Shown piece after piece: positions 1 through 48,786 of a DNA stretch of 48,786 bases (within the stretch, counting starts at the first letter, position 1; each line of letters begins with the position of its first letter). The DNA is from a virus: the IMG/VR virus record IMGVR_UViG_3300042154_003331, positions 1 to 48,786 of that record. One strand, given 5' to 3'. Both the position numbers and the translations under genes were made by a program. The notes under the pieces are model-generated. The model did no database searches. It was not told the DNA's origin and saw nothing but the letters and a program-made list of their open reading frames with translations.

Positions 1-43
1 CTATGCTCAATAGTATATTAACGCCCCTATCTTTTGGCTTCAT
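1..43 (-). CDS. small protein, N-terminal fragment cut by window edge
   Basis: An ATG at 43 reading leftwards gives 14 codons (MKPKDRGVNILLSI) before the window ends. A host-type promoter box lies just upstream at 70-77, so the start is reasonable. If the molecule is circular, the gene would continue into the open frame that ends at 48709. A direct join of the two window ends puts them out of frame and would stop after 18 residues, so a few bases may be missing or the two pieces may be unrelated. Function unknown. Confidence 0.35.
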   Translation of the reverse strand, partial: MKPKDRGVNILLSI

Positions 44-69
44 ATCGGTAAGTATTTATGTAATGGCAG

Positions 70-100
70 CAAAGATATAAAGACAATACCAAACAAAAAG
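70..100 (-). promoter_or_regulatory. host-type promoter, leftward
   Basis: On the minus strand TATCTTTG (77-70) matches the Bacteroidota -7 consensus TAnnTTTG. Upstream lie CTTT at 100-97 (19 bp spacing) and TTTG at 97-94 (16 bp spacing). It points at the ATG at 43, giving a leader of about 20 nt. It would drive the leftward early/replication arm if the molecule is circular. Confidence 0.45.
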
Positions 101-166
101 ACATTACAATAAAGATATTTGCGCAAAGTGTTGATAATAAGGAACAAGGCAAAACGAGGTGCGAAA

Positions 167-202
167 GGGTAAAAGGGTAATAGGGGAAATAGGGGGAGGG
201 GG
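167..202 (+). other. G-rich tract with G-quadruplex pattern
   Basis: Runs of G at 167-169, 175-177, 183-186, 192-196 and 198-202 are separated by loops of 5, 5, 5 and 1 nt, which fits the G3+N1-7 four-repeat pattern. It ends directly in the 23-bp repeat copy at 198. A second, less regular G-rich tract (505-564) precedes the other copy. Confidence 0.5.
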
Positions 203-220
203 TTACCTCTCTTTCCCACT
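198..220 (+). repeat. 23-bp direct repeat, copy 1
   Basis: The pattern GGGGGTTACCT, two variable bases, CTTTCCCACT occurs here and again at 560-582, 362 bp apart in the same orientation, each time right after a G-rich tract. The tail contains the shorter TTTCCCACT motif, which also occurs alone at 244 and 286. Function unknown; protein-binding sites of an origin or promoter control region are plausible. Confidence 0.65.
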
Positions 221-243
221 TTCACTACCAAAACACACTACAA

Positions 244-295
244 TTTCCCACTTGATAGGCTAAAACTTATTCAATTTGGTAGATGTTTCCCACTT
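244..295 (+). repeat. two further TTTCCCACTT motifs
   Basis: TTTCCCACTT occurs at 244-253 and 286-295, in addition to 212-221 and the variant TTTCCCACTC at 574-583. All four are in the same orientation within 370 bp. A reverse-orientation GTGGGAAA lies at 859-866, directly before the start codon of the first gene, which may point to binding by that gene's RepL-like product. Confidence 0.5.
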
Positions 296-559
296 TGATA
301 CGATTTGCAGTGTAAAAGCGTTACGGGTTATCTGTTACGTTGGTCCCGTTTGGTCCTAATGAAATTACCATAAGCACACAGGTGCTATATATATAGGTAG
401 AGAGAGCACAAGTAGCACAACAACAAGGAAGGACAAACACTCAGCACGTGAAGGAGTGAAGGGATAACAAGGGATTGAAAGCAAAAGTTTAAATTTGAAG
501 TCAAGGGTACTCGGGGAAGGATTCGGGATTCGGTGGAGAGGGGATAGGGTGGAATTGAG

Positions 560-582
560 GGGGGTTACCTAACTTTCCCACT
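560..582 (+). repeat. 23-bp direct repeat, copy 2
   Basis: Second copy of the repeat described at 198-220; only the two central bases differ. It follows the G-rich tract at 505-564 and is followed by a pyrimidine run CTCTCTCTCTC near 601. Confidence 0.65.
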
Positions 583-805
583 CATATGTTTCCTAAAAAC
601 CTCTCTCTCTCACTTATGTGTTCCCCATTTTGTGTTTGTCTTCTATCTTGTCTGTAAACCACGTCAAATTTCTGACGCGTAAAAAAAGCGTGAAGACTCT
701 TTGTGGTAAAGGCTTTGAGTATGATTTTTTAGTAGCAAAAAGGAACTGCGTGATAGTAAAAGGGTTATGACAATACTTTTTTGTTTGTAAAAAGAGGTTA
801 TAAGT

Positions 806-836
806 GTTGTTGGTATTGGTTTTTGTTGTATTTTTG
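806..836 (+). promoter_or_regulatory. host-type promoter for the left operon
   Basis: TATTTTTG at 829-836 matches TAnnTTTG. GTTG at 806-809 lies 19 bp upstream and matches the TTTG box with one change. Transcription would begin about 25 nt before the ATG at 868. Confidence 0.5.
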
Positions 837-867
837 TTGCGTCAAAAAACTGATTTAGGTGGGAAAT

Positions 868-1308
868 ATGCCAAAACGTAGATATTTAGAAGAAGAGTTA
901 GGGGTCAATAATTTGAGTGTTTGTAAGATGGTACATAGTAGGAGGGCTATTGTAAATAATGTTATTGTTAATAGGGAGTCGGAGCCTTATGTACGTTTCT
1001 TTTCTAATGCCCACAATGTAGATATGATTATGGGATTGAGTGGTGGTAGTGTAAAGTTATTGTGGTATGCTATGGCGAATATCTGTTATGGCGATAACTA
1101 TGTTATAATTAATGTAAAGCGGTTTATGAAGAAGGCAGATGTAAGGAGTATGACTTCTTATAGGTCTTATGTAAGGGAGTTGATAGATGCTAAGGTGTTT
1201 GCTAAGACGAACATAGACGATGTGTTTTATTTTGACCATAATTTATTTTTTAAGGGGAGCAGGGTTAATAATTTAGATAGCGCATTAATTATAACCGACA
1301 ATGTGTAA
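868..1308 (+). CDS. RepL-like winged-helix protein
   Basis: A 146-residue protein. The stretch from about residue 58, SGGSVKLLWYAMANI, through a helix-turn-helix-like middle to FYFDHNLFFKGSR resembles the RepL plasmid replication family: a winged helix that ends in a 'NPdlffkG' motif. Known RepL proteins initiate plasmid replication by binding DNA. A GTG at 859 is also in frame, but it lies inside a GTGGGAAA motif related to the repeats upstream, so I choose the ATG at 868. It overlaps the next gene by 8 nt. It could equally be a transcription regulator of the divergent control region; replication is inferred from family and position only. Confidence 0.5.
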   Translation: MPKRRYLEEELGVNNLSVCKMVHSRRAIVNNVIVNRESEPYVRFFSNAHNVDMIMGLSGGSVKLLWYAMANICYGDNYVIINVKRFMKKADVRSMTSYRSYVRELIDAKVFAKTNIDDVFYFDHNLFFKGSRVNNLDSALIITDNV

Positions 1309-1510
1309 GTATGTGTTTGTGGTAAATAAAGGCATTAAGGAAGTGTGGTATGATGGTGCTTTAGTGAAGAGATGGCTCGGCAATCCATTAGCAAGCGATA
1401 TAGCTATGTTTATTTACGAGAACAACTGGCATAAGAATATGAATGTTGCAGATAATGTGTGGCGGGAGTATTTGATAAAAGAGATAAAAAAATTAATAAA
1501 TTTGAAATAA
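1301..1510 (+). CDS. hypothetical protein, 69 residues
   Basis: The start overlaps the end of the RepL-like gene by 8 nt, so the two are probably translated together. The protein is basic at the C-terminus (KEIKKLINLK) and has no membrane segment or motif I recognise. The -33 box of the next promoter lies inside its last codons. Confidence 0.65.
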   Translation: MCKYVFVVNKGIKEVWYDGALVKRWLGNPLASDIAMFIYENNWHKNMNVADNVWREYLIKEIKKLINLK

Positions 1511-1531
1511 TGATATTAAGTATTATCTTTG
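1501..1531 (+). promoter_or_regulatory. perfect host-type promoter
   Basis: TTTG (1501-1504), exactly 19 bp, then TATCTTTG (1524-1531) is a full match to the Bacteroidota vegetative promoter. Transcription should start near 1536-1540, giving a leader of about 90 nt before the ATG at 1629. Confidence 0.75.
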
Positions 1532-1536
1532 TCATA

Positions 1537-1622
1537 CAAAAGCACTCTGACTGCTTATAAAGATATTGCCCGATTGAATTATGTAGAGGTCAGAGCCTAC
1601 ATTTTTTAAGAGGGCTTTTTTA
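1537..1622 (+). ncRNA. structured leader or small RNA with terminator
   Basis: CTCTGAC (1545-1551) pairs with GTCAGAG (1589-1595). A small hairpin GTAG/CTAC (1583-1600) is followed by ATTTTTT. AGCC (1594-1597) pairs with GGCT (1613-1616) followed by TTTTTT. The first and last stems share bases 1594-1595 and cannot form fully together, as in an antiterminator/terminator pair. The last U run ends 7 nt before the ATG at 1629. Either an attenuated leader or a separate RNA of about 85 nt; no known riboswitch is recognised. Confidence 0.45.
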
Positions 1623-1628
1623 ATTATT

Positions 1629-1919
1629 ATGAACAAAACATATATACGGAAAAGGAAAACAAAAAGCACTTGCGTTACCCAAGAGTTTATTGAAAGCTTT
1701 GGGTTTATAAAGACAAGGTCTTGCGATAATATTGAAGAGTATCAAATTAATAAAAATGGGCATAAAATGGAATTAATTAATAATAACGGAAAATATAGTT
1801 TTGGCATTGTAAGCGCAATAAGCTTTAATTATTCTGCTGTTTTTTCTGAATACTTTTGCAAGACCCAATCAGAACTACGTTTTTTACTTACAAAAGGTCG
1901 TATTGACTGCTCGAAATAA
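1629..1919 (+). CDS. hypothetical protein, 96 residues
   Basis: Basic N-terminus (residues 1-12 rich in K and R), then a mixed alpha/beta body with four cysteines. No family recognised. It is the first gene behind the strong promoter at 1501 and its terminator-bearing leader, so its expression may be attenuated. The next gene begins 2 nt after its stop codon. Confidence 0.6.
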   Translation: MNKTYIRKRKTKSTCVTQEFIESFGFIKTRSCDNIEEYQINKNGHKMELINNNGKYSFGIVSAISFNYSAVFSEYFCKTQSELRFLLTKGRIDCSK

Positions 1920-1921
1920 TT

Positions 1922-2539
1922 ATGAAGCTAAATTCAAACATACCTTCTTTTAAAGCATTAGTTAGGAAGTCTTACTTTACTAAAAACAATGATGATGTTA
2001 ATGAGTTTTATAGCGTTTATGTTTTTGGCTTGCAGTCTTGTGCAGGAAAGATACTTACGTTTCACGTTATGGCTGACAATGGTATGGTTAGAAGTAGAGT
2101 ACCTATATCTGAAATATATACAAAGCTACCAACAGATGATATTCCTTTTAACTTTAAACAATTATGGGACTGCTTTAGTGAGAATGTTTCCGTTATAGAA
2201 TACGAGTTTTTGGTATCGCATAGAGCACAAATAGTGTTAAGGGATGGTAGTAAAGTGTGGGGAACGTATATATTTACCGTAGATTGGTTCAATAACCCAT
2301 ATAGCGATGAGCCATCAGATTATAAGTGCGGGCATATATTTAAGGCTGATGATGGATATTTGCTTTGCCAACCTAACAATAGAATATTTTGGAAAGATAG
2401 CAATTGGGTTACGAAGGCATTGCCAGAAGATTTAAAGCAATTTAAGGTAGATACAGAGCTATTGTCCGTAGAAAACCAATCAGACAGATGGATAACCGAA
2501 GACACAGACTCTTTTTACTACGATTTAAAAGAAAACTAA
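1922..2539 (+). CDS. hypothetical protein, 205 residues
   Basis: A soluble, acidic protein without recognisable catalytic motif or membrane segment; rich in aromatic residues (YDLKEN C-terminus, several W and F). It sits in a tight operon, 2 nt after the previous gene and touching the tiny gene at 2540. Function not recognised. Confidence 0.7.
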   Translation: MKLNSNIPSFKALVRKSYFTKNNDDVNEFYSVYVFGLQSCAGKILTFHVMADNGMVRSRVPISEIYTKLPTDDIPFNFKQLWDCFSENVSVIEYEFLVSHRAQIVLRDGSKVWGTYIFTVDWFNNPYSDEPSDYKCGHIFKADDGYLLCQPNNRIFWKDSNWVTKALPEDLKQFKVDTELLSVENQSDRWITEDTDSFYYDLKEN

Positions 2540-2605
2540 ATGGAAGAATTATTAGCTTGCATAAATAAAATAGAAAACACTATTGATAACTTTTTAAAAA
2601 TTTAA
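2540..2605 (+). CDS. possible 21-residue peptide
   Basis: An ATG directly follows the stop codon of the preceding gene and opens a frame of 21 codons (MEELLACINKIENTIDNFLK..). It fills an otherwise empty stretch of a tightly packed operon. The length is short enough that it could be chance. Confidence 0.3.
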   Translation: MEELLACINKIENTIDNFLKI

Positions 2606-2608
2606 TTC

Positions 2609-2749
2609 GTGGAAGAAAAAATTGTAGAAATTATGCTCAATGCAAATGAACTTGGTTATTTATTTCACTACGAAAGGGTAGCAGAAGAAATTTGTAAACT
2701 TTTATCAGAACAAAATAAAGCAACAGATTTTGAACACAACGATTATTAA
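2609..2749 (+). CDS. small acidic protein, 46 residues, GTG start
   Basis: A frame from GTG at 2609 to TAA at 2749 encodes a helical acidic peptide (MEEKIVEIMLNANELGYLFH at the start). An internal ATG at 2633 is an alternative start giving 38 residues. It fits exactly between the neighbours and ends 14 nt before the GroES-like gene. Function unknown. Confidence 0.5.
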   Translation: MEEKIVEIMLNANELGYLFHYERVAEEICKLLSEQNKATDFEHNDY

Positions 2750-2762
2750 ACATTTATAGGTT

Positions 2763-3377
2763 ATGCAATTATTGAACAACAGATTATTTATTAAGTTTTT
2801 AAGCGGTGGTGCCTTAAAAGAGAACTATGACATTGGCGATGGGCAGAAAATTTACATTGACCCTTCGTTTAACCCCGAACAACATAGTAGCGTATTGGCA
2901 AAAGTTGAGGAAAGCGGTATTGAGGGGATAGAGAAAGACGACATTGTAGCTGTAAGCTATCAAGTGGCATTTAGATATAAGGTTGTTGGCGAAACAAGGA
3001 TATATGAGAACGAGATAACATTACCCGATGGCAGAGAGGTGTTTGACGTGCCGTATGCGCTTGTTATAGCCGTTAAAAAAGAAGATGGGTACAAAGCTAT
3101 TGGCGAATATTGTTTGCTTAAAGAGAAGGCTATTGCAGAGGCTAAAACCGAAAGTGGTTTAATATTGCCTACATTAGCAGTTGAAGCGGAAAGCAAATGG
3201 TGTGAGGCAGAGTTTTTAAGCGGAGATTTAGATGCGGTAAAGGGAGAGATTGTAATGTTTGAGAAACCTTACCGAAGCGAATATGAGTTTGATTGGAATG
3301 AGAAATACCTTGTTATACCTAAGAGCTATATTTTACTTAAAAAAACGGAAGATGCCGAAGCCAATATTACTGATTAA
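2763..3377 (+). CDS. two-domain GroES-like (Cpn10) co-chaperonin
   Basis: The C-terminal half (about residues 118-195) reads like Cpn10: 'YCLLKEKAIAEAKTESGLIL', then VKGEIVMFEK, then EKYLVIPKSYILLKK, matching the GroES order K-x-G-G-I-x-L-P mobile loop, GDxVLF, 'eYLilresDILa'. The N-terminal half repeats the plan (LFIKF, KVEESG, IEKDDIVAVSY, VPYALVIAVK), so the protein appears to be two Cpn10 folds in tandem; normal GroES is about 97 residues. Phage Cpn10 proteins such as T4 gp31 work with host GroEL to fold the capsid protein, and the place just before terminase and head genes fits. The tandem arrangement is my reading, not tested by search. Confidence 0.6.
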   Translation: MQLLNNRLFIKFLSGGALKENYDIGDGQKIYIDPSFNPEQHSSVLAKVEESGIEGIEKDDIVAVSYQVAFRYKVVGETRIYENEITLPDGREVFDVPYALVIAVKKEDGYKAIGEYCLLKEKAIAEAKTESGLILPTLAVEAESKWCEAEFLSGDLDAVKGEIVMFEKPYRSEYEFDWNEKYLVIPKSYILLKKTEDAEANITD

Positions 3378-3588
3378 CTACCCAATACAAGATACTTTTG
3401 AAGAATACGAAAGGCTTGTTGTAAAATTGCAGGAGCAACTTAGCGATTATCACGTTATTGGACTCCCAAAGACAAAGGGAGATTTAGAAATTAAAGTAAA
3501 GAGTGCCGAACAAACACACGAATACGATATTTTAGAGGCTAAAGAAATAATTACAAACGCTGTAAAAACATATTTTATAAATGGCTAA
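3352..3588 (+). CDS. hypothetical protein, 78 residues
   Basis: I choose the ATG at 3352 (MPKPILLINYPIQDTF), which overlaps the end of the GroES-like gene by 26 nt; the frame stays open upstream to 3259 but that part lies within the previous gene. The body is alpha/beta with no recognised motif. It overlaps the next gene by 8 nt (ATGGCTAA), typical of translational coupling. Confidence 0.6.
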   Translation: MPKPILLINYPIQDTFEEYERLVVKLQEQLSDYHVIGLPKTKGDLEIKVKSAEQTHEYDILEAKEIITNAVKTYFING

Positions 3589-4165
3589 AGGAAATTGGAA
3601 AGAAAGATATAAGAATAGCTGCAATGGTATGCTAATTAGCCCATTTGTTGAGGGCTCATACAAAGAAGCGTACCCTATACTTAACGATATAGCTATTAGC
3701 GACAGGGTAACAGATTTGCATTACGACAATTATGTTAGGGCTTGTGCATTAATACTTGACCCCAATAGCCCAATACTTAAAGAATTTTCTACTTTAGAGA
3801 AGAGGCGGGAATATGTTTATATGTTTTTGCCTTATTTAGGGTACAAAGACAAAAATTTTGAAGTTGAATTGCTAAAAAAGGTTTACCGCAACACAGAATG
3901 GACATTGCTTTGTACAATCGACAACGTATTTGACGAGTTTACATCACGAGCAAATGAAGAATTGGCGAACACAGAGGAGCTTGATGCCGACAAAATGCTT
4001 AAAGCCGTACAATTAAAACGAAAGTACATTGACGATATGAAGGATATGATACAAATTAGAGAAGATTTGTACAAGAAGATATTTGTTGGCGATGAAGATT
4101 TAATGAAGATTGAGCGTGAGCAAGCATTGACCCCAGAGGCAATAGCAAAAAATAGAAGAAAATAA
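3581..4165 (+). CDS. hypothetical protein before terminase; small terminase candidate
   Basis: A 194-residue, mainly helical protein. Its C-terminal third (about 125-190) is charged and looks coiled-coil forming. It ends with basic residues (NRRK) and its stop codon overlaps the start of the large terminase by one base. The position directly before terL and the helical character fit a small terminase or DNA-recognition partner, but I see no clear helix-turn-helix, so this is inference from position. Confidence 0.45.
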   Translation: MAKGNWKERYKNSCNGMLISPFVEGSYKEAYPILNDIAISDRVTDLHYDNYVRACALILDPNSPILKEFSTLEKRREYVYMFLPYLGYKDKNFEVELLKKVYRNTEWTLLCTIDNVFDEFTSRANEELANTEELDADKMLKAVQLKRKYIDDMKDMIQIREDLYKKIFVGDEDLMKIEREQALTPEAIAKNRRK

Positions 4166-6174
4166 TGTACAAACCAATACCAAACGGGAGTAGTGTTTTT
4201 ATAAAACCCGTACCCGATGAAAAGCCCGTAGAATGTTTTATACCCCCCGTAGGTTTTATCCAAGACGAAACGGGAAAGCTAATAAAGATTGGCGTGGCAA
4301 GAAGGTCAAATATTTTTGCTGATTGCTATTGGGAGTTAGACAAACGATGGGCTTTATATAAACAATGGAAAGCCGAAGAAGATAAATTTAAAAAAGGGAA
4401 CCCCGATTTTCAACACTCCGAACTTACAAAGTTTATTAACGATTGTTGGCGGTACCGCTTGGGTGGCTTTTGGTTTTACAACAATGATGAGCCAACATAC
4501 ATTACGGGGCATTATTGGTACTACCTAAGCGTTTACTATATGGAAACGGGTAAGTTGCCCGAATACAGAAATTCCGACAAACTATTCTTTTATTTTTGGC
4601 AGTATTGTAAGGAATGTCCATATAGCTATGGTATGCTTTACCTTACGATGAGAAGACAGGGTAAGTCCAGTAAGGCGGGTGCTATTGCATTAGATATGAC
4701 ATCAAGCAATGCAAGCTTTAATAGTGGCATACAATCAAAGACTGATGACGATGCCAAGTCTTTATTTAGAAAAAACGTAATTGCCCCTTATAGAAAATTC
4801 CCTTACTTTTTTCAAGTAGCCAAAAGTAATATAGCTACAAATGGTAAAGTACCCGAAAAAGAATTGAGATTTATAGGCAATAAGAGCGATGAGATAGATG
4901 ACGAACTTGATAGCAAGGTAGATTTTAAGCCTTCGTTAGCCGTAGCCTATGATGGTAGCAGATTAGGTTTTTATATTGCAGACGAGGTTGGTAAGCCGCA
5001 AAACGTAGATATAAACCAACGATGGGACATTGTGCAGTTCTGTTTGCGTGATTTTGATGGTAGCATTATAGGTAAAACAATCCATACAACAACGGTTGAG
5101 GATATGGGCGGTGCCGCAGAAAAGCTAATGACGATGTGGCAAAACAGCGATGTTCATAGCATTACCGAAGATAAAAGACAAACGGGAACGGGAATGTTTA
5201 GGTTCTTTTTGCCAGCGCAAGAAAGCTTAGATGTAGATAAATATGGCAACCCGCTTGTAGAACAAAGTATGCAAAAGATACTTTCTGAAAGGAAAGCTAA
5301 GGAAAATGATAGCCGAGCATTGGCATCAGTAATCCGTAAAATGCCTACTACAATTAAGGAAGCGTTCCAATCAGATAGCGAGAATTGCGCCTTCAACCCC
5401 ATTATCCTTACTAAAAGGGAAGACGAATTGAAATGGACTAACGATGGTCTTTACGAAACGGGCAACTTTTATTGGGAGAATGATGAAGAGTTTGGTAAGG
5501 TAAGGTTTATTGAAAACCCCAATGGTAGATTTAAGGTAGCATACCACCCCGATGAGTCTATACGAAATGCACATATAATTAAATTTGGGTCAAGGATGCC
5601 GCTAAATAATGCCGAGTTTGCTGCGGGTGTCGATACATTTGACCATATATTAAAAGAGGGCGTAATGTCAAAGGGTGCAATTGTTGTAATTAAAAAAACA
5701 TCGCCTATGCACCCATCTTTGCTTGACGAAGGTGTTGCTTGTTTGTATAAGAATAGACCCGAAAATCCCGAAGACTTTTATATGGATGTGGTAAAATGCT
5801 TATTGTATTATGGTTGCGAAGCGTTAATCGAGGTAAATAAACCTGCACTACAATACTTTTTAAACAAAAAGGGATTAGAACACTACTCTGCATTGTTGCC
5901 ATCTAAAAACCAAAGAGGTATTTCGGCATCTACGCAATCAAATAGTTATTTGGCGGACATAACCGACCAATACATTAACAATTATTGCGATAAAGTAAAT
6001 TTTATAGACCTAATACAAGAGTGGAAAGCCTTTGATGTAGGCAATACTACCAAGTCGGATGTGGCGATGGCTTTTGGTTATGCAAGGATGCTTTGTAAAG
6101 TCAAAGAGGAAAAGCTGCAAAACAAAGCAAAAATCACAAACATTAAACAAATAATAAGTTGGTACAAGAATTAA
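4165..6174 (+). CDS. terL: terminase large subunit
   Basis: The DNA-packaging motor: an ATPase joined to a nuclease, acting at the portal. A Walker A-like motif RRQGKS lies at residues 163-168 and a Walker B-like YIADEVG around D273/E274. The nuclease half shows AGVDTFD with D490, EALIEV, and a last acidic residue D632 in KSDVAMAF. The length of 669 residues is at the long end for the family; an N-terminal extension of about 130 residues precedes the ATPase. It overlaps the preceding gene by one base, and a late-type promoter element follows at 6173, overlapping its stop codon. Confidence 0.88.
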   Translation: MYKPIPNGSSVFIKPVPDEKPVECFIPPVGFIQDETGKLIKIGVARRSNIFADCYWELDKRWALYKQWKAEEDKFKKGNPDFQHSELTKFINDCWRYRLGGFWFYNNDEPTYITGHYWYYLSVYYMETGKLPEYRNSDKLFFYFWQYCKECPYSYGMLYLTMRRQGKSSKAGAIALDMTSSNASFNSGIQSKTDDDAKSLFRKNVIAPYRKFPYFFQVAKSNIATNGKVPEKELRFIGNKSDEIDDELDSKVDFKPSLAVAYDGSRLGFYIADEVGKPQNVDINQRWDIVQFCLRDFDGSIIGKTIHTTTVEDMGGAAEKLMTMWQNSDVHSITEDKRQTGTGMFRFFLPAQESLDVDKYGNPLVEQSMQKILSERKAKENDSRALASVIRKMPTTIKEAFQSDSENCAFNPIILTKREDELKWTNDGLYETGNFYWENDEEFGKVRFIENPNGRFKVAYHPDESIRNAHIIKFGSRMPLNNAEFAAGVDTFDHILKEGVMSKGAIVVIKKTSPMHPSLLDEGVACLYKNRPENPEDFYMDVVKCLLYYGCEALIEVNKPALQYFLNKKGLEHYSALLPSKNQRGISASTQSNSYLADITDQYINNYCDKVNFIDLIQEWKAFDVGNTTKSDVAMAFGYARMLCKVKEEKLQNKAKITNIKQIISWYKN

Positions 6175-6193
6175 TATCGTATATTTTAGTATA
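6173..6193 (+). promoter_or_regulatory. late-type promoter element 1
   Basis: AATATCGTATATT at 6173-6185, four bases, then TATA at 6190-6193 (TAGA in the other four copies). Its first base lies 34 nt before the portal start codon. It is one of five copies in the window. Confidence 0.65.
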
Positions 6194-6206
6194 ATTAAGT
6201 GTATAT

Positions 6207-8861
6207 ATGCTACCATTTCAAGCGTTCCCAAGCGATAAAGACGACCCAAAAGTAAAATCGAAAAAAGCGTGGTTGTTACAATATTGTAAGGCTGCCTTAT
6301 CTTCTTATGCCGATTTACCTACGGGTAGTATTGGTTTTAGGTCAAGGGATAACTATGAAAAGAATAAAATGTATGCTTTAGGCAGACAGCCCGTAGCAAA
6401 ATACAAAACCATTTTCAATCACGGAGATGACCCTAAAAATACTTTATTAGTTACTGATTGGAGCATACGACCAGAGATAAAGAAATTAAGGAGAATTATT
6501 GTTAGCTTGGTAGAGCAATTGCCTTATAATGTTCAGATTAATCCTATTGACGATTTGGCAAAGGATGAAATGGAGATGGAAATGTTGCGTCAAGAAGCAA
6601 AGCTATTGGCACGCCAAGCCATAGCACAGCAAGGACAACAAGAGATGTTGGAATTGCCAAGCCTTAAAGTATATCCCGATGAAGCAAAAGACTTTCAAGA
6701 ATTACAAATAAAAGAGTTAGGTCTTCGCCACGCTACTTCAATGGATGCGGAATTAATTACCGAATTGGTTTTTAACGCAAACAATTATGATGACTTAGTG
6801 GGAGAATTTGTGCAAGATTCCATTGACTGCGGTATATGTATTGCTAAAGATGAAACCATTGACGATAAGACAATTGGCATTACAAGAGTTGACCCAAGAG
6901 ATTTATTGATTAGCTATTGCAGACGTTCTGACTTTAGTGATTGGAAATACATAGGCGAGATTAAGCGTATGCCTGTTTCTAAATTGCTTTCTGTTACCAA
7001 TGGTCAAGTGTCAAGAGAAGACATTGATGCCATTTATAATATTGGTATGAACGCTATGGTTCAATGGGGTTTAGGAATGGACTTCGGCGATTGGGGTACT
7101 TCATCAGAAACATTTTACAACAGAGGTATTGTGTATGTAGTTGAAATAGAGATACGTTCAACAGACACAATTGTACTTGAAGAAAGGGATATTAAAAACG
7201 GCACAAAAATATATGCTTTAGGCAATCCTACTAAAAAGGCAAAAAACCCAAGCAAAGAAAAAATAATCGAGAACATTTATTGTGCTAAATGGGTAGTGGG
7301 TACAGAGATATTGTATGACTTTGGTAAAAAGCGCAATATGAAGCGTGAGCAAACTAACGAAGCTTGCGTAAAAAGTTGTTACCATATTCAAGCGTGCGAT
7401 TTTTACGATATGGTTGCAACAAGCCGTATTGAAGAATTGATACCTTACACAGATGCCATACAATTAGCTACATACAGACTTCAACACGCATTGAATACGG
7501 TTGTGCCTAAAGGCTATCAAATTAACTTTGATGCTTTGGAAGCCGTAGATTTAGGTGCGGGTGGTGCAGAAGGCAAGATGACCCCAAAGGATATATTAGA
7601 CTTGTTCTTTGAAAGAGGTATCTTATTGACCCGCCAACAAAGTGTTGATGGTAGAAATATCCAAAGAGCCATTGAAACATTAGAAGGTGGTGTAGGTAGT
7701 GAAATTCAAGAGTTTTGGACTTTAATTACCCAAAACAAAACAATGATGCGTGAAAGCTTAGGCTTAAATGAACTTACAGATGGTAGCACGCCTAATGCCC
7801 GTACACTTACAGAAGTAGCCAAAGCAGCAACTTCGGGTACCAACAACGCATTGTCTGACTTATTTAAAATGCAGCGTAGGTTGATAAAAGAACTTACCGA
7901 AAGTATTATTATTAGAGCGCAAGACATTGTAAAGTTTGGCAACGACAAGTATTTTGTACACGCATTAGGGAGCGGAAGCATAAAGCTACTAAAGAATATA
8001 AAAGACATTCACAAGTATATTTATTCTGTTTCTATTGAAGAAAACCCTTCACAAGACGATGTGGCTTCATTCCAAAACCAATTGGTAGTAGCGCAGCAAA
8101 GCGGAGAAATTACAATAAGCGATGTTTTAATGTTGGACAATATCGACAACCTTAAAATGAAGCAAGCATATTTAAACTATGCTGTGTCTAAGAATAAAGA
8201 AAGCAAGCAGAAAGAGTCTTTGCAAATGCAAGAAATGAATGGTAAAATTCAGCAAGAGTCAGCAATGATAGCCGAACAAGCCAAGCAGCAAACGATACAA
8301 ATGCAGATTGAATTGCAGTTGCAAGCCGATTTACAAAGAATAATGGCAGAGAAAGAGAAAGATGTAACGATAGAGCAAATTAGACTTGAAGGCAAGCGTA
8401 TTGATGCGACAGGTAGAGTTGAAAGCGCACAAGCACAAGCAGAAGGTAGAGATATAGCTAACAAGCGTGATAACATTGTAAAGCTTGAACTTGCCGAAAC
8501 ACCTAAAGATAAAGAGATAGTTGAGAACATTGTTGCAGACAACAAGACCTCTACAATTGAGCCTCAAACAGCGTTTGGTAACGAGATTAAGCTACAAAAA
8601 TTCAATTTCTTGCCACCAGAAGAAGGCGAAGAAGCGGAAATGGAAAACGAAATGCCAAATCAAGAAATGCCAATGCCTAATCAAGGCGGTATGCCAATGC
8701 CCGAAGAAGAGTACGAAAATGAGGAAGAGAATATGAACGAAGAGGAAGGTATGGAAGAAGAAGAAATGGGCGAAGAAGAAGAAGAGATGGGTGAGGAAGA
8801 GAACAATATGAATAATGAAGGTATGGTTAATCAGCTTGGTATGCAAGGCATCCCAATGTAA
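6207..8861 (+). CDS. portal protein
   Basis: An 884-residue protein directly after terL and before scaffold and capsid genes. The N-terminal two thirds have the mixed alpha/beta look of podovirus portals. Helical stretches at about 640-790 are rich in Q, K and E (coiled coil). The last 90 residues are very acidic and methionine-rich, with repeated EEEMGEEE. The portal forms the dodecameric ring at the packaging vertex. The long acidic tail is unusual and may act in assembly or be removed. Assignment is by position, length and general resemblance; no short signature motif exists. Confidence 0.78.
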   Translation: MLPFQAFPSDKDDPKVKSKKAWLLQYCKAALSSYADLPTGSIGFRSRDNYEKNKMYALGRQPVAKYKTIFNHGDDPKNTLLVTDWSIRPEIKKLRRIIVSLVEQLPYNVQINPIDDLAKDEMEMEMLRQEAKLLARQAIAQQGQQEMLELPSLKVYPDEAKDFQELQIKELGLRHATSMDAELITELVFNANNYDDLVGEFVQDSIDCGICIAKDETIDDKTIGITRVDPRDLLISYCRRSDFSDWKYIGEIKRMPVSKLLSVTNGQVSREDIDAIYNIGMNAMVQWGLGMDFGDWGTSSETFYNRGIVYVVEIEIRSTDTIVLEERDIKNGTKIYALGNPTKKAKNPSKEKIIENIYCAKWVVGTEILYDFGKKRNMKREQTNEACVKSCYHIQACDFYDMVATSRIEELIPYTDAIQLATYRLQHALNTVVPKGYQINFDALEAVDLGAGGAEGKMTPKDILDLFFERGILLTRQQSVDGRNIQRAIETLEGGVGSEIQEFWTLITQNKTMMRESLGLNELTDGSTPNARTLTEVAKAATSGTNNALSDLFKMQRRLIKELTESIIIRAQDIVKFGNDKYFVHALGSGSIKLLKNIKDIHKYIYSVSIEENPSQDDVASFQNQLVVAQQSGEITISDVLMLDNIDNLKMKQAYLNYAVSKNKESKQKESLQMQEMNGKIQQESAMIAEQAKQQTIQMQIELQLQADLQRIMAEKEKDVTIEQIRLEGKRIDATGRVESAQAQAEGRDIANKRDNIVKLELAETPKDKEIVENIVADNKTSTIEPQTAFGNEIKLQKFNFLPPEEGEEAEMENEMPNQEMPMPNQGGMPMPEEEYENEEENMNEEEGMEEEEMGEEEEEMGEEENNMNNEGMVNQLGMQGIPM

Positions 8862-8865
8862 TAAC

Positions 8866-8886
8866 AATATCGTATATTCGTTTAGA
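8866..8886 (+). promoter_or_regulatory. late-type promoter element 2
   Basis: AATATCGTATATT at 8866-8878 followed by TAGA at 8883-8886. The first base is 37 nt before the ATG at 8903. Confidence 0.7.
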
Positions 8887-8902
8887 ACAACACAATTAAT
8901 AT

Positions 8903-10000
8903 ATGTCAGAATTTGATTTAATCGAACACAACGAAGAAGTGTTTGATGATTTGCCTACAATTGATGGCGAAGTTAAGATGGTAGCCCCAATGAGTTTTGT
9001 AACAAGTGATTACAAGCCCGAAGAAACTACCGAGAAAATCGAAGAAAAACCTATTGACGAAAAGCCAATAGAAACTGAAAAACCCATTGAAACCGAAAAG
9101 CCTATTGAGGTTGAGAAGCCAATAGAAAGCAAAGTAGAAGAAGTAAAAGTTGAAGAAAAGCCAATTGAAGTCGATTACGACCCATTTGAAAAGCTTGGAT
9201 TGACTGACGAACAGCACAAAAAGTATTTAGAAAAGTTTATTGATGCGGTAAAATCAAATTCGGTAAACGACTTTTTAGCTAAAACAGCAGTTAATTATGA
9301 TGAAATGTCAGTAGAAGAATTACTACAATACGACATTGCTACCAAGCTAAAAAAAGAGTATCCTAACGCAAGTAAAAAAGCGATAGAGCTAACAATTAGA
9401 AAAGAAACGGAGCGAATCCGTGATGAATACAATATTGCAAGCGCAGACGAAGAAGAGGCAGAAATAGGAATGGAAATGCTAAAAATGAAGATGGATAAGG
9501 TTCGAGAGGAACTGAAAGCCGAACAAGCATTATACGCACCACCAAAATATGAAGCTAAATCTTTGGATGTAGACCCCGCACAAATAGAAGCTCAAAAGCA
9601 AATGGAGCAAGTACGGAATGAGTTTGTGCAATATGTAGAAAAAAGCCCCGAATTACAAGAGGTCGAGAGGACTAAAGTGGTTTCGTTTGGAGATTTCAAA
9701 GTTGATTTACCCGATGGCTTTAATGCAAAAGAACAAACGATTGATGTCAATAAATTCCTTACACCATTTTTTGGCGCAGATGGCAAATTGAATATGTCTA
9801 AGTGGTTGAAAACAATAGCTATCGCTAACGACCCCGACAAACACTTGCAAGATGCAATAAACTATGGTAAATCTTTAAAAGAAAAAGAGCGATTTGATTC
9901 TTTAAGAGGTCTTGATAAGGTAGCTAACGATGCTTTAGACAATAATAAAACGGGGGAGTATGTAGTAACAAACGTGCGACACACAAGTAGTCGTAATTAA
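8903..10000 (+). CDS. probable head scaffolding protein
   Basis: A 365-residue, very acidic, helical protein between portal and major capsid genes, the usual place of the scaffold. Residues about 40-85 contain five or six repeats of the form KPIE(T/V)E, a flexible charged linker. Charged helices follow at 150-240, and the rest is compact. Family members guide procapsid assembly and leave before maturation. It has its own late-type element upstream and ends 31 nt before the capsid gene. Confidence 0.6.
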   Translation: MSEFDLIEHNEEVFDDLPTIDGEVKMVAPMSFVTSDYKPEETTEKIEEKPIDEKPIETEKPIETEKPIEVEKPIESKVEEVKVEEKPIEVDYDPFEKLGLTDEQHKKYLEKFIDAVKSNSVNDFLAKTAVNYDEMSVEELLQYDIATKLKKEYPNASKKAIELTIRKETERIRDEYNIASADEEEAEIGMEMLKMKMDKVREELKAEQALYAPPKYEAKSLDVDPAQIEAQKQMEQVRNEFVQYVEKSPELQEVERTKVVSFGDFKVDLPDGFNAKEQTIDVNKFLTPFFGADGKLNMSKWLKTIAIANDPDKHLQDAINYGKSLKEKERFDSLRGLDKVANDALDNNKTGEYVVTNVRHTSSRN

Positions 10001-10031
10001 TTTTTCTTAACCCCTTTAAATCTTAATCAAA

Positions 10032-11399
10032 ATGCCTACAATAGGACAAATTAACAAAAGATACGTATCAGCAATCGACCCGATGCTTGATATTCGTGAA
10101 ATCAGACAAGCAATTACAGACATTCAAAACGACACTTCGTTTATGTCTTTGCTTACAAGCCTTGATGGTAAGACAATTTTCAAGCCACAAGAAGACTCAA
10201 TTGACAGCGCAATTTTCCACTCTTGGCAGAATGACGCATTAAGTGATGTAATTTCATTCACAGGTGCAACTATTACAGGTAGTGGTACAGCTTCTTTGAG
10301 TGTTACAGGTTTGCCCGTAGCATCACAAGGTAAACTTATCGTTGGTGATTTGCTTCAATTGCAATCAAACAACGTGGTTCGTGTAATGACTACTCCACTT
10401 GCAACCTCTTTTACCGCAGTAACCGTTGATGGTTCTAATGCAGTTCTTACAGCTTCACAAGTTGCAAGTATCATTGGTAACGCATTTGAGTCTGGTTCTG
10501 CTGGTCCTTCTCAACGCCGTTGGGGTTTGACTAAATTATCAAACGTGGTTCAAGTTATGCGTGATAGCATCCAAACTACCGACATCGAAATGCAAAATGG
10601 TGTTGAGTTTGAAATCAATGGTCAAAAAAGAATCTTGCCTTACGAATCTATCCGCTTGCGTGATAAGCATATGTTGGGTATGAGTGCATCAATGTTCTTG
10701 GGTCGTTTAAGTACAACTCGTTTTACCGATGCTTCTCCAACAATGGCTGGGTCTAATGGTAATGGTATCCAAACCACTCGTGGTCTTGACCAATACATTA
10801 CTCAATTCGGTATTGCTGATGCAACAGCTACTTCTGGCACTTTGGCTCTTGCTGACCTTGAAGATGTAGTAACTAAATTGGTTGCTAATCGTTCTACATA
10901 CGATTACTTGATTGGTTGTAGCACACCCGTAAGCATTAAGTTCTCTAACTTATTGAAAAACTTACCTTCAAGTGGTGCTGTAAACTCTGCTCGTATCAAT
11001 GTACAAGGTAAAGAAATTGACCTTGATTGTACAAGCTTCACTTATGGTGGTTTCAAATTTGCTATTAGCAACTTAGGATTGTTAGACAATGCTCAAATTA
11101 TGAGCTCTGGCGGTACTTTGTTACCACAAGCTAAAGCAGCATACTTTATGCCACTTGGTAAAGCTAAAACCGTTAAGAATGGTTTTGCTCCGTTTATGTC
11201 TTACAAATACCAAGCACAACCAACTGGTTCAAGTGCTAACCGTGTTGTAAATGGTATGACCGAAGAAATCAGAACTGATGGTCAAGCTCCAATCCCAACA
11301 AGCACAACTCGTGTACTCACTATGACAATGACTACTACTGCTGGTCTTGAAATTTTGAATCCACAAGCGTTCTTGCGTTTGGATAATATCTTGTCTTAA
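10032..11399 (+). CDS. major capsid protein
   Basis: A 455-residue protein behind the scaffold candidate. It begins QINKRYVSAIDPM and has a beta-rich, Thr/Ser/Gly/Val-rich segment (about 75-150) that may be an inserted surface domain, then an HK97-like mixture of long helix and sheets. Codon use differs from its neighbours: arginine is mostly CGT and glycine mostly GGT, whereas nearby genes favour AGA. This is typical of the most highly expressed phage gene. A hairpin at 11408-11434 follows. Confidence 0.82.
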   Translation: MPTIGQINKRYVSAIDPMLDIREIRQAITDIQNDTSFMSLLTSLDGKTIFKPQEDSIDSAIFHSWQNDALSDVISFTGATITGSGTASLSVTGLPVASQGKLIVGDLLQLQSNNVVRVMTTPLATSFTAVTVDGSNAVLTASQVASIIGNAFESGSAGPSQRRWGLTKLSNVVQVMRDSIQTTDIEMQNGVEFEINGQKRILPYESIRLRDKHMLGMSASMFLGRLSTTRFTDASPTMAGSNGNGIQTTRGLDQYITQFGIADATATSGTLALADLEDVVTKLVANRSTYDYLIGCSTPVSIKFSNLLKNLPSSGAVNSARINVQGKEIDLDCTSFTYGGFKFAISNLGLLDNAQIMSSGGTLLPQAKAAYFMPLGKAKTVKNGFAPFMSYKYQAQPTGSSANRVVNGMTEEIRTDGQAPIPTSTTRVLTMTMTTTAGLEILNPQAFLRLDNILS

Positions 11400-11407
11400 T
11401 TAATAAT

Positions 11408-11440
11408 AAGGGTGGAGTATATTGCTTCACCCTTATTTAC
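11408..11440 (+). terminator. hairpin after capsid gene
   Basis: AAGGGTGGAG (11408-11417) pairs with CTTCACCCTT (11425-11434) with one G-T pair and a 7-nt loop. The following sequence is T-rich but lacks a clean T run, so it may be a weak terminator or an mRNA-stabilising end. Confidence 0.6.
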
Positions 11441-11468
11441 TATATTTTTAATTTAAACAACAATAACT

Positions 11469-12347
11469 ATGTTAAAACAAGTCGGAAAGTGGAACAACAT
11501 TCCAACAGAATTACTACCGAAGTTGCCTGCACAAGGCACAACCGTTATTTTTAATCTTAATAACGTAAAGTTTGATGATTTAGGCGGAAAGACAAGATTT
11601 GTAGAATGGTTTACATTCCCTTCTTCAAGTTCTTTTGTTAATCCAAAAACAGGTCAAGTAATCCCTATTGCTTTGATTAAAGAAACGGGAGATTATGATG
11701 ACGTATTGACTTTTCACAAAGTAAATTGTCGCCCTTCAAAAACGAATGGCACATATAGCGTTGTGATTAACGAATCAGAATTAGGAGATGATATTTACAC
11801 ATTTTTGATGTTAGCTTCTGAAAGAGAAGATAACGAATATGCTGTTGTAAACGCTACACCTAAGTATGTATTACACGATATGCAAGCCGATGCTGAAAGA
11901 GAAGTTGCAGAACGTGATGCTAAGTTTGGTGCCATTGCCCACGCAATGAACCTTAAAGACTCTGAACTTATCGAAGTGGCATTAGTGTTAGGAATTAACG
12001 ATACAAACAATTTGAAAGTTGTTCGTAACGAAGTTGCTAAACGTGCTGAACAAAATCCGAAAGATTATATGAACAAAGTAAACGATGAGGATAAAGCATT
12101 AACGGCTTTAATCAAAAAGTGTTTATCTTTGGGAATAGTTTATAATAAAGAGGGAGTGTTGCGTTGGAAGAAAGGCGATATAAAAATATTTGAACTTTCT
12201 GAAAATGATGATATAGTTATCCCAAGAGAATTTGTTAGATTTGCACGAGTAGAAGTACAAGGAGATTTGACGGTTCAATCTTTGAAAAAAGAAATTGAGC
12301 TAACGCAAAAGAAAGCGACAAAATCTACTAAAAAAGAAGGAGAATAA
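11469..12347 (+). CDS. hypothetical virion-region protein, 292 residues
   Basis: Follows the capsid gene. The N-terminal half is beta-rich with many aromatic residues; the middle (about 130-170) is a charged helix; the C-terminus is lysine-rich (KKATKSTKKEGE). No enzyme motif seen. It lies in a two-terminator interval (11408 and 12369), so it may have its own expression level. A head-decoration or internal protein is possible by position only. Confidence 0.55.
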   Translation: MLKQVGKWNNIPTELLPKLPAQGTTVIFNLNNVKFDDLGGKTRFVEWFTFPSSSSFVNPKTGQVIPIALIKETGDYDDVLTFHKVNCRPSKTNGTYSVVINESELGDDIYTFLMLASEREDNEYAVVNATPKYVLHDMQADAEREVAERDAKFGAIAHAMNLKDSELIEVALVLGINDTNNLKVVRNEVAKRAEQNPKDYMNKVNDEDKALTALIKKCLSLGIVYNKEGVLRWKKGDIKIFELSENDDIVIPREFVRFARVEVQGDLTVQSLKKEIELTQKKATKSTKKEGE

Positions 12348-12368
12348 GCCTTAATAAATATGATTACC

Positions 12369-12412
12369 AAAGGGCGAATGAGGGCAAAGATTGTCTTTGT
12401 TCGCCTTTTTTA
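12369..12412 (+). terminator. intrinsic terminator
   Basis: The nested stems AAAGGGCGAA / TTCGCCTTTTTT and CAAAGA (12385-12390) / TCTTTG form a long hairpin ending in six T's (12406-12411). It ends the capsid-region transcript before the gene at 12427. Confidence 0.75.
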
Positions 12413-12426
12413 AATAAACAATAGAA

Positions 12427-14049
12427 ATGATATCGCCAACAGAAATCGCCAATATGGCTTTTGCTCCAAGAGCAGACGCCTTAAATCAAACTACGCAGTT
12501 TTACACGCAATTAGCTGCACAGCAACAAGCACAAAGAGCCTCTCGTGAGTTGCAAGATGCAAAGCTAACACAAGACTTTAATAAAGACTTGTTAGACCGA
12601 GTTGCCGCTTCGGGAACACCCGCAGACGAAGTGATTATTGAGCAAACTAATCAAGCTATGAACAAAATAGCGGAGTTTAATAAGGCTAATCCACGAGCGT
12701 CAAGACAGCAAAAGGAAGAAAATGCCCGTCAAACAATTTTGCCTGTTATTGCTAATAAGGAAATAGCGGTAGCAGCGTTTAATGAATTAAAGGCAAGAGA
12801 AGCCTTGACAGGGAAAGCATCACCATACTTAAATTTATCTCAATACAGACAAGACTTTACAAAAGACCTAATGTATGACGAGAAAGGGCAGCCAAGACAA
12901 ATGCTTAATATGGCGGCATTGTCAAATCCAAATTTAGATTTGGCTAATATTGATGTTCAAGAAAGATACACCAGCGATGAGGCTTTAAGCCCGCTTATGT
13001 ATAAGATGTACAAAGACCAATTGCAGCCTTCCGAACAAAGCAAACAAGCTACCGATAAACTTGGTCGAGTAGACCTTAAATATAAAGCTATACCCGAATT
13101 TCAAAGGTTAAATGCCGATGCAACCGCAGTAGAATTTAATACAACACCTATTTTAGTAGGAAATAAAACATACGAAACATTCCCAGAGGGTGTTAAAAAT
13201 CCATTTGAAAATGACCCTAAGTTTAAAATAGCTCAAAAAAGATTAGTAAAAACTTTAAAAGAGCAAAACCCCGCTTTTGATGACGCTCCCGAAAGCCTTG
13301 TTAAAACTATTGCAATGACAGAATTGACAAAAAGGTATGCAAGTGGCGAATCAACTAAAGTTGATAGAGATTATGAAGCACAAAAGATTATTAATCAAGA
13401 AAAGAACAGAGCATTGCAAAATGCAAGAGCAAACGAGCAATTAAAAATGCAAAGAGAAGCAAATTTAAGAAATAGGGATTTGCACGAAAGAAAAATGAAA
13501 GAAGAGCCTTTTACACCAACGGGAATTTGGCATAAAATGGTTGTTGGTACAATAAAGGATGAAAGTGGCAACTTCCAATCAACAGATGCAAAAGCCGATT
13601 TAATAAATAGATACCCTGCGCAGTTTAGTGAAAAGGTATGGACATCCATAAAAAACAGCCTTGATAAAGATACAAGAAAAGAATTGTCTAAATTAAAAAA
13701 TGAAAAAGGCAATATACCTGTATCTGAAATACAAAAAATGATTAAATTTGTAGATTTAAGTGCTGCAAATAAAGGTTATTTTATGGATTATAACTCAATG
13801 AAAAAATACAAACTATATGGTGCGTATGATGAAAATGCAGACGACTTAAAAATGGTTAGATTGTATGAGGAAGAAATAGACGATAAAACAGGCAAAACAA
13901 TACCTTCAAGAGCTGTTCCAGTCAAGAAAAACGCAAACGAAATACTTTACATTGAAGACCAAATGAAAGGTACTCCGCAAAAAATAAAAGAAACCGTTTT
14001 AGAGCCAATAGTGAATCAGTCAATAAACGCACAATCAGAAGAAAACTAA
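12427..14049 (+). CDS. probable internal virion/ejection protein, 540 residues
   Basis: The N-terminal 130 residues are rich in A, Q and N and helical (TQFYTQLAAQQQAQRASREL), as in internal core proteins of podoviruses. A charged coiled-coil-like stretch lies around 320-360. No catalytic motif is recognised. It ends one base before the start of the 3510-residue gene, so the two are very likely co-translated and packed together. Assignment to the ejected core is inference. Confidence 0.5.
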   Translation: MISPTEIANMAFAPRADALNQTTQFYTQLAAQQQAQRASRELQDAKLTQDFNKDLLDRVAASGTPADEVIIEQTNQAMNKIAEFNKANPRASRQQKEENARQTILPVIANKEIAVAAFNELKAREALTGKASPYLNLSQYRQDFTKDLMYDEKGQPRQMLNMAALSNPNLDLANIDVQERYTSDEALSPLMYKMYKDQLQPSEQSKQATDKLGRVDLKYKAIPEFQRLNADATAVEFNTTPILVGNKTYETFPEGVKNPFENDPKFKIAQKRLVKTLKEQNPAFDDAPESLVKTIAMTELTKRYASGESTKVDRDYEAQKIINQEKNRALQNARANEQLKMQREANLRNRDLHERKMKEEPFTPTGIWHKMVVGTIKDESGNFQSTDAKADLINRYPAQFSEKVWTSIKNSLDKDTRKELSKLKNEKGNIPVSEIQKMIKFVDLSAANKGYFMDYNSMKKYKLYGAYDENADDLKMVRLYEEEIDDKTGKTIPSRAVPVKKNANEILYIEDQMKGTPQKIKETVLEPIVNQSINAQSEEN

Positions 14050-14050
14050 T

Positions 14051-17000
14051 ATGCCAAAGCTAACTATACCACAACGCCAATCAAACCAAGACGATGCTAC
14101 ATACGCTCAAATTGTTCAAAATAGTATTAGGGAGCAAAGACCATATTTAAGTGATGATGATATTATATCGTTAGCACAAGTAAAAATAAGTACGATGCCA
14201 AGCGTGCAGCCAAGTGCTCAACCAAAAGCACAAGCAGCACCTAAGGTTGAAGTAGCTAAGGTTGAGAAGCCACAGCCATTTAAATCTACAACAGAAATGG
14301 TAGATTTGTTTGTGCCTAAGCAGCAAGTGGTAGCACCCAAGACATTGGCGGAAGTGGCAAGGGGGTTAGCAAATAAAAAGGTTGTTACAGACCCAATGGA
14401 GTCGGGTATTGTAGCAAGACAAGAAACTATAAAGAAGTTGCCCGAGCAGCCTGCAATAATGCCATCATTAGGCGACCCTAATGTAGCTGCGGGAACGGTA
14501 AGAATGTTGGAAAAGTTTATTCCTCCACAACAACCAAAAGAACAAGTTGCTCCGATAGAAGTTGGCGGTTTTTATAATCCTTACGATGCAAATTTACCAA
14601 CACAAGAAAACTTTGACCCTGCACAAGCGCAAAGGGTTAGACAAAATCTACCACAAGCTCAAAGTGTAAGAGAGTCTTTTATTGCACAACCACAAGCTCC
14701 ACAAATTGACGTTTTTGACGTAGAAGCAGAAAAGCAATTGCCAAAAGGTTCTCCGAATGAGAAAATGGTGTATGCAGATGTTTTGCGTAAAAATGACGAC
14801 AAAATAAAAACATTTGAAGCATCTAAGGCGGCAGCACAAACCCCGACAGATGACTTTGAAGCTACAATAAATAAAAAAGACCTTTCTTTTGGTAACACAC
14901 AAAGAGCAAGTTTAATGAAAGCTAAACTTGGCGGCGATATGACTGCTATTGAAAGCTCATTAAACGAGTATCAAGAAACTCCCGAATTTAAAAGAGATGT
15001 TATTAAGGCTGCAAATGGCAATAAAGCTAAATTTAAAGAGGCGGCACAATTAGTTTTAGACAATAAAGCTAACGAATATGCTTTTGCCCCAACTAAGTTG
15101 CAAAAGAAAATGCAACAATTTTCTGATTGGGCAGCAGTAAATAATGCTCCATTATATGTAACTACCAAAACATTAGGTGCGGGGCTAAAAGGATTTTCTG
15201 ATGTTGGTGCATTTGGGGCATCGCTAATAGGCGCAACAAGAAGAAGTATGGAGCAAATATTAGATGGTAGAGGGGAATTAACTATACTTGATAACTTTGC
15301 AGCAGCAAACGCAAAAGCTCAAAAAATGTCAAGTGGTTATATTCCACAAGTGCAATCTGAAAAAGCAAGCGGTCTTACACAGGGCTTGTCTGATGTTACA
15401 AGTATTGTTGCGGCAATAGGAGCACCAATGTCCGTAGTAAAGCCTGTATCTATATTTGGTAAAGCTAAAAACTTATTGTCTTTAGGTACAAGAGGCGAGT
15501 CTGCAATAGCAAAAGGATTGTCGGCAGAAGCGGCAATAACTACAAGTGGTGCAAACAAAACGCTTTTAGAGGCTGCAAAAGTATTACAATCAAAGCCTGC
15601 AAATATGGTTGCGCAAGTATTAGATGGTGCTGCAACCAATTGGGCTATTATGGGAAGTTCAAGTTTTGATGCGCAGCGTCAAAAGTATTTGGATATGGGT
15701 TTTACAGAGCAACAAGCCAACAGAAGAGCGTTTGGTATGACTTCTCTAACAAACTTATTGTTAGCAATGCCAGGCGTTTTGCGACCACACGAAGCTTCTA
15801 TTACTCAAAAAATATTCTCTACGGGCTCTAAAAAAGAAACCTTAAAAGCAAGCTTAAAGCAAGCAGCATACTTTGGTGGAGATATGACTTTGTTAAGAAG
15901 CATTGAAAACACATTAGATGATAACGCAAAACGTGAGCAAGGTATCAAAATAGAAAATACACCTTTTAGCGAGCTAATAAAAGAGAATGGTAAAAAAGCA
16001 TTGGTAGATGCGGGTGCGGGTTTTGTAATGGGATTAATGGCACGAGGCAAGTATAAGCAAAGCGAGATGCAACTTAACGGAATTGTTGAGGCGTTTAAAA
16101 ACCCCGAACAATTAAGTTTAGATGTGCAAAAAGACGTTGCAAATGGCAGAATGACTAAAGAGCAAGCAAAAACATTTCAAGACTTTTTAACCACCATTGA
16201 GCCGCAATACCAAAAAACACTTAACGAAACAATTGAAAAAAACGGAAAACAAGTTCCGAAATATAATCCTCAAATAGCAGTTAAAATAGCTATTGAGAAA
16301 ACAAAATCACAACAAGCAGCAGAAGCGTTAAAAAACTTAAATGCAAGCGTAGAAACAAAAACAATATACGAAACAGATAAAAACGGAAACATTGTAGAAA
16401 AGACCGTTTACCGACATAAAGATGGCAAGCTGTACGAAACAGAAGAAGCCTCTACAAAAGGTCGTAGAATATCTTTGTTAGCTACAAAAACAAATGCCGA
16501 GCAAAGAGCAAGAAGATTAGAAGCGGGCTACAACATTGAAAACAAGTTGGTAGCAGGTTGGGAAATGGCAGACCTTGTTGATGCTAATAGCCTAAATGGT
16601 AAAGCTAAGGAAGGGCAAAGAGAAGCTATTATGGCTAATGCTCCTTACGAGGCGGTTGAGATTAATGTAAATGACTTTGCAAAGCAACCCGAAATAGCAG
16701 AGCTTGTATCGCAAATTGAAAGCGGCAAGTTAGACTTATCTAATGTTGAAGAAAACAATATTGCACCGCCAACAATAGATGCGGAAGGTAATGTTATTGA
16801 TGGTAAAAAAGTTGTTGCTAACCAAATCGTTAAAAGTGCTTTTGAAAGAAGTGGTGGTACGATTACCTTTATGAAGCCTATTACCAACGAAGCATACACA
16901 GAAGCAGCAAATGAAGCTTTTGAGTCAAAGGTTGGCGATACAGCACCTATTACAGAAGGATTGCCCGAAAACGAGGTAATTGGCGTTAATGCTATGTCAG

Positions 17001-20000
17001 ATGCTTTTGACAAGGTAATTGAAAATGGCGGTGATGCAGCAGAAGGGTTAGTTGAGGCTGCAAAAGAAGGTTTACAAACATTTGTTGAGCCACAAGTAGT
17101 AGCAGAAAGACTTAAAGACATTAAAGGAGAAGATACTTTTAGTGAGCCAATTATTGAAGCGGCAGTAAATAAAGCCGTAAAAGCAGAGCCTATTGAGGCA
17201 GAAGCTAAAACCGTAGCACAATTTATTAAAAATATAAATAATTCTGCAAAAATATTAAAAACCGTAGATGGCAAAAAGGTATCTAATTATGTAAGCAAAG
17301 AAGGTGTTGAGGTAACTATTTCTAACGATGAAGATGGCGGATATGTAAATGGGATTCAAGTGCAAGGGGATATTATGCTTGACTTTATTGGGAATGATAC
17401 AAAAAGAGGAGAAGGGTTAGCAACTAAAGAGTTAAATAAAATTATAGAAGAAGCAGATAAAAATAATATGTCTATTTCTTTAATAGTGGATTCTGACCAA
17501 GCTGTTAGGGGAACAAAAAGTGAAAAGGGCTTAACTAATAAAGAGTTAAAAAAATGGTATGAATCAAAAGGCTTTATATTTGATAAAGATAGTAGATATG
17601 GATATAAGCCAAAACCAACGGAAGACATTTCTGTATATAAAAAAGCGGAATATATTGCTAAACCAAAAGAAGTTACAAGTGAAAATATAGAATATCATTC
17701 AAGCCCGTATGATTTACAAGAAGCTTTTGACCAAGATAGATTAAAAGAGGGAACATTTCACGAAGATGGGGATGGGTATATATTTAAAATGGAAAATAAT
17801 AAATTAAAAGAAGTAAAAAATGTCAAATATATTCCATTTGAAAATAATAAGTTTGTTGATAAAATAGTATATACTGAACCTGTACAAGATAAAAAAAATA
17901 ATATAGCTAAAACCGTAGCACAATCTGAAAGCAACCCTGCATTAAGAGATGTAGAGAGTACGGCTAAAGCGTTGGAAAATATTGAAAAGGGCTTATCTGA
18001 CAGAAAGGCGATATTAACTGTATCTGTAAGCGGGAGAGATGCTTCTGTTGGTGATGTTACTAAAATTGGCATTGGAAACGATACCAAAATAAAGTTAACA
18101 GAAAACGAAAAGAAAGAAGTAAAAAGACAATTTAAACTTAATAATGATGGAGATTTAACAGCTGCGGAATTTAATCAATGGAGAAAAGAGTTTTCTGATA
18201 AGGTATTAAATAGAGTAAAAAATGAAATAAATAATGGTAATTTAGAATCCCTACTATCTAAAGAACAAACACCAACAGAGGCTAAAACCGTAGCACAATT
18301 AAGAGCAGAAGAAAAAGCTGAAATAGCTGCAACAGACCCTAACGACAAAGAAGCTTTAGGTGAAATTTACAATAGATACGATAAGCTAATTACACCTTTG
18401 TTAGAAAAAGAGAAGGCTGCTGCACGAGAGAAAGGCGTAAAAGATATGTCTGTTGCTGAAAAAATGCGTCAAAGGGCAGCAAAAGAAGTTGAAGTTGTTG
18501 AGGAGGTTGTTGAAGAAAAACCAATTGAAGAGCCAAATGAAGAAGCGGTCGTTGAAACGCCAAAAGATTTAAGCATTACGCAAGTAAAACACAATAGACT
18601 TGCGGCAATAAAAAAATCTTACAATGCTTTAACTAAAAGCAAAAAATCATCTGAACAAGGCAAAACTTTAATGCGTCAAATTAACGGGTTGGCAACCGAG
18701 CTTGGGTATGAAGTTGGGATTAAAAATAAAGGCGATGGCAGTATAAAAGTATTAAACAGCAAAGGTAGCGACATAAAAGCCATTGCGGTTAAAAGCGAAT
18801 TGCCAAAGCCGAGCAATATTGAAGTTGAAAGAGCAAAATTTCTTATTGAAAAAGGAATTGCTTTTTATGGAGGCGATGTAATGGCTGAAAGAACAGAATT
18901 TACATCATTAACAAGGGCAGAAGTTGAAAAAGGTGTTGCCGATATTGAAAAAGGCAAAATGACTATTCCTGCAATTAAGCTAATAAAGGAGTTGAATGAA
19001 ATGTATGAAAGCAAAACCATACCTACAATACAAGGCGGTGGTGGCTCTTCTACAAAAAGAGGTTCTATTGAATTAGATAAAATTGTAGAAGATGGATTTC
19101 CAATGCAATTAGAATTGACAGAAAAGGATATTCAATTTATTAACGAAAACGAAGCTACCTTAGCAGAAGAATATGATGCTTGGTACGAAGGATTGAGCAA
19201 TATTGAAAAACTTGAACACTTAAATATAGTAACAGATGCAAAAGAAACCGAAAATAGAAAAGCCGAAATTAACGCAAGCGGAGAAGGCAAAGCTAATGTA
19301 TCAAATGAAAAAGATGCAAGCGGGAAAGAAATCGAATTAAGCCAAAAAGAAAAGCAACTTGTAAAAGAGGAAGCTAAACTATCTAAGCTACAACAATCAT
19401 TAGAAGTTGTTGGCAAGGAAAATCAATTTGACATATTTGGTGGCAAGCCATCTGATTCAATGTTGTTTAAAACAAGCGTTTCTGATGCTGAAAAGGTGTA
19501 TAAAGCGCAAAAGCAAGTTGTTGATGCGTTAAAAACTGAAATTTCAGACATTAAAAGTGAAATTCAAACAGCAAAAGATAGCGAGGTAACCGCTAATCAA
19601 ATTGCTATGGAATTGCCCGAAGTGATTGGAGAAGGCTTTGATTTTGATAAGTTATTTGCAGAACAAGAAGCCGAAACAAAAGGTGAAAAGCAGAAATCTG
19701 AACAAGAACTTATAGAGCAAGAAAGAGAGGATGCTTACCAAAAATCATCATTTAGTAAAAAATGGGCAAAAACATATAGCGAAGCCAAAGAAAAACTAAT
19801 TGAGCAATACAACAACGCAAAAAAGCAAAAAGAAGAAATAGAATCAAAATCTATTAAGTCAGCAGGCAATAAAAAAGTGTATGTTGGTAGTGAATTAGAT
19901 GGTCAAAATGTAACCATTGACTATATTAATAAAAAAAGGAAAGATGCACAGATTAAAAACGCTCAATCCGAAATGGATTCCGCAAAAAAAGACCTTGAAA

Positions 20001-23000
20001 ACTTAGGCTTAACTAAAAAAGAAATTGATTTTGCATTAGAACAATCTGCTGAACCACAATCAAAACTTGAACAAGCATCATCATTCATTCGTGATGCAGC
20101 AGCTAAACTTCGTGAACAACATCAAAAAGACCTTGACGACCCAAATGCTTTACAAAGACAAGGTGGATTAAGCAAAAAACAAGTTGCTATTGCCCTTGAA
20201 AAGATTGCAGACATCATTGATGCTGTTGGCGATGCTGAAAAGGCAATCAAACAATTCCTTGATGGTATTAAAGACCCAAAAGAGCGTACTGAATACGAGA
20301 AAGAGATAAACAATTTCTTTTTAGAAGAGTATGGCGAAAAGGAAGAGGTTAAACCCGTTCCATTTGCAGAAATACCAAAGGCAAGACTTGACGAAGTAAT
20401 GATTGAAGGAGAAGGAAAAGTAGACAAAACTTTTGCTAATAGGGTAATAGAAAGCAAGGCGGAAGAAGCTGTTAAGGTAGCAGTTGCAAATCAAGGTCTT
20501 GAAAGGGTTGTTGATGACTTTGCAACAGCAGAAGTAAATGCAAATAACTTAGTTGAAAAGTACGGCTACGATATTGCTTTGTCAATGGCTATTGAAGGAG
20601 AGATTGATGGTGCTGCAAGGTCGGCTATATTGGGTATGGAATACCTAAGACGTGATGAAGCTGTAAGAATAGCAAAAACAGCATCAGAGCTTCGCAAAGC
20701 CACAGAAGATTTAGCAGAATGGGTTAGCTATATTGGTTACTTACAAGCAAAAACGGGTTCTGGTAATGCTTATTGGGCTAAGTTTTACGCTGACAATCCC
20801 GATTTAGGTCTTACGCTTAAAGACAAGATTAATCGTTGGGAAGAAACGGCGGGTAAGGCTATTCCTATTGACATAAAAGAAAAATACGAAAAGCTTGATG
20901 CAGAATTAAAAACAGCTCTTGAAAGAGTAAAAGAACTTGAAGCGCAGAAGCCATCAGATGAAATGATGAAGGCTATTAAAGCTATTCAAGAGCAAGAAGC
21001 TAAAAAATTAAGCAAGCCTAATCTAACAAAAGAGCAAAGAAACAGAACGTCAGACAAGCTAATGGCATTGGCTGAAAAGATTAGAAAATCTGAAAATAGC
21101 GGACTTGTATTATCTACACCAATACCTCCACATATCATATCAGATAGTGTGAAACTTTTAGCACAAGGCGTAAAGGTTGGGGAAGCTATTGGGGATACAA
21201 TGGCTAAAATATATAAACTTATTGAGGGTGGTATAAAAAAGAAACTAACAGAGGAAGAAAAGAAAAAGGTTAGCGATTATTTTACCTCGCAATTAGAGGA
21301 AAACGTAGAAACAGATAGTCAAACAGGCAATCCTATTACTAATTCTCTAATTAGAGATTATGTATTGCAAGGTTTTAATACGCCAGAGGCATTGCTTGAA
21401 AAACTTATGGAGCATTATCCTAACAAATCAGAAAGAGAGGTTAGAGATATGGTGTCAAAGTATGGTCAAGAAATAACAAAAACAGCCGATGAGATTGATA
21501 GAGAAATAAGGCTCATTAAAAATGTTTTCAAAACAAAATCTCAATTAGAGGACATTGCACAAGGCATTAGACCTAAAAAAAGAATATTGCCTGTAATATT
21601 AACTCCTGCCGAAAAAGCAGCAGAAGAGATACGTAAAGCTAAAGAGCGCAAGATGGTAAAGGATGTGCGTCAAGCATTAGACAATATGGAAGTTGATTTA
21701 CCTACTTTGGATAATGAATTGCGTAATAAACTTGATAAACAAGAGGCTACTTTAAGTAATAAAATAAAAGATTTAGAATTAGCTATTAAAGATGGTAAAG
21801 AAATAACTAAGAACGAAAAAACTAAACTTACAAGCGAAGAAATAGAAAAATTAGAATTACAGCTTGAAGATACAAGGAAGATTTATAATGAAGTTTTTGG
21901 TAAAAAACCAATGACAGAAGGTGAGCGTAAACTAAAATCTTTGCAAACAGAGCTTGAAAACCTTTACAAAGAAAAAGAAGAAGTTGAAAAAGCGGAGCCT
22001 AAATATACCACTTCTGAAAAAATGGATATTGAGGCATTGCAAAATGAAATTGCAGCAAGAAAAAAAGCATTGCGACTTGAAGGTTCTGAAATGCAAACCG
22101 CAGAAGAAAAGCGAGTTGAAAAGTTGCAAAAAGAATTAAATGCTATTGGAAAAGAAAAGCCAGTAACCGAAAAAGAGGTTATTGATAGAAGTCAAAGAGA
22201 AAAAGAAATAATCAAAAAAATTGAAGAAGCTAAAGCCAAATTAGCTGAAACAAAAAAGATTGTGGAAATTGACTCTAAAATAGCAGAAACAGAAAAAAAG
22301 ATACAAGAGCAAAATTTTGAAGCGCAAAAATCTCAATCAAAAGAATATTCTGATGCTGTACAAAAGAAAATAGACGAATTAAAAGATGTTAGAAAAAATC
22401 TTAACGAGGCTAAAAAAGAGTTTGAAAAAAACCTTAAAACAGATGAAGAAAGAAGAATTGAGGTTTTAGAGAAACGACTTGATAATCTTAAATTTGGAGA
22501 AAGAAAACCATCAAAAGAGAAAATTGCCCGTACTGAAAAGGAATTGTTATTGCTTGACGAAATAGCAAAAGAAAAAGAATTGCAAGGGCTTACAAAAGGA
22601 AAGGCAACTGAAAAAGACCTTTTAGAAACAAAGCTTATTGCTAAGGAAAAGCAAATACAAAAATTGCGTGATAAACGTGATGGAATAGAAACGATTGAGC
22701 CAGAAAAGCAAAAAACCTTTAATGCGGAAATTGATAAGCTTGATGCAGAAGCGCAAGAGTTAAGAAAGCAAATTCGTGAACAAAAGCCAAAAGAACAAAA
22801 AGTACCTTACTCTCTTGAAGCGGTAGATAGTGCTATTGCCGCAAACGAATTTAAGTTAAAAGGCGCACAAGCAGATTTAGAAGTTGTTAGAAAAAGAGGT
22901 CAAGACACTTCTAAAATTGAGGCAGATATTGAAAGATATAAAAATAATGCTAAAACCCTTGAAGGGTTAAAAACCGAAATTGGAAAAATAGAGGCTAAAA

Positions 23001-24583
23001 GAGTATTGCAGACATTTAAAAATCTTGCTAAACGTAAAGAATACTACGAGCAAAGAAAAGCAAGTGGTCAGTATGCTAAAAAGCCAAAGAATGTATTGCC
23101 TTTAACAACTGAACTTACAAAAGCCCTTTCGGAGGTAGATAGATTAAAGTTTGAAGAGCAAAAGCTTTTGTACTTAGCAGAAAAGCAATCTATGAGTGGT
23201 GCCGCTAAAGTAAAAGACCTTGCTGTTGGTCTTTGGAGCGTTCCTCGTCTTGCATTAGCAACGGGCGAGTGGTCGTTTGTTGGTATGCAAGGAAGAAGAT
23301 TTACTGCTTCATATCTTATCAAAAACCCAAGCGTATTAAAAGATGCTTTTAAAAATGCCGCTAAAAGTTGGGTGTCTGGAGAGTTTGCGCAAGAAATGGA
23401 AAGCCGAATTAAAAACGACCCCGAATACCATATTATTAAAGGTTCGGGTCTTGATTTAACAGAGCAAAGTTTTAAAACCGCAGCAAATGAAGAGATAGCT
23501 TACAATAACATTGGTAAAATATTTTGGAGATTTTTAGCTTCACCATTTGTAGTTGCCGAAAAAATGTACAAGTTAAAAACAGGCAAAGATTTAGGGTTTA
23601 TTGAAAAAATTGATAAATTCAATCCGTTAGTAAAATTTGAACGTGCAGCAAGTGGTTACTTAAACACTTTAAGATACGCCGCTATGTCTGATATGGTTGC
23701 AGTTTTCAAACAAGAAGGGCTGTCTTTTGAAAAAAACAAGCAAGACTACAAATCTGCTGCAAACTACATCAACTCTGCAACGGGCAGGGGTGGTAGTGGA
23801 ATAGAAGCTTTTCAAAAAAATGCAGAAGTTTTATCTAAATTCTTCTTCTCCCCAAAAATGTTTATGACTGAACTGCAATTGGGGACAAGCCCTTTAGGTT
23901 TGGCTTACATTGCAAGTATGAAAGACCCGTCAAATATTGCAAAAAGAGAAGCCTTTAAGCATCAGTTAAGATATATGTCGGTATTATTAAGTGCGGGTTT
24001 ATCTGCAACAATAATTGCTTACATAAGAATGGGAAGAACAGACGAGAATGATGACGGAACGGGAGTTGAATTTAACCCTGCAAGCTCAAATTTTGGTAAA
24101 ATAGTATTTCCCAATGGAAGAACGGTTGATTTCTTTAATGGTGCGCAAAGATATATTGTATTGTATGACCGATTGTTTGGGCAAAAAGAGTTCAAAAATA
24201 GAGAAGGTGTTATAAAAGACGTTGGCGTTAAAGGCAGCCCTTCAAAGTATGATATAATTATGAATATCCCTAAAAATAAACTTAATCCTGCGTTGGGGTT
24301 TGCTACGGGATATTTGGATGCTCAATCAAGAAAAGTTGGCTCGGAAAAATATGACGATTATGGTCAAGTTTGGGACACGGAAGAAGAACTTAAAAAGTTA
24401 TCAAGTCCAATTTTCTTTCAAATGGTAAATAACGCTTACGAGCAAGACCCTACAATTTTAGATGGAATTGGTTTATTTGGAGCGTTTTTTGGTAAAGGAT
24501 TTAACGTAGAAGAAAAGAAAGCCCCAAAGCCACCAAAAGTTAGAAAAAGAAAGTCGAATTACGGGTTTAGGTATAATCCATAA
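14051..24583 (+). CDS. giant polyvalent/ejected protein, 3510 residues
   Basis: A single uninterrupted frame of 10.5 kb. In order: a P/A/Q-rich start (1-240); a Gly/Ala-rich hydrophobic stretch near 366-395; a linker area in which AKTVAQ occurs at 1052, 1286 and 1411 at perfect 19-bp DNA repeats; a GNAT-like domain (about 1078-1190) with RGEGLA at 1119-1124 and KWYESKGF; long charged helices; coiled coil (about 2550-3020); a C-terminal part with NYINSATGRG (3238-3247) and a membrane-like segment (about 3309-3327), resembling the C-terminal 'LPD38' type region of large polyvalent phage proteins. Such proteins are thought to enter the cell with the DNA and carry several activities. Specific catalysis here is unproven. 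Confidence 0.7.
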   Translation: MPKLTIPQRQSNQDDATYAQIVQNSIREQRPYLSDDDIISLAQVKISTMPSVQPSAQPKAQAAPKVEVAKVEKPQPFKSTTEMVDLFVPKQQVVAPKTLAEVARGLANKKVVTDPMESGIVARQETIKKLPEQPAIMPSLGDPNVAAGTVRMLEKFIPPQQPKEQVAPIEVGGFYNPYDANLPTQENFDPAQAQRVRQNLPQAQSVRESFIAQPQAPQIDVFDVEAEKQLPKGSPNEKMVYADVLRKNDDKIKTFEASKAAAQTPTDDFEATINKKDLSFGNTQRASLMKAKLGGDMTAIESSLNEYQETPEFKRDVIKAANGNKAKFKEAAQLVLDNKANEYAFAPTKLQKKMQQFSDWAAVNNAPLYVTTKTLGAGLKGFSDVGAFGASLIGATRRSMEQILDGRGELTILDNFAAANAKAQKMSSGYIPQVQSEKASGLTQGLSDVTSIVAAIGAPMSVVKPVSIFGKAKNLLSLGTRGESAIAKGLSAEAAITTSGANKTLLEAAKVLQSKPANMVAQVLDGAATNWAIMGSSSFDAQRQKYLDMGFTEQQANRRAFGMTSLTNLLLAMPGVLRPHEASITQKIFSTGSKKETLKASLKQAAYFGGDMTLLRSIENTLDDNAKREQGIKIENTPFSELIKENGKKALVDAGAGFVMGLMARGKYKQSEMQLNGIVEAFKNPEQLSLDVQKDVANGRMTKEQAKTFQDFLTTIEPQYQKTLNETIEKNGKQVPKYNPQIAVKIAIEKTKSQQAAEALKNLNASVETKTIYETDKNGNIVEKTVYRHKDGKLYETEEASTKGRRISLLATKTNAEQRARRLEAGYNIENKLVAGWEMADLVDANSLNGKAKEGQREAIMANAPYEAVEINVNDFAKQPEIAELVSQIESGKLDLSNVEENNIAPPTIDAEGNVIDGKKVVANQIVKSAFERSGGTITFMKPITNEAYTEAANEAFESKVGDTAPITEGLPENEVIGVNAMSDAFDKVIENGGDAAEGLVEAAKEGLQTFVEPQVVAERLKDIKGEDTFSEPIIEAAVNKAVKAEPIEAEAKTVAQFIKNINNSAKILKTVDGKKVSNYVSKEGVEVTISNDEDGGYVNGIQVQGDIMLDFIGNDTKRGEGLATKELNKIIEEADKNNMSISLIVDSDQAVRGTKSEKGLTNKELKKWYESKGFIFDKDSRYGYKPKPTEDISVYKKAEYIAKPKEVTSENIEYHSSPYDLQEAFDQDRLKEGTFHEDGDGYIFKMENNKLKEVKNVKYIPFENNKFVDKIVYTEPVQDKKNNIAKTVAQSESNPALRDVESTAKALENIEKGLSDRKAILTVSVSGRDASVGDVTKIGIGNDTKIKLTENEKKEVKRQFKLNNDGDLTAAEFNQWRKEFSDKVLNRVKNEINNGNLESLLSKEQTPTEAKTVAQLRAEEKAEIAATDPNDKEALGEIYNRYDKLITPLLEKEKAAAREKGVKDMSVAEKMRQRAAKEVEVVEEVVEEKPIEEPNEEAVVETPKDLSITQVKHNRLAAIKKSYNALTKSKKSSEQGKTLMRQINGLATELGYEVGIKNKGDGSIKVLNSKGSDIKAIAVKSELPKPSNIEVERAKFLIEKGIAFYGGDVMAERTEFTSLTRAEVEKGVADIEKGKMTIPAIKLIKELNEMYESKTIPTIQGGGGSSTKRGSIELDKIVEDGFPMQLELTEKDIQFINENEATLAEEYDAWYEGLSNIEKLEHLNIVTDAKETENRKAEINASGEGKANVSNEKDASGKEIELSQKEKQLVKEEAKLSKLQQSLEVVGKENQFDIFGGKPSDSMLFKTSVSDAEKVYKAQKQVVDALKTEISDIKSEIQTAKDSEVTANQIAMELPEVIGEGFDFDKLFAEQEAETKGEKQKSEQELIEQEREDAYQKSSFSKKWAKTYSEAKEKLIEQYNNAKKQKEEIESKSIKSAGNKKVYVGSELDGQNVTIDYINKKRKDAQIKNAQSEMDSAKKDLENLGLTKKEIDFALEQSAEPQSKLEQASSFIRDAAAKLREQHQKDLDDPNALQRQGGLSKKQVAIALEKIADIIDAVGDAEKAIKQFLDGIKDPKERTEYEKEINNFFLEEYGEKEEVKPVPFAEIPKARLDEVMIEGEGKVDKTFANRVIESKAEEAVKVAVANQGLERVVDDFATAEVNANNLVEKYGYDIALSMAIEGEIDGAARSAILGMEYLRRDEAVRIAKTASELRKATEDLAEWVSYIGYLQAKTGSGNAYWAKFYADNPDLGLTLKDKINRWEETAGKAIPIDIKEKYEKLDAELKTALERVKELEAQKPSDEMMKAIKAIQEQEAKKLSKPNLTKEQRNRTSDKLMALAEKIRKSENSGLVLSTPIPPHIISDSVKLLAQGVKVGEAIGDTMAKIYKLIEGGIKKKLTEEEKKKVSDYFTSQLEENVETDSQTGNPITNSLIRDYVLQGFNTPEALLEKLMEHYPNKSEREVRDMVSKYGQEITKTADEIDREIRLIKNVFKTKSQLEDIAQGIRPKKRILPVILTPAEKAAEEIRKAKERKMVKDVRQALDNMEVDLPTLDNELRNKLDKQEATLSNKIKDLELAIKDGKEITKNEKTKLTSEEIEKLELQLEDTRKIYNEVFGKKPMTEGERKLKSLQTELENLYKEKEEVEKAEPKYTTSEKMDIEALQNEIAARKKALRLEGSEMQTAEEKRVEKLQKELNAIGKEKPVTEKEVIDRSQREKEIIKKIEEAKAKLAETKKIVEIDSKIAETEKKIQEQNFEAQKSQSKEYSDAVQKKIDELKDVRKNLNEAKKEFEKNLKTDEERRIEVLEKRLDNLKFGERKPSKEKIARTEKELLLLDEIAKEKELQGLTKGKATEKDLLETKLIAKEKQIQKLRDKRDGIETIEPEKQKTFNAEIDKLDAEAQELRKQIREQKPKEQKVPYSLEAVDSAIAANEFKLKGAQADLEVVRKRGQDTSKIEADIERYKNNAKTLEGLKTEIGKIEAKRVLQTFKNLAKRKEYYEQRKASGQYAKKPKNVLPLTTELTKALSEVDRLKFEEQKLLYLAEKQSMSGAAKVKDLAVGLWSVPRLALATGEWSFVGMQGRRFTASYLIKNPSVLKDAFKNAAKSWVSGEFAQEMESRIKNDPEYHIIKGSGLDLTEQSFKTAANEEIAYNNIGKIFWRFLASPFVVAEKMYKLKTGKDLGFIEKIDKFNPLVKFERAASGYLNTLRYAAMSDMVAVFKQEGLSFEKNKQDYKSAANYINSATGRGGSGIEAFQKNAEVLSKFFFSPKMFMTELQLGTSPLGLAYIASMKDPSNIAKREAFKHQLRYMSVLLSAGLSATIIAYIRMGRTDENDDGTGVEFNPASSNFGKIVFPNGRTVDFFNGAQRYIVLYDRLFGQKEFKNREGVIKDVGVKGSPSKYDIIMNIPKNKLNPALGFATGYLDAQSRKVGSEKYDDYGQVWDTEEELKKLSSPIFFQMVNNAYEQDPTILDGIGLFGAFFGKGFNVEEKKAPKPPKVRKRKSNYGFRYNP
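17204..17222 (+). repeat. perfect 19-bp repeat in giant gene, copy 1
   Basis: GCTAAAACCGTAGCACAAT encodes A-K-T-V-A-Q at residues 1052-1057. Identical copies lie at 17906 and 18281 in the same frame. It opens a 702-bp cassette that carries the GNAT-like domain. Confidence 0.9.
17906..17924 (+). repeat. perfect 19-bp repeat in giant gene, copy 2
   Basis: Identical to copy 1, 702 bp (234 codons) downstream. It separates the GNAT-bearing cassette from a 375-bp cassette of unknown function. Confidence 0.9.
18281..18299 (+). repeat. perfect 19-bp repeat in giant gene, copy 3
   Basis: Identical to copies 1 and 2, 375 bp (125 codons) after copy 2. The upstream base context (GAG before it, GAA before copy 1) is also shared in coding sense (E-AKTVAQ), which suggests copies 1 and 3 were once a single junction. 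Confidence 0.9.
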
Positions 24584-24602
24584 TATCGTATATTTTATTA
24601 GA
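24582..24602 (+). promoter_or_regulatory. late-type promoter element 3
   Basis: AATATCGTATATT at 24582-24594, then TAGA at 24599-24602. The first base is 35 nt before the ATG at 24617; the element begins inside the stop codon of the giant gene. Confidence 0.7.
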
Positions 24603-24616
24603 TAAAACTATTTACA

Positions 24617-25330
24617 ATGGCAGTTTACGGACAAGAATTTTATAACCCATACAACACGATGAGTGGGTATGCAAACCAAATGCCTCAATTTTATGGGCAG
24701 CCATCGGGAGCCGCAGAGGTTGTTGCTCCAAAATCCTCTGCGAGTGGTATGAGTGGTATTGGTGGGATAGCAGGTGGTGCCATACAAGGCGTTGTCGGTG
24801 TGGTTGATTGGATAAAAGCGGGTAAAGAGCGTAAAAAATACTTAAAAGAAAGCGAGCAAGCACTTGCGGGACTACCACAATACGCTGCTTCTCAATACGC
24901 AAAGACTGACTTAGCAAACGCACAATCACAAGCTAATGCTATTGACCCTTCAATTATGATGCAATACAATAAATTGCAACAAGGAGCAGCAAATACAGCA
25001 GCTATGGGTCAAAGAAACGCAATGAGTGGTGCAGAAGCAATTAACGCAGCAATAACAGGTCAAAACATTGCAGCAAGCCAAGCCCCTTCAATAGCAGCAC
25101 AGCAAACACAATATGCTATGGCTAACAGAGGTGCTTTGTCAAGAGCATTGCAAGGTATGACTGCGGAAGAGCAAAATGTATTTAATAGTAAAAACGCTAT
25201 TGCAAATCAAATGTTTAACTACAAATTGGGCAGATTGGGTGCAGCAGAAGCAAGAAAAGCAGATGCCATCAAGAATGTTGCAGGTGGAGTTGGAGCAATT
25301 GGTACTGGCGTTGGTGGCTTTTTAAAATAA
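24617..25330 (+). CDS. probable internal virion/ejection protein, 237 residues
   Basis: Rich in Ala, Gly and Gln. Residues 42-66 form a Gly-rich hydrophobic segment (SGIGGIAGGAIQGVVGVV) and the C-terminus is a second one (VAGGVGAIGTGVGG). The middle is Gln/Ala-rich helix. This composition, a small membrane-active protein next to giant ejection proteins, is like T7 gp14-type internal proteins that form the channel in the host envelope. It has its own late-type element. A palindrome and the sigma-gene promoter follow. Confidence 0.55.
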   Translation: MAVYGQEFYNPYNTMSGYANQMPQFYGQPSGAAEVVAPKSSASGMSGIGGIAGGAIQGVVGVVDWIKAGKERKKYLKESEQALAGLPQYAASQYAKTDLANAQSQANAIDPSIMMQYNKLQQGAANTAAMGQRNAMSGAEAINAAITGQNIAASQAPSIAAQQTQYAMANRGALSRALQGMTAEEQNVFNSKNAIANQMFNYKLGRLGAAEARKADAIKNVAGGVGAIGTGVGGFLK

Positions 25331-25347
25331 TGTCATTTTTTATTAAT

Positions 25348-25378
25348 AAAGATAATGTAACATTTTTCATTATCTTTG
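25348..25378 (+). promoter_or_regulatory. palindrome overlapping promoter of the sigma-like gene
   Basis: AAAGATAATG (25348-25357), ten bases, then CATTATCTTT (25368-25377) is a perfect 10-bp inverted repeat. Its right arm contains TATCTTTG (25371-25378), a perfect TAnnTTTG box, 15 nt before the ATG at 25393. No clear TTTG box lies 19 bp upstream. It may be an operator on the sigma gene promoter, a terminator for the preceding gene, or both. Confidence 0.55.
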
Positions 25379-25392
25379 TTCTTTAAAAATAA

Positions 25393-26304
25393 ATGGCACA
25401 AAAGGTAAATAAAGCAATGTCAAACGAATGTATATTTGAACAATATACGTTAAACAACGACACGCAATACCTTGATGAAATAGCTTTACAGAATAAGCCA
25501 TATATTAAGACAATAGCAAAGCAACTTGCCTTAAAACAAACATCCTTTTTGCACTCAATCATTGAAATAGAAGATTTGGAGCAAGAAGGATTTTTGGGTT
25601 TTAAAGAAGGTTTGAGTAGATATAAAGCAGATAGTGGTAAGAAGCTTGTAACCTATTGTGGATATTGGGCTAAAAAAAGAATGAATGAGCATTTAGCTTC
25701 GTTTGAGAATACGGTTTATCACCCCGATTGGATTAGAAGGTGGGCATTGTATGGTAATGTTTCAAAGTTTGTCAATCAAACAGAGTACCAAAAGATGGTT
25801 GTTGATGGGTATAAATCAAATATTGCAAAGCTACCAAAAGACAATGACGAGCCGATAGATGACGAAGCAGACAGTAAAATAAAGCATTTCTTAGTTGAAG
25901 AAGAGCAGTTTGATTTTGATATTGCTTTTTGCAATGTAGAGTATGATTATTTACGATTGATAGTAAGTAAGTTTAACCAACAAGAAAAAGACATAATTGA
26001 CAATATTTGGCAAGACCCAAACAAAGCGTTTAAGGCAAATAAAATTACATTAGAGTTATTTAGCAAGATTAGAAACATATACCAAACACTTAAAAAACAA
26101 GCTCATTTTGCGTCTGTTTTAGAAAATGTAGGGGAATGTTTATTGAGTAACGAAACATACGAATTTTGGGCTAAAAGCGGGTCTTGTGGAGATAAAAAAT
26201 ACAAGTACGAAGCTAAAGATATTTTTAAAATAGAAAAAACAAGGCTTGACATTAGAATAAGCAGAATATCCGAATCATTAATTCTTTTAGAAACATATAA
26301 ATAG
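25393..26304 (+). CDS. sigma-70 region 2-like transcription factor
   Basis: Residues 61-101 (DLEQEGFLGFKEGLSRYKA.., KLVTYCGYWAKKRMNEHL) follow sigma-70 regions 2.1-2.3 closely: D-L-x-Q-E-G-x-x-G-hydrophobic, Y/F-D-x-x-x-G, K-h-x-T-Y-x-x-W/Y-W-h-h. Region 2 binds the clamp helices of RNA polymerase and the -10 element. The remaining 200 residues do not show a clear region 4 helix-turn-helix; a weak candidate is FNQQEKDIIDNIWQD at about 196. Placed among late genes behind a host-type promoter with a palindrome, it may direct host polymerase to the AATATCGTATATT elements. That link is inference. Confidence 0.68.
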   Translation: MAQKVNKAMSNECIFEQYTLNNDTQYLDEIALQNKPYIKTIAKQLALKQTSFLHSIIEIEDLEQEGFLGFKEGLSRYKADSGKKLVTYCGYWAKKRMNEHLASFENTVYHPDWIRRWALYGNVSKFVNQTEYQKMVVDGYKSNIAKLPKDNDEPIDDEADSKIKHFLVEEEQFDFDIAFCNVEYDYLRLIVSKFNQQEKDIIDNIWQDPNKAFKANKITLELFSKIRNIYQTLKKQAHFASVLENVGECLLSNETYEFWAKSGSCGDKKYKYEAKDIFKIEKTRLDIRISRISESLILLETYK

Positions 26305-26305
26305 T

Positions 26306-26701
26306 ATGGCACAATATACAGCAGCGTTTAATATAACACAAGCGTTAGCGGGAGCAAAAAACATTTGGACACGAAGCAATTTGCCTGTCGTGTTCGGGGC
26401 GTATAACGCAGCAGCAACAGACCCAACAAAAGTTGTGCAAGTTTGGGTTAATGGGCAGCCCGCAGATTATCCCGTTGATGGCAGAAGAAATGGTCAAACA
26501 GATGACCCTTTAGATTTGTTAATGGTAACGGAAGATGCAACAAAGTATTCCCCTATTTTTAACATTGGAGCACCGCCCGTATTATATACCCTAACATATC
26601 CATTGTATGATACATTGGCAGCAGCACAAGCAAATAGTACGGCTGCTGGTTACAATCAATCTGCGGCAGTAGCTATAATTGTTCCTAAAAATATACCTTA
26701 A
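26306..26701 (+). CDS. hypothetical small structural-region protein, 131 residues
   Basis: Starts 1 base after the stop of the sigma-like gene, so it is co-translated. It is neutral, rich in Ala, Thr, Pro and aromatic residues, probably beta, with no signal peptide. The composition resembles minor head or tail proteins rather than enzymes. No family recognised. Confidence 0.55.
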   Translation: MAQYTAAFNITQALAGAKNIWTRSNLPVVFGAYNAAATDPTKVVQVWVNGQPADYPVDGRRNGQTDDPLDLLMVTEDATKYSPIFNIGAPPVLYTLTYPLYDTLAAAQANSTAAGYNQSAAVAIIVPKNIP

Positions 26702-26732
26702 CGATAAAAAAAATATTTTTTTTCAAAATTAA

Positions 26733-26763
26733 CTTGGAAAATTAAATTTTGTTATTACCTTTA
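26733..26763 (+). promoter_or_regulatory. host-type promoter in intergenic region
   Basis: CTTG (26733-26736), 19 bp, TACCTTTA (26756-26763): one change from consensus in each box. An inverted repeat CAAAATT (26724-26730) / AATTTTG (26745-26751) flanks the upstream box and could be an operator. Confidence 0.45.
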
Positions 26764-26805
26764 CACAAGTTTTCATATCTAAGATATAATTTGTTTTTTG
26801 TTTTT

Positions 26806-26837
26806 AATAGCCTTCGTTTCTACGGGGCTATTTTTAT
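26806..26837 (+). terminator. intrinsic terminator in a leader
   Basis: AATAGCC (26806-26812) pairs with GGCTATT (26826-26832), followed by TTTATTT. Together with the promoter at 26733 it would give an RNA of about 65 nt, which also contains the palindrome ATATCT-A-AGATAT (26775-26787). A second TAnnTTTG box (TACCTTTG, 26852-26859) lies beyond it, close to the gene at 26875. Confidence 0.55.
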
Positions 26838-26874
26838 TTAATAAACATTACTACCTTTGTTAAAAGTAAACAAT

Positions 26875-27210
26875 ATGGAAATTGTTAAGGATTGGGCGGG
26901 CAACATAGTTAAAGTGGGGGATAGGTGCCGCCTTGTTCAAATAAAAACAATTGACAACGAGTGTTGCTTTGAAGCATTGGATGGATTTAAAATATTAAAG
27001 GGTAAGAATGGAAGTCTTAAATTGCGCATAGAAGAAAACATTGGTAATTTTAAAGCAACCTATTTTTACCCTTTATCTTTTTATTGTGAGGTAAATTCTG
27101 ACGATTGTATTCTTGCTATTGAGGGCGTTTCAGACAATGAAAAGCTATACCTAAAGCACTTAATGAATAGTGCTGTAAGAACTGCCAAAAAAATTATTTC
27201 TAATAAATAA
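26875..27210 (+). CDS. hypothetical protein, 111 residues
   Basis: I choose the ATG at 26875 (MEIVKDWAGNIVKVGDRCR); a TTG at 26857 is in frame but lies inside a promoter -7 box. The N-terminus 'GNIVKVGDRCRL' looks like a small beta-barrel start. The C-terminus is a basic helix. It is the last rightward gene before the inverted tail block, controlled by its own promoters and separated by a terminator. Function unknown. Confidence 0.6.
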   Translation: MEIVKDWAGNIVKVGDRCRLVQIKTIDNECCFEALDGFKILKGKNGSLKLRIEENIGNFKATYFYPLSFYCEVNSDDCILAIEGVSDNEKLYLKHLMNSAVRTAKKIISNK

Positions 27211-27230
27211 AAAAACCCCCGAAGGGGCTT
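27211..27230 (-). terminator. intrinsic terminator between convergent genes
   Basis: On the minus strand GCCCC-TTC-GGGG is followed by seven T's (27217-27210 side), a classic terminator for the tail gene ending at 27233. In the plus direction the same stem is followed by CTTCTCTATT and is weaker. Confidence 0.8.
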
Positions 27231-27232
27231 CT

Positions 27233-30200
27233 CTATTCGTAGGCTAAGGAACAACTATTAGCTGCGAAATGTCCATTTGTTCTATACCAAATAAGAATGA
27301 CGTTTATAGTCTTTCCTTTTAGTCTTGTTCCGTTTATATTCCTTGCTTGAAATTCTGTTGGTGTTAGAGTAGTGATGTTTGAAAGTCTATTCCTTAAAAT
27401 AGAACAATACCAATCTCCTTCACGATACTGCCAATCTGAAACCGTTGCTACTTGTGTAGAGCCTGCTGTTGTGCCTTGATTGAACAATGTATTTACGTTT
27501 GATTGAACCCAAACTTCATCGGGAGCACGAGAGGCATCTAATTTTATTGCAAGTGCTGACTTTACATAATCGTAGTTGTCGCTAAAAGGAATTACAACCA
27601 TACCATTATAGTCGGGCAATACTCCCGTAGCGGGCGAAAGTATCTCGTCAAATGTTTGTGCTTCATTATCCCAAGCCCAAATCTTTTCGCTTAAAGCTAT
27701 TGGTTCAAGCATTTTAGGGATTATAGAAGTCCATTTTTTCTTCTCTACATTGTATATCCAAGAGTAACTTTTTTGGTAGTAAAAGCTTAATGGGTTCTCT
27801 AATGTTGTAGATGGCAAAACTGCTTTAGTAACTTCTGATTGAGATTTGTAACCTAAAATATATTGGTTGCCCATTGCGTGAAAACATCCATATATCTTTG
27901 CTTGGTTGCCATTTGTTTCAGAGTCTTTAAATAGTCTGTAAAACAAATTCTTTGCCTTAATATCGCTTACGGGTTGTGCGGCACCTTGATTAAACCTTAC
28001 AACTTGTTTGTTCAAAACGTCTGCCCAATATACCCCGTCTGGAGATATAGCAAAACTTCTTGGGCTGCTTGTTGCAGGATTTCCGTTAATCTCAATAATG
28101 TTATCTATAAACTTACTTGAAGCAACCAATTGACCACTACCATCGGTGTTTCGTATCAAACTTTGGTTTATCAATGTAGAATAACCCCCGCTTGCACAAA
28201 TAATCAATAAGGTTTCACTTCTACCCAAATCGCCTAATTCTCCAAGTATCATATTGATTGCTCCCGAAGTATAGTTTGTAAGTTCGTAATCCGAAAAGTC
28301 AAACTTATTCATTCCGTTAAAGTTTGAATTTTGACTTGGGTCGCCCGTATTACTCCACCTAATTTCGTTTATAGACCTTGTTTGACCTACGTTATCAACT
28401 GGGCTTACTCTGCCATACATTCCAAGCCATAAAGGGTTTGTTGTTACTTCATTTCGAGTGTTTGAAAGCCCCGTAAATGTGGCTACATTGCTTATGCGTT
28501 GTTGTGTATGGCAATCTCCATAAATTTTAAATGTTGTTCCGTTACCTGTTCCAACATAAAATCTATCTAATTGGTTTGTTCCCGAAATGACATTGCAATA
28601 TCCTAATGCAGCTACTTCATAATTGCTATTGTCTGATTGTGGTTGTTGGTAAATTGTAATATAACATAATGATTGCCTAAACTCTGCTGTCATTAATGGG
28701 TCTGCCGCCGATACTGGGGCAAGCAATATAGGGTCGTATTTTGGAGAGCTTATTTTGTCGTATTGAGATGAAAAATTGCCTGCCAAAGAAAACAATATGC
28801 TTTCAATGTTTGGCGCACTAACAATAATGTGTCCTTCAATTACATCAATTACTGCTGCTACATAAGAAGTTGCTCCCGAATAGCCTATTGGCGTACCTAT
28901 TGCACTATCAATTCTAACATAATCTCCTGCTGCATACGAATACCCTTGCTTGTACCCTTCTAAGGCATCTAAAGGTATTGCAACTCCATACAATTCGTCT
29001 GATTGAACATTATTAAACCAATCTGAACGTACATACTTTATACCGTCTGATGTTTTTCTTGCTATTTTTATAATAGTAGGCGTAAAGTTTATAAAGTTTT
29101 GGCTTGCGCTATTTTTTGATAAAGTAATAGCAAAGTATTTAGCCCAAGATGGTGCAGGGTTTACTCCCGTTATGTCTATGCCAATTGCTTCTGTTAATTG
29201 TCTTTGAAAAGGATTATATTCGGGTATTTTTATATTGCTTATTTTAGCATCACCACTACTCCTTAATGCGTAATCGTAATATCGTATTCCAAGATTATAA
29301 TTAGATACAGGCAAAAATGCTCTACCTTTTACTCCCGCAGTTTCATCGGGTTCATCCATTACATAAATGGAAAAATCGTTAAATCGAGAAATGCCATTAT
29401 AGCTTGCTGCAAGAAAAGTTGTACCCCAATTACCGCTTGGGTTTTCGCCAAGTTCGTGTAACTCCCAAACAAATCTTGCCAAAAATCTTGTGTATGTTCT
29501 TGTGGGAACAACTCCTGGAGCATCAAAAAGATGAAAGCCATTATTTGCAGCATTAGACACCGACTCTAAATAAGGGAATGGGTTTGAAAAACTGCCAGCG
29601 TGAGTTCCATCAAAAAATTGAGTACATTTTACCAAGCTTTTTTTACTTACCGTTTGTGGCGGATAATAAGGATATGTTGCTCCATCCAAATCGCTTGCTT
29701 TTAAAATAAATTCTCCATTAAATCTTAAAACAGAATATTCTTTTGGCAAAGCCCATACTTTCCCTTCATAAGAAATAAACAATCCTGCATAAATAGGGTA
29801 ATCATCTTCTGTTAAATCATAGTTTTTAGTTGTAATCATATACACTTTAACGGGTGTAGATGCAGGCATTACCGTATTGATAGTTTCTTGGTATATGTTT
29901 AGGTTTGTTGGCAATATTGTTGGCGTATCGTATCCATTAACATTGTTAGCCAACAACAATCTATTCTCCATTATTTCTAAATGTTCAGAAGTAATGGGCA
30001 TTGACTCAAATTGTTTTGAGCTACTAATAGTATCAACGGCATATAGCGTTACGCCATCGTATGTTGCTGAAAGGGCTGTTGTGCCACTATTATGATTTGC
30101 TACCGCAGTAACGTCTGCTGCAATAGCTTTATTAAATGTCTTGTAAACAAAAAAAGTATTGTCTGCAACATTCCTAACAATAAAATCTATGTTATCCCAA

Positions 30201-30961
30201 TAAGAAGGGATTTTCATACTAAAGTTTAGGTCTGCTTTAATTGTATTGCCCGCAGATGGTAGTGCATCAATGTTTGATTGTCTTTCGGGGTATTGCGTTT
30301 CGCTTAAAGGAGATAATACCGTTTCAAAGCCCCAAACATCTTTCATTCTTACGCACATTTGAAATGTACCTAATTGAATGGTATAATTAAAAATAGTGGG
30401 ATTACTTACTCTACTGCAAGACAATGGAGAAGCAAAAGGCACTCGTATAAAAGACATTTCGTCTTTTGTTACCGATGCGGTTGTGTATGACTTTGTAACG
30501 TCTAAAAATCTTGTTCCATTTACGGGGTCTGTAAAAATTAGATTGTTACCCGAAAGCCTTGCCGAAATATAAAGGTTAGCGTTCCAATTTAATCCACTTG
30601 TAGTAAATGTATCATTAAAGAATAAATCTGCTGCACCACTTTTTGTAATGCGTATAATTCTACTTCTTGTACCGCTATTGTGATAAAAAAGATAGATTGT
30701 GTTTGTTCTTGTATCTGCAACTTTACCTAATAAAGTAAAAGTAAATCCAAAAAGTAAAGTGTTTACCGCAGTTGCTTGTTTGCCATTTAAAGAGCGCAAG
30801 GAAAGATTGTCTTGTGGGCTATAATTGCCATCGCTTCCATAATCATTAGATATAGTCGTGTTTATAGCGTTTAAGACTTCATCTTTACCTATAAATGAAG
30901 GCGTATCATCGCTATTAACGCCACCTAAAAAAGTGCGAATTTCTGTATTTTTCTTTCCCAT
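27233..30961 (-). CDS. tail nozzle/stabilization protein, 1242 residues
   Basis: The N-terminus (GGVNSDDTPSFIGKDEVLNA) has the 'GG-N-D-s-P-x-x-I-x-x-x-E-h-x-x-A-x-N' pattern of large podovirus tail proteins of Bacteroidota phages (the 'stabilization protein' of crAss-like phages, with a role like T7 gp12 nozzle). The body is rich in beta strands and aromatic residues, fitting a propeller-like ring. It is the last gene of the inverted three-gene tail operon and ends at a strong terminator. The crAss-like comparison is from memory of the family pattern. Confidence 0.6.
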   Translation of the reverse strand: MGKKNTEIRTFLGGVNSDDTPSFIGKDEVLNAINTTISNDYGSDGNYSPQDNLSLRSLNGKQATAVNTLLFGFTFTLLGKVADTRTNTIYLFYHNSGTRSRIIRITKSGAADLFFNDTFTTSGLNWNANLYISARLSGNNLIFTDPVNGTRFLDVTKSYTTASVTKDEMSFIRVPFASPLSCSRVSNPTIFNYTIQLGTFQMCVRMKDVWGFETVLSPLSETQYPERQSNIDALPSAGNTIKADLNFSMKIPSYWDNIDFIVRNVADNTFFVYKTFNKAIAADVTAVANHNSGTTALSATYDGVTLYAVDTISSSKQFESMPITSEHLEIMENRLLLANNVNGYDTPTILPTNLNIYQETINTVMPASTPVKVYMITTKNYDLTEDDYPIYAGLFISYEGKVWALPKEYSVLRFNGEFILKASDLDGATYPYYPPQTVSKKSLVKCTQFFDGTHAGSFSNPFPYLESVSNAANNGFHLFDAPGVVPTRTYTRFLARFVWELHELGENPSGNWGTTFLAASYNGISRFNDFSIYVMDEPDETAGVKGRAFLPVSNYNLGIRYYDYALRSSGDAKISNIKIPEYNPFQRQLTEAIGIDITGVNPAPSWAKYFAITLSKNSASQNFINFTPTIIKIARKTSDGIKYVRSDWFNNVQSDELYGVAIPLDALEGYKQGYSYAAGDYVRIDSAIGTPIGYSGATSYVAAVIDVIEGHIIVSAPNIESILFSLAGNFSSQYDKISSPKYDPILLAPVSAADPLMTAEFRQSLCYITIYQQPQSDNSNYEVAALGYCNVISGTNQLDRFYVGTGNGTTFKIYGDCHTQQRISNVATFTGLSNTRNEVTTNPLWLGMYGRVSPVDNVGQTRSINEIRWSNTGDPSQNSNFNGMNKFDFSDYELTNYTSGAINMILGELGDLGRSETLLIICASGGYSTLINQSLIRNTDGSGQLVASSKFIDNIIEINGNPATSSPRSFAISPDGVYWADVLNKQVVRFNQGAAQPVSDIKAKNLFYRLFKDSETNGNQAKIYGCFHAMGNQYILGYKSQSEVTKAVLPSTTLENPLSFYYQKSYSWIYNVEKKKWTSIIPKMLEPIALSEKIWAWDNEAQTFDEILSPATGVLPDYNGMVVIPFSDNYDYVKSALAIKLDASRAPDEVWVQSNVNTLFNQGTTAGSTQVATVSDWQYREGDWYCSILRNRLSNITTLTPTEFQARNINGTRLKGKTINVILIWYRTNGHFAANSCSLAYE

Positions 30962-30971
30962 AACTTAAATT

Positions 30972-31316
30972 TTAAGGAGTGTTTACCGTAACTAATACCC
31001 AAAGTCCACCACCAGTTGCGGGGAATGATGTTATATAGTTTGGGGCTCCACCTTGACTTCGATAAGAATAGATACCGTTTGATGCTCCCACTCCATTAAC
31101 GTGAACAAATAACGTGTCAAGTGCTGACAACGCTTGCATTTCTGATATATTTGAAACATAATAAATGCCACGCTCCAAAAGCATTGTGCGAACATCTAAA
31201 ATTATTTGTTTTAGACTTGCAGCAGTATCATTCCACTCAACCTTTGTTGAAGGGGTGCTTTTAACGGCTGCTATTGCAGCATTTAATTCCGATATTGTAA
31301 TTGTTGTGATTGGCAT
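30972..31316 (-). CDS. small tail-fibre-associated protein, 114 residues
   Basis: The N-terminus (TITISELNAAIAAVKSTP) is a helix of the kind seen at the start of tail fibre proteins. The second half is Gly-rich and beta (GIYSYRSQGGAPNYITSFPA, GGGLWVLV), as in short fibre or baseplate-adaptor domains. Its start codon overlaps the stop of the fibre gene by one base, and it ends 10 nt before the nozzle gene. Confidence 0.5.
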   Translation of the reverse strand: MPITTITISELNAAIAAVKSTPSTKVEWNDTAASLKQIILDVRTMLLERGIYYVSNISEMQALSALDTLFVHVNGVGASNGIYSYRSQGGAPNYITSFPATGGGLWVLVTVNTP

Positions 31317-32182
31317 TAGTGAGAAATTTGATAGTCAAAATTAAGTGTTATATCTGATGGGTTTGGCGTTAGCAACGCTATTCTAAAGGTAGTGTCTGTT
31401 TTAGCTGTAACAAAAAATCCATTGTTTAAAAACAAGGCAGCAGTTTCATTATTTGTTGCTGTAATAAAAACCTTATAAGAATTAACGTGTTGTGTTGCAC
31501 CAAAGGTTACCGTAAAGCCCGTTGCCGATGTCGCCAATAAAGTGCTTACAGAGCCAGATAAAACACCAACGCTTTTTGTTTCTCCACCCGCATCATACCG
31601 CAATAGCATTTTATCAGTTGAGTTGTAGAAAATTTCGTTTGCTACAAGTGTTTTTGCGTTTATCTGTGTTGTTGTCAATACGGGTAGTCTAACCCCTCTT
31701 CCTACACCTAAGCTATCTAAAGATGCGCAATCCAACCATAGACCTACCGATGCTGCTGTTTTACCAATAGCAACTGCGCTATTTTCGTATCCAACTGCGG
31801 GGATAATGTCATCGTTTGCTGCACCTTCTTTCCATACACCACTTAGTGTGTTTTGAGAAGCAAATATTGGTCGCCATTGACCGCCTTCATTAGAAGTTAT
31901 GGCACCAAAAACAGATGCGTCAATATTTGGGTAGTATTTATAAAAATTAAGACCAAGCACACCGTTTACGCAAACAGCATATTGAGAGTCTGCTCCGCCC
32001 GCTAATGCCATTGAAGTAGTGTCCGCAAATGCCATTATTCCTCTTGAAACAATGTTTTGGTTTATTGCGGTTAATACCGCTTCCAATCCACCTGTACCTA
32101 ACCATTTTACAAGTGATTGTTCGTTTTGCATAGCAGCATCTATCTGCTGTTGTGTTACCTTTGGTGATGAAGGATTGCTCAT
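31316..32182 (-). CDS. tail fibre protein, 288 residues
   Basis: N-terminal helix (VTQQQIDAAMQNEQSLVKWL), Gly/Ala-rich middle, and a module at about 165-200 (VRLPVLTTTQINA.. EIFYNSTDKMLLRYDAG) that closely resembles the LPSMTTTQ-NA...YNS modules of the large fibre at 34693. It ends in a beta domain. First gene of the inverted tail operon, with its own late-type element 34 nt upstream. A host-binding role is inferred. Confidence 0.6.
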   Translation of the reverse strand: MSNPSSPKVTQQQIDAAMQNEQSLVKWLGTGGLEAVLTAINQNIVSRGIMAFADTTSMALAGGADSQYAVCVNGVLGLNFYKYYPNIDASVFGAITSNEGGQWRPIFASQNTLSGVWKEGAANDDIIPAVGYENSAVAIGKTAASVGLWLDCASLDSLGVGRGVRLPVLTTTQINAKTLVANEIFYNSTDKMLLRYDAGGETKSVGVLSGSVSTLLATSATGFTVTFGATQHVNSYKVFITATNNETAALFLNNGFFVTAKTDTTFRIALLTPNPSDITLNFDYQISH

Positions 32183-32195
32183 ATTGTATTTCTTT

Positions 32196-32216
32196 TCTAC
32201 TCGAATATACGATATA
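32196..32216 (-). promoter_or_regulatory. late-type promoter element 5 (minus strand)
   Basis: Read on the minus strand from 32216: TATATCGTATATT, four bases, TAGA. Its first base is 34 nt before the ATG at 32182. It is the only copy on the minus strand and it faces the only minus-strand virion operon, which supports a directional function. Confidence 0.7.
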
Positions 32217-32230
32217 GTTTAGCCCTTTTT

Positions 32231-32251
32231 AATATCGTATATTCGGTTAGA
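32231..32251 (+). promoter_or_regulatory. late-type promoter element 4
   Basis: AATATCGTATATT at 32231-32243, then TAGA at 32248-32251. The first base is 33 nt before the TTG at 32264. It is back to back with element 5, 14 bp apart. Confidence 0.7.
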
Positions 32252-32263
32252 AACGCATACGAC

Positions 32264-32899
32264 TTGAACAATATATTCGATATATGGAATTTTGTAAACT
32301 TCATTACTGACAAGTACCGAAATGGTTATTTGTCGCCAGAGGAGTTTTCTTCGGCTTTAGCTAATGGACAATTGCTGTATTGGAATTACAATATAGGTTT
32401 ACGTCAAAAAGGTAACGAATTGTCATCGGTTGCGTTATCTCCTTTTAATAGGGTTGTTAATGTAACATCAAATCCTGCGGGTTTAGCTGCGAAGCCTCTT
32501 AATTATGCAGAAACACAAGGCATATTTATAGGCTCAAACTCTGTTACTCAAATTGTGCATAACGAATTAGAGTATGCTTTAAATAGCGTGCTTTATCCTA
32601 TTGCTGAAAACCCACGCTTTATACAAGAAAGTAATGGCGTAGTAATATATCCAAAGCAAGTACACGATATAGAGTGGCATTACATTGCAAGCCCAACAAC
32701 GCCCGTTTTAGGCTATACAACTACAACCAATGGTATAGTTTATAATCCTCTTACGAGCGTTCAATTAGAGTTTGATAGACAATATTGGCAAGAAATAATT
32801 TTGCTTAGTTTACCATACATAGGAGTGAATTTATCTAATAACGAGGTTGTTGGACTACAAGAAATGTTTAATTTAAACGCAAACAATGGTAATAACTAA
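32264..32899 (+). CDS. probable head-tail connector/ring protein, TTG start
   Basis: A 211-residue protein read from a TTG (LNNIFDIWNFVNF..). The distance to the late-type element upstream equals that of the other four genes, which supports this unusual start. Content is alpha/beta with a conserved-looking 'KYRNGYLSPEEFSSALANGQ' start. The next gene overlaps it by 14 nt. It is first in a three-gene set of connector-type proteins; the exact role (ring or head-completion) is inferred from order. Confidence 0.5.
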   Translation: MNNIFDIWNFVNFITDKYRNGYLSPEEFSSALANGQLLYWNYNIGLRQKGNELSSVALSPFNRVVNVTSNPAGLAAKPLNYAETQGIFIGSNSVTQIVHNELEYALNSVLYPIAENPRFIQESNGVVIYPKQVHDIEWHYIASPTTPVLGYTTTTNGIVYNPLTSVQLEFDRQYWQEIILLSLPYIGVNLSNNEVVGLQEMFNLNANNGNN

Positions 32900-33536
32900 G
32901 GCTTTACTTGCGGAACAAATACAAAGAATTGTAAATGGCGGTTTCCCTTCTGATAGGGATAGAGTGCTTGTTCCCGAAATTAAACTTGCCATTGCAGACG
33001 TATGCAATTATCTTCTTAAAGCAGAAGTTTTTAATGTAGCTTTTAATTTTGACAATGGTAGCGTAATTGAAGGTAGCGCAATTGCTACTTACGAAAACAT
33101 ACCTATTGTAAAAGGAGCTCCTTATGGCAATATAATTACCGCAACTGCTCAAATGCCCGCAACGCCAATGATGATGCCCGAACAAATGGGCGTGTTTGGT
33201 GTGTACCCAACGGGCAGACCGCATTTAGCATATAGATATATTCCTTCGGGTTTGGTTAATCTTTGGATGGACAACCGAATGGTAAATTCTTTCCACAGAA
33301 GATTTTTTACTTGGGATAGCAATAAGATAACAATATTTGATGATGTGAGAGGTTTAGGGTTTGACGAAATAGACGTTAAATTAGTTATTTCGCCTTTAGA
33401 TAGTGCAGGGGATAATGACCCGCTACCCGTACCTCCCGAATTAAGAGATAGAATAATAACGGCGGTTGTGGCAAGGTTTATGCAAGAGCCAGACACAAAT
33501 AGAGAAGAAACAGACGAGCCATCACCATCAAAATAG
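32886..33536 (+). CDS. probable connector/ring protein, 216 residues
   Basis: Overlaps the previous gene by 14 nt. An N-terminal helix (LLAEQIQRIVNGGFPSDRDR) with 'vpEIklaIadvcNyLlK' is followed by beta-rich sequence, and near the C-terminus PPELRDRIITAVVARFM. This helix-sheet-helix plan matches ring proteins between portal and tail in crAss-like and related podoviruses. No enzymatic motif. Assignment rests on layout and position. Confidence 0.5.
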   Translation: MVITKALLAEQIQRIVNGGFPSDRDRVLVPEIKLAIADVCNYLLKAEVFNVAFNFDNGSVIEGSAIATYENIPIVKGAPYGNIITATAQMPATPMMMPEQMGVFGVYPTGRPHLAYRYIPSGLVNLWMDNRMVNSFHRRFFTWDSNKITIFDDVRGLGFDEIDVKLVISPLDSAGDNDPLPVPPELRDRIITAVVARFMQEPDTNREETDEPSPSK

Positions 33537-33542
33537 TAATTA

Positions 33543-34700
33543 ATGTATAACGCAGCACTTATATCAATAGACGAAATAACTAATAGTTGGTTATTAAAGA
33601 AGGGTAAGACTTATCATTCTTGGTGGAAGGTATTGCCTATTGCGTGCGAAGCATTACAAGAATTAACTTTAACGTCTTTACCTATGGTAAATCACGTTGA
33701 ACTAACTAAGCCCGAAGGTCAAACTTGGTTTAATTTGCCCGATGGCTTTACTGATTGGGTAAGTGTAGCAATAAGAGTTGGCAATAGATGGGTTCCAATA
33801 AGTGCAAGTACAAGATTAATGCCTTATCCTAATAGTTGCGATAGTGGCGCTCAATTTAATGGTCAGTTTGACGACAATTTTAAAAAGATTGGAGATTGGA
33901 AAAGTTGGCTAAATAGAGAGTGCAAGTATGGCAATGCCGACTTTTTTGAAGACGACTTTTTTAAAGATGACTTTAGCACAGAAGCAACGATAAGCACACA
34001 ACCCGAAAACATTAATAAAAACTACTTTGGCTTTGGTAACATTTTTCCTTTTTGGGATAATGGCACCTACAATACTAACCAAGTAGGCGAGTTTACGCAA
34101 GGAAGGTTTGGAAATGTTCCAAGACCCGATGAAGTTCAATTTAATGTCGAGAAAAGAATAATTATGTGTCCCGACAATTTCCCTTCATCTTCTTTATATC
34201 TTGTTTATGTAGGTATAGGAAAAGCGGACACAATGACTAATGTGCCTGTAAAAGCACAAGCGGCAGTTGAAGCATACATAGATTGGAAGTATGCAGCAAA
34301 CAAAAGAAATAATTTAGCAGAAGCAAGAATGTACAAAGCCGAGTACGATAATCAACACAGATTATTAAGGGCAAGATACAACACGCTTAACACATCTGCT
34401 GTAAGAAGAATTGTAGATAGAGGATATGAGCGTGCGGGTGGTTTGTACAACAATTTTGGGGCTACAACTTCTTACCCAACCACTTCAAACATTAACTACT
34501 ATACAAAACCATTCCTTGTTTTATACGCTAATGCGGGAACATTTGTTCAAAGCCCCGAATTGGTAGGTAAAACAATAGGGTTTGTAATTATAGTCGATGT
34601 GATGAAAAATACGGGGTTTGTCTTAAATGGCGACACCTTGAATTTTATAGACGGAACATATTTTAGTGGAGGCGAAAAAATAACAATAGTATATGAATAA
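33543..34700 (+). CDS. probable head-tail adaptor (tail tubular A-like), 385 residues
   Basis: Begins with a helix and WWKVLPIACEALQELTL. A beta domain (about 55-240) includes an acidic aromatic loop FFEDDFFKDDF. Then comes a helical hairpin VKAQAAVEAYIDWKYAANKR ... AEYDNQHRLLRARYN (about 238-285), which is typical of gatekeeper/adaptor proteins that sit on the portal. The last 75 residues are an extra beta domain. It overlaps the next gene by 8 nt. Confidence 0.55.
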   Translation: MYNAALISIDEITNSWLLKKGKTYHSWWKVLPIACEALQELTLTSLPMVNHVELTKPEGQTWFNLPDGFTDWVSVAIRVGNRWVPISASTRLMPYPNSCDSGAQFNGQFDDNFKKIGDWKSWLNRECKYGNADFFEDDFFKDDFSTEATISTQPENINKNYFGFGNIFPFWDNGTYNTNQVGEFTQGRFGNVPRPDEVQFNVEKRIIMCPDNFPSSSLYLVYVGIGKADTMTNVPVKAQAAVEAYIDWKYAANKRNNLAEARMYKAEYDNQHRLLRARYNTLNTSAVRRIVDRGYERAGGLYNNFGATTSYPTTSNINYYTKPFLVLYANAGTFVQSPELVGKTIGFVIIVDVMKNTGFVLNGDTLNFIDGTYFSGGEKITIVYE

Positions 34701-37700
34701 AACTTTATTAGTAGGCTTTTTAATAGCCATAGCAACGCAATCTTTAGGACAAGGTATAGTAGTTCAAAACTCTAACCCTACATCTTCTATTGCAAATAAA
34801 GGCAGCTACATTGCTGATAGTATATTTCGTATAGGAACAAGAGATACGGTAAAGCCTTCTTGGTGGAACCCTGCTTGGAGTTTTAATGGCGCCTTACAAA
34901 TAGGTCTTGATGGCAAGCCTTATTACTATTATGGTGGATACTGGAGAGGTGTTGGTAGTGGAGCAAGTGTAACATCAATTACGCAAGGCTATGGTATGGC
35001 TTTAAGCCCAAACCCTATTGTTTCTACGGGCTCAATAAGAGTAGATACAACCGCAATTAGCACTAAGGCAAATGTCAATAGTTTGTTAAGCGCAAAGCTA
35101 AACATATCTGACACTTCTTCTATGCTTGGCGGGTATTTAAGAAAAGCAGATACCGCATCTTTAAGCAATAGAATAAATTTAAAGCTAAATATAGCTGATA
35201 CAAACTCTATGTTAGGTGGTTATTTGCGGAAAGTAGATACTCTAACATTAAGTAATCGTATTGATGCGAGAGTAAAATATTCCGACACTTCTGCTATGCT
35301 TGCCCCCTACGCTACCGATGCGCAAGTTGATTTAAAACTAAACATTGTTGATACTGCAAATATGCGTATTAGACCAATTGCAGGTTCAAATATGACTATT
35401 AGCGGTACATATCCCAACGTAACATTTGCATCGACCACTATACCAACAGATAGCACAATATTTGCAACTAATTACAGGGTAGATACTGCAAAATCTAATT
35501 TAAGAACATCAATAGATACAAAATTAAACAGCTCAGACACAGCATCTTTAAGCACAAGAATTGATGCTCGTGTAAAGTACAGCGACACTTTAGCTATGTT
35601 GGGCGGTTATTTAAAAAAGGTTGATACTGCTTCTTTGAGTACAAGAATAAATGGAAAAGTAGATAATGGAACTTTGACTACAAACTATGTTCCTAAAGCA
35701 ACTTCAACAACCGCTATTGGTAACAGCCAAATATTTGACAATGGAACAAGTGTTGGAATTAACACAGCAACACCAAGTGCTTCTTTTAAATTAGATGTTA
35801 ATGGTGGTTTAAGGACTTTAGGTAATAGCTCATTTAATGGTGGAACTTCAAGTAGATTTTCTACTCAAATATTTAATACGCAAACAGACGCAAATCATCA
35901 AACTGTTTTTGAAGCAACTGGAACAAATGGTCAATTTAATTTTAGAACAAATAGTGCATCTCAACACGTTAGTGGTGCTGGGGGAATTGTTAATATAGAT
36001 GGCAGATTAGTTGGTGGTGGGGCTGTTAATAACACACAAAATGGGCTAAATGTAATTTCAAGCTACGACCCTTATGGTGGCGGTTCATCAATACCAATTA
36101 CCTTGTCTGCTAATACCAATTTGGCTGCTGGAACAAACACTACTGCAAATGGGGTATTTACTACTGGAAGTGTAACTGGAAATGGTGCTGCAACACTATA
36201 TGGATTGCGTTCACAACTAACTAACACATCAACTGGGAATGTAACATTATATGGTTTATTTGTAAGTGCTACTGGGGCAACAAATAATTTTGGGGTTTAT
36301 TCAAATGCTGGTAGAAACTATTTTGCAAATCAAATTGGGGTTGGAATTATAAACCCAAATGCTTCTGCAATTTTAGACTTAACATCTACCACACAAGGCT
36401 TAGGATTGCCTTCAATGACTACTACCCAACAAAATGCTATTGCCACTCCAAGAACGGGTCTTGAAATTTACAACTCTACATTATTAACTCCTCAATTCTA
36501 CAATGGTTCTGTTTGGACTGGTGCTTGGAATAAAAGAGGTAATGCTGGAACTGATGCTGCAAATGATTTTATTGGCACAACTGATGGAGTGGATGTGGTT
36601 TTTAAAAGGGCTAATGTAACATCTGGTTGGTTAAATGGGGTGTTGGCAAACACTTCATTTGGTGTTAGTTCAATGCCAACTACTACTACTTCTCAAAATA
36701 GTGTAGCTTTTGGTCATAGTGCTTTGGCTGCTTTAACATCAGGCAATAGCAATAGCGCATTTGGTAGAAGTGCTTTGGCTGCTTGTAGTACGGGAGCAAA
36801 TAACGTAGCTATTGGTGGAATTGCCCTACAAACTTTAACTACTGGTGGGAACAATATCGCAGTAGGTTCGGGTGGTGTTTTACAACAAAATAATGGAAAT
36901 AATAATACAGCAGTAGGTTATAGACCAATGCTTACTAATACAACTGGTGCTAATAATAGTGCGTATGGCTATCAAGCTATGTATTTTAACTTAACTGGTA
37001 ATAATAATTCAGCATTTGGTTATGAAGCCCTACAATATAACTCCGTTGGCACAAACAACGTAGCTATGGGTGTTACTGCATTAAATCGCACAACTGGCTC
37101 AAATAATGTTGGTGTTGGACAAGGGGCAGCTCATTTTTCAACTACTGGCAGTAATAATACAAGTATTGGTCATAATTCAAATTATAACTTAGGAACTGGT
37201 GAAAACAATACTGCGTTAGGTGCTAATACAGTTACAAGTACATCAACTGGTGCTAATAATATCGCAATTGGATTTAGTGCAAATGCAAGTTCAAGCGGTT
37301 TAAAAAACTTAACGGTTGCTTATTCGGGAAGTTTACCACTTTCAACTGGTTCAAACCAAATGAATATTGGAAACGTGCTTTGGGGTGCGGATTGTAGCGG
37401 AACTGGAACAACTGCTGCGGGTAGTCTATCTGTTGGGGCAAACACTCCAAACGCATCGGCTATATTTGATATTGTAAGCACAACAAAAGGTTTAGGATTA
37501 CCATCTATGACAACCACACAGCAAAACGCAATTGCTTCTCCTCGTGCGGGTCTTGCTGTTTATAATAGCACATTAAATTTGCCTACTTTTTATAACGGAA
37601 CGGCTTGGAGTCCATATTTTAGTGGATGGTCATTAACGGGCAATGCGGGTACAAGTGCAGCTACAAACTTTATTGGAACTACTGACGATATTGATTTAAT

Positions 37701-38283
37701 GTTTAGAAGAAACAATATTAGTTCGGGAAGAATTTCAGCAAACAATACAGCGTTTGGAAACGGTGCTGGTGCTGCTTTGTCTGGTGGTGGAAATAACGCT
37801 CTTTTTGGTGCAGGCGCAGGCGGAAAATTAACCAACCCATCACAAAACACATATTTTGGTTTCAATGCGGGTAGTGAAGTAGTTAGCGGATTTAACAATA
37901 TTTATATAGGCGCACAAGCGGGTTCGTCTGCGGGTCATACTTCGGGTAATAAGAATTTGATAGTTTCTCATCAAGGTATGGTGGCAACAAACAATGGTGC
38001 AAATCAACTTAACATAGGAAACGTGCTTTGGGGTGTTGATTGTAGTGCAACAGGAACAACTGCTGCGGGAAGGCTTGGTATTGGAACAAATGCCCCTAAC
38101 GCTTCTGCGCTTTTAGATTTAACTTCAACTACGCAAGGTCTTTTGTTACCAAGAATGACAACTACTCAAATTAACGCTATCGCTTCTCCTGCTGCGGGAT
38201 TAATGGTGTACAACATAACTATTGACCACCCTTGCTTTTATAATGGAACATCTTGGCAAAGAGTAAACCATTCACCAATGTAA
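34693..38283 (+). CDS. large repetitive fibre/adhesin with signal peptide, 1196 residues
   Basis: Residues 1-20 look like a Sec signal peptide (MNKTLLVGFLIAIATQSLGQ). Residues about 115-340 hold repeated units with SDTSxMLGGYLRK and SLSxRI, suggesting trimeric coiled stalks. Residues about 670-900 are YadA-head-like repeats of the form TGxNNxAxGxxAL. Three modules (about 555, 915 and 1130) share NASAxxDxxSTTxG, LPxMTTTQ-NAIA and FYNGxxW. The repeats fit a trimeric, parallel beta-roll fibre. No C-terminal membrane barrel is present. The fibre role is likely; the signal peptide raises the option of an exported surface protein. Confidence 0.6.
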   Translation: MNKTLLVGFLIAIATQSLGQGIVVQNSNPTSSIANKGSYIADSIFRIGTRDTVKPSWWNPAWSFNGALQIGLDGKPYYYYGGYWRGVGSGASVTSITQGYGMALSPNPIVSTGSIRVDTTAISTKANVNSLLSAKLNISDTSSMLGGYLRKADTASLSNRINLKLNIADTNSMLGGYLRKVDTLTLSNRIDARVKYSDTSAMLAPYATDAQVDLKLNIVDTANMRIRPIAGSNMTISGTYPNVTFASTTIPTDSTIFATNYRVDTAKSNLRTSIDTKLNSSDTASLSTRIDARVKYSDTLAMLGGYLKKVDTASLSTRINGKVDNGTLTTNYVPKATSTTAIGNSQIFDNGTSVGINTATPSASFKLDVNGGLRTLGNSSFNGGTSSRFSTQIFNTQTDANHQTVFEATGTNGQFNFRTNSASQHVSGAGGIVNIDGRLVGGGAVNNTQNGLNVISSYDPYGGGSSIPITLSANTNLAAGTNTTANGVFTTGSVTGNGAATLYGLRSQLTNTSTGNVTLYGLFVSATGATNNFGVYSNAGRNYFANQIGVGIINPNASAILDLTSTTQGLGLPSMTTTQQNAIATPRTGLEIYNSTLLTPQFYNGSVWTGAWNKRGNAGTDAANDFIGTTDGVDVVFKRANVTSGWLNGVLANTSFGVSSMPTTTTSQNSVAFGHSALAALTSGNSNSAFGRSALAACSTGANNVAIGGIALQTLTTGGNNIAVGSGGVLQQNNGNNNTAVGYRPMLTNTTGANNSAYGYQAMYFNLTGNNNSAFGYEALQYNSVGTNNVAMGVTALNRTTGSNNVGVGQGAAHFSTTGSNNTSIGHNSNYNLGTGENNTALGANTVTSTSTGANNIAIGFSANASSSGLKNLTVAYSGSLPLSTGSNQMNIGNVLWGADCSGTGTTAAGSLSVGANTPNASAIFDIVSTTKGLGLPSMTTTQQNAIASPRAGLAVYNSTLNLPTFYNGTAWSPYFSGWSLTGNAGTSAATNFIGTTDDIDLMFRRNNISSGRISANNTAFGNGAGAALSGGGNNALFGAGAGGKLTNPSQNTYFGFNAGSEVVSGFNNIYIGAQAGSSAGHTSGNKNLIVSHQGMVATNNGANQLNIGNVLWGVDCSATGTTAAGRLGIGTNAPNASALLDLTSTTQGLLLPRMTTTQINAIASPAAGLMVYNITIDHPCFYNGTSWQRVNHSPM

Positions 38284-38308
38284 TTTTTTAACTTCAAATA
38301 AATAATCA

Positions 38309-38653
38309 ATGAAAAAACTATTCTTATCCGCCCTAATGATTGGCGCATTTACAGCTTCTAAAGCACAAACTATTGACACTAACGTAGCAAAGCCTTACCC
38401 CGTTGCGATATTAGTAAAGCCTTTCAAGGTAAATTGGAATGATACAGCTATGGCAAGATACCTAAACGTATCTATCACTTCTGATGACTTGAAAAGTAAC
38501 GCTACTTTCCATTGGGTTTTATTTGGTGCAGGAACCGTTCCCCTACAAATGGGCGATGTTACTTGTGTTGGAGAAGATTATACTGATTGGAATGGTAACA
38601 ATGTTTACCCATTCTCTTATGTAGCTGACAAACTTGGTTTGGCAATCAAATAA
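38309..38653 (+). CDS. small exported protein, 114 residues
   Basis: A clear signal peptide: MKKLFLSALMIGAFTASKAQ, with cleavage after 'SKA' and Q as first mature residue, the usual Bacteroidota form. The mature part is about 95 residues, beta-rich, with one cysteine. It lies between the big fibre and the holin genes, so it may act in the periplasm during lysis or on the cell surface. Function unknown. Confidence 0.65.
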   Translation: MKKLFLSALMIGAFTASKAQTIDTNVAKPYPVAILVKPFKVNWNDTAMARYLNVSITSDDLKSNATFHWVLFGAGTVPLQMGDVTCVGEDYTDWNGNNVYPFSYVADKLGLAIK

Positions 38654-38662
38654 ACTTAAATA

Positions 38663-38875
38663 ATGGACAACCCTACCACACAAGCTACTGGAAACGCTAA
38701 GTTTGATGGCGCAATGTTGTTGCTTATAGCGGCAACGGGATGGTATTCAAAAATCACAATGAGTAACGTAGCGGCATCAATAACTATATTTGGTGGAACG
38801 TTATATATTATTAACCAAGCCTATATCCTTTCAAAAAACATTAAGGAGAAAAAGGCTGCTAAAAAACTAAAGTAA
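38663..38875 (+). CDS. holin candidate, 70 residues
   Basis: Two hydrophobic segments (about 17-33, MLLLIAATGWY, and 36-55, VAASITIFGGTLYIINQAY) and a strongly basic C-terminus (KNIKEKKAAKKLK), the usual plan of class II holins. It overlaps the next small membrane protein by one base, in a cassette with a spanin and an endolysin. Whether this or the next gene is the holin, with the other an antiholin, cannot be told. Confidence 0.6.
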   Translation: MDNPTTQATGNAKFDGAMLLLIAATGWYSKITMSNVAASITIFGGTLYIINQAYILSKNIKEKKAAKKLK

Positions 38876-39135
38876 TGGAAAAAAGTTGGATGCAAAGCAA
38901 GACAATTTGGTTAAACGTTGTTGCCTTAACATTAGGAGCAATGCCCGAAATGATGTCATTAATTGACGTTAATGTATTGACTGCTATTGGCGTTAATGAA
39001 CCCGTAAAGTATTATACTATTATTGGGCTAATTACAGGATTTTTAAACATCATTTTGCGTGGTCATAGCAAAACAAAGATTAAACCTATCCGTAAAAAGA
39101 AATCTAAACTTCCAAAGGATGAAATCTATTATTAA
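38875..39135 (+). CDS. second holin-type membrane protein, 86 residues
   Basis: Begins MEKSWMQSKTIWLNVVALTL, a pattern common in small phage holins. A second hydrophobic stretch (about 48-62, YYTIIGLITGFLNIIL) and a very basic tail (KTKIKPIRKKKSKLPK) follow. Its start shares one base with the stop of the first holin candidate, and its end overlaps the spanin gene by 17 nt. Confidence 0.65.
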   Translation: MEKSWMQSKTIWLNVVALTLGAMPEMMSLIDVNVLTAIGVNEPVKYYTIIGLITGFLNIILRGHSKTKIKPIRKKKSKLPKDEIYY

Positions 39136-39673
39136 TTGGTTTTTAGTTTTAGCTGCGCTTAGTCTTAGCCTTATTACATTAAGCTGTTCTAAGTCCCAAT
39201 ACGGCTGCTCTAAGCGTGAGCAAAAGAAAAGTGCCAAACACTTTGCTAAATCCGTAAATTGGTGCCAAAGCGAAGCAATGCGACAATCTTTAGTGTACTT
39301 TCCCTTTAAAGAAAGTGATAGCGTGTTTGTGAAAGTGGAAACGGTTGTAGATACCTTTACTCATTATGACACTTTGGTTGTAAACGATACAGCTTTCATT
39401 ACAAAGTTTGTGAATAAAGTTGTCAATAAAGTAACTACAAGAGAGGTAAAGGTTGAGGATAGCAGAAAGTCAGGTATTCTTCAAAGCCAATTAGATGCTT
39501 GCAATCTGCGTGAGTTGGATATTGCTAATGAACTGAACAAAACAAATCTTAGTTTAGCGAAGGAGAAATCTGCAAAGCAAGTTTACAAATGGATACTGAT
39601 TTGGATAATCATTATTATTGGTTGCATTATAGGTATCAAAGTTGTAATGCCAAAAATTCTCAATAAACTATGA
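39119..39673 (+). CDS. probable unimolecular spanin (lipoprotein plus C-terminal membrane anchor)
   Basis: I start at the ATG at 39119 (MKSIINWFLVLAALSLSLIT), which gives a lipoprotein-type signal with a candidate lipidated cysteine C23 (TLSC). The periplasmic part (24-155) is charged with beta and coiled-coil segments. Residues about 158-178 (WILIWIIIIIGCIIGIKVV) form a transmembrane helix near the C-terminus. An outer-membrane lipid at one end and an inner-membrane helix at the other is the design of u-spanins such as T1 gp11, which fuse the two membranes at lysis. Placement between holin and endolysin supports this. The -3 lipobox residue (T) is not the usual Leu. Confidence 0.65.
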   Translation: MKSIINWFLVLAALSLSLITLSCSKSQYGCSKREQKKSAKHFAKSVNWCQSEAMRQSLVYFPFKESDSVFVKVETVVDTFTHYDTLVVNDTAFITKFVNKVVNKVTTREVKVEDSRKSGILQSQLDACNLRELDIANELNKTNLSLAKEKSAKQVYKWILIWIIIIIGCIIGIKVVMPKILNKL

Positions 39674-40188
39674 GCCAAAAAGATGAAGTATTAATAGATA
39701 AGCCTTCGCAAGATAGGATTGCTTTGCTGCACCCTAAAATTAGAGAAGAAATATCTACTATTTTAAGAGAAGCCAATACTGCGCTCACTGGTAGAGCATC
39801 TGTGAGAATTAGTCAGGGTCTTAGAACTATTGCAGAACAAAATTCTTTATATGCGCAAGGTAGAACTGATAAAACTAAAAAGATAGTTACCAATGCTAAA
39901 GGTGGTTCATCATTCCATAATTACGGATTGGCGGTGGATATTGTTTTAATTCTTGATGGCAAAACTGCTTCTTGGGATGACAAAACAGATTTTGATGGGG
40001 ATAGGGTTTCCGATTGGATGGAAGTGGTAGCTATATTTAAAAAGTATGGCTATGCTTGGGGCGGAGACTTCAGGTCAATAAAAGATAGCCCTCACTTTGA
40101 AAAGTCTTTTGGATATACCACAAAACAGCTACTGCAAAAAGTCAATAATAAAGACTTCATAAAAGGTAGCGTGTACATTAATTTATAA
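39670..40188 (+). CDS. endolysin, peptidase M15 family
   Basis: The zinc site of M15/VanY-type peptidases is complete: H83 and D90 in SFHNYGLAVDI and H142 in DSPHFE, preceded by GLRTIAEQNSLYAQGRT (family 'R-s-x-x-e-Q-x-x-L-Y-x-x-G-R'). Family members such as T5 endolysin cut the L-Ala-D-Glu or D-Ala bonds of peptidoglycan peptides. No signal peptide, so release depends on the holin. It overlaps the spanin gene by 4 nt and ends just before a two-way terminator. Confidence 0.85.
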   Translation: MSQKDEVLIDKPSQDRIALLHPKIREEISTILREANTALTGRASVRISQGLRTIAEQNSLYAQGRTDKTKKIVTNAKGGSSFHNYGLAVDIVLILDGKTASWDDKTDFDGDRVSDWMEVVAIFKKYGYAWGGDFRSIKDSPHFEKSFGYTTKQLLQKVNNKDFIKGSVYINL

Positions 40189-40192
40189 AAAA

Positions 40193-40224
40193 AGCCCTTA
40201 CAATGTAGGGGCTATTTTATTTTG
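40193..40224. terminator. bidirectional terminator between lysis and replication arms
   Basis: AGCCCTTAC (40193-40201), AAT, GTAGGGGCT (40205-40213) with ATTTTATTTT to the right and seven A's to the left. It works as a hairpin plus T run in both directions, between the convergent genes ending at 40188 and 40212. Confidence 0.8.
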
Positions 40225-40418
40225 ACAATGGTCAGTTTGTTTTGGATAATGTAATCTTCCAGTTCATCTATTATTCTTCTATCAAAAAAAGTGTTGTTAT
40301 ACAAGTCATCTAAAAAGTCATCCTTCCCAATGATTTCAACATCTTTTGAGTATGGCTCCTCTGAAAAAAGAAAACCTCTTTTTGTTGTTGTCTGTTCGGT
40401 TAAATAGTTCTTTGTCAT
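40212..40418 (-). CDS. hypothetical protein, 68 residues
   Basis: I choose the ATG at 40418 (MTKNYLTEQTTTKRGFLFSE). The frame is open upstream to 40538, but that stretch contains a terminator-like hairpin (40463-40483) and overlaps the previous gene. The protein is acidic in the middle (DDFLDDLY) and has no recognised motif. Last gene of the replication arm; its stop codon is part of the terminator stem. Confidence 0.5.
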   Translation of the reverse strand: MTKNYLTEQTTTKRGFLFSEEPYSKDVEIIGKDDFLDDLYNNTFFDRRIIDELEDYIIQNKLTIVKIK

Positions 40419-40462
40419 AGTTTTTGTTTTTAATTTGTTAGGTTCAAATGTTTGGTAGGCAT

Positions 40463-40483
40463 AAAACCAAGATAAAAACTTGG
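40463..40483 (-). terminator. hairpin after DnaA-domain gene
   Basis: On the minus strand CCAAG (40483-40479), TTTTTAT loop, CTTGG (40471-40467), then TTTT. A short intrinsic terminator inside the apparent N-terminal extension of the next frame. Confidence 0.45.
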
Positions 40484-40503
40484 CTACTTTCTTAAATTGC
40501 ATT

Positions 40504-40899
40504 TTAATTACAGCTAAAACTTGCTTTGCTCTGCTCATAACTTACGAGTAATACGTTGTTTAGTTTACTTTTAATGGCTAAATAGTGTGAATACATTCTT
40601 TCGTCTTGTGTGTCAATTGCGTTTTGTACTTGTTTTACCGAGTTCATTACCGTTGTATGGTCAAACCCAACAAAAGAATAGGCTATTTCTTTAAGACCTA
40701 TTTTTGTTTTTTCTCTTATAAAGTACATTGCTAATTGTCGGGGTATTAAAACTTCTGTCTTCCTGCTTCTGTTGTATAAATCTTCAACTTTTATGTTAAA
40801 GTGCTTGGCAATACACTCTTTAATTAAGACTTCTTTTTGATTATCGTTTGGGTTAATGATATAGTTTGTTAATCCAACAAATACATAGGGGCTTATCAT
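40504..40899 (-). CDS. stand-alone DnaA domain IV-like protein
   Basis: A 131-residue protein. Residues about 38-95 match the DNA-binding domain IV of DnaA: RSRKTEVLIPRQLAMYF, then LKEIAYSFVGFDHTTV, corresponding to 'R-k-r-e-h-v-x-x-R-q-x-A-m-y-h' and the signature 'f-G-G-R-D-H-T-T-V' (here GFDHTTV at 78-84). No AAA+ ATPase domain is present. Domain IV binds DnaA boxes, so this protein could mark a phage origin for host factors, compete with host DnaA, or regulate transcription. It follows an HNH-type gene by 11 nt in the replication arm. Confidence 0.75.
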   Translation of the reverse strand: MISPYVFVGLTNYIINPNDNQKEVLIKECIAKHFNIKVEDLYNRSRKTEVLIPRQLAMYFIREKTKIGLKEIAYSFVGFDHTTVMNSVKQVQNAIDTQDERMYSHYLAIKSKLNNVLLVSYEQSKASFSCN

Positions 40900-40910
40900 A
40901 ATTTTTAAAT

Positions 40911-41396
40911 TTATTTTTTAAGTAAATAAGGCGGTATGTGCTTTTTTTCTTCTTCTGCAATCAAATCTTTAAAGGTTTCAAATCTTTGTTTTGCAATCTT
41001 GGCTACGGGCATTTTAGCAGCAAAATCATTTCCTTTGGAGTCAAAATTAGAATGACAAATTAAGCAAAGGAAAACCCTATTAAGTTCGTTTGTAGATACT
41101 GACTTGAATAACTTTTTTGGTAAAACGTGAGCGATGGCAGCACGTTTTGTAATGTCTGGCGGTATAATTATCTTTTGTCCGCAATTCTCACATTTGTCGG
41201 GGCATTGTTTAATTTGCTCGTCAAACCAAGACTTTAGTGTTTTATTTTTTGCAGCTAACACTTTTAGCTTTTCTACTTGTGGGGCATCGTTTCTTTCGAC
41301 CTCTCCACCACCTTTAAAATGATAGGAGCATAGCCCGCCAATTAACAGCCCGCTTCTTGCACTTGATGGGCATTTTGAACATTTACCAAAGGACAT
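40911..41396 (-). CDS. zinc-binding HNH-like protein (possibly NinG-like)
   Basis: Two zinc-ribbon features: CSKC...C near the N-terminus (residues 6-24) and CPDKCENCG (65-73) paired with CLICH (115-119). Between them lies an HNH-like core IAHVLPKK with a later N and H (FLCLICHSNFD). This suits a small nuclease with a beta-beta-alpha-metal fold, as in phage HNH or NinG/Rap recombination proteins. Neighbouring RusA supports a recombination setting. The exact family is uncertain. Confidence 0.5.
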   Translation of the reverse strand: MSFGKCSKCPSSARSGLLIGGLCSYHFKGGGEVERNDAPQVEKLKVLAAKNKTLKSWFDEQIKQCPDKCENCGQKIIIPPDITKRAAIAHVLPKKLFKSVSTNELNRVFLCLICHSNFDSKGNDFAAKMPVAKIAKQRFETFKDLIAEEEKKHIPPYLLKK

Positions 41397-41471
41397 ATCT
41401 ATGTATTTAAGTATTTCTCAATTTTTTCAATTGTGTCATTATATCCTATTCCAAATTCTGCTATCTATGTA
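41396..41471 (-). pseudogene. 3' remnant of a small gene (SAP/HeH-like)
   Basis: After the HNH gene's stop codon a second frame reads IAEFGIGYNDTIEKIEKYLN then T and a TAG near 41404, with no start codon of its own. Joined to the first 24 residues of the HNH frame (MLDLATLKTYLTSLGVLAST + RKPK) it would make a protein of about 45 residues with the plan of a SAP/HeH domain. TATCTATGTA occurs at 41396-41405 and 41462-41471, flanking the remnant. I infer that the HNH gene split this gene. Confidence 0.4.
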
Positions 41472-42292
41472 CTTTTTTTAATTCCAGTTACACTAGACCA
41501 AGATTTCCCATTCTTAATGAAAGAAACAGTTGAACAAGTAATGCCATAAATAGCTGCAACTTTAACGTTACTAACGCCCTTGTAATTATGTGCAATATCA
41601 TAGGCTTCTTTACTTGTTATCTTGTTTGTATAAGACAATTCGCCTTTCATATCCACTTTCGTTCTTTTGTTTTCAGAAAGAGGAAGGTTTTTCCAGCTTT
41701 TCCCGCTTACTATCATATGTACATTGGATGCTGTAATTTTATACTTTTTTGATATGGCATTTTGACTTATTCCATTTGCCCTCATTTCCCTTATTTTTAT
41801 TACATCTTCATTTTTTAGCACTGCCCTTGGACCATTTTCGCCAATTTGTGTTTTAGACAACCCTGTTCTAACTGAATGCAATGAGTTTTCGGAAAAAGTA
41901 ACCCACTCTAAATTTCCTATTCTATTGTCTGTTTTTATACCATTAATGTGGTTTACTTGCGGTTTGTTTTTAGGGTTTAAAAGAAACGTTTGGGCTAAAA
42001 CTTTGTGTACATATAGATTTTTTTTATGTTCTTTATTTGTAAACTTAACAGATACATACCCCCAATTCCCAAGTGTTTGAGACATTAGCCTTTCTTTTCC
42101 ATTTCTTATTGACTTTACTCTACCTAAAGTTGAAACTTTGTAAAAGTCTTTAAACCTTTCATCTTTAATAAACTCCCAAATTTCGTTTTCTAAATTTTGT
42201 ACCATAAAAATTAAAATCCCCTTTGGTTTCCTTGTGCTGGCAAGTACTCCCAAAGAGGTTAAATAAGTTTTTAATGTTGCTAAGTCCAGCAT
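41465..42292 (-). CDS. NUMOD4/HNH homing endonuclease with N-terminal foreign segment
   Basis: From M30 (42205): a NUMOD4 domain (residues 35-75: EIWEFIKDERFKDFYKVSTL, GRVKSI), then an HNH_3 nuclease (96-140) with VNHINGIKTDNR (H115, N123) and NLEWVTFSENSLHS. Two helix-turn-helix-like DNA-binding segments follow (about 155-190 and 225-262: SQNAISKKYKITASNVHMI; VKVAAIYGITCSTVSFI). This is the standard plan of free-standing phage homing endonucleases. Residues 1-29 do not belong to the family and look like the start of an interrupted gene. The natural start may be either 42292 or 42205. Confidence 0.8.
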   Translation of the reverse strand: MLDLATLKTYLTSLGVLASTRKPKGILIFMVQNLENEIWEFIKDERFKDFYKVSTLGRVKSIRNGKERLMSQTLGNWGYVSVKFTNKEHKKNLYVHKVLAQTFLLNPKNKPQVNHINGIKTDNRIGNLEWVTFSENSLHSVRTGLSKTQIGENGPRAVLKNEDVIKIREMRANGISQNAISKKYKITASNVHMIVSGKSWKNLPLSENKRTKVDMKGELSYTNKITSKEAYDIAHNYKGVSNVKVAAIYGITCSTVSFIKNGKSWSSVTGIKKST

Positions 42293-42300
42293 AAATAGCT

Positions 42301-42325
42301 TTACAAAAATAGGTTATTTTTGTAA
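42301..42325. repeat. perfect 11-bp inverted repeat
   Basis: TTACAAAAATA, GGT, TATTTTTGTAA is a perfect palindrome between the end of rusA and the start of the frame at 42292. It could be a weak terminator on either strand, an RNA processing site, or an operator. A T-rich sequence follows on the minus strand only inside the stem. Confidence 0.6.
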
Positions 42326-42337
42326 TTAAAACAAAAA

Positions 42338-42739
42338 CTAAATTTCTTTTAATTCAAATTCTATTCTTGGGTTTTCTTTATCTAAAAATTTTTGCGCTAA
42401 AATTTTTACGCATTTATTGTCATTTTCAATAGCTTTTACCTTTTGCAAGCAATCCAAAACAACTTTTAAAGAATTATCAAGGTCTGACCTTTGAGAAGGG
42501 TAAAAAACGTCAATGTATATCTCAAAATACCCTTGTATGTTTTTGTTTCTGTAATAATTGCATTGAATAAAAAAATCATTTTCGTATTTTTTTAATGTAG
42601 GTGTTTTTGCTAAAGATGCGTGCTTACCAAGAGTTATAATCTTGTAGCAATTGCTTTTGCTTGGGGTATTCCCAAATATTGTTTGTTTCATATGTATTTC
42701 TTTCTCTGTGGGCATTAACGATTTTGTTCTCTTTGCCAT
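42338..42739 (-). CDS. rusA: RusA-family Holliday junction resolvase
   Basis: A 133-residue protein with the RusA core: RSDLDNSLKVVLDCL at 84-98, with three conserved acidic residues D86, D88 and D96, preceded by strand FEIYIDVFYP. RusA dimers cut four-way DNA junctions, here probably to resolve recombination or replication intermediates before packaging. The N-terminal 17 residues before a second Met (MKQTIFGNTPSKSN) may be an extension. The gene begins 11 nt after the end of the PP-loop gene. Confidence 0.75.
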   Translation of the reverse strand: MAKRTKSLMPTEKEIHMKQTIFGNTPSKSNCYKIITLGKHASLAKTPTLKKYENDFFIQCNYYRNKNIQGYFEIYIDVFYPSQRSDLDNSLKVVLDCLQKVKAIENDNKCVKILAQKFLDKENPRIEFELKEI

Positions 42740-42749
42740 ATTTTATTTT

Positions 42750-43534
42750 TTATCTGTGGCAAAAAGCACCACACGCTTGTTTTTGTTCAATGTGTTTGTA
42801 AAAATTTTTTACTTCATCAATTCCCCATCCATTAATCTCATTTTCCACCATTTGCTTTATGGCTTTCATTGGTGTTTGATTGACCGATATTGTAAAAAAC
42901 CCTTTACGTTTATCTTGTATTGTTTCTTCTAAATTCTGTACCCTATCAAATGTTTCCCTATCAAAAAGATACATTGCCTTATATTCTGATACCGATTTAT
43001 AAATACACATAAAACACCCCCCCTATTCATATACATAGGGAAATTAGGAAGTAGATTATATTCGTTTAAAATATCCTTACACTCATCCCTTGTAATATCA
43101 TCTTCTTGAAGTGGATAAAGATACTTTACATTAGCTTGTATTCCCCAATTGCCAGTTCTTTGCTCTTCATCTGCATTAAGACCAATCATTAATTCACAAT
43201 CTCCCTGCGCCTTCAAAAAATTATCAATAGGTTCTATTTTAAACTTGCCAGTACACCACCTTCTGCCTTGTGATGGCATAAATTTCCAACCTAATATTGC
43301 ATCAATCAAACTATCAACAAAGTTTCCTTTTACTTTTACATTTGCCTTTAATCTGATTAACTCAAAATCTCCATTGTGAATTATCTTTAATGCCCTTTCA
43401 CAATCGTCAATTCTTTGGTACATTTCTTTATGTTCAGCACCAGTATCACACCAAATAGCAGCGTTTCCTTTACCATATAAAATACACATTGCGGTACTTT
43501 CAACACCACCACTAAACGATATAAATTTTTTCAT
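42750..43534 (-). pseudogene. PP-loop (PAPS reductase-like) protein, split by a G7 run
   Basis: The first part (43534-42929, 201 codons) has the PP-loop SGGVES at 8-13, WCDTGAEH, RRWCTGKFKI at 91-100 and LNADEEQRTG, as in phage PAPS-reductase/DndC-like proteins. After MYMNRGG (near 173) the frame becomes unlike the family. The frame at 43010-42750 restores it (CFMCIYKSVSEYKAMYLFD, ending CGAFC). The switch is at seven C's on the plus strand (43017-43023): eight G's, or a -1 ribosomal slip, would rejoin them. True mutation, sequencing error and programmed frameshift cannot be separated here. Biochemical role unknown; such enzymes activate substrates with ATP. Confidence 0.7.
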
Positions 43535-43652
43535 TGTAAATTTTTTTTAAATCTTCTTTAGTGAGTAATCTTCCTTCGTATAAAACTGGGCATCCATAAT
43601 AGTACCCATTAATTTCTACAAAGTTACTTCTTAACCATAATGTGAAAGTCAT
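43512..43652 (-). CDS. small protein, 46 residues
   Basis: ATG at 43652 to TAG at 43512 encodes a compact peptide beginning MTFTLWLRSNFVEINGYYYG and ending EKIYIV. It overlaps the start of the PP-loop gene by 23 nt. The 'YYYGCPVLYEGRLLTKEDL' section reads like real protein and the spacing fits the operon. No family recognised. Confidence 0.55.
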   Translation of the reverse strand: MTFTLWLRSNFVEINGYYYGCPVLYEGRLLTKEDLKKIYNEKIYIV

Positions 43653-43685
43653 AATATTAATAATTAAATTAGTTTACGATACAAA

Positions 43686-43928
43686 TTAAGCAAAATCATC
43701 TTGACACCATATCGGAGTTTTTTCTCCAACATAAGCACTAATTACATTATAGTTTAGGTATTCCAAAGCATCTTCTTTTGACATATCACAAGCAAGAATG
43801 GCTATACACTTCTTTACTGAATATATTAACCGCATTGTAGCTTCATCAAGACCAATAATAGCTTCATCAAAACCATCTGCTGCTAAAAATTCTTCGTCAT
43901 CGTATAGCTCTATTATTTCGTTTATCAT
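43686..43928 (-). CDS. hypothetical protein, 80 residues
   Basis: Acidic helical protein with EAIIGLDEATMRLIYSVKKC and MSKEDALEYLNYN. I recall similar small proteins from many phages and prophages, always without known function. It overlaps the preceding gene by 4 nt (ATGA), so translation is coupled. Confidence 0.7.
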   Translation of the reverse strand: MINEIIELYDDEEFLAADGFDEAIIGLDEATMRLIYSVKKCIAILACDMSKEDALEYLNYNVISAYVGEKTPIWCQDDFA

Positions 43929-44554
43929 AATTTAATTGCTTTTTTGTAAAAGTTAATGATGTCCTCTCTTGTTCTTGGTAATGGCAAGTTTAGTTCTTTA
44001 GCCATACTTTCAACCCTGTAAACTTTTTGATTAGCGTACCATTCAATTGCTATTGCTTCGTTTGTAGTGGCTATTTTGTTTTGTGCTGCCTTTGATTTTC
44101 TTGGGTATTCGGCTATTTTAGGCACATACTTTACTTCTATTTCATTTACATTTTTGTATTCTTCAAATCGAACATTCTCAAAATTCTCCTCGCACATCTT
44201 CTTGTACCTTATTAAATCGCTTGTATTAACTACGTTTTTAGAGCAAATTAAATAATCTCCGCAAAAGCAAGCAACTTGTTTTGTAATGGTTTCTTCTGAC
44301 CTTTTGTGTGATTCCGAATAAAATTTAGTGTTTTCGTTTTTGCTAAAAACATAATTCTTTTTGTGCAACTCTCTATTCATAAAGCCATTTCGGGGCAATA
44401 ATACTAACTGCATTTTTATTCTTGCAGATGTTTTAGCGCAAGGCTCCCCATCATTAAATTTGTCTGCTACTCTTTGCTTGATTTCTTTTGCAGATAGTTT
44501 TTCTCCATCTTCCATTACGTCAAATATCTTTCTTATCGTGTTTAGTTCTTTCAT
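43925..44554 (-). CDS. hypothetical protein, 209 residues
   Basis: Follows the primase-helicase by 10 nt. The N-terminal 60 residues (IRKIFDVMEDGEKLSAKEIK, QRVADKF) look like a winged-helix start. The middle has several cysteines (CFCGDYLIC), and the C-terminal 50 residues end in a helical unit (MAKELNLPLPRTREDIINFY). A DNA-binding accessory of the replication operon is possible but unproven. Confidence 0.6.
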   Translation of the reverse strand: MKELNTIRKIFDVMEDGEKLSAKEIKQRVADKFNDGEPCAKTSARIKMQLVLLPRNGFMNRELHKKNYVFSKNENTKFYSESHKRSEETITKQVACFCGDYLICSKNVVNTSDLIRYKKMCEENFENVRFEEYKNVNEIEVKYVPKIAEYPRKSKAAQNKIATTNEAIAIEWYANQKVYRVESMAKELNLPLPRTREDIINFYKKAIKL

Positions 44555-44564
44555 AGTTTATAAT

Positions 44565-46424
44565 TTAGTTGTCCCAAAATTCTTGTGGTATTTTTGTTGA
44601 TAAAGGTGTAAATCCTGCACGATGATTATTTAGTAGTGCATCCATTGGGTCTATTCCGTCAAACATAAACCTTCTTTTCATTCTGTCGTACTCGCAGTCC
44701 ATCCACCCTACTCTACCTACTGACTTTTGCCTTTTAATCTTCTTTGTGTAAATTGTACAAGTAACATCCTCTGGCGCAGTTATGCTTCTTGGTCTGTGGT
44801 AAATCACAACATTATCGCATTTGTTCATCCACATCATACCACCGCTTATGTCTGTTGCTTCGGGAACCTTGTAGTTACCATCACTATTCTTGTCGGGAGT
44901 TTTAGGGTGTGCTACAATTAGCATTGGAACGCTATTGCCTTTTGCAAACCTATTAAAATCCCCCAAGATTGTTTCTAAGTACAAATCGCTTCTTTGTCTG
45001 CCGTAATCGTGGGTAAGCTGATTAAAAGGGTCAATGATTAATGCTGTAACCTTTTCTTTTACTATCATTTCCAAAAACCTTTCTTTTACATAGTCGGGTG
45101 TTGGGCTTAGGTCTTTTGGATAGATAAAGAATATGTGTCTGCCTATCAAATCGTAAACCGTACTATAATCGTTTTCGCTTGGTCTGCTATTATTTCTTGG
45201 CGTGCAATCACAACCTAAATACATTTCTACAAAATCGTGATAATATTCTTCTGTCGGGAAATCTTCGGGGGCAAACACAGCAAACTTGTCTGCAAACTTA
45301 ATTATGCGCATAAGCATAAACCATTTTAGTATTTGGCTCTTGCCCATATTTGAGATGCCGCTAATAAGCGTTACATCACCTTTTTTCATTTTAAATAGGT
45401 CATCAAATTCTTTTACGCCAATCCCATCTACTTTTTCGTACCCATTGTTGTAGATGTTTAATGCTGCGGACTTTACTTCTTCTGCGTATATTACATCACG
45501 AGGTCTAACATTCTCATCGTAGATAGCTTCATCAAACTTTACCTCTTTGCGTGTTGTTTTATCTACAAGTATGTCTTTTTCAAAAACACTTGAACCAAAC
45601 GCACTTGATTTATAGGCTGATTGTATAGCTTTTTTACACTCGGATAAGGTAAAGTCATTACTCGGTGGATATTCGGCTAAAATAAGGCTCTCTGATGCCG
45701 TTATTGACACTCCAAACCTACAACAAGCACTTGCAAGTTTGAAAATAAACACATTTCTCTCCCCTTTTACAAAAGCATCGTTTTTATTTGATAGCCATTT
45801 AAGTAGATTTCTAAAAACTTCGCCATCGTTGTATAGGACTTCTTTGGCTTCAATCTTTTCCGTAATTTTTATTTTTGAAAAAGCTACTGCGTTATTGTTT
45901 ATGTAAATGTTTGGGTCATAGCTTTCGTAACATACCCTGCTTACATTTCTTCCACTCTTATCTACATCGGGAAATATGTCTTTAAGTGCATCAAAGTGTT
46001 CTTTATGCTTGTCTGTGTCTGCAATCCTAACAAGGGCTTTTACTCCATTTGCTCTTGGGCTTACCCACGCTGCGTAAATAAAGTCGTGCTGTGATAGCTT
46101 GCCCATCATTTCGCTAATCTCATACACATCGTCAAAGTCAAGCACTAAATACCCGCTATGGAATTTTAGCCCACTATCTGTTCGTGTTTCAAACGTACCG
46201 CTAAAACATACAGAAGGTAGCCAATGCTTTAGTGCGTCTTGGCGTTCTTTATCAAGCGTGTTCCTTAGCTCGTCAATCTTTACCCTACTATGCCCTTCCC
46301 GTATTCTTTGAAGTGCTGTTTCAATAGTTATGTAGTGAGGCTTGTCTTTAGAGTAAATGTCCTTATATATCGTGCAAATTGCTTGTGGCGTTCTTGGCGT
46401 TCCATTTTGCGAGTGCTGCTTCAT
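44565..46424 (-). CDS. primase-helicase (BT4734-like plus DnaB-like)
   Basis: The N-terminal domain (about 20-205) resembles the BT4734/VirE-N primase-like family: GYLVLDFDDV with D96, D98 and D99, then SPRANGVKALVRI and SRVCYESYDPN. The C-terminal domain (about 335-560) is a RecA-type helicase: Walker A GISNMGKS (356-363, K362), Walker B ALIIDPFNQ (D465), then IVAHPKTP and a final basic region. This would give one protein that primes and unwinds DNA at the phage fork, similar to T7 gp4 in plan but built from other domains. It overlaps the initiator gene by 62 nt. Confidence 0.78.
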   Translation of the reverse strand: MKQHSQNGTPRTPQAICTIYKDIYSKDKPHYITIETALQRIREGHSRVKIDELRNTLDKERQDALKHWLPSVCFSGTFETRTDSGLKFHSGYLVLDFDDVYEISEMMGKLSQHDFIYAAWVSPRANGVKALVRIADTDKHKEHFDALKDIFPDVDKSGRNVSRVCYESYDPNIYINNNAVAFSKIKITEKIEAKEVLYNDGEVFRNLLKWLSNKNDAFVKGERNVFIFKLASACCRFGVSITASESLILAEYPPSNDFTLSECKKAIQSAYKSSAFGSSVFEKDILVDKTTRKEVKFDEAIYDENVRPRDVIYAEEVKSAALNIYNNGYEKVDGIGVKEFDDLFKMKKGDVTLISGISNMGKSQILKWFMLMRIIKFADKFAVFAPEDFPTEEYYHDFVEMYLGCDCTPRNNSRPSENDYSTVYDLIGRHIFFIYPKDLSPTPDYVKERFLEMIVKEKVTALIIDPFNQLTHDYGRQRSDLYLETILGDFNRFAKGNSVPMLIVAHPKTPDKNSDGNYKVPEATDISGGMMWMNKCDNVVIYHRPRSITAPEDVTCTIYTKKIKRQKSVGRVGWMDCEYDRMKRRFMFDGIDPMDALLNNHRAGFTPLSTKIPQEFWDN

Positions 46425-47184
46425 AATCTTCGTTTGTGTAAAAAAGTTTAGGTTCTGGTTTCGATTCTTGTGTTTGCTTCACTATGTCTGAATAGTCATC
46501 TTCCCAACACTTCCCGTTTAACCAAGTCATAGGGTTCTTTCGGTATTTTACTTCGGGAGTTTTACTGACATACAAATCAACTACGGACAATATCTTTTCT
46601 TGTTCGGACAATGATAATTTGTAAAACTTCTTTTTTGAGTTTTCTTTATCATTCTTTTTACCATACCTATTCCAAAAATCCTCAAAGTTCAGTATTGTCT
46701 GTTCTTTATTTTTGTTTGGTTTACTTTCCTCTCCTTTACTCTCCTCTCCTTGCATAGCGTCAGCATTACTATCGCAATGCATCGGCAATGCATTTGCATA
46801 TGCATTTGCATCACTTACTCCTAATTGTTCTTTTGCTTTTCCCCACCTAATCCTTGCTGCGTCTGACGCTCGTGCGGATGCATCTATGTATGGTTGAAGG
46901 TATTGAACCTGCTTTATTGAGAAAAAATTGCTTGATTCATCAACATTAAACAGGTCATACTTTGAAATAATCGTCTTTATTTTAACTTCGGAGCAATTAA
47001 ATTCGTCTGCCAATAAATCAACATCGCTTAATGGGTATTTAAAATTCATTTGCTCTCTAAGAACCTCTAAAAGCATAAAATATATTCCATATCCTTCAAT
47101 TCCTAAGTCCTTTTGTACACGCTTTAATTTTCTGTCGTGCCTTGCATTGCTAAAATGCGGAAAGTAAAATGCGTCTTTTTTCAT
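46363..47184 (-). CDS. DUF4373-type replication initiator
   Basis: Starts at the ATG at 47184, where the family domain begins (MKKDAFYFPHFSNARHDRKL); this Lin1244/Lin1753-like winged-helix domain spans about 1-110 and typically opens replication proteins of Bacteroidota and Firmicutes phages. A low-complexity linker (about 130-155, DANAYANALPM, GEESKGEESK) is encoded by tandem DNA repeats. The C-terminal domain (about 165-230, FEDFWNRYGKK ... NPMTWLNGKCWED) is common in phage replisome organisers. It overlaps the primase-helicase gene. An in-frame ATG at 47307 exists, but the stretch between contains promoter-proximal hairpins and a terminator, so I reject it. Confidence 0.75.
   Translation of the reverse strand: MKKDAFYFPHFSNARHDRKLKRVQKDLGIEGYGIYFMLLEVLREQMNFKYPLSDVDLLADEFNCSEVKIKTIISKYDLFNVDESSNFFSIKQVQYLQPYIDASARASDAARIRWGKAKEQLGVSDANAYANALPMHCDSNADAMQGEESKGEESKPNKNKEQTILNFEDFWNRYGKKNDKENSKKKFYKLSLSEQEKILSVVDLYVSKTPEVKYRKNPMTWLNGKCWEDDYSDIVKQTQESKPEPKLFYTNEDYEAALAKWNAKNATSNLHDI
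46774..46812 (-). repeat. tandem iterons inside the initiator gene
   Basis: Plus-strand reading: ATGCATCGGCA (46777-46787), then ATGCATTTGCAT twice (46788-46799, 46800-46811). Next to it the coding strand has a 15-bp purine repeat (GGAGAGGAGAGTAAA / GGAGAGGAAAGTAAA) and then an A-rich run. Iterons plus an AT-rich stretch inside the initiator's own gene is the arrangement of the lambda O origin. Confidence 0.55.
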
Positions 47185-47189
47185 AAGAT

Positions 47190-47215
47190 AAAAAAGCCCG
47201 AAAGCGGCTATCGGG
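47190..47215 (-). terminator. leader terminator before initiator gene
   Basis: On the minus strand AGCCG (47209-47205), CTTT, CGGGCT, then TTTTTT (47195-47190), 5 nt before the ATG at 47184. A competing stem CCCGA (47215-47211) / TCGGG uses the same bases. The end GGGCTTTTTTA matches the leader terminator at 1611-1622. Confidence 0.6.
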
Positions 47216-47315
47216 TAGAACATAAACATACACTTCTGTACATTTAGACCGACAACCCCTTTCGGGATTATAATATTTTTCTTGATTGGTGTTCTACTTC
47301 CAATCATTTGTGCAA

Positions 47316-47346
47316 CAAAGATAATGCTTAATTTTAATTAAACAAG
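47316..47346 (-). promoter_or_regulatory. host-type promoter of replication operon
   Basis: Minus strand: CTTG (47346-47343), 19 bp, TATCTTTG (47323-47316), a near-perfect Bacteroidota promoter. Transcription should start near 47310, giving a structured leader of about 125 nt before the ATG at 47184, with further hairpin CCCGAAAGGG near 47260. Confidence 0.7.
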
Positions 47347-47357
47347 CATTTTCTTAA

Positions 47358-48653
47358 CTATTTTATTGTGTAATTAAAACTACCAATAAATCCTTTTTCT
47401 TTTTCGTGTATTTCAATTAGTGCTGAACGCTTTGAACCAATAAACTTGTTGTGGTAATGATAGTAGTCTGATGAAGACAATGATGGCAATTGCTTGCTTG
47501 AAAATCCGTGCTTCTCATTCTCTGTAATTACCTCTTTAATTTGCTTGGAGTGGTAATGCCCAGTATAAAGTGTTCTGTACTTACTCTTACCCCACATTTC
47601 GGGATATTCGGTGGCATACAATAAAGGGTTGTTGTTAGTCTTAATATCTCCGTGCTCAAAGCAGATTAGGTTTTGCCCATAAAGGAAAGCCTTTCTTTCT
47701 CCATATTCATCGCTAAATTCTAAGCCATCCCAATTTGAAAAAGATTGGCTTAGTGCGTGAACCAAGTGAAAAGAAGATAATCGGCAATGATTACCCGCTA
47801 TAAACACAACTTTTAGTTTGGTGCAGAATTGGTAGAGCGTAGAAATACAATCTACCATACAATTGTAGGCATCAATATATGCTTCCATTGCTGTTCCGCT
47901 ATTCTCAACGGGAGTCCCTTTTGTAGTTGTTCCACCAAAAGTGTCCATATTTAGCATATCTCCACCAATAACAAACACTAATTCATCTACATTGTAGTTA
48001 TTGTAGGCTTTAGTAGCGAGATATAGGCAACATTCCTTTACATATTGCGCTATATCATCGTTACCCTGTTTTCCGAAGTGCATATCCTGTAAAGCTAAGA
48101 TAGCACATACATCTTCCTCCGAATTAACATTTACTATTTGTGATACTTTTATAGGGGCAATCTTTGGCACCTTATAGTCTTCCAACCATTCGTAAAAGCC
48201 AATTAGGTCTGTTTCTTCCTTTTTTATCGCAGTCCATTGGCAAGTTAGATACCATCCGCTGCCTTTTTGCTTGTTATAGACATTTGAAAGGCGATATTTA
48301 GTGGTATCAACATCAATCAATGCTAATATTTCATCGGGAGTTAATGGCGTTGTGGTTGGCTTTCCTTCAACAAATGCTGTGAGTTTACCTTTGTCTAAAT
48401 CGTATTCGTGATTGATAATAGGCTTGTCATTAAACTCTATTTTTGATATCTTTCCTTTGCTTTCTGTGCCATTAAATCGTGCTTCTAAATGGCTTATAGC
48501 GTATTCATCTATCTCGTCTTTGATTTCGGATAGGTACTCGTGTGCTTTATGCTTTACTTTAAGAAACTCTGCTGGTGTAATCTTCAACAATTGAGTAGCT
48601 TTTTCTATATTACGTCTGTGCGTAACAACACGATAAATAGCTGCTATGTCCAT
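47358..48653 (-). CDS. calcineurin-like metallophosphoesterase
   Basis: All metal-binding motifs of the family are present: DMH (D190, H192), GGD (D232), GNH (N288, H289), HGD in FEHGDIK, and GHYH (H366, H368). The length of 431 and a N-terminal helical part (about 1-60, ITPAEFLKVKHKAHEYLSEI) set it apart from short phosphatases; SbcD/Mre11-type nucleases and phage phosphoesterases share the core. In the replication arm a DNA end-processing nuclease is the likely role, but the SbcD cap and an SbcC partner are not seen. It lies upstream of the promoter of the initiator operon and ends 12 nt before that promoter. Confidence 0.75.
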   Translation of the reverse strand: MDIAAIYRVVTHRRNIEKATQLLKITPAEFLKVKHKAHEYLSEIKDEIDEYAISHLEARFNGTESKGKISKIEFNDKPIINHEYDLDKGKLTAFVEGKPTTTPLTPDEILALIDVDTTKYRLSNVYNKQKGSGWYLTCQWTAIKKEETDLIGFYEWLEDYKVPKIAPIKVSQIVNVNSEEDVCAILALQDMHFGKQGNDDIAQYVKECCLYLATKAYNNYNVDELVFVIGGDMLNMDTFGGTTTKGTPVENSGTAMEAYIDAYNCMVDCISTLYQFCTKLKVVFIAGNHCRLSSFHLVHALSQSFSNWDGLEFSDEYGERKAFLYGQNLICFEHGDIKTNNNPLLYATEYPEMWGKSKYRTLYTGHYHSKQIKEVITENEKHGFSSKQLPSLSSSDYYHYHNKFIGSKRSALIEIHEKEKGFIGSFNYTIK

Positions 48654-48708
48654 AATTTGGCTTTATAAGTTTAGCAAAGTTTAAACTTTTTTTTGACAAA
48701 TAAATAAT

Positions 48709-48786
48709 TTATTTATTTAGTTCATTGTAAATCTTGATTGCATCACTTTTATTTGTAGCTAATTTGTGCCTGTTAAAATAGCCTTT
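48709..48786 (-). CDS. C-terminal end of a gene cut by window edge
   Basis: An open minus-strand frame enters at 48786 and reads KGYFNRHKLATNKSDAIKIY then NELNK to TAA at 48709. It has no start in the window. The codon pattern and charged helical content look like real protein. It is 55 nt upstream of the metallophosphoesterase gene. It may be the other half of the gene starting at 43 if the molecule is circular. Confidence 0.45.
   Translation of the reverse strand, partial: KGYFNRHKLATNKSDAIKIYNELNK

Follow-up and report, generated by a model that had tools for sequence, protein, structure and literature searches.

Regulation of virion genes in a podovirus-like record

How are the virion genes of a virus switched on when five of them, or the operons that they head, are each preceded by a copy of the same 21-bp element? 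A first-pass annotation of this DNA had proposed that the element is a phage-specific late promoter, leaving what reads it aside. Here "the window" denotes the whole stretch analysed, a virus record of 48.8 kb that has no end repeats. PHROGs and Pfam scans of its main ORFs identified a large terminase, a portal, an SU10-type capsid protein, tail proteins and an endolysin, with the replication arm on the minus strand. The terminase and portal are ~20-28% identical to those of phages of Flavobacterium, Cellulophaga, Maribacter and Tenacibaculum, and because of this resemblance the host is probably a member of the Bacteroidota. The capsid protein matches the family of SU10, which is described as a podovirus of the elongated C3 morphotype (PMC4281155). 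Of the window, 95.2% is coding sequence and 4.8% non-coding DNA.

The genes next to the elements, which are numbered along the window, are as follows.

6207..8861, plus strand: portal protein gene (phrog_6547, E 1e-64), downstream of element 1
8903..10000, plus strand: scaffold gene, named by position, with gene order as in relatives; downstream of element 2
10032-11399: major capsid gene, next after the scaffold gene (SU10_MCP match)
24617..25330, plus strand: internal-virion-protein-like gene of 237 aa, its name kept from the first-pass annotation; downstream of element 3
31316..32182, minus strand: first gene of the tail-fibre operon, named by position, with a homologue in contig L221; downstream of element 4
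32264..32899, plus strand: connector or virion structural gene (phrog_14543) with homologues in relatives and a TTG start codon; downstream of element 5

The product of 24617..25330 had no significant family match in the PHROGs and Pfam scans, and no single-subunit RNA polymerase of the T7 type was found in either scan of the window's main ORFs. A helix-rich protein of 3510 aa, encoded at 14051-24583, gave no family match over threshold; a virion RNA polymerase within it seems unlikely, as it has neither such a match nor a DxDxD motif. Elsewhere in the repeat inventory, 13-mers from GCTAAAACCGTAGCACAAT are present three times in the window.

Five copies of one element lie in non-coding DNA

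The element reads AATATCGTATATT-N4-TA(G/T)A and has exactly five matches in the window. Both the coordinates and the distances from first base to start codon given by the first-pass annotation proved exact, and there are no further copies within three mismatches.

6173..6193, plus strand: element 1, AATATCGTATATT TTAG TATA, 34 nt before the portal gene; core CGTATATT at 6178-6185; predicted transcription start site (TSS) ~6192
8866..8886, plus strand: element 2, 37 nt before the scaffold gene; predicted TSS at G 8885
24582..24602, plus strand: element 3, 35 nt before the internal-virion-protein gene; predicted TSS at G 24601
32196..32216, minus strand (first base 32216): element 4, TATATCGTATATT, 34 nt before the tail-fibre operon; predicted TSS 32197
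32231..32251, plus strand: element 5, 33 nt before the connector gene (TTG start at 32264); predicted TSS at G 32250

Shuffled sequences contained a mean of 0.52 matches, and none of 100 shuffles reached five. With a position weight matrix of the five sites, scanned over the whole window, the sites scored 28-34 bits and the next best site 10.8 bits. The 13-mer AATATCGTATATT is the most repeated in the window, and an unsupervised motif search of the upstream regions ranked the element first. Many copies inside coding sequence would have counted against a promoter; instead all five lie in non-coding DNA, for which P is ~3e-7 given the coding share of 95.2%, although sites 1 and 3 overlap a stop codon by 1-2 bases. 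Each is co-oriented with the gene that it precedes, and later genes within the same operons lack the element. Elements 4 and 5 (32196-32251) stand back to back, 14 bp apart, as a putative divergent promoter, on which two polymerases would probably overlap.

The constancy of the distance to the start codon, to which the first-pass annotation had drawn attention, holds within the window at 33-37 nt. This spacing is partly forced by the short gaps that hold the elements (32, 41 and 33 nt), the divergent gap of 81 nt being the exception.

A diverged core occupies the same place in relatives

Queries with single proteins (portal, capsid or sigma) retrieved no relatives, and an alignment of three portals found ~30, at 43-47% portal identity. 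The close relatives lack the 13-mer, and a diverged core, CGTATTAT or CGTAATAT, occupies the same place. Orthologous genes downstream of this core, matched by BLAST, include those for the portal, scaffold, connector and tail-fibre homologue, with the core 21-49 nt upstream. At the scaffold position of element 2 relatives carry CGTATTAT or CGTAATAT; connector homologues have CGTATTAT 25-28 nt upstream; and the L221 homologue of the tail-fibre gene has it at 28 nt. L184 has one copy of the core before an endolysin gene and a second before a tail-fibre-like gene. The support that the first-pass annotation had itself named, presence upstream of the same genes in related genomes, was thus observed.

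Across the clade the core is CGTATTAT or CGTATATT, the window having the latter form. Alignment of 50 distinct sites (34 once near-copies were removed) gave the consensus WWnA(A/G)CGTATTATAT. The two bases preceding CG vary by phage: AT in the window, AA in G027, AG or GG in G022 and G031, and AG or TG in G026. The trailing TAGA, present in the window apart from the TATA of one copy, is not conserved in relatives. In five relatives the upstream count of CGTATTAT was the highest of the 840 permutations of its letters (9, 6, 5, 3 and a tied 2), and in the window CGTATATT, with an upstream count of 5, was among the top permutations. Outside the clade, there was at most one upstream site per genome among 13 sampled relatives. 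Conservation before the same genes within the clade, together with this near absence outside it, supports the late-promoter reading. A few of the relatives' copies sit in the presumed early arm, including a G027 copy 110 nt upstream of the gene that precedes sigma, so strictly late use does not hold in relatives.

The exact 13-mer has one well-placed copy among distant relatives, in G001. A search of IMG/VR for the exact 21-bp pattern returned 23 contigs with one copy each, which we took as chance.

These comparisons bear on two rival readings. The fixed distance had left open a translation signal or hairpin acting at the RNA level, and the narrow range within the window fits such a signal. 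In the clade, however, the distance runs from 21 to 49 nt, and the core occurs in tandem, 22 bp apart, before a single gene of 143 aa (G026 41581/41603; G027 19313/19291). The hairpin is not conserved, downstream genes of the same operons do without the element, and the element sits where host -7 boxes sit. Variable distances, tandem copies and loss of the dyad weaken the RNA-level signal, which we regard as the least probable of the readings weighed here.

The second reading takes the near-perfect palindrome AATAT-CGT-ATATT as an operator, bound by a repressor or activator dimer of the phage and overlapping an ordinary promoter. The window sites do keep 4-5 of the 5 dyad pairs. Relatives, however, have the core and no dyad (on average 2.0 of 5 pairs, against 1.98 +/- 0.08 in shuffled sequence), and by this test the palindrome was rejected as an operator or hairpin; we consider a dimer operator highly improbable. 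A separate palindrome, GTGTCGTTAACGACAC, recurs upstream of small genes in the Manatee Spring phage (L031/L032, MW202828; ~45631-50116) and is likely an operator there.

A putative sigma factor is encoded in the same window

The first-pass annotation overlooked a gene for a sigma-factor-like protein within the late block.

25331..25392, plus strand: gap before the sigma gene, with a host-type -7 box, TATCTTTG, 22 nt before the ATG and inside a hairpin
25393..26304, plus strand: gene for a putative phage sigma factor of 303 aa with sigma-70 region 2 (Pfam Sigma70_r2, phrog_351)

The match to Sigma70_r2 scores 28.1 bits against a cut-off of 24, and the best sequence matches of the protein in the PDB are SigA proteins. 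Structure prediction from the single sequence was of no use (pLDDT 35). A model built from an eight-sequence alignment has pLDDT ~80 over most of residues 11-105 and retrieves sigma factors from the PDB; its C-terminal two thirds are poor, and only domain 2 is usable. The sigma proteins gave no match to Sigma70_r4, the family of the region 4 that reads -35 boxes, within a C-terminus that is poorly modelled and maybe too diverged. The strong AT-rich hairpin (25331-25395, between the internal-virion and sigma genes; -13.1 kcal/mol, z -4.4) could be a terminator, an operator or a promoter. In G026, TACCTTTG lies 22 nt upstream of the gene that precedes sigma.

In the genome search, Sigma70_r2 exceeded its curated cut-off in the window, G022, G026, G027 and G028, and the sigma proteins of two relatives fall just below it if scanned alone. 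The window protein is distant from those of the clade (hhalign probability 70, 27% identity over 93 columns). Orthology between them is unproven because the gene is placed differently, in the late block in the window and in the opposite arm in relatives.

The element and the sigma protein co-occur in one clade

In the portal tree the element-bearing genomes form one clade with support of 100/100. Within the clade, a sigma-70 region-2 protein is encoded by every contig of sufficient length to judge, and the contigs that gave no match are fragments of 13-30 kb. The region-2 family was found in none of 23 portal relatives outside the clade, and in none of G001, G002, G003, G004, G007, G019, G021 and six named phages (W01-W06). 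L280, a 61.6-kb contig reached by a sigma query, has eight well-placed sites. We found no relative within the lineage that had kept the element and lost sigma, or the reverse. Since the element-bearing genomes form a single clade, sigma and element appear to have been gained once, and their correlation counts as one evolutionary event.

Three genomes reached through the terminase (G013, G016 and G018) have a different sigma and lack this element. A second element, TTACAAnnTAAATACGA-N8-GATAATA, occurs in up to ~11 copies before small genes in phages also reached through the terminase, L144 (G013), L148 (G016), L154 (G018) and L161 (G021), for example at 41541-52447 of G018.

Architecture of the putative promoter and the host boxes

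Beyond 5 bp upstream of the core, all alignment columns stay at or below 0.42 bit. Given this lack of a strongly conserved column, the element would be a single-element promoter without a -35 box. ECF promoters have a -35 element, and the absence of a conserved one counts against a host extracytoplasmic-function (ECF) sigma factor that is activated in infection and reads CGT as its -10 box. Such a reading draws on a Flavobacterium motif, SM6, with a conserved CGT box in its -10 region that has been ascribed to ECF sigma factors (PMC9723704). The distribution of the element, however, tracks a clade of phages that encode their own sigma, and we judge a host ECF sigma very unlikely.

The relation to host primary promoters is closer. 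In relatives without the sigma gene, TAnnTTTG precedes the scaffold gene by 30-39 nt (G001, G042, and the elemo, Manatee and Panino phages), and in several relatives outside the clade it also precedes other structural genes at the same distance. The TATATT part of the element sits where these boxes sit; measured from TA, the median distance to the start codon is 28 nt for the element core and 30 nt for the host boxes of relatives without the element. Compared with the primary promoters of Flavobacteriia (TTG-N17-23-TAnnTTTG), the element shares the distance from start codons and, in part, the TA and TT positions, whereas the TTTG end and the TTTG at -33 are lost and CG and an A/T flank are gained. 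As the first-pass annotation had noted, the sites do not match the host type: no TAnnTTTG stands before the five genes and there is no consistent TTTG upstream. The -7 box of Flavobacterium psychrophilum sigma-A lies at -12 to -5 from the TSS (PMC9723704), and applying this register places the predicted TSS on the G of TAGA at four of the five window sites.

Given the existence of hybrid CGTATATTTG boxes, the strongest rival is a model in which the host primary sigma acts with a phage activator, with TATATT as a degenerate TAnnTTTG and AATATCG as the activator site. The core lies exactly at the place of TAnnTTTG in relatives, and hybrid CGTATATTTG sites occur in L188, G022, G031 and G001. The clade form CGTATTAT, however, lacks TTTG, and TTG is highly conserved in the host box (PMC9723704). 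In addition, the clade has a sigma gene, whereas the sampled sisters with TAnnTTTG before structural genes lack one. On balance we assign this alternative a low probability.

The hybrid CGTATATTTG boxes match the phage core as well as the host TAnnTTTG (L188 6742, G022 21310, G031 5409, L038 ~17728). They precede the pre-terminase operon in L188, G022 and G031 and a late gene in G001, and are possibly an evolutionary intermediate.

Proposed mechanism and comparison with known systems

We think it likely, on the sequence comparisons above, that the element is a late promoter of the extended -10 type without a -35 box, and that the host core RNA polymerase recognises it when bound to the phage sigma. 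From the same comparisons we infer that the sites are promoters, that this sigma reads them, and their start points and timing; the link between sigma and element rests on their co-occurrence, which has a single origin, and on promoter architecture. In this model, the host sigma would direct transcription of early genes through the TAnnTTTG box, and the sigma gene would be transcribed by the host sigma from its own box (TATCTTTG) or by read-through. The phage sigma, with region 2 and no recognisable region 4, would then replace the host primary sigma on the core enzyme. The resulting sigma-core enzyme would open CG-TATWWT promoters, whose core is CG-TAT(T/A)(A/T)T with an A/T-rich flank just upstream. 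Counted from the first T of the core hexamer, transcription would begin ~12 nt downstream, and the leaders would be 14-18 nt long. The phage thus probably redirects host RNA polymerase to its late genes.

A close likeness in kind is to phiEco32 (Kuravirus), a podovirus with its own sigma and single-element late or middle promoters. Its gp36 is a sigma without region 4 that reads the single element tAATGTAtA before late genes, with the TSS 6-8 bp downstream, and its early genes are served by the host sigma (PMC8948821). The window differs in its core (CGTATTAT/CGTATATT), in a host type whose primary promoter is TAnnTTTG, and in terminase and portal matches that fall among Bacteroidota phages. 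The window sigma has no detectable similarity to gp36 (blastp E 3.6, hhalign probability 0.1), and membership in the phiEco32 sigma family was rejected on this ground. Salmonella phage 7-11, a phiEco32-like podovirus, likewise has its own sigma, gp47, and late promoters at equivalent genome positions. Its promoter, unlike the window's element, is bipartite, GTAAtg-(16)-aCTA, and its sigma has region 4 (PMC8948821). T4 has an 8-bp late promoter that resembles an extended -10, lacks a -35 element and is read by gp55, a small divergent protein of the sigma-70 family (PMC2988020). The window is alike in its short putative promoter without a -35 and its small divergent sigma-70 family protein; in T4, activation works through the sliding clamp gp45 and gp33. 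By analogy, the window sigma may work as phiEco32 gp36 and T4 gp55 do while belonging to a different sigma lineage.

Few descriptions exist of late gene control in Bacteroidota podoviruses, and a limited search of the open-access literature found no report of a phage sigma with a late promoter in this group. A compact promoter with its cognate sigma would allow a direct test of how a phage takes over the polymerase of a host with unusual promoter rules, and would supply expression parts for Bacteroidota that are independent of the host primary sigma. More tentatively, and with less confidence than in the promoter itself, each phage of the clade may possess its own sigma-promoter pair, the bases before CG and the hexamer (CGTATTAT to CGTATATT) shifting as sigma diverges, in an orthogonal series that would lead from the host -7 box via CG-TATATTTG hybrids. 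If so, the clade would amount to a natural set of mutually orthogonal transcription systems for Bacteroidota, each with a single-element promoter.
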